Positions 1 to 43,568 of a stretch of DNA of 43,568 nucleotides are shown piece after piece. The stretch spans positions 1 through 43,568 of the forward strand of contig JAPPCV010000169.1 in NCBI GenBank assembly GCA_028824715.1, written 5' to 3'. The stretch's first letter is position 1. Each line of letters begins with the position of its first letter. The DNA is from Boseongicola sp. Its GTDB lineage: Bacteria; Pseudomonadota; Alphaproteobacteria; Rhodobacterales; Rhodobacteraceae. Below the pieces are notes generated by a model. That model worked only from the letters and a program-made list of their open reading frames with translations. It was not told the origin of the DNA and searched no databases. The position numbers and the translations under genes are program-made.

Positions 1-365
1 GACACGCGGTCGCTCCCGTGAAGGGCGTCCGGGGACAGGGCGTTGTCCGCGCTCTCGCACACGATGCACAGACGGAACAAAACTGAAGCATCTTTCTGGC
101 CGGATGTTTGTCACGTATGCAATTCCCGAACCGATCAACGGTGTCACCGCCGAGGATCTTGCGTACCTTGGCGTCAAATCGTGAAGAAGAGCAGCGCCAG
201 TGGCCAGGTTGGAAATGCGAACTCATTTGGGAAAACTGACTGTTCCCCCAATCTGGATGACGGTCAAAGTTTTGGAGCGCTGCCGACCGTGATGGGACGC
301 GGGTCTGCCCTGCGGCCGCGGTGCGGGCACTTCCCAATTGTGCGCCTTGGGACTAAGTCTTGCAC
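1..365. other. Gene-free left edge
   Basis: No reading frame here has a recognisable protein. The only sizeable open frame (43-369, plus strand) has a composition unlike its neighbours, with many Arg, Cys and Ser residues and no domain, and it runs into the start of pgsA. In related genomes uvrC often precedes pgsA; I see no uvrC tail here. The segment presumably carries the pgsA promoter, but I could not pick a convincing -35/-10 pair. Confidence 0.5.
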
Positions 366-989
366 ATGACCTTTACGATCCCGAACGTGCTGACGTTGCT
401 GCGGCTTTTGGCGGCCCCAGGCGTAGGCGTGATGTTCCTGTATTTCGCACGTCCCTGGGCGGACTGGCTCGCGTTCTTTCTTTTCGTGGGCGCTGCCGTC
501 ACAGATTTCATTGACGGCTACCTTGCGCGGCGCTGGAAACAGGAAACCAGGTTCGGTTCAATGCTCGACCCGATTGCCGACAAGGCCATGGTTGTCATCG
601 CGCTGCTCGTGATCACGGCGCAGTCAGGTCTGAATGCCTGGATCCTGCTGCCTGCAACCGCGATCGTGTTCCGGGAGATTTTCGTTTCGGGGCTGCGGGA
701 GTTTCTTGGCGACGCGGCCGGGGCGCTCACTGTCACGTGGGTCGCAAAGCTGAAGACGGCAGCGCAGATGATCGCCATTGCGATTCTGTTCGCTTCGGGG
801 GCATTCTCTCAGATGTTCGGAGGCGGCGCGAGTGGTTACGCGCCTCGGGCCGAGGAGCTCGTCCGGATCGCCGCGGAAGGCACGTGGTGGGTCGGTGTGG
901 CACTGCTCTGGGTCGCGGCGGTTCTGACTCTCGTTTCGGGAATCGACTATTTCCGCAAGGGGCTGCCCTACCTGAAGGACGGACAATGA
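366..989 (+). CDS. pgsA: CDP-diacylglycerol--glycerol-3-phosphate 3-phosphatidyltransferase
   Basis: PgsA makes phosphatidylglycerophosphate, the committed step to phosphatidylglycerol and cardiolipin, in the inner membrane. The protein is about 207 residues with several hydrophobic segments, the usual family size. The CDP-alcohol phosphotransferase signature is complete: D47, D50-G51, A54-R55, G64, D68 and D72 with the expected spacing. I chose the ATG at 366; a TTG two codons upstream (360) is possible, but the N-terminus MTFTIPNVLTLLR matches the family start. The stop overlaps the moaD start (ATGA), so pgsA, moaD and moaE are probably one transcript. This order is common in alphaproteobacteria. 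Confidence 0.95.
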   Translation: MTFTIPNVLTLLRLLAAPGVGVMFLYFARPWADWLAFFLFVGAAVTDFIDGYLARRWKQETRFGSMLDPIADKAMVVIALLVITAQSGLNAWILLPATAIVFREIFVSGLREFLGDAAGALTVTWVAKLKTAAQMIAIAILFASGAFSQMFGGGASGYAPRAEELVRIAAEGTWWVGVALLWVAAVLTLVSGIDYFRKGLPYLKDGQ

Positions 990-1234
990 TCGAAGTGCTC
1001 TACTTCGCCTGGCTTCGTGAACGCGTCGGTGAGCATTCGGAGATGATCGAAACCGGCGCCGATACCGTCGCGGAACTGGTGGAGGAGCTCCGGAGACGGA
1101 GCGAGGCGCATGCATTGGCATTTTCCGACATGACTTCGGTTCGCGTAGCTATTGACCAGGACTTGGCAGACATGAATGCATCGCTTGCCGGAGCGCGCGA
1201 AGTGGCGTTCTTTCCGCCGATGACGGGCGGATGA
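986..1234 (+). CDS. moaD: Molybdopterin synthase small subunit MoaD
   Basis: MoaD is the ubiquitin-like sulfur carrier of molybdopterin synthase. Its C-terminal glycine is thiocarboxylated and supplies sulfur to precursor Z. The 82-residue product starts MIEVLYFAWLRERVG and ends in the required Gly-Gly after a short F-F-P-P-M-T stretch, which is diagnostic. The ATG overlaps the pgsA stop, and its own stop overlaps the moaE start (ATGA at 1231), so MoaD and MoaE are probably translationally coupled. The longer open frame upstream (from 737) is the out-of-frame shadow of pgsA and is not coding. Confidence 0.95.
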   Translation: MIEVLYFAWLRERVGEHSEMIETGADTVAELVEELRRRSEAHALAFSDMTSVRVAIDQDLADMNASLAGAREVAFFPPMTGG

Positions 1235-1671
1235 CCGTCAGCATCCAGTCACCTCCCTTTGACATGGGCGCAGAGGTCCGGCGCTTTGCGGAATCGGTTT
1301 CTGGCGCCGGTGCCATCGTGACTTTTTCGGGCTTGGTGCGAGATGATGACGGAAAGCTCACGGCCATGGAAATCGAGCACTATCCTGCCATGACCGAAAG
1401 CGCCGTGGAGGCGATTCGCATGGAAGCAATGGAACGTTGGTCGCTCCTGGGCGCCGTCATCATTCACCGCTACGGCCGGCTTGAGCCTGGCGAACAGATC
1501 ATGATGGTTGCCACGGCCGCACGCCATCGTGCTGACGCCTTCATGGCTGCGGAGTTCCTGATGGACTACCTGAAGTCCCGCGCGCCGTTCTGGAAAAAGG
1601 AAATCGGCCCAGGTGGAGAGAAGTGGGTTTCGGCCAGAGATGAGGACGAGAACGCGCTTGCGCGGTGGTGA
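1231..1671 (+). CDS. moaE: Molybdopterin synthase catalytic subunit MoaE
   Basis: MoaE is the large subunit of molybdopterin synthase and converts cyclic pyranopterin monophosphate to molybdopterin using MoaD thiocarboxylate. The 146-residue protein carries the family core: FSGLVRDDDG near residue 31, the HRYG-L-PGE strand, and the LKSRAPFWKKE segment near residues 111-121 that contains the active-site lysines. It is coupled to moaD by a 4-base overlap. The molybdenum theme returns at 9-11 kb in an XdhC-like/molybdopterin-binding pair, but no molybdoenzyme structural gene lies in the window. Confidence 0.95.
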   Translation: MTVSIQSPPFDMGAEVRRFAESVSGAGAIVTFSGLVRDDDGKLTAMEIEHYPAMTESAVEAIRMEAMERWSLLGAVIIHRYGRLEPGEQIMMVATAARHRADAFMAAEFLMDYLKSRAPFWKKEIGPGGEKWVSARDEDENALARW

Positions 1672-1820
1672 ATGGTGGTGCGGGACTTGGGATGCGGCTG
1701 GATTGAGGATGTGCCTCGAACCAGGAAAACGGGACAGCATGTGCAACGCTTGAGTCCGTGTGCACCCGCGACCCTCTGACAGGCGTTTCAAATCCGGAAT
1801 CGCTTCGCTACTCCTGCCTT

Positions 1821-4205
1821 ATGGTCGACCGCCTTCCAATCGACGACGTGTTGCTGCAGCTGACGGATGCGCTGGCAAGGCAGCGACAGGCCGTGTTGCG
1901 AGCGCCGCCGGGTGCAGGAAAGACTACGCGCGTACCGCTTGCCCTGCTGGAGTCGGGCCTGACACGAGGTCGCATTGTCATGCTTGAGCCAAGACGGCTG
2001 GCAACCCGTGCCGCGGCGCAAACCATGGCGGCCACCCTCTCCGAGAGCGTCGGCCAGACTGTCGGCTATCGCATTCGAGGCGAGACGCGCGTATCGAGGG
2101 CGACCAGGATCGAGGTAGTCACCGAGGGGATCCTGACCCGCATGATCCAGGCAGACCCTGGTCTCGAGGGGATTGGGGCCCTGATCTTCGACGAGTTTCA
2201 TGAGCGATCGCTCAATACGGATCTGGGCCTCGCGTTGGCTCTCGAATGTCGGGCCTCTCTTCGCGAAGACCTGATTCTCCTGGTCATGTCCGCCACCATT
2301 GATGCCGCGCCCGTGGCGACCTTGATGGGAAACGCAACAATCATCACGTCGGAAGGCCGAAGCTATCCCGTTGAGACGCGCTGGCTGGACCGACCACGGC
2401 ACGGACCGGTCGAGTCCGGCATGACGGCCCTGATCGAGACGGCCGCCATGGAGACAAAGGGAGGCATTCTGGCATTTCTGCCTGGCGAAAGAGAGATTCG
2501 CAGCGTCATTGCAGCGCTCGACCTGCCGGATACAACCATCCTGCCCCTTTATGGGTCACTTCCGTTCGCGGAACAGAACAGGGCGCTTGGACGGACGGAC
2601 GTTCGCAAGCTCGTGTTGGCCACTTCCATCGCCGAAACCTCGCTGACGGTCCCGGACATCCGTGTCGTGATTGACAGCGGATACACGCGCCGGGCACGCT
2701 TTGACCCAGGATCCGGCATGTCACGTTTGGCAACCGAACGTGTCACCCGTGCGGAAGCCGAGCAACGAAGGGGCCGCGCGGGCCGGGTTGCGGATGGGAT
2801 CTGCTACCGCCTCTGGACCAAGGGAGAGGAAGGTGCACAGGCACGATTTCCACCTCCCGAAATCGAAACCGGCGATCTCGCCAGCCTCGCGCTTGAGCTT
2901 GCCGAATGGGGCGCTTGCGAGCTGTCCTTCCTGACTCCTCCGCCGGACGGGCCACTTTCGGATGCCAGGGCGCTTCTTGCCGAACTTGGCGCCTTGGAAG
3001 GGACGCGCATCACCGATCACGGTCGTGCCCTCGCCCGTCTGCCCCTGCATCCCCGGCTTGGCCACATGCTGGCGCTCGCTGGAAAGTCGGCGGCTCCGCT
3101 GGCAGCATTGCTGTCCGACCGTGACCCGCTCAGAACTGCCGGAGCCGATCTTTCGATCCGCCTGGACGCGCTTGCGTCCCGGCGCCGAGACCCGGCACTC
3201 GACCGGATTCGAGCGGAATCGTCCAGGCTTTCCAGAGTCGCGCCCGCCACCCGAATTTCCGACCCGTCGGCGCAGGCGGCCTTGGCGTACCCGGATCGCA
3301 TCGCGATGCGACGCAGGGGAAGAAGTCCGCGTTGGCTTCTTTCGGGCGGGAAAGGGGTGAGAATGGATGCGGGCGATCCTCTGGCCGGCAGCACGCTTCT
3401 GGTCGTGGCCGATACCGATGGCCATCCGACCGAGGCGCGCGTTCGCACCGCGCTTCGCGTTTCGGAGAGCACGTTGCGGGATGTCCTCGGAGATCGCGTG
3501 ACGTGGAACCGGGCGGTGCGCTGGTCCAATTCGTCGGGGCGTGTCGTTGCTGTGGAAGAGGAGCGTCTGGGCGAAATCGTCCTTTCGTCCCGGCGCTGGA
3601 AGGATGCGCCCCCTGCCGAGGTTTCCCGCGCGATGCTGGACGGCATCAAGCGCCTTGGCCTTTCGCTTTCGCCGGCCGCCCGTCAGCTGCAGGCACGAGT
3701 GATGGCGCTTCGCGCGGCGGGTCACGACCTGCCGGACATGTCGGACGACACTCTCCTCGACACGCTTGAACATTGGCTTCTTCCGCATCTGGGCAACGTG
3801 CGCAACGCCTCTTGCTGGAAGGCCTTTGACGTGTTGCCCAGCCTGCGCGCGATGCTTGACTGGCAGCAAGTGCGGGTCCTCGACCGGGAGGCGCCGCCGA
3901 CCTTTGTGACGCCGCTCGGCCGGAAGGTCACGATTGACTACACCACCCCCGAGCCGGAAGTCAGGTTGCGGGTCCAGGAACTTTTCGGCACCCGGCATCA
4001 TCCTTCAGTTGCAGGCAGGCCGCTCTGCGTCACGCTGCTGTCGCCTGCCGGACGTCCGGTCCAGACCACGATGGATCTGCCCGGCTTCTGGGTGAGTTCC
4101 TATGCCGACGTTCGAAAGGAAATGAAGGGGCGGTATCCGAAGCATCATTGGCCTGAGAATCCCGTCGCGGCTACGCCCGGCCTCGATGCGAGACGTCGCG
4201 GATGA
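1821..4205 (+). CDS. hrpB: ATP-dependent helicase HrpB
   Basis: DEAH-type superfamily 2 helicase of the HrpB family, about 794 residues. Visible motifs: Walker A (APPGAGKTT, residues 28-36), DEFH box (FDEFHERS), SAT motif (VMSATIDA), TSIAETSLT and the motif VI arginine fingers QRRGRAGR. The C-terminus ends with the family's HHWPENPVAATP-like block. The start at 1821 (MVDRLPIDDVL) fits homologs; upstream starts add an atypical tail. In bacteria HrpB is a non-essential RNA helicase of poorly defined role. About 150 bases separate it from moaE, so it probably has its own promoter, which I could not define. Confidence 0.93.
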   Translation: MVDRLPIDDVLLQLTDALARQRQAVLRAPPGAGKTTRVPLALLESGLTRGRIVMLEPRRLATRAAAQTMAATLSESVGQTVGYRIRGETRVSRATRIEVVTEGILTRMIQADPGLEGIGALIFDEFHERSLNTDLGLALALECRASLREDLILLVMSATIDAAPVATLMGNATIITSEGRSYPVETRWLDRPRHGPVESGMTALIETAAMETKGGILAFLPGEREIRSVIAALDLPDTTILPLYGSLPFAEQNRALGRTDVRKLVLATSIAETSLTVPDIRVVIDSGYTRRARFDPGSGMSRLATERVTRAEAEQRRGRAGRVADGICYRLWTKGEEGAQARFPPPEIETGDLASLALELAEWGACELSFLTPPPDGPLSDARALLAELGALEGTRITDHGRALARLPLHPRLGHMLALAGKSAAPLAALLSDRDPLRTAGADLSIRLDALASRRRDPALDRIRAESSRLSRVAPATRISDPSAQAALAYPDRIAMRRRGRSPRWLLSGGKGVRMDAGDPLAGSTLLVVADTDGHPTEARVRTALRVSESTLRDVLGDRVTWNRAVRWSNSSGRVVAVEEERLGEIVLSSRRWKDAPPAEVSRAMLDGIKRLGLSLSPAARQLQARVMALRAAGHDLPDMSDDTLLDTLEHWLLPHLGNVRNASCWKAFDVLPSLRAMLDWQQVRVLDREAPPTFVTPLGRKVTIDYTTPEPEVRLRVQELFGTRHHPSVAGRPLCVTLLSPAGRPVQTTMDLPGFWVSSYADVRKEMKGRYPKHHWPENPVAATPGLDARRRG

Positions 4206-4299
4206 CCCGATCCGTCATGAGCCGGCTCGGGCTCTTCACGGACGGAATTTGCCGAACATCTGGACACTCATCCCGGGCCGCGCCAAATTCCGCCACACG

Positions 4300-5295
4300 A
4301 TGACGGACAGCGCCAGAACATTGGCAGGGGCCCTGCTGCAGGGGGACAGGCGTGCATTGGCGCGCGCCATCACCCTTGTCGAGAGCGGCCGCGAAGATCA
4401 CAGGGAGCGTGCCGAGGAGTTGCTCGATGCCGTGGCGGAGTCCGGCAGGCAGTCATTGCGCATCGGGCTTTCCGGCACGCCCGGGGCAGGCAAGTCAACG
4501 TTTATCGAAGCATTCGGTTGCATGTTGACTGGTCAGGGCATGCGCGTTGCGGTCCTTGCGGTGGATCCGTCCTCGGTTCGATCGGGTGGATCGATTCTTG
4601 GCGACAAAACACGGATGGAGCGGCTTTCGCGCGAGCCCGGTGCGTTCATTCGACCGTCACCAAGCCAGTCACATCTGGGCGGGACTGCACAACGTTCGAA
4701 GGATGCCGTCGCGCTTTGCGAGGCGACTGGATTTGACGTGGTCATGATTGAAACAGTGGGCGTCGGCCAGTCCGAAACCGCAGTTGCGGACATGTCGGAC
4801 ATTTTTGTGCTCCTGATAGCGCCAGGCGGCGGGGACGAACTCCAGGGCGTGAAGCGCGGCATAATGGAAATCGCGGACCTGATCCTTGTGAACAAGGCGG
4901 ACGGGGATCTGAAGCCTGCCGCTGGACGGACAGTCGCGGACTATTCCGGCGCACTCAGGCTGCTCAGACAGCGAAAGGGCGATCCGCGGGACTTTCCGAA
5001 GGCCATGCCCGTTTCCGCGCTCGAAGAGACGGGATTGCGTGCGGCCTGGGACGAAATCACGGCGCTGGCCGAGTTCCGCAAGGCCAGCGGGTTCTGGGAT
5101 GAGCGACGCAGCGAGCAGGCCTGTCGCTGGTTCGAGAATGAGGTTCGCTTGGGACTGCTTCGCCACTTCGAAACGGATCGGAAGTCCGAAAGGGCAATGC
5201 AGGCGCTTCGGTGCGCCGTTGCGGAGGGAACCCGGGCTCCTGGCGCGGCGGCGAGAGAGATACTTTCCCGTCTCGGGCGGGCGGCCGGTTCCTGA
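4300..5295 (+). CDS. meaB: Methylmalonyl-CoA mutase-associated GTPase MeaB (ArgK family)
   Basis: G3E-family P-loop GTPase that protects and reloads the B12 cofactor of methylmalonyl-CoA mutase or a related acyl-CoA mutase. The 331-residue protein has Walker A GTPGAGKS at about 59-66, the switch region ILGDKTRME, the ETVGVGQSE Walker B/switch II segment, and NKADGD for guanine recognition. I start it at ATG 4300 ([16 protein letters not shown]), which matches the family. A longer in-frame extension back to 4186 overlaps hrpB and is rich in Arg and His, so it is unlikely. No mutase gene is nearby, which is common for meaB in this group. Confidence 0.92.
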
Positions 5296-5356
5296 AGGGC
5301 GTCAAGGCGATCGGGGACATGCAGGTCCGGCCGCCGGGAATCGGGCGTCTCAAGGC

Positions 5357-5385
5357 TTGACGCTCCGGAAACGGCGGCCTATCAC
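5357..5385 (+). promoter_or_regulatory. Candidate sigma-70 promoter for rpmB
   Basis: TTGACG (5357-5362), a 17-base spacer, then TATCAC (5380-5385). It lies about 90 bases before the L28 start and 60 bases after the end of meaB. Both hexamers and the spacing are close to the housekeeping consensus. This is a sequence match only. Confidence 0.55.
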
Positions 5386-5400
5386 CCCCGGACGGATTTC

Positions 5401-5428
5401 CGGGCAGCGCCGATGGCACTGCCCGTTT
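5401..5428 (+). promoter_or_regulatory. Strong hairpin in the rpmB leader (attenuator or terminator)
   Basis: CGGGCAG (5401-5407) pairs with CTGCCCG (5419-5425). Inside it GCC (5409-5411) pairs with GGC (5415-5417) around the loop GAT, with only one C/A mismatch. TTT follows at 5426-5428. If transcription starts near 5392 from the promoter above, the structure is at the 5' end of the L28 mRNA. It could also end meaB transcription. Confidence 0.5.
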
Positions 5429-5476
5429 GCCTTGAGGGTGGCCTTGCGCCTTCCCAACCTGATCAGGAGAATGCCC

Positions 5477-5764
5477 ATGTCGCGTCGCTGCGAATTGACC
5501 GGAAAGGGTCCGATGGTCGGCAACAATGTCAGCCATGCCAACAACAGGACCAAGCGCAGGTTCCTGCCGAACCTGACGGAGACGGCGCTGATGTCCGAGA
5601 CGCTCGGCCGGACCTTTCGCCTGAAGGTGTCCGCAGCAGCCCTGCGCACCGTTGATCACAAGGGCGGTCTGGACGCGTTTCTCATGAAGGCGAAGGATGC
5701 CGACCTGAGCGACAAGGCGCGGCGGATCAAGAAGGAGATCCGGAACGCACAGCCCGCCAGCTGA
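5477..5764 (+). CDS. rpmB: 50S ribosomal protein L28
   Basis: L28 is a small basic protein of the large ribosomal subunit. The 95-residue product opens [17 protein letters not shown] and continues with the hallmark [15 protein letters not shown] segment. Its length is normal for alphaproteobacteria, which have a C-terminal extension over the E. coli protein. Two ATGs are possible (5471 and 5477); the second gives the conserved MSRRC start, and AGGAGA at 5464-5469 is spaced correctly for it. The gene stands alone, with its own promoter and hairpin-bearing leader, and converges on the next gene with only 29 bases between. Confidence 0.96.
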
Positions 5765-5793
5765 GACGGAGGCGTCCCGTCTGCAGACGGCAC
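5764..5793. terminator. Compact bidirectional hairpin between rpmB and the GcvT-type dehydrogenase gene
   Basis: The 29-base gap between two converging genes contains the perfect 14-base palindrome CCGTCTGCAGACGG (5777-5790). Its left half can instead pair with AGACGG at 5764-5769. Either fold gives a GC-rich stem between converging genes. There is no U-tract, so intrinsic termination is plausible but unproven. Confidence 0.45.
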
Positions 5794-8292
5794 CTATCCG
5801 TCGGTTCGAATCGCGGCGTTGTCCGGATCGTACGGGCTGTCTTCCGTCACTTCCGCGTTCCAGAGCTTGCCTTGCATCCTGACCTTCAGCCGGATCCCGG
5901 GCCGCGCTTGCTCAGGTGCGACATATCCCATTGCAATCGACTTGCCGAAGTGCACCGAGTATCCGCCGGAAGTCAGGCGTCCGACCCTCCGTTCGCCCGA
6001 ATACAGCGCTTCCCGGCCCCACGGGTCTGCGTCCATCGGACCGTCAACCAGCAGCGTGACACACTTGAAGCGGATGCCGGTCTCCATCATTCTCGCCTTG
6101 CCGTGGAAGTCCTTTTCGAGATCGACGAAACGGTCCAGGCCGGCTTCAAGGGGCGTTGCATCGCGACCGAGTTCGGTTCCGAATGCGCGGTAGGACTTTT
6201 CCTGCCGGAGCCAGTTCTGGGCTCGCGCTCCGACAAGCTTCATGTCATGGGGTGCGCCGGCTTCGGTCAGTCGATCCCAGAGATGGTTCTGCATCTCGAT
6301 CGGATGGTGCAGTTCCCAGCCCAGTTCTCCCGTATATGCCACGCGTGCGGCAAGCGTCGGGCACATCCCGAATTCAACCTGCCGCAACGAGAGCCACGGG
6401 AACCGGGCGTTTGACATTGCCGTGTCGGGTTCCGGATCGCGAATCAGGGCCTTGAGGACGTCTCGGGATTTCGGTCCCGCAATGGCGAACACGCCAAGAC
6501 GTGCCGTCCAGTCCTCAACATTGATCCGGCCAAGATCCGCTTCCCTGTCCTCGGCAGCCTTCAGGAGGAAGTCACTGTCATAGGCATGCCAGGCTCCGGC
6601 GGAGACAAGCAGGAAACGATCCTCCGCCTCGCGCATTATCGTATACTCGGAACGCGTCGTGCCGTGCCCGGTCAGCGCATAGGTCAATCCGACCCGCCCA
6701 GTTCGGGGCAGCCTGTTGCAGGTGAACCAGTCGAGGAACGCAACCGCGCCAGGTCCGTGAACCACGTGCTTGGAAAACGCGGTGGCATCGATCAGGCCGA
6801 CACCTTCCCTGATCGCCTTGGCTTCGTCGGCCGCATGCTGCCACCACGCGCCCCGTCGAAAGCTCCGGGCGTCGTGGTCGAAACTGTCCGGAGCGTTCTC
6901 CGGTCCGTAGTAATTCGGGCGTTCCCAGCCGTTGACCTGCCCGAACTGCGCACCCGCCGCCTTCTGCCGATCATATGCCGGCGCGGTGCGGAGCGGCCGG
7001 CAGGCTTCGCGTTCCTCGTCCGGGTGATGCAGGATGTAGATGTGCGAATAGCACTCCTCGTTCTTTTGCATCGCGTATTCGGTGGTCATCCACGGGCCGT
7101 ACCGCTTCGGATCGAGGCTTGCCATGTCGATTTCGGCCTCGCCTTCGACCATGAGCTGCGCAAGGTAGTGACCGGTGCCGCCAGCCGCGGTGATGCCGAA
7201 GGAAAAGCCCTCGGCAAGCCACATGTTCCGAAGTCCCGGCGCAGGACCAAGCAGGGGATTGCCGTCCGGCGTGTAGCAGATCGGGCCATTGAAGTCGTCC
7301 TTGAGGCCTACGGTTTCCGAAGAGGGAATCCGATGGATCATGGACATGTACTCCTCTTCGATCCGCTCCAGGTCGAGCGGGAATAGGTCGGCCCGGAAGC
7401 TGTCCGGGCAGCCGAATTCGAAGCGGGCGGGTGCGTTCCGTTCGTAAGGGCCGAGGATCCAGCCGCCACGTTCCTCGCGCACATACCATTTTGCGTCGGC
7501 GTCTCTCAGCACGGGATGCTCGGGCTGCGTCTTGCGGTATTCCACAAGTGCCGGGTCCGGTTCCGTGACGATGTATTGGTGTTCCACAGGGATTGCCGGA
7601 ATCTTGATGCCGAGCAGCCGGGCCGTCCGTTGCGCATGGTTGCCTGTTGCCGTGACGACATGTTCGGCATGGATGGAAACCTGTTCGCCGGTGGGCAGCA
7701 GGTTGCCGCCCTTTTCCTCCATTTTCGTGGCTTGCACCTTCCAGCACTCGCCGTCCCAGGCATAGCTGTCGACCTGCCACTTCCGTTCGATGGCAGAGCC
7801 GCGCGCACGTGCGCCCTTGGCCATCGCCTGCGTCACGTCGGCGGGATTTATGTAGCCGTCAGTAGGGTGGAAGATGGCGCCCTTCAGGTCTTCCGTGCGA
7901 ACAAGCGGCCAGCGATCTCCAATCTCGGCCGGCGTCACCCATTCATACGGAACGCCACAGGTCTCGGCGGTCGAGGCGTAGAGCATGTATTCGTCCATCC
8001 GGTCCTGCGATTGCGCCATGCGCAGGTTGCCGACGACCTGGAAGCCGGGATTGAGTCCGGTTTCCTCCTCAAGCGTCTTGTAGAACCTTATCGAATAGTC
8101 GTGGATGTGCGTCGTGGCATAGCTCATGTTGAAATAGGGCAGGAGCCCGGCCGCGTGCCAGGTCGAGCCGGATGTCAGTTCGTCCCGCTCAAGCAGCAGG
8201 ACGTCCTTCCAGCCAGCCTTGGCGAGGTGATAGGCGATCGAGGTGCCCACGGCACCGCCGCCGACGATCAGGGCTTTGACATGTGATTTCAT
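5794..8292 (-). CDS. FAD-dependent dehydrogenase with C-terminal GcvT domain (dimethylglycine/sarcosine dehydrogenase-like)
   Basis: About 832 residues, two-part architecture. The N-terminal D-amino-acid-oxidase-type FAD domain carries the dinucleotide motif GGGAVG (11-16) and the STWHAAGL segment, whose His46 aligns with the covalently flavinylated histidine of dimethylglycine dehydrogenases. The C-terminal half is a folate-binding aminomethyltransferase (GcvT) domain. Such enzymes oxidatively demethylate N-methylated glycines and pass the one-carbon unit to tetrahydrofolate; the exact substrate cannot be read. I prefer ATG 8292 to the GTG at 8298 because GGAGG lies 7 bases before the ATG. 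The gene is single and opposite in strand to its neighbours. Alphaproteobacteria often hold many paralogs, so specificity is open. Confidence 0.85.
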   Translation of the reverse strand: MKSHVKALIVGGGAVGTSIAYHLAKAGWKDVLLLERDELTSGSTWHAAGLLPYFNMSYATTHIHDYSIRFYKTLEEETGLNPGFQVVGNLRMAQSQDRMDEYMLYASTAETCGVPYEWVTPAEIGDRWPLVRTEDLKGAIFHPTDGYINPADVTQAMAKGARARGSAIERKWQVDSYAWDGECWKVQATKMEEKGGNLLPTGEQVSIHAEHVVTATGNHAQRTARLLGIKIPAIPVEHQYIVTEPDPALVEYRKTQPEHPVLRDADAKWYVREERGGWILGPYERNAPARFEFGCPDSFRADLFPLDLERIEEEYMSMIHRIPSSETVGLKDDFNGPICYTPDGNPLLGPAPGLRNMWLAEGFSFGITAAGGTGHYLAQLMVEGEAEIDMASLDPKRYGPWMTTEYAMQKNEECYSHIYILHHPDEEREACRPLRTAPAYDRQKAAGAQFGQVNGWERPNYYGPENAPDSFDHDARSFRRGAWWQHAADEAKAIREGVGLIDATAFSKHVVHGPGAVAFLDWFTCNRLPRTGRVGLTYALTGHGTTRSEYTIMREAEDRFLLVSAGAWHAYDSDFLLKAAEDREADLGRINVEDWTARLGVFAIAGPKSRDVLKALIRDPEPDTAMSNARFPWLSLRQVEFGMCPTLAARVAYTGELGWELHHPIEMQNHLWDRLTEAGAPHDMKLVGARAQNWLRQEKSYRAFGTELGRDATPLEAGLDRFVDLEKDFHGKARMMETGIRFKCVTLLVDGPMDADPWGREALYSGERRVGRLTSGGYSVHFGKSIAMGYVAPEQARPGIRLKVRMQGKLWNAEVTEDSPYDPDNAAIRTDG

Positions 8293-8558
8293 GGCCACAC
8301 CTCCGTTTTGGGAGCAGGTTCTACCTCATGGAGCCGCCCGGTCACAAATCTATCCGACAGGATGGCCGCCGAAAGCGACTCCGTGGGCAAGCCGGAGTTT
8401 GCAGCGGAAGGTGCCGGAAGGGATTGCAGGCAGGGACAGCGCAGATTGCCTGCAAGCACGATCTTGCACGGCGCCCAGCCATCTGACCGATGCGGCCTGG
8501 AAAGGTTCCCACCCCCAGCGAATTCGGCTACATTCCGGGCCGGAAGGGAGACTCGGCC

Positions 8559-9032
8559 ATGCGCAGGCTCTTTGCATTCATTCTCGGGCTCATTGTGGGA
8601 GCGCCGGTCGGTGCGTTTCTCTGGTACGCCTACTCGCCGCTCCTGTTCGACGAGGTTGTGTTCGAGAACCTGAGCGAGGCTGAAGTCGTGGCAACGGGAA
8701 GCTTCCGGGACGCGGATGAAAGGCACAAGGGGCAGGGGATTGCGACCCTGGTTGCCCTTCCCGATGGAGGACACGAGGTTCAGCTGTCCAAGTTCCAGGT
8801 CACGAACGGTCCCGATCTCGAAGTCTGGCTTTCGTCCCATCCCGATCCGCAGAGGTCCGCGGACGTTGCGGGCAGTGCCTGGGTTTCGCTTGGCCGGCTC
8901 AAGGGCAATGTTGGCGATCAGGCCTATCTTGTGCCTGCGGGCACCGATCTCGGCGCGATCAAGTCCGTCGTGATCTGGTGCGAGCAGTTTGGCGTGCTCT
9001 TTTCGCCCGCAGTGCTCGCGCCTGGCAGTTGA
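8559..9032 (+). CDS. DM13 domain membrane-anchored protein
   Basis: A 157-residue protein with an N-terminal hydrophobic anchor (about residues 3-25, after MRR) followed by a DM13 domain. Recognisable DM13 features are the ATGSFRDADERHKGQG strand, the LEVWLSSHPD segment, and the closing VVIWCEQFGVLFSPAVL with its conserved cysteine. DM13 domains are thought to take part in extracytoplasmic redox or adhesion functions; the role of single-domain bacterial versions is unknown. The start at 8559 is backed by GGAAGGGAG at 8541-8549. The 266 bases shared with the divergent dehydrogenase gene presumably hold both promoters. Confidence 0.75.
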   Translation: MRRLFAFILGLIVGAPVGAFLWYAYSPLLFDEVVFENLSEAEVVATGSFRDADERHKGQGIATLVALPDGGHEVQLSKFQVTNGPDLEVWLSSHPDPQRSADVAGSAWVSLGRLKGNVGDQAYLVPAGTDLGAIKSVVIWCEQFGVLFSPAVLAPGS

Positions 9033-9193
9033 CGTGTGTGTCCTGCCGGTGACGCGCAAGTTCATGCCAGAGGACGGGAACGGGGCGCCAGGGCCTCGCG
9101 TCCGTTTCGCGTGATCGTTGCGTTGCATCTTCCGAGCCGGTCGACGGCATGGACAGTTCCTTGTCGCCTGGCTGGGTCTGGCGGGGATTGAGC

Positions 9194-10198
9194 ATGACAT
9201 CGCACGACAACATACCTGAATTGGCGCTCGAGTGGGCCGACGCCGGTCGATCCGTAGCGTTGGCAACGGTCGTGAAGACCTGGGGGTCCGCGCCCAGGCC
9301 GGTTGGCGCGCAGCTCGTGATTGACGGGGAGCTGTCGTTCCAGGGATCGGTTTCAGGTGGTTGCGTGGAGAGCGCGGTCCTGTTCGAGGCGTCCGATGCC
9401 ATGCGGGACGGCAATTGCCGGATGTTGAGCTTTGGCGTTTCGGACGAAAGTGCATTCGAGGTCGGCCTGGCATGCGGCGGCGAGATCGAGGTGATGGTGG
9501 AGCCCCTCGGCACGGGGCAGGGACCGTCGGTCGCGGAACTCCGGACGCTAGTGGAGGCGCGTGCCTCGCGCCAGCCCGTTGTCTGGGAGGTCGACATTTC
9601 TTCCTGGACGCGGCGGCTCCTGCCGAGAGACCCTTCGGACGGGGATCTCGAGAAGCGCTTCCGGACCGACAGATCCGTCCGCGAAGGCGACGTTTTCCGG
9701 GGCGTCCACAATCCACCCCTTAGGCTCGCAATCGTCGGCGCTGTCCATATCGCGCAACCGCTGGTCCAGATGGCACGCCTGGCCGGGTATGACGTTGCGC
9801 TGTGCGACCCGCGAGACAGCTTTGCCAGCGCGGAGCGTTTCCCGGGCGAACGGTTTCTCGAAGGTTGGCCTGACGAGGCGCTTGACGCACACGGAGTCGA
9901 CGACCGAACCGCCGTCGTCACGCTCAGCCATGACCCCAAGATCGACACTCCGGCGCTTCGCGTTGCGCTGTCGTCCGAGGCGTTTTACATCGGGGCGCTC
10001 GGATCCAGCCGCACGCATGCGAAGCGCGTCGCAGCGCTTGCCGAAATCGGGGTTTCAAAAGAAGCGATCGCCCGTATCGACGGACCTGTGGGACTCGACA
10101 TTGGAGCCAGCAGCCCGGCGGAGATCGCCGTGTCCATAATGGCCGAAATGACGGAGCGCCTTCGGCATCCGGAAACTCGCCCAGGGGCCGGTTCATGA
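9194..10198 (+). CDS. XdhC/CoxI family molybdoenzyme maturation protein
   Basis: XdhC-type proteins bind molybdenum cofactor and help insert its sulfurated form into xanthine-dehydrogenase/CO-dehydrogenase-family enzymes. This 334-residue protein has the N-terminal XdhC_CoxI region (LATVVKTWGSAPRPVGAQL, then GSVSGGCVESAV). It also has the C-terminal Rossmann-like domain with the RLAIVGAVHIAQPL strand-turn, and ends with GLDIGASSPAEIAVSI. The start at 9194 (MTSHDNIPEL) fits homologs better than the ATG at 9149. Its stop overlaps the next gene's start (ATGA at 10195), so the two are a coupled pair. The hydroxylase they would serve is not in the window. Confidence 0.88.
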   Translation: MTSHDNIPELALEWADAGRSVALATVVKTWGSAPRPVGAQLVIDGELSFQGSVSGGCVESAVLFEASDAMRDGNCRMLSFGVSDESAFEVGLACGGEIEVMVEPLGTGQGPSVAELRTLVEARASRQPVVWEVDISSWTRRLLPRDPSDGDLEKRFRTDRSVREGDVFRGVHNPPLRLAIVGAVHIAQPLVQMARLAGYDVALCDPRDSFASAERFPGERFLEGWPDEALDAHGVDDRTAVVTLSHDPKIDTPALRVALSSEAFYIGALGSSRTHAKRVAALAEIGVSKEAIARIDGPVGLDIGASSPAEIAVSIMAEMTERLRHPETRPGAGS

Positions 10199-11187
10199 AG
10201 TTCGGGGAACTGGTCCTGGATGAAGCGGAAGGCGCAATCCTTGCCCATTCCCTGAAGCTCGCGGGCGGCACCGTAAGCAAAGGCACGGTTCTTGGCGCGG
10301 ACCACCTGCAGCGACTGAAGGAGGCCGGAATCGAGTCCGTCATCGCGGCCCGGCTGGAGCCCGGGGACATCCCGGAGGACGATGCGGCCGGCCGAATCGC
10401 CGCTACGCTCGTGGCGCCCGGCCTGAACCTGGCCAGGGCGTTCACGGGCCGTGCCAATCTCGTGGCCGGGCAGTCAGGCATTGTCATGGTCGATTCCGGT
10501 GCCGTGCACGCCATGAACCAGGTCGACGAGGGCATCACGCTCGCAACCCTGCCTGACATGATGCGCGTGAGCCAGGGTCAGCTGGTCGCCACGATCAAGG
10601 TGATCCCCTATGCGGTGGCGGCAGCGCAAGTCGATGCGGCCGTGGAGGTGCTGGGAGGTGGCGCTATCCGGTTGGCTCAATTCAAGCCAGGCCGCGTGCA
10701 ACTCATCCTGACGAGGCTGCCAAGTTTCAAGGAGAGCCTTCTGAAAAAAGGCAGGAAGGTCGTCGAGGATCGCATCTGCGCGCTTGGCCTCGAACTCTCG
10801 GATGTCGCTGTCGTCGAGCACCGGACCGAAGCAATCGCCGGGGCGTTGGACCCCGAAATGGACCTGATCCTGATTCTCGGTGCGTCCGCAACTTCAGATC
10901 GCGCAGACGTCGCTCCCGCGGCTGTGTCGGTGGCCGGAGGAGTCATTCAGCGATTCGGCATGCCCGTTGACCCGGGCAATCTCCTGTTTCTTGCCGACCT
11001 GAAGGGCGCATCTGTCGTCGGATTGCCAGGATGCGCCCGGTCCCCGGCAATGAACGGAGTCGACTGGGTGCTTGAACGCCTGGCGGCAGGGGTGCCTGTG
11101 GATGGCGAAAGCATCGCCGCGATGGGCGTGGGCGGGCTCCTCAAGGAGATGCCTGGCCGACCGCAGCCGCGCCAGCCCAAGAAGTGA
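10195..11187 (+). CDS. Molybdopterin-binding (MoCF-type) protein
   Basis: About 330 residues. The N-terminal half (MKFGELVLDEAEGAILAHSL) is MoeA-like. The C-terminal half has the MoaB/Mog-type molybdopterin-binding fold, visible in DLILILGASATSDRADV, the following GGVIQRFGMPVDPGNLLF, and the closing VVGLPGCARSPAMNG segment. In many alphaproteobacteria this module is fused to a MobA-like nucleotidyltransferase of about 200 residues. Here the frame ends after a basic, proline-rich tail and no transferase follows. It probably works with the preceding XdhC-like protein in maturing a molybdenum hydroxylase. Function beyond cofactor binding is inferred. Confidence 0.8.
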   Translation: MKFGELVLDEAEGAILAHSLKLAGGTVSKGTVLGADHLQRLKEAGIESVIAARLEPGDIPEDDAAGRIAATLVAPGLNLARAFTGRANLVAGQSGIVMVDSGAVHAMNQVDEGITLATLPDMMRVSQGQLVATIKVIPYAVAAAQVDAAVEVLGGGAIRLAQFKPGRVQLILTRLPSFKESLLKKGRKVVEDRICALGLELSDVAVVEHRTEAIAGALDPEMDLILILGASATSDRADVAPAAVSVAGGVIQRFGMPVDPGNLLFLADLKGASVVGLPGCARSPAMNGVDWVLERLAAGVPVDGESIAAMGVGGLLKEMPGRPQPRQPKK

Positions 11188-11203
11188 CCCATCTGGAAAT
11201 CTG

Positions 11204-11237
11204 CTGGCGACGCCAGGCCATGCCGCCGTTCTGCGGC
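11204..11237 (+). terminator. Two small hairpins after the molybdopterin-binding gene
   Basis: CTGGC-GAC-GCCAG (11204-11216) and GCCGC-CGTTCT-GCGGC (11222-11237) lie 17-50 bases past the stop. Neither has a clear T-run, so termination here is only a suggestion. Confidence 0.25.
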
Positions 11238-11346
11238 TTGCAAATCCGGTGCAGAAGTTACATTGCTCGGCATCCGCAAGTCGGGGCTGATCTCCTGACC
11301 GACCCTGGACTGTGGGCGTGGCCCAAATGAAGGCATGGAATTCAGG

Positions 11347-12867
11347 ATGAGCAAGCCGGCTCCCGTGGTGCTCTGCATTCTCGATGGCTGGGGTCTTCGC
11401 GAGGACCCGAGCGACAATGCTCCCGCATTGGCCGCAACGCCGGCCTTTGATCGAATCATGGCCGAGTGCCCCAAATCGACGCTTGTCACGCATGGTCCGG
11501 ATGTCGGGCTTCCCTCCGGACAAATGGGCAATTCGGAAGTCGGGCATACCAATATCGGCGCCGGCCGAATCGTCGCCATGGACCTTGGGCGGATAGACCT
11601 GGCAATCGAGGACGGATCGTTCGCGAAACGCCCCGCGCTGGAGGACTTCATCGCTGCTCTCGATGCCTCGGGAGGTCGGGCTCATCTCGCAGGGCTTGTG
11701 TCGGCGGGCGGCGTTCACTCTCTCCAAGCGCATATGGCGAAAGCGGCCTGGATTCTGGCCGACGCCGGCATCAAGACCGTTGTTCACGCAATTGCCGACG
11801 GTCGTGACGTTCCGCCAAGGTCCGCGCACGCATGCATGGCCGGTCTGTGCGAAGCCATGCCGACGGGCGTGGAGGTGGGTACCGTTTCAGGCCGTTATTT
11901 TGCGATGGATCGTGACAACCGATGGGACCGGGTCGCGCGCGCCTTTCGTGCCATCGTGAAGGGCCAGGGCGAGGCAGCCGAGACCGAATCGGCCGCTATC
12001 GACAATGCCTATGCCAAAGGCATCACCGATGAGTTCATTCCGCCTACAGTGCTCGCGGGATACGCTGGCATGAACGCCGGAGACGGTGTCTTCTTCACGA
12101 ACTTCCGCGCTGACCGTGCCCGTGAGATCATGGCCGCGATTGCGGCACCTGGTTTTGACGCTTTCGAAACCGGCCCCCGCCCGGAGCTGGCTGCGTGTCT
12201 CGGCATGGTCGAATACTCGGATGAGCACAATGCGTACATGACCAGCGTGTTTCCGAAACAGGACATCAGGAACACGCTGGGTGCGTGGGTTGCTCGGCAC
12301 GGACTAAGGCAGTTCCGGCTTGCCGAAACCGAGAAATATCCGCATGTCACGTTCTTTCTGAACGGCGGCAAGGAAGAGCCGGAATCGGGCGAAGACCGCT
12401 TCATGCCCAAGAGCCCGGACGTCTCCACCTACGATCTGAAGCCCGAAATGTCGGCACCGGCGGTCACCGACGCTTTCGTCGAGGCCATCGAGGCGGGCTA
12501 TGACCTCATTGTCACGAACTACGCAAATCCGGACATGGTGGGACACACTGGGGACCTTGACGCCGCAATCAAGGCCTGCGAGGCCGTGGATCAAGGGCTT
12601 GCCCGCGTCGTCGAGGCGCTCGACAGGTCAGGCGGCGCGATGCTGCTGACGGCGGATCATGGAAACTGCGAGACGATGGCCGATCCCGAAACCGGGGAGG
12701 CGCACACGGCGCACACCACGAACCCGGTGCCGGTTGCGCTCTGCGGCGGGCCGGCGCACGCGCGGCTTGCCGAGGGACGTCTCGCGGACCTGGCGCCGAC
12801 CGTCCTGGAACTCATGGGACTGCCCAAACCGGAGGAAATGACCGGACGGAGCCTGATTCGTGCCTGA
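11347..12867 (+). CDS. gpmI: 2,3-bisphosphoglycerate-independent phosphoglycerate mutase
   Basis: Manganese-dependent glycolytic/gluconeogenic mutase interconverting 3- and 2-phosphoglycerate in the cytosol. The 506-residue protein shows LCILDGWGLRED with metal-binding Asp near residue 13, the phosphoserine motif QMGNSEVGH (Ser63), the VHAIADGRDVPPRS block, and the C-terminal LLTADHGNCE and EAHTAHTTNPVP metal sites. I start it at 11347 (MSKPAPVVLC), matching homologs. An in-frame ATG at 11335 would add four residues, and ribosome-binding evidence does not separate the two. In related genomes ctpA lies just downstream of gpmI, as here, although the murein hydrolase activator gene sometimes found between them is absent. 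Confidence 0.95.
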   Translation: MSKPAPVVLCILDGWGLREDPSDNAPALAATPAFDRIMAECPKSTLVTHGPDVGLPSGQMGNSEVGHTNIGAGRIVAMDLGRIDLAIEDGSFAKRPALEDFIAALDASGGRAHLAGLVSAGGVHSLQAHMAKAAWILADAGIKTVVHAIADGRDVPPRSAHACMAGLCEAMPTGVEVGTVSGRYFAMDRDNRWDRVARAFRAIVKGQGEAAETESAAIDNAYAKGITDEFIPPTVLAGYAGMNAGDGVFFTNFRADRAREIMAAIAAPGFDAFETGPRPELAACLGMVEYSDEHNAYMTSVFPKQDIRNTLGAWVARHGLRQFRLAETEKYPHVTFFLNGGKEEPESGEDRFMPKSPDVSTYDLKPEMSAPAVTDAFVEAIEAGYDLIVTNYANPDMVGHTGDLDAAIKACEAVDQGLARVVEALDRSGGAMLLTADHGNCETMADPETGEAHTAHTTNPVPVALCGGPAHARLAEGRLADLAPTVLELMGLPKPEEMTGRSLIRA

Positions 12868-13059
12868 ACGGCCGTTCCCGTCGCTTGCCAGCCGGGGATT
12901 TCGATGATCGAATTGCCGTCGGCACAAGAGAATTTGAACGGATGCAAGCGAAACTGTGGTCTTTTCGCACCAGAAACGCATTATAAACTGGTCAGGCAAG
13001 TGCATTGTCCGATCGACCCAGTCCCGGTCACGTAGCGGGGCCAATACAAGGAACAGATC

Positions 13060-14415
13060 ATGAGGAACCTTTTTCTGGCTTCCGTCGGGGGCGTGATTTT
13101 CGGCACACTCGTGGCGACGCAGGTCACAGGGCCGTTGATTGCGCAGGAGAACGACAAGCCGACCGTTTACGAACAGCTCGACCTCTTTGGCGACATCTTC
13201 GAGCGCATCCGGGCGCAATATGTCGAGGAGGTGGACGAAGGCGAACTGATCGAAGCCGCGATCGACGGGATGCTGACGTCGCTTGATCCGCATTCATCGT
13301 ATCTTTCGCCGGAAGACGCGGAGGCGATGCGTGTCCAGACAAAAGGCGAATTCGGCGGGCTCGGCATTGAAGTGACCCAGGAAGACGGATTCGTGAAGGT
13401 GGTCTCGCCGATCGACGGAACGCCGGCCGACGAGGCGGGCATGCAGGCGGGCGACTTCATCACTCATGTCAACGGCGAGAGCGTTCTGGGCCTTACGCTC
13501 GATGAGGCGGTCGAGATGATGCGAGGGCCCGTTGGTTCCGAGATCGTCATTACCGTCGTGCGCGAAGGCGAAAAGGAGCCGTTTGACGTCTCGATCATTC
13601 GCGACACGATCAAGCTGACGGCAGTCAGGTCGAGGATTGTCGGGGAAACCGTGGTCTTGCGCATCACGACCTTCAGCGACCAGACGTTTCCGTCCTTGCA
13701 GGAGCAATTGCCTGAAATGGTGGAGGAGGCCGGCGGAATGGACGCGGTCAACGGATTCGTGATCGATCTCCGGAACAATCCCGGAGGTCTTCTCGAGCAG
13801 GCAGTCAAGGTGTCCGACGCGTTTCTTGAGGGTGGCGAGATCGTTTCGACCCGTGGACGCGAGCTTCGTGACAGCGGCCGGTTCAACGCGGAATCAGGGG
13901 ACCTGGCCGATGGCAAGCCGATCGTTGTCCTGATCAATGGCGGCTCCGCGTCTGCGTCAGAGATCGTGGCGGGCGCTCTCCAGGATCACCGGCGCGCAAT
14001 CGTCGTGGGCACCAAGTCCTTTGGCAAGGGATCGGTCCAGACCGTGATGCCGTTGCGAGGCGAGGCCGCGATGCGGCTTACGACAGCGCGGTACTACACG
14101 CCGTCCGGTCGTTCGATTCAGGCCCTTGGGGTGTCTCCGGACATCATTGTCCAGCAGCCGCCGCGCCGGGAAGTCGATGAGGACGGCGAACCCGATCAGC
14201 AGAGACGTTTCGAGGCGGATCTGCGCGGATCCTTGTCTAACGACAGCCTCAGCGAGGATGAGCGTCGCCAGATCGAGGAGGATCGCTTGAGGGCCGAAGA
14301 GGCCGCAGAACTGCGCGACGAGGACTATCAGTTGGCCTACGCGATCGACATCCTCAGGGGACTCTCCACGCTGGGACCCGAATACGCCGCTGCGCTGGCG
14401 CGTCGATCCAATTGA
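13060..14415 (+). CDS. ctpA: C-terminal processing peptidase (S41 family)
   Basis: Exported serine protease of the S41 (CtpA/Tsp) family, 451 residues. An N-terminal hydrophobic export segment (about 4-28) is followed by a helical region, a PDZ domain (about 90-170, starting GEFGGLGIEV), and the catalytic domain. The domain has DLRNNPGGLL, the nucleophile region NGGSASASE (294-301) and the general-base lysine in GTKSFGKGSVQT (Lys323). The tail after about 380 is acidic and charged. Such proteases act in the periplasm on cell-envelope hydrolases and their regulators. AAGGA sits 8 bases before the ATG. A TATAAA at 12982-12987 is a possible -10 element, but no good -35 accompanies it. Confidence 0.95.
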   Translation: MRNLFLASVGGVIFGTLVATQVTGPLIAQENDKPTVYEQLDLFGDIFERIRAQYVEEVDEGELIEAAIDGMLTSLDPHSSYLSPEDAEAMRVQTKGEFGGLGIEVTQEDGFVKVVSPIDGTPADEAGMQAGDFITHVNGESVLGLTLDEAVEMMRGPVGSEIVITVVREGEKEPFDVSIIRDTIKLTAVRSRIVGETVVLRITTFSDQTFPSLQEQLPEMVEEAGGMDAVNGFVIDLRNNPGGLLEQAVKVSDAFLEGGEIVSTRGRELRDSGRFNAESGDLADGKPIVVLINGGSASASEIVAGALQDHRRAIVVGTKSFGKGSVQTVMPLRGEAAMRLTTARYYTPSGRSIQALGVSPDIIVQQPPRREVDEDGEPDQQRRFEADLRGSLSNDSLSEDERRQIEEDRLRAEEAAELRDEDYQLAYAIDILRGLSTLGPEYAAALARRSN

Positions 14416-14438
14416 CGAAAGATCGTGCAAGGGTCGCT

Positions 14439-14461
14439 GCGGGCTCGATGCCGCTGCCCGC
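14439..14461 (+). terminator. Weak hairpin after ctpA
   Basis: GCGGGC (14439-14444) can pair with GCCCGC (14456-14461) across an 11-base loop, 24 bases past the ctpA stop. No T-run follows. It may help end ctpA transcription. Confidence 0.25.
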
Positions 14462-14583
14462 GCGCATTGCAGTGAAGTAGTACGGAATCACGAAGCGCGG
14501 AACTGCGGACCGCGATGTCGCCCTGCAATCTCGCAAGGCTCGCGGCGGGCCCGAGGCGGCCAGCCATTGCGCGACCCGTTCGC

Positions 14584-14614
14584 TTGAAGGCCTTGGTGCC
14601 GCCAACGCCTTCAA
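14584..14614 (+). promoter_or_regulatory. Long hairpin in front of trmD
   Basis: TTGAAGGC (14584-14591) pairs with GCCTTCAA (14607-14614), and TTGG (14593-14596) pairs with CCAA (14602-14605) inside it. One C/C mismatch separates the two blocks and the loop is TGCCG. The 12 paired bases end 37 bases before the trmD start. It could be a leader structure controlling trmD or a terminator for ctpA; no U-tract follows. Confidence 0.45.
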
Positions 14615-14651
14615 TTGCGGCAAGGCTGCCTTGTGTCTATATGTCCACGGC

Positions 14652-15443
14652 ATGAGCATGCCTGGCGCAAGATCCCACGGGCAGTTGAGCATTTCGGCAA
14701 GCTCGGCACCGCGAGACCTCCTCACGGACCGGCCATCGCACGCTGGGGCATGGACGGCAAAGGTCATCACGCTCTTCCCGGAGGCGTTTCCCGGTGTGCT
14801 GGGCTTGTCACTGGTCGGCAAGGCATTGGCTGAAGGGCTTTGGAACCTGGAAGCCGTGGATCTGCGGCTGTTCGGTGCAGGCAAGCACCGTAGCGTTGAT
14901 GACACGCCGTCCGGGGGCGGTGCCGGCATGGTGCTCCGTGCGGACGTCATGGGGAGCGCCATCCGGCAAGCCTGTCGGGAAGTCGCATTGCCTCTGGTGT
15001 ATCTCAGTCCGCGTGGGCGCCACCTTGACCAGGCAATGGTGCAGCGTTTCTCGGAAGGTCCCGGAATGGTCCTCATTTCAGGTCGGTTCGAAGGTCTTGA
15101 TCAGCGCGTGATCGACCGGTTCGGCATCGAGGAGGTCTCCTTGGGCGATTTCGTGATGACGGGTGGCGAGATTGCCGCGCAGGCCCTGATCGATGCTGCC
15201 GTTCGGCTCTTGCCCGGCGTGGTTGGAAACGCGGCCTCAATTGAAGGCGAGAGCTTCTCGAACGGCCTGCTCGAATATCCCCAATACACGCGCCCGGCGA
15301 CTTGGGAGGGGCGCGACATTCCGGACGTCCTGACGTCCGGTGACCACCAGGCCGTGGCGAAATGGCGCAGGCAAGAGGCGGAGCGACTGACGAGAGAGCG
15401 GCGGCCAGACCTTTGGCGGGCATATTCCGGCAAGGATCCGTAA
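14652..15443 (+). CDS. trmD: tRNA (guanine-N1)-methyltransferase
   Basis: TrmD methylates G37 of tRNAs next to the anticodon and prevents +1 frameshifting; it is essential in most bacteria. The 263-residue protein has the core start WTAKVITLFPEAFPGVLG, the DTPSGGGAGMVL segment, and the trefoil-knot SAM-binding region VLISGRFEGLDQR followed by SLGDFVMTGGE with the catalytic Asp. The N-terminal extension (MSMPGARSHGQLSI) resembles that of Rhodobacterales TrmD. No Shine-Dalgarno is obvious before 14652. The usual partners rpsP and rimM are missing upstream, and 240 bases separate trmD from rplS, so the standard operon is broken here. Confidence 0.95.
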   Translation: MSMPGARSHGQLSISASSAPRDLLTDRPSHAGAWTAKVITLFPEAFPGVLGLSLVGKALAEGLWNLEAVDLRLFGAGKHRSVDDTPSGGGAGMVLRADVMGSAIRQACREVALPLVYLSPRGRHLDQAMVQRFSEGPGMVLISGRFEGLDQRVIDRFGIEEVSLGDFVMTGGEIAAQALIDAAVRLLPGVVGNAASIEGESFSNGLLEYPQYTRPATWEGRDIPDVLTSGDHQAVAKWRRQEAERLTRERRPDLWRAYSGKDP

Positions 15444-15506
15444 GGGTGCGACGTTTCCCATCGTCGCCGGGACCGCATGCGACGGTTTCGTTCAGCTTCT
15501 TTTTCC

Positions 15507-15535
15507 TTGATTGCCTCCCGAGCACCGCCTATAGG
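15507..15535 (+). promoter_or_regulatory. Candidate sigma-70 promoter for rplS-rpmE
   Basis: TTGATT (15507-15512), a 17-base spacer and TATAGG (15530-15535) form a good housekeeping promoter inside the trmD-rplS gap. It predicts a leader of about 140 bases that begins with a small hairpin, CGAGC/GCTCG (15548-15565). A 10-base palindrome, CTCCCGGGAG (15646-15655), follows shortly before the ribosome-binding site. Separate transcription of rplS fits the split from trmD. Confidence 0.55.
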
Positions 15536-15684
15536 AACGCGGGTTCGCGAGCAAAGCGAAGCTCGAAAGGAAAGTTGACCTGTATCCTCTGGCGGGCGGC
15601 ATGACCGGCCCAACACATCGACCGGAGCTCTGAGGCACGAATCATCTCCCGGGAGCAGCCCGGGGCACGACAGGAGTGGCTCAG

Positions 15685-16062
15685 ATGGATCTGATCGCCG
15701 AACTTGAAGCCGAGCAGGTCGCTGCTCTCGGCACGAGCATCCCGGACTTCAAGGCAGGCGACACCGTCCGGGTTGGTTACAAGGTCACGGAAGGCACGCG
15801 GACACGCGTGCAGAACTACGAAGGTGTGTGCATTGCGCGCAAGAACGGTGAAGGCATTGCCGGGTCGTTCACCGTCCGCAAGATTTCCTTCGGCGAAGGC
15901 GTCGAGCGGGTCTTTCCGCTGCATTCGACCAACATTGATTCGATTACCGTCGTGCGTCGCGGACGCGTTCGCCGCGCGAAGCTGTACTACCTGCGGTCGC
16001 GGCGCGGAAAGTCGGCCCGGATTGCAGAGGATTCCACATACAAGCCGAAGAGCGAGTCCTGA
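15685..16062 (+). CDS. rplS: 50S ribosomal protein L19
   Basis: L19 sits at the interface of the 30S and 50S subunits. The 125-residue product shows the whole family core: [51 protein letters not shown] and [17 protein letters not shown] chose ATG 15685 ([11 protein letters not shown]) over the GTG at 15676, because GGAG at 15673-15676 lies 8 bases before the ATG and related L19 proteins start this way. It is followed after 11 bases by rpmE, so the two are almost surely cotranscribed. Confidence 0.97.
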
Positions 16063-16073
16063 GGAACGCGCCA

Positions 16074-16295
16074 ATGAAGAAAGACACTCATCCAGACTAT
16101 CACGTAATCGACGTCAAGATGACAAACGGCGACGTCGTCCAGATGCGCTCGACCTGGGGCGCGGAGGGCGACCAGCTTTCGCTTGAGGTGGACCCGACCG
16201 TGCACCCGGCCTGGACTGGCGGCGGCACCCGGCTTCTGGACACCGGCGGCCGCGTGTCGAAATTCAAGAAGAAATACGAGGGCCTGGGCTTCTAG
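16074..16295 (+). CDS. rpmE: 50S ribosomal protein L31 (cysteine-free type)
   Basis: The 73-residue protein begins [19 protein letters not shown] and ends in [16 protein letters not shown], the typical L31 frame. It has no cysteine, so it is the zinc-independent (C-) form rather than the CxxC zinc-binding form of E. coli. GAGGA lies just before the start. It is the second gene of the rplS transcript. The cysteine-free sequence with PAWTGG in the middle is characteristic of Rhodobacterales-type L31, one of the stronger taxonomic clues in the window. Confidence 0.96.
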
Positions 16296-16374
16296 CCTGT
16301 CAAGTCACTTGGCGTGGTCGGAACTGCAATCGATGCGGCCATTCAAGCTTGCCACATGATCCACGGAGACGCCC

Positions 16375-17148
16375 ATGTCGCTTGAGGGAAAGTCGGCCGT
16401 CATCACCGGTTCGAACTCCGGCATCGGGCTTGGCGTCGCCTGGGCATTGGCGCGCGCCGGTGCGGATGTCGTGTTGAACTCGTTTACGGACCGCGTGGAA
16501 GATCATGCCCTGGCTGAACAGATAGCCAAGGAGACCGGGGCGAAGGCGCGCTACATCCAGGCCGACATGTCGAGGCCGGGCGAATGTCGCTCGCTTATCG
16601 AGCAGGCGGGCGCCTGCGATGTCCTGGTGAACAACGCTGGCATTCAGCACGTCGCGGCGATTGAAGAGTTTCCGGTCGAGACATGGGACTCGATCATCGC
16701 GATCAACATGAATTCCGCCTTTCACACCACGGCGGTTGCCATCCCCTTGATGCGAGAGGCGGGTTGGGGCCGCATCATCAATATTGCGTCCGCGCACGGG
16801 CTTACGGCCTCTCCCTACAAGTCGGCCTACGTGACCGCCAAGCATGGGCTGATCGGAATGACGAAGGTCGTGGCGCTGGAGACAGCGCGCGAGCCGATCA
16901 CGGCGAATGCAATCTGCCCGGGCTATGTCCTGACGCCACTGGTTGAGGCGCAGATCCCCGATGTCGCGAAAGAACACGGAATTTCCGAAGACGAAGCTGT
17001 TGCGCAGGTGATGCTTGTCCGTCAGCCGACGAAAGAGTTCGTGACGGTTGAACAGCTCGGCGGCCTAGCGGTGTTCTTGTGCAGCGACGCGGCGGCACAG
17101 TTGACCGGCACTGCGGTGTCCATGGACGGAGGCTGGACCGCCCTGTGA
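16375..17148 (+). CDS. bdhA: D-beta-hydroxybutyrate dehydrogenase (SDR family)
   Basis: Short-chain dehydrogenase of 257 residues that oxidises 3-hydroxybutyrate to acetoacetate with NAD, usually in polyhydroxybutyrate and ketone-body turnover. The Rossmann motif TGSNSGIG (11-18), NNAG, and the tetrad N111-S139-Y152-K156 are intact. The features separating 3-hydroxybutyrate dehydrogenases from other SDRs are present: NIASAHGLTASPYKSAYV, CPGYVLTPLVEAQIPD, and the QPTKEFVTVEQL stretch. GGAGAC lies just before the start. The 79-base gap after rpmE could carry a promoter. No other polyhydroxybutyrate gene is adjacent. Confidence 0.92.
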   Translation: MSLEGKSAVITGSNSGIGLGVAWALARAGADVVLNSFTDRVEDHALAEQIAKETGAKARYIQADMSRPGECRSLIEQAGACDVLVNNAGIQHVAAIEEFPVETWDSIIAINMNSAFHTTAVAIPLMREAGWGRIINIASAHGLTASPYKSAYVTAKHGLIGMTKVVALETAREPITANAICPGYVLTPLVEAQIPDVAKEHGISEDEAVAQVMLVRQPTKEFVTVEQLGGLAVFLCSDAAAQLTGTAVSMDGGWTAL

Positions 17149-17258
17149 CCCGAAATCTCCGTCAGGCCGATCCGGTCATTCTGCCGGACGTCGGGACGGG
17201 TTCAATCGAGGATGGCACCTCCGGCGCTGTCATGCCGAATGCCTTGCGCGTCACTTCA

Positions 17259-17981
17259 TCAGGATTCGTCAGGGCCGGTTGCAGGATCGCGGATTTCCTC
17301 GATCGCTCTTGATGCGGCAGGTTTTCCGTCGGGATAGACCAGACCCGCCGAGATCACGAGCTTTGCGGCGTCCTCGACCGACATTTCAAGTTCGATCAGG
17401 TCACTCTTGGGGACAAACAGGAGAAAGCCGGAGGTCGGGTTGGGCGTCGTTGGCAGGAACACCGCGGTTTTCCCGCCTTCTCGTGCAATCTTCGCGTCGA
17501 TCTCGTCTTTGGCGGCCTTTGAAATGAAGGCGATGGCCCAGATCCCCTTGCGTGGATACTCAACGAGGCATGCCGTGTCGAAGGAGGTCTCCGACTGCGC
17601 GAACACGGTTTCCGCGATCTGCTTCAGGCCCTTGTAGACCGAGCGGATCACGGGAAGATTGTGAACCAGGCTTTCGCCCCAATGGATCAGCGACCTGCCT
17701 ATGATGCCTTTTGCAAGCCAGCCAACGACAACGGTGAAGATCAGGAAGAGAATTACGCCGACGCCGCGGATGTTCAGCCCAACATACTGGTCGGGCCTGA
17801 GCCAGATGGGCACGAAGGGCAAGACCCAGCTGTCGACCCAGCCTGCAACGGTCCAGATCAGCCAGAGCGTCAGCCCGATTGGCGCAATCACGACCAGCCC
17901 TGTCAGGAACGAGCCTCTGAGCCAGGCGAAAACGCTTCTTCGCCGTCGGACAACGTGATTGTCGTAGAATCTCCTGTTCAT
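17259..17981 (-). CDS. DUF502 family integral membrane protein
   Basis: A 240-residue membrane protein with two clear hydrophobic segments: about 20-50 (FLTGLVVIAPIGLTLWLIW) and about 75-95 (GVGVILFLIFTVVVGWLAKG). A soluble C-terminal region follows, with the family pattern VHNLPVIRSVYKGLKQI and then VFLPTTPNPTSGFLLFVP. DUF502 proteins are widespread in bacteria and plants and have no agreed biochemical function. I start at ATG 17981 (MNRRFYDNHVV); an in-frame upstream extension to 18053 looks non-coding. No strong ribosome-binding site is visible. It converges with bdhA across 110 bases. Confidence 0.85.
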   Translation of the reverse strand: MNRRFYDNHVVRRRRSVFAWLRGSFLTGLVVIAPIGLTLWLIWTVAGWVDSWVLPFVPIWLRPDQYVGLNIRGVGVILFLIFTVVVGWLAKGIIGRSLIHWGESLVHNLPVIRSVYKGLKQIAETVFAQSETSFDTACLVEYPRKGIWAIAFISKAAKDEIDAKIAREGGKTAVFLPTTPNPTSGFLLFVPKSDLIELEMSVEDAAKLVISAGLVYPDGKPAASRAIEEIRDPATGPDES

Positions 17982-18619
17982 GCGTATTGACCCGGAATGC
18001 CCGGAGAAACTTAGGGGTTGAGAGCGGCACTGGCAACGGCTTCTGTCGAACAACAGGAATCCGGGCGGCGACTCGGTACGAGCATGCCTCGGACGCGAAC
18101 AGGATTTCGGATCAAGCCTCGTTCAGGCGACGTGCGGCCGGACGGTTCCGTCTCTGGAGGGTCTGTCTTTCCTGACGATGTAAGCACGCTGTTTCTGGAC
18201 AGCCGATCCGGTTCCGGCTCGTTCGGAGTGTGACAATGCTGTGTCCAAGCCCGGGGACCCGCTCGCCGGAGCGGGCCCGAACGGCGCGACTCGCCGCAAC
18301 GCGGCAGGGCGCGCATCGCGCCGCGCCCGACGGTCCCATGGACATTGGAAGGGTCACGGCAGGCCAGATCGAACTTGCAATTCCGCATGATTGATAGGGA
18401 CTGTTCAAGCCCGCCGAATCCCGCTAAGCAAGTTCCCGCAAATCGTCATGAGACTCGGCCTTTGTGTCGGGTCGCCCGCTGAATACAACAGCCATCACAT
18501 CCGACATGGGGTAGCTCCCCGCGTCCGGTGAATAGGCGGGGTCTTCATGTTTCCTCATGACGATTTGCACGGCCCGGCGCCAGCCGCGGTCGCAAATCAA
18601 TTTGCGAGGAGCAATTCCA
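17982..18619. other. Divergent gene-free region with clustered hairpins
   Basis: This 638-base stretch separates the DUF502 gene and the lipoprotein gene, which point away from each other. Open frames here have no recognisable domain. It must hold both promoters. The notable content is three back-to-back GC-rich hairpins at 18258-18328, listed separately. Confidence 0.6.
18258..18328. repeat. Three consecutive GC-rich hairpins
   Basis: Three perfect inverted repeats follow each other: CCCGCTC-GCCG-GAGCGGG (18258-18275), GCCGC-AAC-GCGGC (18293-18305), and GGGCGCG with CGCGCCC around an 8-base loop (18307-18328). None has a T-run on either side. They could form a structured RNA, a leader, or a chromosomal repeat element; the sequence alone does not decide. 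Confidence 0.45.
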
Positions 18620-19495
18620 ATGAGAGTACCCTTGATGTTCGCCTGCACCTGCGCGCTGGCGTCCTGCGAACGCGGCAGCCCGGACATGGTCCCGCCCCCC
18701 AGCCAACCGATTCCGGACACGTCGATCATCCGCGACGCTGTCGGAGGGCAACCACTTGCCATGACTTCAGAGCAGGTGGAGTCCGAACTCGTCGCGTTGC
18801 GCGACGCGGCCAGCTCCTTCCGGATCACTGACGCCTATGACGACAACGGCAACCTTGCCAGGACCGCGGACTGCACTGGCGATACATGCCGGCTCGGAGA
18901 CGAATCCATTTCCGTGGCCGACCTGGACACTTCGGGCGTGACCTTCGAAGCGGTGATGACCCACAACGGCCTGCCAGTGTTCCAGGCTGCCCGGGAAACG
19001 GCCCTGGCGGACGGTGGGACTCGGAGGAACATCTTCTTCGGCGCGTGGATGGACGACGGCGCCTTTTGGCTGCAGGCCAATCGCCGGAGAGACGCCGAAG
19101 GGCAGACCTCGGCCTATGAGGCCTTCGGCGCGACCATAGGCGATGCGACGGGCGAGAGGCCGAACGGCAGCGGAACCGCGACGTGGTCGGGCATCATGTT
19201 CGGCGTCAATCGTTCGGAACGCGAAGGATATCAGGGCGATGCCGAGATCACTGTAGACTTCGCTGACGCTGATGCCGACGTGGCCTTCACGAACATTCAC
19301 GAGGCGGTCACGGGAGTCGCACAGAGCGACATCACGTTCAGCGACGTGCCCTTGACAGCCGACGGTTTCGCTTCGGGCACACGTCCGGGCAATCGTATTG
19401 CCGCCATCTTCTACGGCATCGATCACGCCGAGGTCGGCGGGACTTTCGAACACGACGAAATGACAGGCGCGTTTGGCGCCAGAAAGGACGAATAG
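18620..19495 (+). CDS. Lipoprotein with TbpB-like beta-barrel domain
   Basis: A 291-residue exported protein. The N-terminus MRVPLMFACTCALASC is a short lipoprotein signal with lipobox L-A-S-C (Cys16), followed by a proline-rich linker. The C-terminal part ends with a pattern typical of the eight-stranded barrel of transferrin-binding protein B and factor-H-binding protein folds: AIFYGIDHAEVGGTFEHD, then TGAFGARK. GAGGAG precedes the ATG at the right distance. No TonB-dependent receptor or Slam-type surface-display gene is beside it, so ligand and surface exposure are unknown. Family assignment rests on the C-terminal pattern; the N-terminal half is unrecognised. Confidence 0.65.
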   Translation: MRVPLMFACTCALASCERGSPDMVPPPSQPIPDTSIIRDAVGGQPLAMTSEQVESELVALRDAASSFRITDAYDDNGNLARTADCTGDTCRLGDESISVADLDTSGVTFEAVMTHNGLPVFQAARETALADGGTRRNIFFGAWMDDGAFWLQANRRRDAEGQTSAYEAFGATIGDATGERPNGSGTATWSGIMFGVNRSEREGYQGDAEITVDFADADADVAFTNIHEAVTGVAQSDITFSDVPLTADGFASGTRPGNRIAAIFYGIDHAEVGGTFEHDEMTGAFGARKDE

Positions 19496-19514
19496 CCAAA
19501 CACGGCAGAATAAT

Positions 19515-19540
19515 GCCCCGCTCGCGGCGACGGGCGGGGC
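19515..19540 (+). terminator. Hairpin terminator after the lipoprotein gene
   Basis: GCCCCGCTCG (19515-19524) pairs with CGGGCGGGGC (19531-19540) with one T/G wobble around a 6-base loop, 19 bases past the stop. Only TT follows, so the stem is strong but the U-tract is poor. Confidence 0.5.
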
Positions 19541-20092
19541 TTGAACGGTCAGCCCGGTGCTTCAGTGAGGCGGATGGAGCCGCAGCCGCAACCGGCGCAT
19601 CGATTTCCTTGTGCTCGATGATCTACGGTCGGGCTCGCACCGTCTCTTTGGCGGTGGCAGCATGCCGTCATTGTTGTTGGGCAACAGCCCAAGGCCGGAC
19701 CGGTCGCACTTCCCCGCACCGGCAGGCACGTCGCGAAGCCCAAAAATTCGTGCCAGCCATGCGGTCGGAATGTCACGTCCGCAGCAAGGTGAGCACACCA
19801 CTCACTGGTCCCGAATGCACGGATTCCGACTCCGGCCCTTACGGCATTGGGTGCACGAAGGTCTTCGGGCGCTCGCACAGGGCCGGGATGTCCATGTTCC
19901 CGATTCGACCGGAATCCGCGCCTGATCCCATCCTCGAAGACTGCTTGCGGCGGGCCACTGGCACTTCGGGTTCGGCATGGGTGTGCCTTGAGCGACCAAG
20001 TTCGCTTGCCGCATGCTGCTGGCAATCTGACTGCACTTCCGGGCAGTTCCGCGGAATGCTCGTTCGCGATCGATTGACAGGAACAAGAAGTG
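19541..20092. other. Gene-free stretch between converging genes
   Basis: About 550 bases between the lipoprotein terminator and the end of the sulfotransferase gene. The open frames on either strand are rich in Cys, Arg and Ser and show no domain. I see no repeat, RNA gene or obvious relic. Confidence 0.5.
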
Positions 20093-21031
20093 TTAGCTGA
20101 ATGTTCCGCTGGGCAAGAGCCAATTGATGTAGTCGGCCGGATAAGTCTTGCTGAGCGCTTCGAGCCGCTCGAGGTTCCTTGCACTCCACCTGTCTTGCCA
20201 TTGACCGCTGGTGCCCTTGTTGAAGAAGCGTGCGTTGTTCTTCCACAGCTTTGCATCAGCGCCAGGAGCAAGTGAATCGGCTTTCTTCTTCATCGCCTCG
20301 AACCCGGCCGCCTCCACCAGGGAAGGGAAGACCGCTTCGTCGATGCCGATGTCCAGGAACTCGGAGATGCGTCTCATCTCGCGTTCCAGGTCCTGCTTCA
20401 TTTGCGAGTAGTGCAGCATCAGGACGTTGTTCCTGTCTTGATGCCGCCAGTATGTTTCGCCGTGGTGAAAGACCGACCAGTAGGGATAGCCGTCGCGCTC
20501 CCACGAAAAGAACCCGCGGGTCAGCCATTCCTTCAGACGGTCCTCTTCAGTTGCCGCCAGAAGGTCGCTGACCGTGGCGTCGTTCCCCATTTCCGCAGCA
20601 AGCGCGCGCTCGGTATCCAGATCGGTATTTTCCTGATGGTTCATCATGGACACGAAAACGTCCCGAGGATCCCGGGCGACGACCAGGTACTTGGCTGACT
20701 CGTGCCACTTCAGCCCGTCGAGCGGCGTGTGCGTCTTCAGGACCCGACGATGGGTCTGGGCGGCGAGCCGCGCATGTGCGGCCTCCTTTGCGTCCGTTAC
20801 GAGGTCCAGCCAGGGCGAAATTTCATTCAGCGGCTGCGCCAGGTCCGGGGTCTGAAACACAAGCAGTGCCGCGATCATCTGAGTCCAGGTCGTGCCGGAC
20901 TTGTAGCAGGTGCAGACATAGATGTCGCCGTCTCTCGGGACGAACCCGTCCCATCGCTCCGAGTCCCAGTCGACGTGCGCGTAGCGATGGATGGGCGCCC
21001 GTTCGAGTTCAAATGCGGCCAATGTACTCAC
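20093..21031 (-). CDS. PAPS-dependent sulfotransferase (Sulfotransfer_1 family)
   Basis: A 312-residue protein resembling cytosolic sulfotransferases, which move sulfate from PAPS to a hydroxyl or amine of a small acceptor. The 5'-phosphosulfate loop YKSGTTWTQ (43-51), catalytic His101 in LKTHTPLD, and the 3'-phosphate segment VARDPRDVFVSMMNH (118-132) are intact. So is a C-terminal FFNKGTSGQWQDRWS block equivalent to the family's RKGxxGDWK PAPS site. It is 43 bases downstream of tctA on the same strand and may be the last gene of that transcript. Acceptor specificity cannot be inferred. It is one of four sulfate-ester-related genes in the window. Confidence 0.85.
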   Translation of the reverse strand: MSTLAAFELERAPIHRYAHVDWDSERWDGFVPRDGDIYVCTCYKSGTTWTQMIAALLVFQTPDLAQPLNEISPWLDLVTDAKEAAHARLAAQTHRRVLKTHTPLDGLKWHESAKYLVVARDPRDVFVSMMNHQENTDLDTERALAAEMGNDATVSDLLAATEEDRLKEWLTRGFFSWERDGYPYWSVFHHGETYWRHQDRNNVLMLHYSQMKQDLEREMRRISEFLDIGIDEAVFPSLVEAAGFEAMKKKADSLAPGADAKLWKNNARFFNKGTSGQWQDRWSARNLERLEALSKTYPADYINWLLPSGTFS

Positions 21032-21073
21032 GCCTTCCGATGGCGGCCATAGTGGCAGTCGGGCGGCATGCCT

Positions 21074-22555
21074 TCATTGCCGCACCCGCTGGATGGCGTT
21101 TCGGGCGGACATCGCGATAAGCGCCAGGATGACGAGCAGGAAGATGAGGCTCACCGGGCGCGTGACGAAGATCGTCATGTCCCCACCTGCCGCCCCGATG
21201 CCTTGCCGGAAATAGCGTTCCATGATCGGGCCAAGGACCAGCCCGAGGATCATTGGCACCATCGGAATGTTGGCGCGCCTGAGCGCAAATCCGAGAACGC
21301 CGAAGCAAATGGCGATCATCGTGTCGGACAGCCGGTAGTTCGACGAAAACGTGCCGACCATGACGAGGCACATGATGATCACGCCCAGGAGCCTGTCATT
21401 GACGGTCGCAAGCTTGGCGATCCACTTCGTGCCCACCAGCAGCAACGCGACAATGACAAAGTTCATGATGAAGAGCGTCATGTACAGCCCGGCGACGAAT
21501 GCCTTGTTTTCTTCGAACAGCGTAGGCCCCGGATCGACTCCATGGACAATGAAGACGGTCAGCATCAAGGCGGTGAAGGCTTCGCCAGGGATGCCAAGCG
21601 ACAAGAGCGGTACCAGGGCCGCAGGGGGCACGGCGTTGTTGGCTGTCTCCGATGCGATGATTCCCTCGGGCGCGCCCTTGCCGAATTTTTCCGGCGTCTT
21701 CGATCCGGCGCGGGCGGAGGTATAGGCGAAGAACTGGGCGAGGAACTCTCCAACTCCGGGAAGCACGCCCATTCCGACTCCCAGCCCGGCTGAACGGAAC
21801 AAGGTCTTGGGATAGCGGAACACCTCGATGAATCCGCTGAGAAGGCGCCGGTCGATTTCGGTATTGGCGTCCTTGATTTGCCTGTCGGAAAATATCAGGG
21901 TCAGGGCTTGGCTTAGCGCGAAGAGGCCGAGAACCATGGAGATCAACGGCACACCTGCCATCATCCAGGTGGTGCCAAATGTGTACCGGGCCGAGCCATA
22001 GGCGGTTTCCAGCCCGATGGTCGAGACAAACAGCCCTGCGCCGAGCATCGCGAAGGAGGCGAACTCGCTGCCGCGATGGGCGACCACGACAAGAACCATC
22101 GCCAGGAGAGCGGCCATGCCGAGGTCGACCGAAGTGAGGTACTTGGACAGCGCCGCAAGGGGCCAGGCGGCGAGAGCCAGAACGCTGACGGCAAAGATTC
22201 CGCCAACGAAGCTTGAAGAATAGGCCAGCGCCAAGGCGCGCTGCGGCTCGCCGTTCTTGGCCATCGGATAGCCGTCATAGGTGGTCAGCACGTTTACGGC
22301 CGTGCCCGGGGTGTTGATCGTGATGGCCGGAACAGCCCCGCCATACCATCCCGCTGCATACAGCCCCATCAAGAGCGTTATCCCGGCAAGCGGATCCATC
22401 GTGTAGGTGATCGGCAAGAGCAGCACGATCCCGACCCCGGGACCGATCCCTGGTATTGCGCCAAGGATAATGCCGAGAACGCTGCCGCTGATCAATGCGA
22501 TCCAGATCACCGGATCGGCGAGTTGTTGCGCGCCAAGTGCAATCGTCTCCAACAT
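21074..22555 (-). CDS. tctA: Tripartite tricarboxylate transporter, large permease TctA
   Basis: A 493-residue, very hydrophobic permease with about twelve membrane segments. Family landmarks are SGSVLGIILGAIPGIGPG near the start, the WYGGAVPAITINTPGT block, and a second copy of the G-x-P-G-xGE pattern in GVLPGVGEFLAQFFAY. TctA is the transport channel of periplasmic-binding-protein-dependent carboxylate transporters. Its ATG overlaps the tctB stop (ATGA at 22555), so the two subunits are coupled. Substrates of the family range from citrate to aromatic carboxylates. The neighbouring catabolic genes suggest an organic acid feeding this island. Confidence 0.94.
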   Translation of the reverse strand: MLETIALGAQQLADPVIWIALISGSVLGIILGAIPGIGPGVGIVLLLPITYTMDPLAGITLLMGLYAAGWYGGAVPAITINTPGTAVNVLTTYDGYPMAKNGEPQRALALAYSSSFVGGIFAVSVLALAAWPLAALSKYLTSVDLGMAALLAMVLVVVAHRGSEFASFAMLGAGLFVSTIGLETAYGSARYTFGTTWMMAGVPLISMVLGLFALSQALTLIFSDRQIKDANTEIDRRLLSGFIEVFRYPKTLFRSAGLGVGMGVLPGVGEFLAQFFAYTSARAGSKTPEKFGKGAPEGIIASETANNAVPPAALVPLLSLGIPGEAFTALMLTVFIVHGVDPGPTLFEENKAFVAGLYMTLFIMNFVIVALLLVGTKWIAKLATVNDRLLGVIIMCLVMVGTFSSNYRLSDTMIAICFGVLGFALRRANIPMVPMILGLVLGPIMERYFRQGIGAAGGDMTIFVTRPVSLIFLLVILALIAMSARNAIQRVRQ

Positions 22556-23100
22556 CAGAGGATGCCTTGCCAGGACACGGGGAGGTCAAGCCACTTGAAG
22601 AGCGCGGGCCGCGGAAACCAAATCGAAAAGCCGATGCGAAAGATCAGGACCATGGCGACGGTCGTCCCGAGCGCGATCAGAACGAGACGCGTGCCACGAA
22701 AGCCGGCCGTCGTTGCCACCACGCTCGCAAAGACGAGGATCGAAAGCGCGAATCCAAGCACTTTCATCAACATGACGGCGCCGATCATGCAGCCGGAGAT
22801 CAGCAGGATCTGCCCGTAGACGCGCATGGTCTTTCCGAAATCGACCGTTTCGCGCCTTGCGACGAAGAACGCGATTGCGGATGCCACGATGGTCATGATG
22901 AGTGCGACGGTCGGAGCAAGTGCGGGCTCCGCCCACCAGCCACCGGACATGACCGTTTGGCCCATTGAGCCCGGCGTTGTCTGCCAGCCGACCATTGCAA
23001 GCAGCACGACGGCTGCCACGAACATTGCGCCGACAAGGAAGCGACCCCCGGTCGGCTGTTCGCTGAACGGGGCCTTGTCGTCCTTCCGGTCGCCTGGCAC
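22555..23100 (-). CDS. tctB: Tripartite tricarboxylate transporter, small permease TctB
   Basis: A 181-residue protein with four hydrophobic segments, the standard TctB size and topology. It begins at a GTG (23100), only 6 bases after the tctC stop. The next in-frame ATG is more than 20 residues in and would cut into the first membrane segment. TctB pairs with TctA in the membrane. Sequence conservation in TctB is low, so identification rests mainly on its position between tctC and tctA and on the membrane pattern. Confidence 0.88.
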   Translation of the reverse strand: MPGDRKDDKAPFSEQPTGGRFLVGAMFVAAVVLLAMVGWQTTPGSMGQTVMSGGWWAEPALAPTVALIMTIVASAIAFFVARRETVDFGKTMRVYGQILLISGCMIGAVMLMKVLGFALSILVFASVVATTAGFRGTRLVLIALGTTVAMVLIFRIGFSIWFPRPALFKWLDLPVSWQGIL

Positions 23101-23106
23101 GGGCGC

Positions 23107-24039
23107 CTATTTTGCCAGGAGGTTCTCGAACCGGTTGTAGAAGGCTTCCGCGAACTGCGCAGCTTCGTCGCCAGGCATCCACTGGACCACGGCGCCTGCG
23201 TTGGCCGCGATCTCCTGCGCCTCGGGACTTTCCACCACGGCCCTTGCAATCCGCGAGATCACCTCGCGCGCCTCGGCCGGCGTGTCCTTTCGCACGAAGA
23301 TGCCGGTCCAGCCGGGCGTGGAAATGCCGGGCACCTGCTCTTCGAGGGTTGCCACGTCAGGATAGATCGGAATGCGCGCCGTCGTGTAGGCTGCGAGTGC
23401 CTTGGCTTCCCCGCTGGTCAGACAGGGCTTCAACAGGCCCCCGCCCAGGGTGACGTCGATTTCCCTGTTCAAGATCATCTGGCAGGTCGTCTCGTCGTAC
23501 GCCGTGATGCTGGAGAACTTGAAGCCAAGCTCTTCGGCCATCTTCAGTGTCTGGAGCGCGGGCGGGCCGTTCAGGCCGAAGACGCCAAGGCTGACGTCAT
23601 TCGACCTGGCGTGTTCCGCCAACTCCATCAGGTTGCTGTAAGGCGCGTCGGCATGGGCCGCCAGCATCATCCCGTAGCCGATGATCACGGCCAGGGGCTC
23701 GAACTCCCCCTTTTCGTATTCCGCATTTCCGCGAATTATGTGGGCGGAGATGATGTTGGCGGTGAAGACGCCGACGGTGTAGCCGTCCGCAGGCTGGTTG
23801 AACACGTGGGTGGCGCCGATCAGGCCGCCCCCGCCCTTGATGTTCACGGTGGTGGCCGGAACGCCGGTTTCCTCCTTGAACGCATCCGAAATCATGCGGG
23901 CAATCGTGTCCTCGATGTCACCGGGAGGCCATGGCACCACGAATTCCACCGGGCGTTCCGGGTATTCCGCGCGTGTCATGCCAGTCATTGCAACTACCGC
24001 GAAGACAATCGAAGTCAAAAGCTTAGCCATGGATTTCAT
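23107..24039 (-). CDS. tctC: Tripartite tricarboxylate transporter substrate-binding protein TctC (Bug family)
   Basis: A 310-residue periplasmic binding protein. A signal peptide (MKSMAKLLTS to about Ala24, cleaved after TRA) leads into the mature start EYPERPVEFVVPWPPGD, the family's ligand-loop opening. The VNIKGGGGLIGATHVF segment is the usual second loop. I start at ATG 24039 because AGGGAG precedes it by 6 bases; upstream in-frame ATGs have no such site. It is first in the tctCBA operon. The ligand-loop sequence does not identify the substrate. The 266 bases upstream hold a short inverted repeat described separately. Confidence 0.92.
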   Translation of the reverse strand: MKSMAKLLTSIVFAVVAMTGMTRAEYPERPVEFVVPWPPGDIEDTIARMISDAFKEETGVPATTVNIKGGGGLIGATHVFNQPADGYTVGVFTANIISAHIIRGNAEYEKGEFEPLAVIIGYGMMLAAHADAPYSNLMELAEHARSNDVSLGVFGLNGPPALQTLKMAEELGFKFSSITAYDETTCQMILNREIDVTLGGGLLKPCLTSGEAKALAAYTTARIPIYPDVATLEEQVPGISTPGWTGIFVRKDTPAEAREVISRIARAVVESPEAQEIAANAGAVVQWMPGDEAAQFAEAFYNRFENLLAK

Positions 24040-24119
24040 AGTGCTCTCCCTGTTTGCTGGCCACTTTCGCTGGAGGTCATTTGCACGGAATAGAGTAGAA
24101 AACTTCACCGCGTTCCAGA

Positions 24120-24136
24120 AGAAAGTTTTTCTTTCT
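24120..24136. promoter_or_regulatory. Inverted repeat upstream of tctC
   Basis: AGAAAG-TTTTT-CTTTCT, perfect 6-base arms with a 5-base centre, 81-97 bases upstream of the tctC start. It is AT-rich against a GC-rich background and could be an operator; the binding protein is unknown. It lies in a 266-base gap that must contain the tct promoter if the operon does not read through from the hydrolase gene. Confidence 0.35.
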
Positions 24137-24305
24137 CATGATTGAATGCCGGCTTTTGAGAGCGGTTCCATGAGGGCGACCATCCTGTCTCCGGACCGGT
24201 CATGTCACGGACAGCGGACAGTCCGAACTCGCTCGGTCAGGTGCATCGATCCCGCCAGCAGTCCGCGATCCGCGCGGGCTCCCTTGACTGGACGCCTCAT
24301 CGCTC

Positions 24306-25160
24306 TCAAAACGAGATTTCTGCAAGATCGTGGCCGACCGTCATCTTGCCGTTCCAGGTCTGCCGAACGAGCGCCTCGAATTCCGCGGGTCCGGTCAGGT
24401 CATCATCTCCAGGGGTGAAGTGCTGTACCACGAGATGCCCAACGCCAGCCGCCGTCGCGATCTGCCCGACATCGTCTCCGAACGTGTGCCCCGCGATCAT
24501 GTGTGCCATCAGGTTCGGCTTGATGGATTTCAGGCGTTCGCACATCCTTTCCGTTCCGGCGCGATGCATGACTTCATGGACCAGAATGTCGGCACCCTTC
24601 GCGAATTCCGCCAACGGCGGGAAGTAGCTCGTGTCCGATGAGAAGACCACCGTGCCTTTCCGCCCCGTGACCTTCAGGGCAAACGTTTCGGTCAGTGGCG
24701 GATGCACCACGCGCAGCGCGTCAACTTCGACCAGATCGTCCTTGAAGACACGGCCCTCCGTGTACTCTGTCACGTCGAACATGTCGTGCGGGTCCTGCTG
24801 GCGCTCGTCGGCCATGCGCACCGCTATGTCGCAGGACATGGCGGCAAGGAAGTCATCGATCAACTTCGTGACGCCTTTCGGGCCGTAGACCTTGATCTGG
24901 CGCTTCGGCGATGACACCCACGTGGTGTGGAGGAACGGCCCAAGCTCAAGGCAATGGTCCGAATGCAGATGCGTGATCAGGATCGTGTGCACGTCGGCCA
25001 GCGAGAATCCGGCTTCCACGAACTGCCGCGTCACGCCCATCCCGCAGTCAATGACATACGGGCGTCCCGAAGTCTCTATGACAGATGACGACGGCCAGCT
25101 TGATCCCGTCGTCAGGCGCGGACCGCCCTTGGTGCCGAGAAGGATGATGCGATCAGCCAT
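24306..25160 (-). CDS. Metallo-beta-lactamase-fold hydrolase (RNase Z / AtsA-like subgroup)
   Basis: A 284-residue hydrolase with the dinuclear metal motif HLHSDH (64-69), an upstream strand YVIDCGMG, VVFSSDTSY with the bridging Asp, and a late HFTPGDDD. The N-terminus MADRIILLGTKGGPR is typical of the RNase Z-related subgroup, which also includes the zinc arylsulfatase AtsA; family membership alone does not fix the reaction. GGAG lies 7 bases before the ATG. It diverges from the VOC gene by only 37 bases and points towards tctC, with which it may share a transcript. Given sulfotransferase-type neighbours, a sulfate-ester or lactone/ester hydrolase is a reasonable guess. Confidence 0.82.
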   Translation of the reverse strand: MADRIILLGTKGGPRLTTGSSWPSSSVIETSGRPYVIDCGMGVTRQFVEAGFSLADVHTILITHLHSDHCLELGPFLHTTWVSSPKRQIKVYGPKGVTKLIDDFLAAMSCDIAVRMADERQQDPHDMFDVTEYTEGRVFKDDLVEVDALRVVHPPLTETFALKVTGRKGTVVFSSDTSYFPPLAEFAKGADILVHEVMHRAGTERMCERLKSIKPNLMAHMIAGHTFGDDVGQIATAAGVGHLVVQHFTPGDDDLTGPAEFEALVRQTWNGKMTVGHDLAEISF

Positions 25161-25197
25161 GGTGGAACTCCTAAAAGGTCCGGTTTAGGAATCCGCC
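25161..25197. promoter_or_regulatory. Very short divergent gap with symmetrical ribosome-binding sites
   Basis: TCCTAAA (25169-25175) and TTTAGGA (25184-25190) form a perfect 7-base inverted repeat. Each arm contains the AGGA ribosome-binding core of one of the two divergent genes. The gap is too short for two separate promoters, so they must overlap each other or the coding regions. Confidence 0.5.
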
Positions 25198-25647
25198 ATG
25201 ATCATTGGCATGCATCACGTGGGCGTGGTCACCACGGACGTTGACCGACTGGCCGGGTTCTACAGCGACAACTTCTTTGCGGAGCGCCTTGGAGAATTCC
25301 GGTGGGGGCCTGGTGACACGGCGCTGGCCACGCGGCTGGCGGCGGCCGGCAGTTCCGGACGAATTGTCATGCTGGGCTTCGCGACCGGGCGAATGGAGCT
25401 TTTTCAGTTCGAGGGTCTTCCTGAACGCCTGCCCGACCGTCAGCTCGCCGTGGCAAAGCCAGGCTTCAATCACGTCTGCTTCGAGGTCGATGACTGCGCA
25501 GCGGAATATGCGCGGCTGAAGGCGTTGGGCATGTCCTTTCATGCCGAACCGTTGAAAATGCCCGGAGGCGGAGTCTTCGCCTATGGTCGCGACCTGGACG
25601 GAAACGTCGTGGAAATCCTTCAGTCGCGCCAATTGACAGCCTCGTAG
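25198..25647 (+). CDS. VOC (glyoxalase/bleomycin-resistance) family protein
   Basis: A 149-residue single-subunit VOC protein. It opens MIIGMHHVGVVTTDVDRLAGFY, has NHVCFEVDD in the second half and closes with FAYGRDLDGNVVEILQ. These are the two paired beta-alpha-beta modules, with metal ligands expected at His6 or His7, the second-module histidine in NHVCF, and the Glu in VVEI. Members include lyases, isomerases, epimerases and dioxygenases, so the reaction is open. It faces the hydrolase gene across 37 bases. Its last 28 bases overlap the end of the convergent aminotransferase gene. Confidence 0.82.
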   Translation: MIIGMHHVGVVTTDVDRLAGFYSDNFFAERLGEFRWGPGDTALATRLAAAGSSGRIVMLGFATGRMELFQFEGLPERLPDRQLAVAKPGFNHVCFEVDDCAAEYARLKALGMSFHAEPLKMPGGGVFAYGRDLDGNVVEILQSRQLTAS

Positions 25648-26615
25648 TCGACGGGAGTGCCGTGCCACCCGGCCCAGCGCTTCTCCCAGTAAAGGTTGTG
25701 AATGCGTGTCGAGACAGGGCCCGACCCCTGGCAGATCGGCCTGCAGTCCACGGTGGAGATAGGGAGGATGCCGCCAGCGCTGGAAGTCAGGAACGCCTCA
25801 TCCGCCGCCAGAAGATCGTCTACGGTCACCGTGCCCACTTCGATGTTCAGCCCGATCTCGGCGCAAAGCTCCAGAGCCGTGAGCCGCGTTATTCCCTCAA
25901 GGCAGCCAAGCTCCGGGGTCATGATCCTGTTCTCTCGAACCACGAAGATGTTCGACCCTGGCGCCTCGGTCAGGACGTTGTTCCCGTCGGTCAGAACGCT
26001 CCACTCGGCACCGGCGGCGCCCGCTTCCATAAGCGACATGTTCAGGTCGAGTGAACAGAAGTTCTTCGCACGCGGGTCGATGGCGTTCGCGGGGATGCGG
26101 ATGTAGTCGTTCGAGACATGCAGATGAATGCCTGCCTGCCGGTCCGCATCGTCCTTGATGAACACGTATGGGATCACAAAGGCATAGAACCTGTTCGCGA
26201 ATCGCTCCGCATGCAGCCGGTCACTGGGGTTCGGCAGGTTCGCGCCCCGGGTGACCGACCACCAGACATATGCGTCCTTGAGCCCAGTACGCGCAACGAG
26301 CTCGTCCAGCAGTGCGGCCTCTTCGGCCTTGGCGAACGGATTCGAGAGCTTCATGCGGTCGCATGAGCGCGCAAACCGGGCCTGGTGGTCTTCAAGGCGG
26401 AAGAACTGGCCGCGGCTGACAGACACGACGTCATAGACCGCATCTGCCCGAACCAGCCCCAGATCGGTGATCGGCACGGCCGCCTCGCCCAAGGGCACGA
26501 ACCGGTCGATGACGAATGCCGCACCCGCCGTCCATTCCTGCGCGCGTGCCACCGGTGCGTGGGCAGGGTCGCTGGCCATGATTTCCTGCGCTGACACGGG
26601 AGAAAGGCCGTTCAT
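25620..26615 (-). CDS. Class IV PLP aminotransferase (branched-chain/D-amino-acid type)
   Basis: A 331-residue fold-type IV aminotransferase. The PLP lysine is Lys184 in DPRAKNF, and the cofactor segment TEAPGSNIFVV (about 216-226) and later SSAGGILPIS are intact. Class IV enzymes include branched-chain aminotransferases, D-amino-acid transaminases and aminodeoxychorismate lyase. The roughly 30-residue N-terminal extension and neighbours suggest a peripheral catabolic role, such as supplying the 2-oxoacid for the E1 dehydrogenase encoded across the regulator. The ATG overlaps the stop of the arylsulfotransferase-family gene (26612-26615), so the two are cotranscribed. Confidence 0.85.
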   Translation of the reverse strand: MNGLSPVSAQEIMASDPAHAPVARAQEWTAGAAFVIDRFVPLGEAAVPITDLGLVRADAVYDVVSVSRGQFFRLEDHQARFARSCDRMKLSNPFAKAEEAALLDELVARTGLKDAYVWWSVTRGANLPNPSDRLHAERFANRFYAFVIPYVFIKDDADRQAGIHLHVSNDYIRIPANAIDPRAKNFCSLDLNMSLMEAGAAGAEWSVLTDGNNVLTEAPGSNIFVVRENRIMTPELGCLEGITRLTALELCAEIGLNIEVGTVTVDDLLAADEAFLTSSAGGILPISTVDCRPICQGSGPVSTRIHNLYWEKRWAGWHGTPVDYEAVNWRD

Positions 26616-28272
26616 GCTGCACGCTCCGGCAGCAGTGCGTCGCGCAGGTCCAGCTTGATGCCGCTGCCTTTCGGATGAAGACTGTCGACCCGCATGCCGG
26701 AAAAGACCTCCCAGTGAATCAGGTCGTTTTCGTCACGCACGGTCATGTCGAACACGATGTCCCTTATGTCCTTGCGGTTGTATTCGAGACTCCGGGCATG
26801 GAAAGGGAATTCAGAGACGTAACGCAGTGAGCGATCGTCCTCGTCCATCCCGATGTCGTCGCGGCCATGCGGCATCGCGATGGAGTGGATCACAAGTGCC
26901 GTGTCGCTGTCTTCCAGCCGGTGCGCGTCGCCCATGGCCCAGGTGCGTTCCATGGCATCGGCATCCGTCAACGCGGAAGACCAGACTTGCTCGACCGACA
27001 TTGCATCCCTGTCAACGCTGTACTCGACGCCACGCGAGAAGCTCTCGTGGAAGGCGACACGTTCCTGTCCGGGGCGCGCTCCGTGGATTCCGTTGTCGAA
27101 GAGCATGATCGTTCCTTCCGAAGTCACCCGCGGGTTGTGCAGGTGCCAGGGCCACCTGAAGTTCTCGCCAATCGGGGCAAGGAGCCTTCCTTGCAGCCGG
27201 GCAGGCCAGCCATCGTGATCACCAAGGATCCAGACTGTTTCGCCCGACAGTCGGTCAATCTTCAGTATGCAGTCCTGCAGGCGCAGCGACACCAGAACGG
27301 AATCATCGCTTTCGTCGTAGGCAACACCGTTCCCGTGGGTCCAGTCGGCCGCGCCTGGAAATCCGCGGACATGCCAATAGGCATCCAGCGCATCATGCCC
27401 GATGCGGTCGGGATCAGGGTGGTCAAAGCTGTCCCAACTCCAGACCACTTCGCCCTCGGGCGTGAACTCGACAACCATGTCCCCGACGATTTCGCGATCG
27501 GCCTTGTGCTTGTCGGGCTCGCGGACCGAAGCTGGCCAGACCTTCACGCGTCCTGCGTGCGCCGAGAGTGCAAGGAATTTGCCGTTCGGCATCTGGCGGG
27601 GCTGATGATGCAGGCCGCGAACGTCGACGGGAATGCCGCCTTCCTCGGCGCCCTGCGGTCGTTGCGCGGCGAACCAGGCTCGAGTGACGTTTCCGGCAAC
27701 GTCGATCTCTCGCGAACAGGACTCGGTGTCATGGACAAACAGGTTGCCGCTCGCCAAATGCTCGATGCCCGCGGCGCGTCGGTCCAGCTTGCGCATCCAG
27801 CGCATCCGGCCCTGATTGTCGACCGCCACCAGCATGTCCCAATGGGTGAGCCACTTGCGCTGTGCAACCGTCATGTCCGTGATGCGCCCCATGGCGCGGC
27901 GGCGAACGGACAGGAAGGTGAATCGACCCGCCATGCGATGCGGCTGGGAGACATGCGTCTGCAGCGGCGGCTCTTCGAGCGGCGAGGCCGGTACGTCCTT
28001 CAGTCGGTGCGCTATCTTCGTCGGCCACGTCACGGCACCGTCCAACCCTGCGATCTGCACAGTTGCCTTCGCAACGCCTTCAGGATGGAACCCAAGCAGC
28101 AGGCAGCAGCCTTCCGCGGCCAGGAGGTGTTCGTCCCGGCATCGCCATTCTGCTCGATCCTGACACGAATCTGGTCCGCACCAGATGCACTCACGCGCGG
28201 CCAGGCGACAAGTGGCGCGTGCACCGGCCCGGGTTCGATGGTCGGCTCTGCAAGGAACTGCGGTGTGGGCAT
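26612..28272 (-). CDS. Arylsulfotransferase (ASST) family protein with an apparent N-terminal frameshift
   Basis: The long frame has the ASST-family propeller pattern: LVAVDNQGRMRWMR, DWTHGNGVAYDESDDS, LRLQDCILKIDRLSGETVW and PWHLHNPRVTSEGTIMLFDNG. ASST enzymes move sulfate between phenols without PAPS; other members have unknown roles. The good start lies in a different frame: GAGGGAG precedes ATG 28272, giving MPTPQFLAEPTIEPGPVHAP. That frame loses sense near 28140-28095, where the long frame resumes with LLLGFHPEGVAK. Joining them needs one added base (or two removed), so this is a real frameshift or a sequence error. No signal peptide is visible. The gene lies between the LysR gene (61 bases) and the aminotransferase (4-base overlap). 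Confidence 0.7.
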
Positions 28273-28333
28273 TGACGATCTCCCTCGTGGCACAATGCAA
28301 AGGACGTCGCACGCAAGGAAGACGGGATTGCTT

Positions 28334-29296
28334 TTATCTGTTAGAAGAATTGCTACTTTCGGCAGATGTCCATTCCGGCGGTTGCCAAGCCACGTTGGCG
28401 GCCTTGATCAGATCGTCGGCGATCTCAACGACGAGTGTTCGGATGTTGCGCTGGGCTTCCGTCATTTTCTCGACCCGCGGCCCGGCCAGGTGGACCGTGC
28501 GATTGAAGCTGGGCAAGTCAATGCGGCGATGGGCGGCGAGCCCGGCGGCGATTTCATCGTTGAACTGGGCAATGGGCGCCACGCAGAATCGACGCCCTCG
28601 CACGAGATACTCCCGCCGGATCTCGATCGACGAGCACTCGATCAGGTCGGCCCAAGTCGAGCCGGTCTTCCTGAACCCGCGCTCGAGCTGTTCTCGGGAC
28701 CAGATCGCGCGCACGTCAAGCACGACCGGAAGCCCTGCCACTTCCGAAACGGGCACGGGGTCTGGCAACGGCGCGCAAAGGTCTGGGGGCCCGATCAGGG
28801 ACAGGCGCTCATTGTAGACCGGAAGACTTTCTGATTCGTCCGTTTCGACATCCCTGTCAAAGAATGCAAAGTCGCATTCTCCAGCTTCCCACATGCGCTC
28901 CAGGTCCGCCGGAAATCCCTGGTTGAAGAGAAGCGTTAAGCCCGGATGCCTGTCGAAGCCCAGTTCCATCAGCCGAGGCACCAGCACACGGCTCAGGGAC
29001 GGCGTGACGCCGACCCGGACTGTCCCCTCGCTGGTGTTTCGATGCCGGGACAGTTCGCGCCGCGTGCGTTCGACCGCGCCAAGAATTTCTTCCGCGCGCT
29101 GGAACAGGACCTTGCCGACGGGGGTCGGCCGCATGCCACGTGAATGACGGGTCAGCAGCTTCAGGCCAAGCTCGGCCTCCAGTTTCCGTATCTGCTGGCC
29201 GATCGCCGGCTGCGTCACGTTCAGCGCCTCGCTCGCCGCAGTCAGGCTCTCGTGCTTGGCGACGGCGTGAAAGTACCTGAGCTGGCGGAAATCCAT
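28334..29296 (-). CDS. LysR-family transcriptional regulator
   Basis: A 320-residue LysR protein. The winged helix-turn-helix is at the N-terminus (MDFRQLRYFHAVAKHESLTA, then ALNVTQPAIGQQIRKLE). The effector-binding domain begins near residue 90 (GTVRVGVTP). Two close ATGs exist (29302 and 29296); AAGGGG is spaced 7 bases from the second, which I use. It diverges from the E1 alpha operon across 125 bases and leads the ASST/aminotransferase transcript. It is placed to control both arms of the island. LysR proteins usually respond to a pathway substrate or intermediate; the ligand here is unknown. Confidence 0.93.
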   Translation of the reverse strand: MDFRQLRYFHAVAKHESLTAASEALNVTQPAIGQQIRKLEAELGLKLLTRHSRGMRPTPVGKVLFQRAEEILGAVERTRRELSRHRNTSEGTVRVGVTPSLSRVLVPRLMELGFDRHPGLTLLFNQGFPADLERMWEAGECDFAFFDRDVETDESESLPVYNERLSLIGPPDLCAPLPDPVPVSEVAGLPVVLDVRAIWSREQLERGFRKTGSTWADLIECSSIEIRREYLVRGRRFCVAPIAQFNDEIAAGLAAHRRIDLPSFNRTVHLAGPRVEKMTEAQRNIRTLVVEIADDLIKAANVAWQPPEWTSAESSNSSNR

Positions 29297-29376
29297 CGGC
29301 ATGCCCCTTGCTCAAGGTCGGCTCGAATGACATTAGTTGCGCTTTCCTCTCCTGTAAATCCGGGGCTATTGTCGCA

Positions 29377-29391
29377 GCCGACGCCGTCGGC
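29377..29391. promoter_or_regulatory. Candidate LysR operator in the divergent region
   Basis: GCCGAC-GCC-GTCGGC is a perfect 15-base dyad, 31-45 bases before the E1 alpha start, inside the 125-base gap between the regulator and the operon. Position and symmetry fit a regulator site, though GC-rich dyads are common in this DNA. I could not identify clear promoter hexamers, as expected for activator-dependent promoters. Confidence 0.4.
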
Positions 29392-29421
29392 ATACGTTCA
29401 CGGGCAAGAAGAAGGTACGCC

Positions 29422-30417
29422 ATGGCAGCGAGCACCTCGAACATTCAGCCCGACGACGATGTCCTGATCGAGTTGTATCGACGGATGCTCTTGATCAGGA
29501 AGTCGGAGGAACAGCTCTTCCGCGACGTGAAGCTGGGGCGGACGCCGGGGCAGGTGCACCTGTCCGATGGCCAGGAGGCGGTAGCCGTCGGGATCTGCGC
29601 CCCTCTTGATGATCGGGACCAGATCACTTCCACCCATCGCGGGCACGGGCACTACCTGGCCAAGGGCGGCGACGTCAACGCGATGTTCGCCGAGGTCTAT
29701 GGCAAGGCCGAAGGCATCTGCCGCGGCATGGGAGGATCGATGCATGTGGCAGACTTCTCGAAGGGGATAGTAGGTGCCAACGGGATCGTGGGTGCGGGGC
29801 TCGGCATTGCCACAGGTGTCGGCCTCGCCAACCAGCTTGAGGGAGAAGGGCGTGTCGCGGTCTGCTTCTTTGGTGACGGGGCGGCCAACCAAGGGTCGCT
29901 GATGGAAAGCCTCAACATATCCTCGCTCTGGAGGCTGCCGGTTCTCTTTGTCTGTGAAAACAACGGGTTTTCCGAGTTTTCACCCTCCGGCACGGTTACA
30001 TGCGGCGTGATCTCCGATCGTGCCAGGCCGTTTGGCATCCCGATCTGGAACATCGACGGCAATGATGTGGTGGAGGTCTGGAGGACGGCGCGCGAAGCGG
30101 TGGATCATTGCCGGTCCGGTGCCGGGCCGGCCTTCATCGAGGCGCGGACCTACCGCTTTTCGGGGCATTTCTCGGCCGAGGCAATGATCCTCTCCACGCC
30201 CTATCGAAGTGACGAAGAGATCGAGGCGTGGCGCGCGAAGGATCCGGTTGCAAGGACGCGCGCGCTGATCATTGATCGCGGGGCGGCGGACGCCGCAGCA
30301 TGTGAACGCCTGGAAATGGAGGCGGACGCGTGCGTGGAAGGCGCCGTGGCCTTCGGCGAAGCTGGCACCGCGCCGAATTCCGGAACGGCGGAGCAGCTGA
30401 TGCGGGCGGGCTCCTGA
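29422..30417 (+). CDS. Thiamine diphosphate-dependent 2-oxoacid/acetoin dehydrogenase E1 component, alpha subunit
   Basis: A 331-residue E1 alpha subunit. The ThDP motif runs from GDGAANQG (151-158) to CENN (178-181). The active-site HRGHGHYLAKG (72-82) and GICRGMGGSMHVAD (98-111) are conserved, and overall it looks most like acetoin dehydrogenase AcoA. Such enzymes decarboxylate or cleave a 2-oxo compound and pass the acyl group to a lipoyl arm. AAGAAGG lies before ATG 29422. The stop overlaps the E1 beta start by one base (TGATG). Substrate could be acetoin, a branched-chain 2-oxoacid, or something new; the nearby aminotransferase could make a 2-oxoacid. Confidence 0.88.
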   Translation: MAASTSNIQPDDDVLIELYRRMLLIRKSEEQLFRDVKLGRTPGQVHLSDGQEAVAVGICAPLDDRDQITSTHRGHGHYLAKGGDVNAMFAEVYGKAEGICRGMGGSMHVADFSKGIVGANGIVGAGLGIATGVGLANQLEGEGRVAVCFFGDGAANQGSLMESLNISSLWRLPVLFVCENNGFSEFSPSGTVTCGVISDRARPFGIPIWNIDGNDVVEVWRTAREAVDHCRSGAGPAFIEARTYRFSGHFSAEAMILSTPYRSDEEIEAWRAKDPVARTRALIIDRGAADAAACERLEMEADACVEGAVAFGEAGTAPNSGTAEQLMRAGS

Positions 30418-31394
30418 TGCCGCGGATGCGTTTCATTCAAGCGATCAACCAGGCACTTGCCGAAGAGATGGCGCGCGACTCCAGGACGATACTGATCGGA
30501 GAGGATGTCGAAGCGTCGATCTTCGGTGACACGCGTGGCCTTCTGGATCGATTCGGTGCAGACCGGGTCCGCAACACGCCGATCTCCGAGCAGACGCTGA
30601 CAGGAATCTCCGTTGGTGCAGCGGCGTGCGGATGTCGCGTCATCCTGCACATGATGTTCGCGAATTTCATTTACACGGGCTTTGATGCCATCGCCAACCA
30701 GATGGCGAAGCTGAGATTGATGAGCGGAGGGCAGGTCACCTTGCCGATAACGGTGATCGCGAACTATGGTGGCGGACGTTCGACCGCGGCGCAGCATTCC
30801 GACACGCCCCTTTCGCTCCTGATGAACCTGGCTGGAGTCGAAGTGGTCGTTCCGTCGACGCCGGACAACGCCAAGGGTCTCATGAAGTCAGCGATCCGCT
30901 CCGACAATCCGACCTTCTTTCTCGAACCCGGTGGACGGGGCGGCGATGCTGGCGAAGTCCCGAGCGGTGACTACGTCACGCCGCTCGGCGAGGCTCGCGT
31001 CATGCGCGAAGGCAGCGACCTGTCGCTGATCACCATGGGATCGATGGCCCGGATGACATTGCGGGCCGCGCAGCTGCTGGAGACGGAACTGGGCGTGTCG
31101 GCGGAGGTCCTGGACCTGCAGTCACTGGTGCCGCTCGACACGGCGGCAATTCTTGCCAGCGTCGAAAGGACCGGCCGTGCGATCGTGGTGGACGAGAGTC
31201 GCGACGCCTGTTCGGTCGCCAGCCATGTCGCGGCAATCCTCGCTGACAAGGGCTTTGCCCAGCTGAAAGCGCCCGTCCGACGCATCACCGTGCCGGATGC
31301 CGCGATGCCCTATGCGCCGTCCGCGGAACTGCCCTTGTTGCCAAGTCCCGAACGCATTGTCATTGCCGCAAGGACGCTCTTTCCCGAGGCATAG
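30417..31394 (+). CDS. Thiamine diphosphate-dependent dehydrogenase E1 component, beta subunit
   Basis: A 325-residue partner of the preceding alpha subunit. It starts MPRMRFIQAINQALAEEM and has IGEDVEAS, the conserved active-site glutamate in NTPISEQTLTG (Glu58), AQHSDTPLSLLMN, and the C-terminal transketolase domain (VLDLQSLVPLDTAAI, VVDESRDAC). It overlaps the alpha gene by one base and precedes the lipoyl-domain gene by 3 bases. Alpha-plus-beta E1 enzymes normally work with a dihydrolipoyl acyltransferase (E2) and E3; neither follows here. Either E2/E3 are shared with complexes elsewhere or this E1 works differently. Confidence 0.9.
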   Translation: MPRMRFIQAINQALAEEMARDSRTILIGEDVEASIFGDTRGLLDRFGADRVRNTPISEQTLTGISVGAAACGCRVILHMMFANFIYTGFDAIANQMAKLRLMSGGQVTLPITVIANYGGGRSTAAQHSDTPLSLLMNLAGVEVVVPSTPDNAKGLMKSAIRSDNPTFFLEPGGRGGDAGEVPSGDYVTPLGEARVMREGSDLSLITMGSMARMTLRAAQLLETELGVSAEVLDLQSLVPLDTAAILASVERTGRAIVVDESRDACSVASHVAAILADKGFAQLKAPVRRITVPDAAMPYAPSAELPLLPSPERIVIAARTLFPEA

Positions 31395-31397
31395 GAA

Positions 31398-31637
31398 ATG
31401 AAAGCCGAGCTCAAGCTTGCCCGCATCGGGTTGAACATGGAAGAAGGAACCGTCACGAAGCAGCGCGTCGCGGCGGGTGATCGTTTCAAGACGGGAGACT
31501 TCTCCTACGAGGTGGTGACGGGAAAGGCGTCCAACGAGATTGAGGCTCCCGGCGATGGCGTGACGGCCGAAGTCCCTGTTGGCGAGGACGAGGTTGCTGC
31601 CGAGTGCCAGGATGCCTGCAATTTCGAAAGCGCGTGA
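31398..31637 (+). CDS. Stand-alone lipoyl-domain protein
   Basis: A 79-residue protein that is only a biotinyl/lipoyl domain. KLARIGLNMEEGTVTKQRV matches the first half (LGLTMTEGT in typical E2s), and FSYEVVTGKASNEIEAPGDG matches the hairpin with the modified lysine, here Lys43. The usual D-K-A/V is G-K-A. The last part (after residue 60) is acidic and contains two cysteines not seen in typical lipoyl domains. No catalytic E2 domain follows, because the next gene starts after 8 bases in another family. It is probably the acyl or electron carrier for the E1 proteins. Whether it is lipoylated is untested. Confidence 0.8.
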   Translation: MKAELKLARIGLNMEEGTVTKQRVAAGDRFKTGDFSYEVVTGKASNEIEAPGDGVTAEVPVGEDEVAAECQDACNFESA

Positions 31638-31645
31638 GGGGAACA

Positions 31646-33220
31646 TTGACCGATTCACAGGTGATCATCAATGGCGGAGGGCCGGTTGGTCTGGGCCTTG
31701 CGATTGACCTCGCACTGAAGGGAGTCGAGAGCATCGTGCTGGAACGCACGACCGAGCTTCACCGCATCCCCAAAGGACAGAACCTGACACAGCGAACGGG
31801 AGAGCACTTTCGCGCTTGGGGCATTGCGGACCAAGTGCGTGCAGCTACACCGATCCCGCCTGAATTCGGCAATGCCGGCCTCGTGACCTACGGCCGTCTT
31901 CTGAGCGAATTTCACTATGACTGGTTTCAACGCTCGCGCGTGCGACCCTACTACTTCGCCGACAACGAGCGCTTGCCACAGTACAATCTCGAGAGCGTCT
32001 TGAGGGATCGCGTTGCCGATCTGCCTCAGGTGACGTTCGTTCAGGGTGCGGAAGTCACCGATGTGACCCAGGGTGATGCCGGCGTTTGCGTTTCCTACGA
32101 GGCCGATGGCGCGAACCATGTGGTTGAGGCCGCCTACGCCGTGGGCTGCGACGGGGCGCGATCGGTAACGCGCGACGCCGGCGGCATCCGGAACGAGACC
32201 GACCACGAGGGGCCGCGCATGGCCTTGCTCGTTTTCCGGTCCTTGGAATTGCATGACCTGCTCGAACGCTATCCCGGCAAGTCGATCTTCAATGTCATGC
32301 ACCCCTCGATGGATGGCTACTGGCAGTTTCTGGGCCGTGTCGACCTGAACGGCGGCTGGTTCTTTCATGCACCGGTGCCGGACGGCGCCACGCGGGAAAA
32401 TTTCGACTTCCACGCCTTCCTTCACAAAATGGCTGGCGTGGAATTTGCGCTGGAATTCGAGCATATCGGGTTCTGGGACCTGCGCATTTCCCACGCCCGG
32501 ACCTATCGCAACGAACGTGTCTTTCTTGCCGGAGACGCCTGTCACAGTCACCCGCCGTACGGTGGCTACGGGGTCAATACAGGCCTTGAGGATGCCCGCA
32601 ATCTCGGCTGGAAGCTTGACGCAGCCCTGAAGGGCTGGGCTGGAGCCGAGCTGCTCGACAGCTATACCGCCGAACGGCATCCGGTCTTCCGTTCGGTCAG
32701 CAGGGATTTCATCAGCCGGATGATCGAGGACTTTCGCGGGTTCACGAGGGAGTTCTCCCCGGAGAAGGACAAGGCGTCCTTCGACAAGGCATGGGCCGCG
32801 CGGGCCAATGCAGACGACGCGGACGTGACCGAGTTCCTGCCACACTACGCCGGCTCGCCCATTGTTCTCGGTGAGCCGGGAGAGCAGTCAGGGGCGAAGG
32901 GCAGGCACGGATTCAAAGCCAGGCCGGGCCATCACCTTGCACCGCAGGCACTGCCCGGCAGCGGCGATCTTTGGGATGCGCTCGGCCCAGGTTTCACGCT
33001 AATGGATCTTTGCGGCGACAAGGCTCTTTCGACGGGATTTGCTGGCGCGGCTGATACCCTTGGCGTCCCGTTCGAGGTGCTGACACTGCAATCTGGCGCG
33101 CTGCGGGAGGCCTATGGGTGCAGCGCGATCCTCGTGCGACCCGATCAGTTCATCGCCTGGGTCGGCTCGTCGGCGGAGTCTGGCACCAAGAGCATTCTCG
33201 CCCGCGCCATCGGGCAATAG
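31646..33220 (+). CDS. FAD-dependent aromatic-type hydroxylase (PheA/TfdB family)
   Basis: A 524-residue flavoprotein monooxygenase. It has the FAD dinucleotide motif GGGPVG (10-15), the DG motif CDGARS (168-173) and the GD motif GDACHSHPPYGG (296-307), with a thioredoxin-like C-terminal region. Members hydroxylate phenols, aromatic acids or polyketide-like rings with NAD(P)H and oxygen; the substrate cannot be read. The start is probably TTG 31646 (then TDSQVIINGGG): GAGG lies 6 bases before it and no ATG is available nearby; GTG 31661 is an alternative. It begins 8 bases after the lipoyl gene and is clearly in the same operon. Confidence 0.87.
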   Translation: MTDSQVIINGGGPVGLGLAIDLALKGVESIVLERTTELHRIPKGQNLTQRTGEHFRAWGIADQVRAATPIPPEFGNAGLVTYGRLLSEFHYDWFQRSRVRPYYFADNERLPQYNLESVLRDRVADLPQVTFVQGAEVTDVTQGDAGVCVSYEADGANHVVEAAYAVGCDGARSVTRDAGGIRNETDHEGPRMALLVFRSLELHDLLERYPGKSIFNVMHPSMDGYWQFLGRVDLNGGWFFHAPVPDGATRENFDFHAFLHKMAGVEFALEFEHIGFWDLRISHARTYRNERVFLAGDACHSHPPYGGYGVNTGLEDARNLGWKLDAALKGWAGAELLDSYTAERHPVFRSVSRDFISRMIEDFRGFTREFSPEKDKASFDKAWAARANADDADVTEFLPHYAGSPIVLGEPGEQSGAKGRHGFKARPGHHLAPQALPGSGDLWDALGPGFTLMDLCGDKALSTGFAGAADTLGVPFEVLTLQSGALREAYGCSAILVRPDQFIAWVGSSAESGTKSILARAIGQ

Positions 33221-33238
33221 GATTCGGAGGTTCATGAC

Positions 33239-34687
33239 ATGCCATCCAAGGAAGGTCACCACTATATCGGCGGTTCATGGGTTTCGGACGCGCCAAACGG
33301 CATGATCCCGGTCCAGAACCCCTCGGACGGTTCGGTCTTCGCCGAGGCGCCGAACGGATCGACCGACCTGGCGGGTCAGGCGGTGATGGCGGCCCGCGAT
33401 GCCTTTGAGACCTCGGATTGGGCGTCAAGCCCCCGGCTTCGCGCGGCCGTCCTGCTCGAATTCGCTGACATCCTGGAATCTCGTGCGGATGAAATCGCGG
33501 ACCTGATGGCCAGGGAAAACGGCAAGGTGCTTGGCCAGGCCCGGCACGAGATTGCCGCCGGCTATGGTGAGGCACGCTACTACGCGGGCGTTGCGCGAAA
33601 CGTATTTGGCCGAACTTTCGAGAGTGCGCCCGGCAAGATGAGCCTCATGACGCGAGAGGCTTCGGGCGTCGTCTCGGTCATCGTGCCATGGAATGCACCG
33701 GTCACGCTGCTGGTTCGGTCCGTCGCCCCGGCACTGGCGGCTGGCTGCACGGTGATCATCAAGCCGGCATCGCAGACTCCCTTGACCAATGCTGCCGTCA
33801 TGGCCTGCTTCGAGTCGGTCGCATCGCTGCCAAGTGGTGTGGTCAACTCAGTCAACGAGTACGGCACCGAGGTTGGCACCGTCCTGTCCACGCATCCCGA
33901 AATCGACGTGATTTCATTTACCGGATCGTCCCGCACCGGCAGGATCATCATGGCCAATGCCGCAGACACGATCAAGCATGTCTCGCTGGAGCTGGGCGGG
34001 AAGGCCCCCGCGCTGGTCTTTGAAGGTGCGGATCTCGTCGGGGCGGTGACGGAGATCAGGCGCGGTTCGTTGGCGCTCAACGGGCAAATGTGCACGTGCA
34101 TCAGCCGGGTGCTCGTGCAGGACACGATCTATGACGAGGTGAAGGCACGCCTGAGGGCCGCATACGAGGCGACAAGGGTTGGGGACGCACGTGCCGAGGG
34201 AGTTGAACTGGGTCCGGTAATAGACAAGCCGAGTCAGCTGCGGCTGCTTGGCATTGTCGATCGTGCGGGTGCGGAGGCCAGTCTGGTGGTGCGCGGCAAG
34301 GCAGGCGGCGACGAGTTGTCGGACGGCTTCTTCATGACGCCGTCGATGTTCGAAATTGACGATGTGTCTCATGACCTCGTGCAGGAAGAGCTGTTCGGCC
34401 CCATCGTCTCTCTTGAACGCTTCAGCGACGAGCCGGAGGCTGTCGCGAAGGCCAACGCGACCCGATTCGGCCTTGCCGCCTCCGTGTACACCAACGACCT
34501 GAACGTCTCGATGCGCATGGCGCGCAAGCTGCGCTTTGGAACGGTCTGGCTCAATTCCCATAACCGGCTTTTTGCAGAAGTCGAGACGGGCGGTTACCGC
34601 GAAAGCGGAATAGGGCGGCTCCACGGTGTCGAGGCGATGAACGACTTCCTCGAGACCAAGCATGTCTACTACGAGGTGGAAGGCTGA
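33239..34687 (+). CDS. NAD(P)-dependent aldehyde dehydrogenase
   Basis: A 482-residue aldehyde dehydrogenase superfamily enzyme. The active-site set is intact: Asn152 in PWNAP, the FTGSSRTG cofactor loop, Glu251 in LELGGKAP, and nucleophile Cys285 in NGQMCTC; EELFGPIV follows later. The substrate is unknown. A benzaldehyde/vanillin-type or semialdehyde substrate would suit the hydroxylase next to it. It follows the hydroxylase by 18 bases and its stop overlaps the next start (TGATG), so it belongs to the operon. The second cysteine two residues after the nucleophile is unremarkable in the family. Confidence 0.92.
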   Translation: MPSKEGHHYIGGSWVSDAPNGMIPVQNPSDGSVFAEAPNGSTDLAGQAVMAARDAFETSDWASSPRLRAAVLLEFADILESRADEIADLMARENGKVLGQARHEIAAGYGEARYYAGVARNVFGRTFESAPGKMSLMTREASGVVSVIVPWNAPVTLLVRSVAPALAAGCTVIIKPASQTPLTNAAVMACFESVASLPSGVVNSVNEYGTEVGTVLSTHPEIDVISFTGSSRTGRIIMANAADTIKHVSLELGGKAPALVFEGADLVGAVTEIRRGSLALNGQMCTCISRVLVQDTIYDEVKARLRAAYEATRVGDARAEGVELGPVIDKPSQLRLLGIVDRAGAEASLVVRGKAGGDELSDGFFMTPSMFEIDDVSHDLVQEELFGPIVSLERFSDEPEAVAKANATRFGLAASVYTNDLNVSMRMARKLRFGTVWLNSHNRLFAEVETGGYRESGIGRLHGVEAMNDFLETKHVYYEVEG

Positions 34688-35802
34688 TGCCGCTAATCCA
34701 GTATCTTTCGCGCATCCATTTCGACTTTGGCGCCATTGCAGGCCTTGGAGATGAAATCGCACGGCTTGGCCTGAAGCGTCCGTTGCTCGTGACGGACGCA
34801 GGCGTGGCGGATGCGGGAATCCTCCAGCGTGCCCTGGATGCGGCGAGACCCTTGGATCCGGCGGTATACGACGGCACGACAGAAAACCCGACCGAACGAT
34901 CGCTCCTTGACTGCCTCGAGATCTGGAACGACAGAGCCTGTGACGGGGTGATTGCGCTCGGAGGCGGGTCGCCCATCGATCTGGCAAAGGCGGTTGCCCT
35001 GCTGGCGAGTCATGGCGGAAGCTTGGCAGAGTACAACGTCAAGCAGGGCGGGTCGGACAGGATCGGCAAGGTCGCCCGGCAGATCGCGATCCCGACTGCG
35101 GCGGGCACGGGAGCGGAGGTAGGCCGCGCCTGCGTGATGTCCCTTCTGGACGGGTCGAAATGCGTTGCCGTGAACCTGAACATGGTCGCAGACGTCGTGA
35201 TCTGTGACCCGGAACTGACGCTCTCCTTGCCGCCGCGACTTACCGCCGCCACCGGGATCGATGCGCTGAGCCACGGGATCGAGGCGTATTGCAGCCCCGT
35301 GGAGAACCCGCCCGCTGCGGCAATTGCGCTTGATGCCGTCAGGCGTGCCGCGAGATGGCTGCCTGTTGCCGTCGAGGATGGCAGCAACCGGGAAGCGCGG
35401 TGGGAGATGATGATGGCAGCGTTGATGGGCGGCATGTGCCTGCAAAAGGCGCTCGGGGGCGCCCACGCCATGGCCACGCCGCTGGGAGAGCTGCATCTCC
35501 ATCATGGCACGTTGATCGGGATACTGCTGCCCCATGTCCTGCGCTTCAATGCCGGTCATGCCGACGTTAAGTTCTCCGAAATTCGCGCGGCGGCGAGCCT
35601 TCCTGGAGATGCCGGCCTGCATGTTTGGCTGACGGACTTCGTATCCGGCTTGGGCCTGCCCACGAAGCTGGCGGAACTGGACGTTGCAGCCGGCGTTCTG
35701 CCTGAAATCGCCGACAAGGCATCCAGGGATCATCTGGCAAAGACAAACCCGAGACCGGTTGGGCCCGAAGACTTTCTGGCCTTGCTTCGCGAAGCGCATT
35801 GA
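34687..35802 (+). CDS. Iron-containing (group III) alcohol dehydrogenase
   Basis: A 371-residue metal-dependent dehydrogenase. The NAD-binding motif GGGSPID (92-98), IPTAAGTGAEV and the metal ligands Asp192, His196 (GIDALSHGIEAY), His260 and His273 (HHGTLIGILLPHVLRF) are in place. The family includes alcohol dehydrogenases, lactaldehyde reductases and maleylacetate reductases. With the aldehyde dehydrogenase directly upstream (one-base overlap), a two-step alcohol to acid oxidation is likely. It is the last gene of the rightward operon. A loose stem, AGGCGG (35803-35808) with CCGCCT (35825-35830), might serve as a terminator before the convergent psuG. Confidence 0.9.
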   Translation: MPLIQYLSRIHFDFGAIAGLGDEIARLGLKRPLLVTDAGVADAGILQRALDAARPLDPAVYDGTTENPTERSLLDCLEIWNDRACDGVIALGGGSPIDLAKAVALLASHGGSLAEYNVKQGGSDRIGKVARQIAIPTAAGTGAEVGRACVMSLLDGSKCVAVNLNMVADVVICDPELTLSLPPRLTAATGIDALSHGIEAYCSPVENPPAAAIALDAVRRAARWLPVAVEDGSNREARWEMMMAALMGGMCLQKALGGAHAMATPLGELHLHHGTLIGILLPHVLRFNAGHADVKFSEIRAAASLPGDAGLHVWLTDFVSGLGLPTKLAELDVAAGVLPEIADKASRDHLAKTNPRPVGPEDFLALLREAH

Positions 35803-35928
35803 AGGCGGCGAGCGGGATTCTCCACCGCCTGGTCCGGTTGCCGTCAAATTTCCTGATCATGGGCTTCAAACCAGGGTGTCGAAGAAGCGCACGGCTTGGA
35901 GCGGCGTTCGCGCCCGGTCCGACGGAAG

Positions 35929-36852
35929 TCATCCCGTTTTGCGAAGAGCGGAGAGATCGGACGCAATTCTTGCCGCCAGGCTCGCATTGCTCAGCATCAG
36001 GGCCCTGTTTGCCTTCGCGGAGCGTCCCTCGGACAACTCGAAGATTCGCTTGAGGACAAATGGCGTGACCAATGGTCCGGAAACCTCTCGCCTTGCCTCG
36101 GAGACCGCCCGCTCAACCAGCGGATTCATGACAGCGGAGGGAATCTCGTCCTCTGCCGGAACGGGATTGGCAATCAGCTGACCGCCTTGCAGGCCGAGAC
36201 TGCGGTGCACAAGAATCTCCCGTGCGATCTGGTGTGTGCTGTCCGACACCGAAGGCGACGGGAGCGAGGACGCGCGCGACCAAAAGGCCGGGAAGTCCGG
36301 GCTCCCGAAAGTGGTGACCGGAACGCCCAGCGTCTCCAGCACTTCCAGCGTCTTCGGGATGTCGAGAATCGCCTTCGCGCCTGCACAGACCACCGCGACC
36401 GGCGTAATCGAGAGTTCCTGGAGGTCGGTCGAGATGTCAAAGCTTGCTTCCGCGCCCCTGTGAACGCCGCCGATCCCTCCGGTGGCAAAGACCTCGATCC
36501 CTGCGAGATGGGCCGTGATCATGGTGGCAGCAACGGTTGTCGCCCCGGTTTCTCCGGAAGCGATGCAGGTTGCGAGGTTGGCACGCGAGAGCTTCAGGAC
36601 AGAGTGGCCAGCCTTGGCGAGGGAGTCCAGCTCTGCCTCCTGCATGCCGACAGTCAGTCGTCCGGCCAGCACCGCGATGGTCGCGGGCACCGCGCCTTCG
36701 TCACGCACCGCGTTCGCGGCCGCGCGTGCCGTCTCGATGTTTTGGGGATAAGGCAAGCCGTGGGAAACGATCGTGGATTCAAGGGCGACGACGGGCCTGT
36801 CGCTTTCGAGCGCATCCCTGACCTCTTCGTCGATGTCGAGGGGCAGTGTCAT
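35929..36852 (-). CDS. psuG: Pseudouridine-5'-phosphate glycosidase
   Basis: PsuG reversibly splits pseudouridine 5'-phosphate into uracil and ribose 5-phosphate. The 307-residue protein carries the highly conserved VALESTIVSHGLPYPQN (catalytic Glu near 25), FATGGIGGVHRG, VVCAGAKAILDIPKTLE with a key lysine, and TFGSPDFPAFW. The start at ATG 36852 (MTLPLDIDEEV) has GGAGGA 7 bases before it. It overlaps the psuK stop by ATGA, so kinase and glycosidase are one coupled unit. Together they degrade RNA-derived pseudouridine; no dedicated nucleoside transporter is next to them. Confidence 0.95.
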   Translation of the reverse strand: MTLPLDIDEEVRDALESDRPVVALESTIVSHGLPYPQNIETARAAANAVRDEGAVPATIAVLAGRLTVGMQEAELDSLAKAGHSVLKLSRANLATCIASGETGATTVAATMITAHLAGIEVFATGGIGGVHRGAEASFDISTDLQELSITPVAVVCAGAKAILDIPKTLEVLETLGVPVTTFGSPDFPAFWSRASSLPSPSVSDSTHQIAREILVHRSLGLQGGQLIANPVPAEDEIPSAVMNPLVERAVSEARREVSGPLVTPFVLKRIFELSEGRSAKANRALMLSNASLAARIASDLSALRKTG

Positions 36853-37742
36853 GTCGTTGTTCCTCCGGAGACATGGTCGGTCGCGGCCCTTAGACCCTCG
36901 TGCAGAGCTTCCATTGGCGGTGCGCCGGCGACTTCGGCCGCGACATGTGCGGCCAGGAAGGTGTCGCCGGCACCTGTGACGCGAGCCACCTTCGCCGGGG
37001 GAGGGTCTGCCAGGACGACGCCGGTGCGGGACCCGTCCGCGACCGCATGCTCGCCATTCGTGACCAAGACACGATTTGCGCCAAGTTCCAGCAATGCTCT
37101 CGCGGCTTCCGGAGCATTGTTGACTCGTGAACCGCACAGGACCCCGGCCTCCTCGACGTTCACGTAGATGGTGGCGTTCGGCATGTCGAGCAGCGGCGAG
37201 AGCCTCTCGGCCTTGCCAGGAGAGGCCGGTGCCACGCGCAGGTCAGCGTTCTCGAACAGCGGGCTCTTCGCGATTTCGGCCAGGAGCGCGCCAGCGAGGT
37301 TCCCGTCCAGCGCGATTGGTCCGGCAAACGGCGCCTCTGGCGACCCGAGACGACCATCCGCAAGCGGGCGGAGAATCCTGTCGCCTGCGGCTTCCAGCGA
37401 ATGGGCGTCGGCAATCGCGGCGATCAGGCCGTTGGGACCCTCGATGGCCATGTAGCTGTCTGTTGGCAGTTCTGCCATTCTGTAGACGCATGTCGTGTCA
37501 ATTCCGATTTCGGATGCCAGGGAGATCAGCCTCTCGCCTTCGTCGTCTTCACCAATGGCTGAGAGCAGCGTCGGTGTCATGCCGAAATGCGCCAGCGAAG
37601 CGGCAATGCTCATGGCGACCCCACCCGGACGCCGGTCGATGCGCCCTGGCACGTCAAAGCCCTCCGTCGTGGCAATGCCCGTGCGGCCAATCACGTCCCA
37701 ATGTGCTGAACCAATGCACGGAATCCTGGTGACAGCGGTCAT
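36849..37742 (-). CDS. psuK: Pseudouridine kinase (PfkB family)
   Basis: A 297-residue PfkB-type sugar kinase. Features are the N-terminal IGSAHWDVIGR, the RPGGVAMSIAASLAHFG substrate segment, and near the end VTGAGDTFLAAHVA with the catalytic Asp. Assignment to pseudouridine rests on the overlap with psuG; taken alone it would be a generic PfkB kinase. I start at ATG 37742; an in-frame GTG at 37760 is possible. The kinase phosphorylates pseudouridine and PsuG cleaves the product. This order (psuK then psuG) is the usual one. Confidence 0.9.
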   Translation of the reverse strand: MTAVTRIPCIGSAHWDVIGRTGIATTEGFDVPGRIDRRPGGVAMSIAASLAHFGMTPTLLSAIGEDDEGERLISLASEIGIDTTCVYRMAELPTDSYMAIEGPNGLIAAIADAHSLEAAGDRILRPLADGRLGSPEAPFAGPIALDGNLAGALLAEIAKSPLFENADLRVAPASPGKAERLSPLLDMPNATIYVNVEEAGVLCGSRVNNAPEAARALLELGANRVLVTNGEHAVADGSRTGVVLADPPPAKVARVTGAGDTFLAAHVAAEVAGAPPMEALHEGLRAATDHVSGGTTT

Positions 37743-38444
37743 GGGTCCCCGGCGTGGCACCTGAATTCGAACATCGGCGCCGACGACTTCAGGTCGTCTG
37801 CAAGGTTACGTGTCAGCAGCGCCAATCCGCCGGCGACGCTCGGGAAAGCTCGGCGCCTGGCCTCGGTCGACGACACCCCAGGGGAAGGCGTCGCGTGCTC
37901 CGTTCGGGCATTCCGGTCGAGGAGCCTGATTCGCTGACTGATGTGGGCCTGCAGGAAATCCAGCTCTGCCGCAGCGCCTTTGGAGCACTGATGTCCAGAT
38001 GCAGCCTTGAAGCTTCGCAGCCGGTTGGTCGACAGCGGCATTGAAATGCACTCCCACGATATGCGTCTGACCGAGATCCAAGCCTCAACATTCGTCGCTT
38101 GTCCAGAGCATGGCATCGTCAAATTCTGATTGCACGGTCCAGGCGCTTGCCAACCATTGAGTGAAGCCCGTCCATTCGACACCTTTGCAGCCGCACGACC
38201 TTCAATTGGCCTCGAGTGGCAGACTCTGGCGGGCTCGCGACAAGGGGTCGATTCGGGCTGCAATCGGTGTCGAGACTGTGGTCCATGCCGGCGATGATCC
38301 GGTCGTTCCATGCGGTCCGGATCAGTATCTGTCGGGGAGGGACAACCGTCTTGTTGCATGGCAGAACAATGAAGCCGTGGGAAGCCTTGCGATTCTCCAG
38401 TCTCTATGCTGCTTCTGCAGCTCAATCCAGTGGACGCTCCAGCA
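37743..38444. other. Gene-free stretch between psuK and the sulfatase gene
   Basis: About 700 bases between divergent genes. The frames here do not resemble any protein I know, and their composition differs from the neighbours. It must hold both promoters; no hexamer pair stands out. I see no tRNA, repeat or transposase relic. Confidence 0.5.
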
Positions 38445-39926
38445 ATGGATACAGCATCAGGCAACAACTTCCTGATCGTCATCTCGGACGAACATCGCAA
38501 GGACGCGATGGGCTGCGCCGGTCACCCCGTTGTCCGGACGCCGAACCTCGACGGCCTCGCCGCCCGGGGGACGATCTTCGCGAACGCGTACACGCCGTCA
38601 CCCGTCTGCGTTCCCGCGCGCGCTGCCATGGCGTGTGGCGACTACGTTCACAAGATCGGCTGCTGGGACAGCGCCACTCCCTATCACGGCGTTCCCCGGA
38701 GCTGGATGCACAAGTTGCGTGACGGCGGCATCGAGGTCACTTCGATCGGGAAGTTGCACTTCCGCTCGAGCGAGGACGACAACGGTTTCTCGCGCGAATT
38801 GCTGCCGATGCATGTCGTTGGCGGTGTTGGATGGCCTGCCGGGCTATTGCGCGAAGATCCGCCGGGCTTCGATTCCGCTCGGGAACTTGCCGCAGATGTC
38901 GGGGCGGGAACGAGTTCCTATACAGACTACGACCTGGAGATTACCGAGACCGCATGCGATTGGCTGCTCGCGCGCGGAGAGTCAGAAGCTCCATGGGCGA
39001 CGTTCGTGTCACTGGTCAGCCCGCACTACCCCTTGGTCGCGCCTTCGGAGTACTACGATCTTTACGATCCGGAGACCGTCGACTTTCCGATCGCATATGA
39101 GCATTCGCAGCGGCCGCGGCATGCCGAGCTGAACAACATGGCACGGTTCTTCGACTACGACCGGCACTTTGACCGACGAAAGGTGCGTGAAGCCAGGGCC
39201 GCATACTACGGCCTCATTTCCTTTTTGGACGATTGCGTGGGACGCATCCTGTCCGCGCTGGACCAGTCGGGGCAGGCGGACAACACGGTGGTCGTCTACG
39301 TGTCGGATCACGGCGACATGATGGGCGATCATGGCCTCTGGACCAAGCAGGTCATGTATGAGGCATCGGCCGGAATCCCCATGATTGTCGCCGGCCCAGG
39401 AGTTCCCGTAGGGAAGAGGGTTCGCACCGGGACGAGCCTCGTGGACCTGGCGGCGACGGCGATCGATGTGACCGCTGCCACGGACAGCTCCGACGTGCAC
39501 TGTCCGGGCCGTTCGCTGCGCTCGATCGCAGGCGAGGAGGACGATCCGAACCGTACCGTGTTCAGCGAGTACCATGACGGCGGCTCGACGACCGGATCCT
39601 TCATGACACGGTGGGGGAATTGGAAGTTCGTATACTATGTCGGGCACGATGCGCAGCTTTTCAACCTGGCGCAGGACCCTCATGAAGTGCGCAATCTGGC
39701 CCGTGACGGGGTCAGCGATCCTGCGGTTCTGGCGGCCTGGCGGGAAGGCGAAAGCCGGTTGAGGGCCATTTGCGACCCCGAAGAAGTCAACGCCAGATGC
39801 TTCGGCGATCAGGGCCGCAGGATCGCGGAGCTCGGTGGTGTCGAGGCTTGCAGAAGCGCGCACGCATTCAATCACACGCCGACGCCAGGCGAACAGCGCG
39901 CTTTGGGAGAAGGCTCAGCATCGTGA
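38445..39926 (+). CDS. Type I sulfatase (formylglycine-dependent)
   Basis: A 493-residue sulfatase of the alkaline phosphatase superfamily. The maturation motif is C-V-P-A-R (Cys55), the cysteine type converted to formylglycine by the aerobic FGE enzyme. Metal-site segments are ISDEHRKD near residue 15 and VYVSDHGDMMGDHGLWTK. No signal peptide is visible, so it is probably cytoplasmic, as for choline-sulfatase-like enzymes. The start at ATG 38445 (MDTASGNNF) gives the normal sulfatase N-terminus; an upstream in-frame ATG at 38406 has weaker support. The acceptor is unknown. Together with two sulfotransferase-type genes it makes sulfate esters a theme of the window. Confidence 0.9.
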   Translation: MDTASGNNFLIVISDEHRKDAMGCAGHPVVRTPNLDGLAARGTIFANAYTPSPVCVPARAAMACGDYVHKIGCWDSATPYHGVPRSWMHKLRDGGIEVTSIGKLHFRSSEDDNGFSRELLPMHVVGGVGWPAGLLREDPPGFDSARELAADVGAGTSSYTDYDLEITETACDWLLARGESEAPWATFVSLVSPHYPLVAPSEYYDLYDPETVDFPIAYEHSQRPRHAELNNMARFFDYDRHFDRRKVREARAAYYGLISFLDDCVGRILSALDQSGQADNTVVVYVSDHGDMMGDHGLWTKQVMYEASAGIPMIVAGPGVPVGKRVRTGTSLVDLAATAIDVTAATDSSDVHCPGRSLRSIAGEEDDPNRTVFSEYHDGGSTTGSFMTRWGNWKFVYYVGHDAQLFNLAQDPHEVRNLARDGVSDPAVLAAWREGESRLRAICDPEEVNARCFGDQGRRIAELGGVEACRSAHAFNHTPTPGEQRALGEGSAS

Positions 39927-40499
39927 TTCCACGCTGACTCCTGGGTGGCGAACCGCTGGTGCGCACATGCATGGACGTCTGTCGCGAGCCTGGCCGAAAT
40001 TGCATATTTTTCGTGCCGATCTCGGCTGCATCAGGATTCGCATAGCTGGCGATGTTTCCGGAGACAACGCGAGACATCTGGGTGATCCATGCGGGGGCCT
40101 GTCCGCACGGCGGCGCGCAATTTGCGGAATTCAATCGAGGAACTGCCCTTGGTCTCAAGTGACTGGCCGGTGCGCGTTGGCCGCGGTGAAACGCTGCGCC
40201 ACAGGGAGCGCCCGGCTGGCCCGGCCGCGACGACGAGGCAGAAGGACTGGAAACGCCGCGTTCGGAATCGCATCCACTGGCTCGCCGCTGGCGCACTGAC
40301 AATGATCGCTCCCGGGCAATCTTCTTGATCTTCCGGCAGAATTCCGGTTCCAGGGACTCGGGCGCCAACGAGGAGCGCAAGATCAGGACGAGGATCGTGC
40401 GCGCGAAGCTCGGCCCGGCGCGTCGCCGCTTGCGTTGGAAGCTCTCGTGGATGTTCGAGAAGCAAGCAAGCGGCTCGTATTTTGCCAACATGGCCGGGA
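39927..40499. other. Gene-free stretch between sulfatase and LacI-type genes
   Basis: About 570 bases between converging genes. The open frames on both strands are Arg- and Ser-rich without any recognisable domain. I see no strong terminator or repeat, and no identifiable gene relic. Confidence 0.5.
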
Positions 40500-41507
40500 T
40501 CACCCTATTCTGCCGCAAGGCAGTGAGATTTCCGTCTTGTCGGGGCTCCCGGATTCGATCTGGGTGATCAACAGCGTGGTCGCCGCCCGGACCATTTTCT
40601 CAAACGGCACGCTGACGGAATGGAGATCATAGGCAGTCAGTTTCGCGAGCAGGGATTGCCCAAAGCCGACAACCATGGGATCTCGGCGCTTCTGCGCACC
40701 ACGATCTTTCACCGCATCCTGCGCGGCAACCGCCAGCAGGTCGCTTGAGCAGAAGAACCCGTCGGGAGGCTTCGGCAGGTTCATCAACTCCATTGCTGCC
40801 GCGTGGCCGCGATCATAGTCGTTGACCCCGGCGAGCCTGGTCACCGGCTGGTAGCCGTAGAGCTCTTCAATGCGCCGCACGTAGCCCGCCATGCGTTCCT
40901 TGGTCACGGTGGCATCGGCGTTGCCACCGATGAAGGCCGGGCGCATGACGCCGTTTTCGTGCATGTAGTCGGCGACCAGCGCGGCGCCGGCGTCGTTGTC
41001 GCAATGGACCGAACTGTATTCGGGACGCAGAGACCGGCGGCCGACGACCACTATCGGCTTGTTCTGGGACTCGCAGCTATGCGCAAGCTGGTCCGGCAGG
41101 TGCGAGGCCGCGACCAGCAACCCGTCAACCTGGATCTGCAGGGCGGTGTCGATCGATGCCATCTCGTGGCGCCCGCGGCTGACATTCAACAGTATCGCGT
41201 GGTAGTTCCGCTGTTGCGCCTCGGCCGAAACGAAGCGGAAGAGGTCGAGATGTTCGGGGTCGTCGAAATTGTTGACCAGCAAGCCGATCAGGTTCGACCG
41301 CCGCCCGGCCAGGACGCGCGCGGCCATGTTCGGGCGATAGCCGAGTTGCCCGGCAACGCTCAGCACCCGCTCTCGCGTGGTCTCGTTCACCAGGCCGGCA
41401 TCGGAGATACAGCGCGAGACCGTGGTCAGCGACACGCCGGCATGGTCGGCGACGTCCTGGGCGGTGACTTTGCCGTGGTTCCGGCGGGTTGCCTTCGCTT
41501 CGCTCAC
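40500..41507 (-). CDS. LacI-family transcriptional regulator
   Basis: A 335-residue LacI/GalR protein. The helix-turn-helix is VTAQDVADHAGVSLTTVSRC (about 14-33), followed by the hinge region LGYRPNMAARVLAGRR. The periplasmic-binding-protein-like ligand domain starts at about 65 (IGLLVNNFDD) and includes FIGGNADATVTKERMAGY and DGFFCSSDLLA. Its ATG overlaps the stop of the double ABC ATPase (41504-41507), so it is cotranscribed with a peptide-type ABC transporter and probably regulates that operon. Ligands of such regulators are usually sugars or related small molecules, which suggests the transporter may import a sugar derivative. Confidence 0.93.
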   Translation of the reverse strand: MSEAKATRRNHGKVTAQDVADHAGVSLTTVSRCISDAGLVNETTRERVLSVAGQLGYRPNMAARVLAGRRSNLIGLLVNNFDDPEHLDLFRFVSAEAQQRNYHAILLNVSRGRHEMASIDTALQIQVDGLLVAASHLPDQLAHSCESQNKPIVVVGRRSLRPEYSSVHCDNDAGAALVADYMHENGVMRPAFIGGNADATVTKERMAGYVRRIEELYGYQPVTRLAGVNDYDRGHAAAMELMNLPKPPDGFFCSSDLLAVAAQDAVKDRGAQKRRDPMVVGFGQSLLAKLTAYDLHSVSVPFEKMVRAATTLLITQIESGSPDKTEISLPCGRIG

Positions 41508-43348
41508 GGTTCGCGCCTTCCTTCATCGGCTGGACCCTCACCGGAACGCAGAACGAAATGGCCCTCGGCCACTTTCTCGAAATGCGTTGGCGCGGGCGAA
41601 TATCCGACAGGGTGAATGGGCGAGGGCGGCGGCCTGGTGGCCAGTTCCCATCTCTCGGCCCGGCGGGCAAGGTCAAGGGTCGGCACGGCGGCAAGCAGCG
41701 TCTTGGTGTAGTCGTGCTGTGGGTTGGCGAATACCTGTTCCCGCGTAGCGGTCTCGACGATCCGGCCCAGGTACATCACCGCGACCCGATGCGAAACCCG
41801 CTCGACCACCGCCATGTCGTGGCCGATGAAGAGGTAAGAGATTCCCATGTCGGCCTGCAGCTCCATCATCAGGTTCAGCACTTCGGCCTGGATCGACACA
41901 TCCAGCGCCGAGACCGCCTCGTCGGCAATTATCAGCTTGGGACTGGGGGCCAGGGCACGGGCGATGGCGACACGCTGGCGCTGCCCTCCGGAAAGCTCGC
42001 TGGGATGGCGCCGGAGAAAGGCACGCGGCAGGCGTACCCGGTCGAATAGTTCAGCCGCACGGTCCTCTAGCGCGCTGCCGGCCTCCAGCCTGAAGTTCTT
42101 CAGCGGCTCGATGACCTGTTCCAGCAGCGACATGTGCGGGTTGAGCGAGCCGTAGGGATCCTGAAAGATCATCTGCATGTCGCGGCGGGCCAGTCGCATT
42201 TCCTCGTCGGAAAGTGCCAGAAGATCCTGTCCGTCGAAGGTGATCTGGCCGCTGTCGGGGCGTTCCAGCCGCAAGATGCAGAGCCCGGTCACCGACTTGC
42301 CGCTGCCGCTTTCGCCGACCAGCGAGAGAGTCTCGTTTTCGAGAAGGTGAAACGTCACGTCCTCGACGGCGTGAGCGTTGGCCACGGTCCGGCTCAGCCA
42401 GCCGCCGCGGATCGGGAAGCGCTTGGTCAAGCGCTTGACGTCGAGCAGCACGCGACTGCCCGGCTGAAGCGGCTTGTCGATGCGGCTTTCGGTCGTGGCG
42501 ACGGTCTCCATGGGCTCGGGCAGGGTCTTGCCGGCCATGTCGCCGAGTTTCGGAACTGCGGCCAGAAGGGCCCGGGTATAGGGGTGCTGCGGATCGGTCA
42601 GCACTTGCCCGACCGGCCCCTCCTCGGCCACATGGCCATTGTGCATCACGACCACCCGGTCGGCCATCTGCGCCACAACGGCCATGTCATGGGTGATCAG
42701 GAGCACCGCCGCGCCGGTCTCGTCCCTTAGCTTGCGGATGAGCGCCAGGATCTCGGCCTGTACCGTGACGTCGAGTGCCGTGGTGGGCTCATCGGCAATC
42801 AGCAGACGCGGCTCGCAGGCCAGCGCCATGGCGATCACGATGCGCTGGCGCATGCCGCCGCTGAGCTCGTGCGGGTATTGCTTCAGCCGCCGTTCGGGCT
42901 CGGGTATGCGCACCTGTTTCAACAGCTCGACCGAACGGCCGTCGGCCTCTTCGCGGCTCATGTCGCGATGGTGCAGCAGGCTTTCGGCCAGCTGCCAGCC
43001 GATCGTGTACGAGGGGTTCAGCGCCGTCATGGGTTCCTGGAAGATCATGCCGATTTCGTTGCCTCGGATCGTGCGCATCTGCGCTTCGTCCGCCGCGCGC
43101 AGGTCAATCTCGTTGCCGCTGCCGCCATCCAGTGTCAGCTGGCCTTCCGCCACCCAGCCGCCGGAGAACTTGGTGAGCTGCATCAGTGCGAAGGCAGAGA
43201 CAGACTTGCCGGAACCGGACTCGCCCACGATGCAGACGATTTCTCCCGGCTCGATGGTGAACGAGACGTCCTGGACTCCCGCAATCGCGCCGCGCTTCGA
43301 CGGAAACTTGACGCGCAGGCCTTCGACACTGACAAGCGGCTTGTTCAT
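41504..43348 (-). CDS. Double ABC ATPase of a dipeptide/oligopeptide-type transporter (DppD-DppF fusion)
   Basis: A 614-residue protein with two complete nucleotide-binding domains. The first has Walker A GESGSGKS (42-49), signature LSGGMRQR (162-169) and [13 protein letters not shown]. The second has GESGSGKS (345-352), LSGGQRQR (452-459) and [13 protein letters not shown]. Each half ends with the OppD/OppF-type tail ([12 protein letters not shown] and [12 protein letters not shown]). It energises import through the permeases encoded upstream on the same strand, whose last gene overlaps it by four bases (43345-43348). Fused pairs occur in transporters for peptides, glutathione, nickel and oligosaccharides. 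The LacI gene that follows suggests a carbohydrate-like substrate, but this is inference. Confidence 0.93.
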
Positions 43349-43568
43349 CCTCTGCTCCCGCTTCCAGTGGCGAACCAGCGCCAGCGCTGCGCCGGGTCAG
43401 TGACTGCGCGCACCCAGCTTGCCACGAGGTTGAGACTGAGCGCGGTGAGGAAGATTGCCAGCCCCGGGAAAGCCACCAGCCACCAGGCGGACCGGATATG
43501 CTCGCGTCCGTCGGCGACCATCAGGCCCCAGGACGGGTCGGGCGGCTGCACGCCGAAGCCGAGGAAGC
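43345..43568 (-). CDS. DppC-type ABC transporter permease, C-terminal part (runs off the window)
   Basis: Only the last 74 codons are present; the gene enters from beyond 43568. The visible end, [20 protein letters not shown] followed by [21 protein letters not shown], is the conserved end of the binding-protein-dependent peptide permease DppC/OppC, with one clear membrane helix. Its stop overlaps the ATPase start (ATGA). Further operon genes, including the second permease and the binding protein, are expected beyond the edge. Confidence 0.9.

Follow-up and report, generated by a model that had tools for sequence, protein, structure and literature searches.

The window analyzed here is a 43,568-nt stretch of DNA from a metagenome-assembled genome of Boseongicola sp. 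(G000), in which two arms of genes are arranged around a single regulator. The right arm, on the plus strand, encodes an E1 alpha subunit (29422–30417; PF00676, 243 bits), an E1 beta subunit of a distinct subfamily (30417–31394; PF02779/PF02780), a stand-alone lipoyl protein of 79 aa (31398–31637; PF00364, 36.9 bits), a FAD hydroxylase of the RebC/MhpA type with a ring-hydroxylase C-terminal domain (31634–33220; PF01494, 205 bits; PF21274, 34 bits), an aldehyde dehydrogenase (ALDH; 33239–34687; PF00171, 475 bits) and an iron-type alcohol dehydrogenase (ADH; 34687–35802; PF00465/PF25137). The likely starts of the E1 alpha (29422), E1 beta (30417) and hydroxylase (31634) genes differ from those of the longest ORFs, which open at 29308 for E1 alpha and at 31604 for the hydroxylase. 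The E1 beta start overlaps E1 alpha by 1 base and the hydroxylase start overlaps the lipoyl stop.

The left arm, on the minus strand, begins with the LysR-type regulator (28334–29302; PF00126/PF03466) and an ASST-family (arylsulfate sulfotransferase) gene (26612–28312; PF05935, 193 bits against a cut-off of 24). These are followed by a class IV aminotransferase (25620–26615; PF01063), an MBL-fold hydrolase (24306–25160; PF00753/PF12706), the periplasmic binding protein TctC (23107–24108; PF03401, 84 bits), the small membrane subunit TctB (22555–23100; PF07331, 43.5 bits), the large membrane subunit TctA (21074–22555; PF01970, 409 bits) and a sulfotransferase (20093–21031; PF00685, 148 bits). 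By Pfam, the three Tct proteins make up a full tripartite tricarboxylate transporter set. All families named in the original prediction were recovered by Pfam on the strands given there, together with the near-zero spacing of the right arm; what it had missed is a plus-strand gene inside the left arm, which encodes a VOC/glyoxalase-family metalloenzyme (25198–25647; PF00903, 53.5 bits).

The 119-base region between the divergent LysR and E1 alpha genes (29303–29421) contains an almost invariant stretch in the alignment of six genomes of the genus and is likely a LysR-controlled promoter. No T-N11-A palindrome was detected in it at the scan threshold used. At the opposite end of the left arm, TctA is 97.8–98.4% identical in G001, G002, G003 and G007. 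The sulfotransferase adjoins it in G002 and is absent from this position in G001 and G007, while the G003 contig stops at that point. The sulfotransferase, previously counted as part of the island, is thus a variable gene and no conserved member.

Among solved proteins, the nearest to the FAD hydroxylase are RebC and polyketide hydroxylases, and the nearest to the class IV aminotransferase are (R)-amine transaminases (best match the amine transaminase 6snl, 209 bits). ALDH met no NCBIfam equivalog cut-off among the 25 families shown, and the iron-type ADH scored below the curated cut-off of its nearest NCBIfam model, 4-hydroxybutyrate dehydrogenase (NF058672; 419 vs. 500 bits). The MBL protein, called only a hydrolase in the original prediction, indeed has this fold by Pfam and is more specifically predicted to be arylsulfatase-like: its best solved relative is 8gyg, annotated as "Arysulfatase" (120 bits, with the runner-up at 66 bits), and its metal motif HxHSDH, which fits the dinuclear HxHxDH pattern, is unchanged across five aligned sequences.

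In the VOC protein, residues H7, E67, H92 and E139 are invariant among ten aligned sequences. This H/E/H/E ligand set resembles that of glyoxalase I and not the extradiol type; in the same ten sequences the 2-His-1-carboxylate iron site of extradiol ring-cleavage dioxygenases is missing. The earlier statement that no ring-cleavage dioxygenase is present holds for the window VOC on this reading. A branch test of dN/dS for the VOC gene gave an unidentifiable value. No role in the scheme proposed below explains the presence of this enzyme.

The E1/lipoyl module and its partner genes

To describe the occurrence of the right-arm core we collected 80 loci with the E1 beta gene; 79 of them carry E1 alpha and 79 the lipoyl protein. 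An E2 acyltransferase catalytic domain was found in only two (L138, L139) and, by Pfam, not in the right arm of the window. E3 was found in none of the 80 at E ≤ 1e-3, while, as a control, the same queries recovered the four own-genome relatives; E3-type proteins are encoded elsewhere in the G000 genome. The island E1 beta sits in a FastTree clade of 85 sequences with support of 0.81. The set of E1 alpha, E1 beta and the 79-aa lipoyl protein is a distinct module and forms the core of the island. A second, intact E1/lipoyl module of this genome lies on contig C139, and the C139-type E1 beta occurs in all eight genomes of the genus, in G006 as a contig-end fragment.

ASST genes accompany E1 beta in 25 of the 80 loci (E ≤ 1e-30), which fall into 13 groups at 90% and seven at 70% identity, against a background of six genomes with ASST in 289 of the class, G000 included. 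The remaining 55 E1/lipoyl loci are without ASST, so the E1 module extends beyond the ASST pathway. The loci with ASST are richer in several further genes than those without it: a flavin hydroxylase occurs in 20/25 vs. 2/55, an aminotransferase in 19/25 vs. 5/55, TctA in 12/25 vs. 1/55, a sulfatase in 14/25 vs. 5/55 and ALDH in 18/25 vs. 8/55, counts in which related loci are not independent. A search of plasmids for ASST gave no match.

The two arms recur as one block outside the genus. L089 and L090 have the same gene order, and L088, L093 and L094 are rearranged or incomplete; the regulator accompanies both arms in L089, L090, L093 and L094, while L088 gave no LysR hit. In L093 and L094 the hydroxylase sits in the left arm, so that genes have been swapped between arms. 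The original prediction of a single island with an unusual set of enzymes, which was to fall if the arms did not co-occur in other genomes, is borne out by these five loci. Other lineages have a class III aminotransferase instead of class IV and a 3-hydroxybenzoate-6-monooxygenase-like enzyme instead of the RebC-type hydroxylase. A cupin taken for gentisate dioxygenase is present in five loci, all of them with ASST. The three best relatives of the window hydroxylase outside the genus (L036–L038; 49–52% identity in the aligned portion) occur in other gene contexts and share no island genes.

A search of the G000 genome for a gentisate-type dioxygenase came back empty, a weak negative. PF07883 gave 20 cupin matches there, and the two contigs followed up contained no gentisate-type neighborhood; on these grounds a gentisate pathway was rejected for this genome.

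State of the ASST gene and the lipoyl protein

The ASST-family protein expected from the original prediction carries the PF05935 domain, yet close to its 5′ end the reading frame departs from that of relatives. A DNA alignment with L084, L085 and L086 indicated one missing base: the ASST proteins of L084–L087 begin with MPTxQFLxEP in frame, and the window carries the same codons in a different frame. The catalytic set of E. coli AssT consists of His252, His356, Arg374 and His436. Three of the four, a His, the Arg and a His, are aligned and kept in the window ASST. The first catalytic His is outside the aligned stretch, and an HH pair at 171–172 of ASST is invariant in 14 sequences. In L127 and L143 the aligned Arg is replaced by Lys. 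A second ASST encoded in G000 adjoins an SDR gene and a TRAP-type transporter, not E1; this type was found only in G000, G004 and G006.

The lipoyl domain is likewise present as predicted, but atypical around its lysine. The Glu at position −3, found in 79/79 relatives, is Val in the window, the Glu/Asp at −1 (also 79/79) is lost, and a Trp of 76/79 relatives is Gln; the lysine itself is kept and the frame is open. In G005 and G006 the lysine is lost as well. Most of E1 is deleted in G005, and in G006 an E1 beta tail of 53 residues remains upstream of the lipoyl gene. The lipoyl gene had a dN/dS of about 0.92 on the G000 branch, with a nominal p of 0.022 that fails the Bonferroni limit for the 15 genes tested on this genome, in a test run on a fixed tree despite conflict among the gene trees. 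Its dS of 0.38 is an ordinary synonymous rate. On the same branch dN/dS was 0.17 for E1 alpha and 0.135 for E1 beta, and E1, the hydroxylase, ALDH and ADH are under purifying selection in this genome. The island has probably decayed in part here, with ASST frameshifted and the surroundings of the lipoyl site lost. Because of these two defects, the earlier proposal that a 2-oxoacid is cleaved with transfer onto the small lipoyl carrier is not supported for this genome.

This apparent decay could come from sequencing or assembly error, as the ASST shift involves one base only and some relatives are metagenome assemblies too. The many amino-acid changes in the lipoyl protein at an ordinary dS, and the separate loss of the lysine in two other genomes, argue against such an error, which we regard as quite improbable. 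It is somewhat less improbable, though still unlikely, that the window lipoyl protein works with its changes tolerated, or that E1 draws on the intact C139 lipoyl protein instead. The retained lysine, the open frame and the low dN/dS of both E1 subunits are consistent with this, but residues common to all relatives have been lost, and two genomes of the genus have gone further, to loss of the lysine and, in G005, of most of E1 as well. The C139-type E1 beta, present in all eight genomes, does not track the decay, and compensation by the C139 module was rejected as its sole cause. The second ASST type gives no clean correlation either, since the lipoyl protein is decayed in G000, G005 and G006, a list different from that of the second-ASST genomes.

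Proposed pathway and relation to known systems

From the gene content and its recurrence we infer, with about an even chance of being right, that the island serves the catabolism of an aromatic acid with sulfate and amino groups under LysR control, is of a kind shared by several proteobacterial lineages and is in partial decay here. Each step and the substrate are putative. TctCBA would import the anion, the ASST-family and arylsulfatase-like MBL proteins would remove or move its sulfate, the aminotransferase would convert the amine to a carbonyl and the flavin hydroxylase would hydroxylate the ring. The bond adjacent to the carbonyl might then be cleaved by E1 together with the small lipoyl protein, an acyl group being passed to the lipoyl arm, and the side-chain fragments would be oxidized by the aldehyde and alcohol dehydrogenases. 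Against this reading count the 55 E1/lipoyl loci without ASST, the second ASST away from E1, the other contexts of the hydroxylase relatives, the Lys at the aligned Arg position in L127 and L143, the VOC gene without a part in the scheme, the empty search for a gentisate-type dioxygenase and, for the decay, the nominal p of the lipoyl branch. In agreement with the original prediction, the titles and abstract openings searched contained no description of the cluster or of a pathway joining its genes. A bolder version, which we hold to be unlikely, is a new pathway that alpha-, beta- and gammaproteobacteria share and in which non-homologous enzymes have replaced the aminotransferase and hydroxylase. 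In it, the side chain of a desulfated aromatic amino compound would be cut by E1 with a free lipoyl protein, in most cases with no dedicated E2 or E3, and in this genome E1 would work with a lipoyl protein borrowed from the second module as the carrier beside it decays.

The same genes might instead build or tailor a sulfated aromatic metabolite by means of the RebC-like hydroxylase, ASST and the sulfotransferase. The kinship of the hydroxylase to RebC and polyketide hydroxylases fits such a role, and both ASST and sulfotransferases can add sulfate. However, the TctCBA uptake system, the ALDH/ADH pair, the sulfatases in 14 of the 25 ASST loci and the ring-cleavage-type genes of relatives point to breakdown, and no scaffold-building genes were seen among the Pfam-scanned ORFs of the window, so that we judge biosynthesis decidedly unlikely. 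Chance placement of two unrelated operons beside one LysR gene would agree with the many E1/lipoyl modules lacking ASST, but it is contradicted by the joint arms of L088, L089/L090, L093 and L094 with their swapped genes and is very improbable.

Should the catabolic reading hold, a gene set that recurs in marine and freshwater bacteria would be assigned to sulfated aromatic compounds, the widespread E1/free-lipoyl subfamily would gain a function, and the decay of a carrier protein beside a retained partner enzyme could be followed as a natural experiment. Intact relatives, such as the isolate-derived L113, bring the question of the substrate within reach of testing.

The island shares E1 alpha and beta folds (TPP-enzyme domains) with the acetoin and pyruvate dehydrogenase family (AcoAB, PDH E1), and its E1 beta keeps the catalytic QHS motif. 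The acetoin dehydrogenase E2 is the best NCBIfam model for the lipoyl protein, yet island proteins reach no curated cut-off of this family. The island differs in having its lipoyl domain as a separate 79-aa protein, in the lack of E2 from 78 of the 80 loci and of E3 from all, and in the E1 beta pocket loop MNLGG, which is of PGLK/PGL type in the PDH-like enzymes compared. The island ASST belongs to the same Pfam family as E. coli AssT (3elq) and retains the three aligned residues (His, Arg and His), but aligns significantly only over AssT 353–490. Unlike AssT, it has no obvious signal peptide, by eye, in alpha- and most betaproteobacterial members, and the window copy is frameshifted. As in the 3-hydroxybenzoate/gentisate pathway, relatives of other lineages carry, beside the E1, lipoyl and ASST genes, a 3-hydroxybenzoate-6-monooxygenase-like enzyme (below the NCBIfam cut-off, 308 vs. 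459 bits), a fumarylpyruvate-hydrolase-type FAA hydrolase and a cupin, whereas the window hydroxylase is of another family and no ring dioxygenase accompanies it. Small stand-alone lipoyl proteins are also known as the LbpA lipoate-binding proteins of the sHdr sulfur-oxidation system (PMC6067878); LbpA is tied to Hdr-like genes, whereas the island lipoyl protein is tied to E1 genes.

Gene content and conservation of the island within the genus

The original prediction described a LysR regulator between a leftward arm (ASST, aminotransferase, MBL-fold hydrolase, Tct transporter, sulfotransferase) and a rightward arm (E1-alpha, E1-beta, lipoyl protein, hydroxylase, ALDH, FeADH). All genes that it had named were matched by Pfam where it had placed them, and a further VOC-family gene (25198-25647, + strand) was found; the gene content and the co-occurrence of these genes are shown. 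The window belongs to contig C151 of G000, a genome whose 5.24 Mb are spread over 181 contigs. In the open-access literature, as represented by listings and the starts of abstracts, no description of the cluster was found.

The hydroxylase was present in all seven same-genus genomes searched (G001–G007), with 87-92% identity. The gene order TctC-MBL-VOC-aminotransferase-ASST-LysR / E1-alpha-E1-beta-lipoyl-hydroxylase-ALDH-FeADH is identical in G001, G002, G003, and G007, with TctA and TctB taken from adjoining stretches, while the islands of G004 and G006 are visible only in part because their contigs stop there. The sulfotransferase adjoins TctA in G002 and does not in G001 or G007. A sulfatase downstream of the island (38406-39926, + strand; nearest model choline-sulfatase, 279 of 433 bits, below the cut-off) is kept in the genus, but is not part of the island block in loci L088-L094 of other genomes. 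At 35929-37760 on the - strand lies a PfkB-family kinase, whose NCBIfam matches include pseudouridine kinase under the cut-off, beside a frame resembling by eye a pseudouridine-5'-phosphate glycosidase.

Recurrence of the E1/lipoyl module and its association with ASST

A query built from seven aligned E1-beta sequences yielded 128 confirmed loci; the best 80 of these, four from genus members, were examined. Of these 80, 79 showed E1-alpha and 79 the lipoyl protein, both misses (L105, L097) being at contig ends. Both arms occur together in the near-identical pair L089 and L090, in the order of the window; L090 is titled 'Micrococcales', probably through a binning error. Locus L088 also has both arms, with LysR, ALDH, and FeADH without a match, as do L093 and L094, where the hydroxylase lies in the left arm, ALDH-FeADH precede E1, and VOC and Tct gave no match.

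In a FastTree phylogeny of 114 E1-beta sequences, rooted on the PDH E1-beta of G000, the 85 of the island type formed one clade (support 0.81), with MNLGG-type residues after QHSD. No E3 was detected at E<=1e-3 in the best 80 of 128 loci, with queries that recover the E3 relatives of the own genome. An E2 catalytic domain directly precedes E1-alpha in two of these 80 (L138, L139); this is a split E2, with catalytic protein and lipoyl domain as separate genes. Since other parts of G000 encode four E3-type proteins, as well as two E2s whose catalytic domain is complete, the module may borrow its E2 and E3.

A second E1-alpha/E1-beta/lipoyl module in G000 (contig C139, L077:1-4380; 54, 55, and 49% identical) has an intact lipoyl site and adjoins an SDR, a transketolase N-terminal subunit, a Tct-type transporter, a sulfatase, and a TPP enzyme. 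Its E1-beta type occurs in 8/8 genus genomes, the G006 copy being a contig-end fragment. An E1/lipoyl module was also seen behind an AMP-binding gene on two plasmids carrying lin genes, pSRL1 of Sphingobium indicum B90A (L074) and pTK3 of Sphingobium TKS (L073); on pTK3, IS6100 follows E1-alpha and an adjoining E1-beta was not seen.

Among the best 80 of the 128 loci, 25 have an ASST-family gene at E<=1e-30 (27 at 1e-8), representing 13 groups at 90% identity and seven at 70%. Against a background of one class only, the same threshold gave ASST in 6 of 289 genomes, G000 included; in the five other ASST-bearing genomes examined, ASST was not seen beside E1. Within the best 80, loci with ASST vs. 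those without more often carried a flavin hydroxylase of either family (20/25 vs. 2/55), an aminotransferase of either class (19/25 vs. 5/55), TctA (12/25 vs. 1/55), a sulfatase (14/25 vs. 5/55), and ALDH (18/25 vs. 8/55), with Fisher p from 1.4e-5 to 2.9e-12 when related loci are counted as independent.

Probable decay of the island in G000, and altered genes in G005 and G006

Sequence comparison showed that the window ASST is frame-shifted relative to its relatives. Among 79 relatives of the lipoyl protein, Glu at -3 and Glu/Asp at -1 are invariant, the site Lys is found in 78 (the exception is one ambiguous base) and Trp in 76; the window protein has Val, Gly, Lys, and Gln at these positions. 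Pairwise dN/dS of the lipoyl gene was 0.41 for the window vs. 0.09 among four relatives. In branch models of the lipoyl gene, dN/dS came to 0.92 on the G000 branch (p 0.022 vs. one ratio), a value that does not differ from 1; G005 reached 1.47 (p 0.0013) and G006 2.1 (p 0.0028), and the G003 comparison branch was nominally lower (p 0.018). All p-values are nominal, with multiple genes and branches tested. Branch assignments are approximate, because a fixed tree built from hydroxylase and ALDH was used and the gene trees do not agree. On the G000 branch, E1-alpha and E1-beta had values of 0.17 and 0.135, and among 12 further genes only ASST (0.23, p 0.015) and FeADH (0.26, p 0.032) were nominally raised.

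G005 lacks about 1.36 kb of E1 (window 29582-30940) except for a short piece. The E1-beta end of G006 is separated from the lipoyl gene by about 1.28 kb of other DNA (L033:161-1441), the frames of which resemble by eye a PIN-domain protein with a partner and a restriction-enzyme fragment. The site lysine of the lipoyl protein is lost in both genomes.

Replaced parts, ring cleavage, and sulfur-related proteins

The reaction steps of the proposed pathway are all predicted from gene families. In seven betaproteobacterial loci (L095, L099, L107, L113, L114, L117, L124), a class III aminotransferase takes the place of the aminotransferase of the window, accompanied by an IclR regulator. All except L113 also have a substitute for the hydroxylase, and its closest match is 3-hydroxybenzoate 6-monooxygenase (308 bits, cut-off 459). 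A TauE/SafE-type exporter was seen in L104, L113, and L124. A cupin taken for gentisate dioxygenase occurs in L095, L099, L127, L128, and L129, 5/5 with ASST, and an FAA hydrolase adjoins it in four. These genes suggest an upper pathway that leads into ring cleavage. A search of G000 for such a cupin found none. Loci L127-L129, sphingomonads by record titles (Sphingopyxis microcysteis, Novosphingobium ERN07, and MD-1), share a near-identical E1/lipoyl/VOC/ASST/hydroxylase/FAA-hydrolase/cupin cluster. From contig numbering, MlrC-like genes probably lie about 100 kb from it in MD-1 and ERN07; none were found in Sphingopyxis microcysteis.

G000 contains a second ASST (contig C65, L187:2911-8803), 73% identical to that of the window; behind it lie an SDR, an NMT1-like binding protein, and a DctM-type (TRAP-type) permease. 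Among the eight genus genomes, this ASST type occurs in G000, G004, and G006 only. Of the solved proteins, an arylsulfatase comes closest to the MBL protein (120 bits, vs. 66 for the second-best). Compared with E. coli AssT, the island ASST subfamily retains the aligned His, Arg, and His, with Arg replaced by Lys in L127 and L143.
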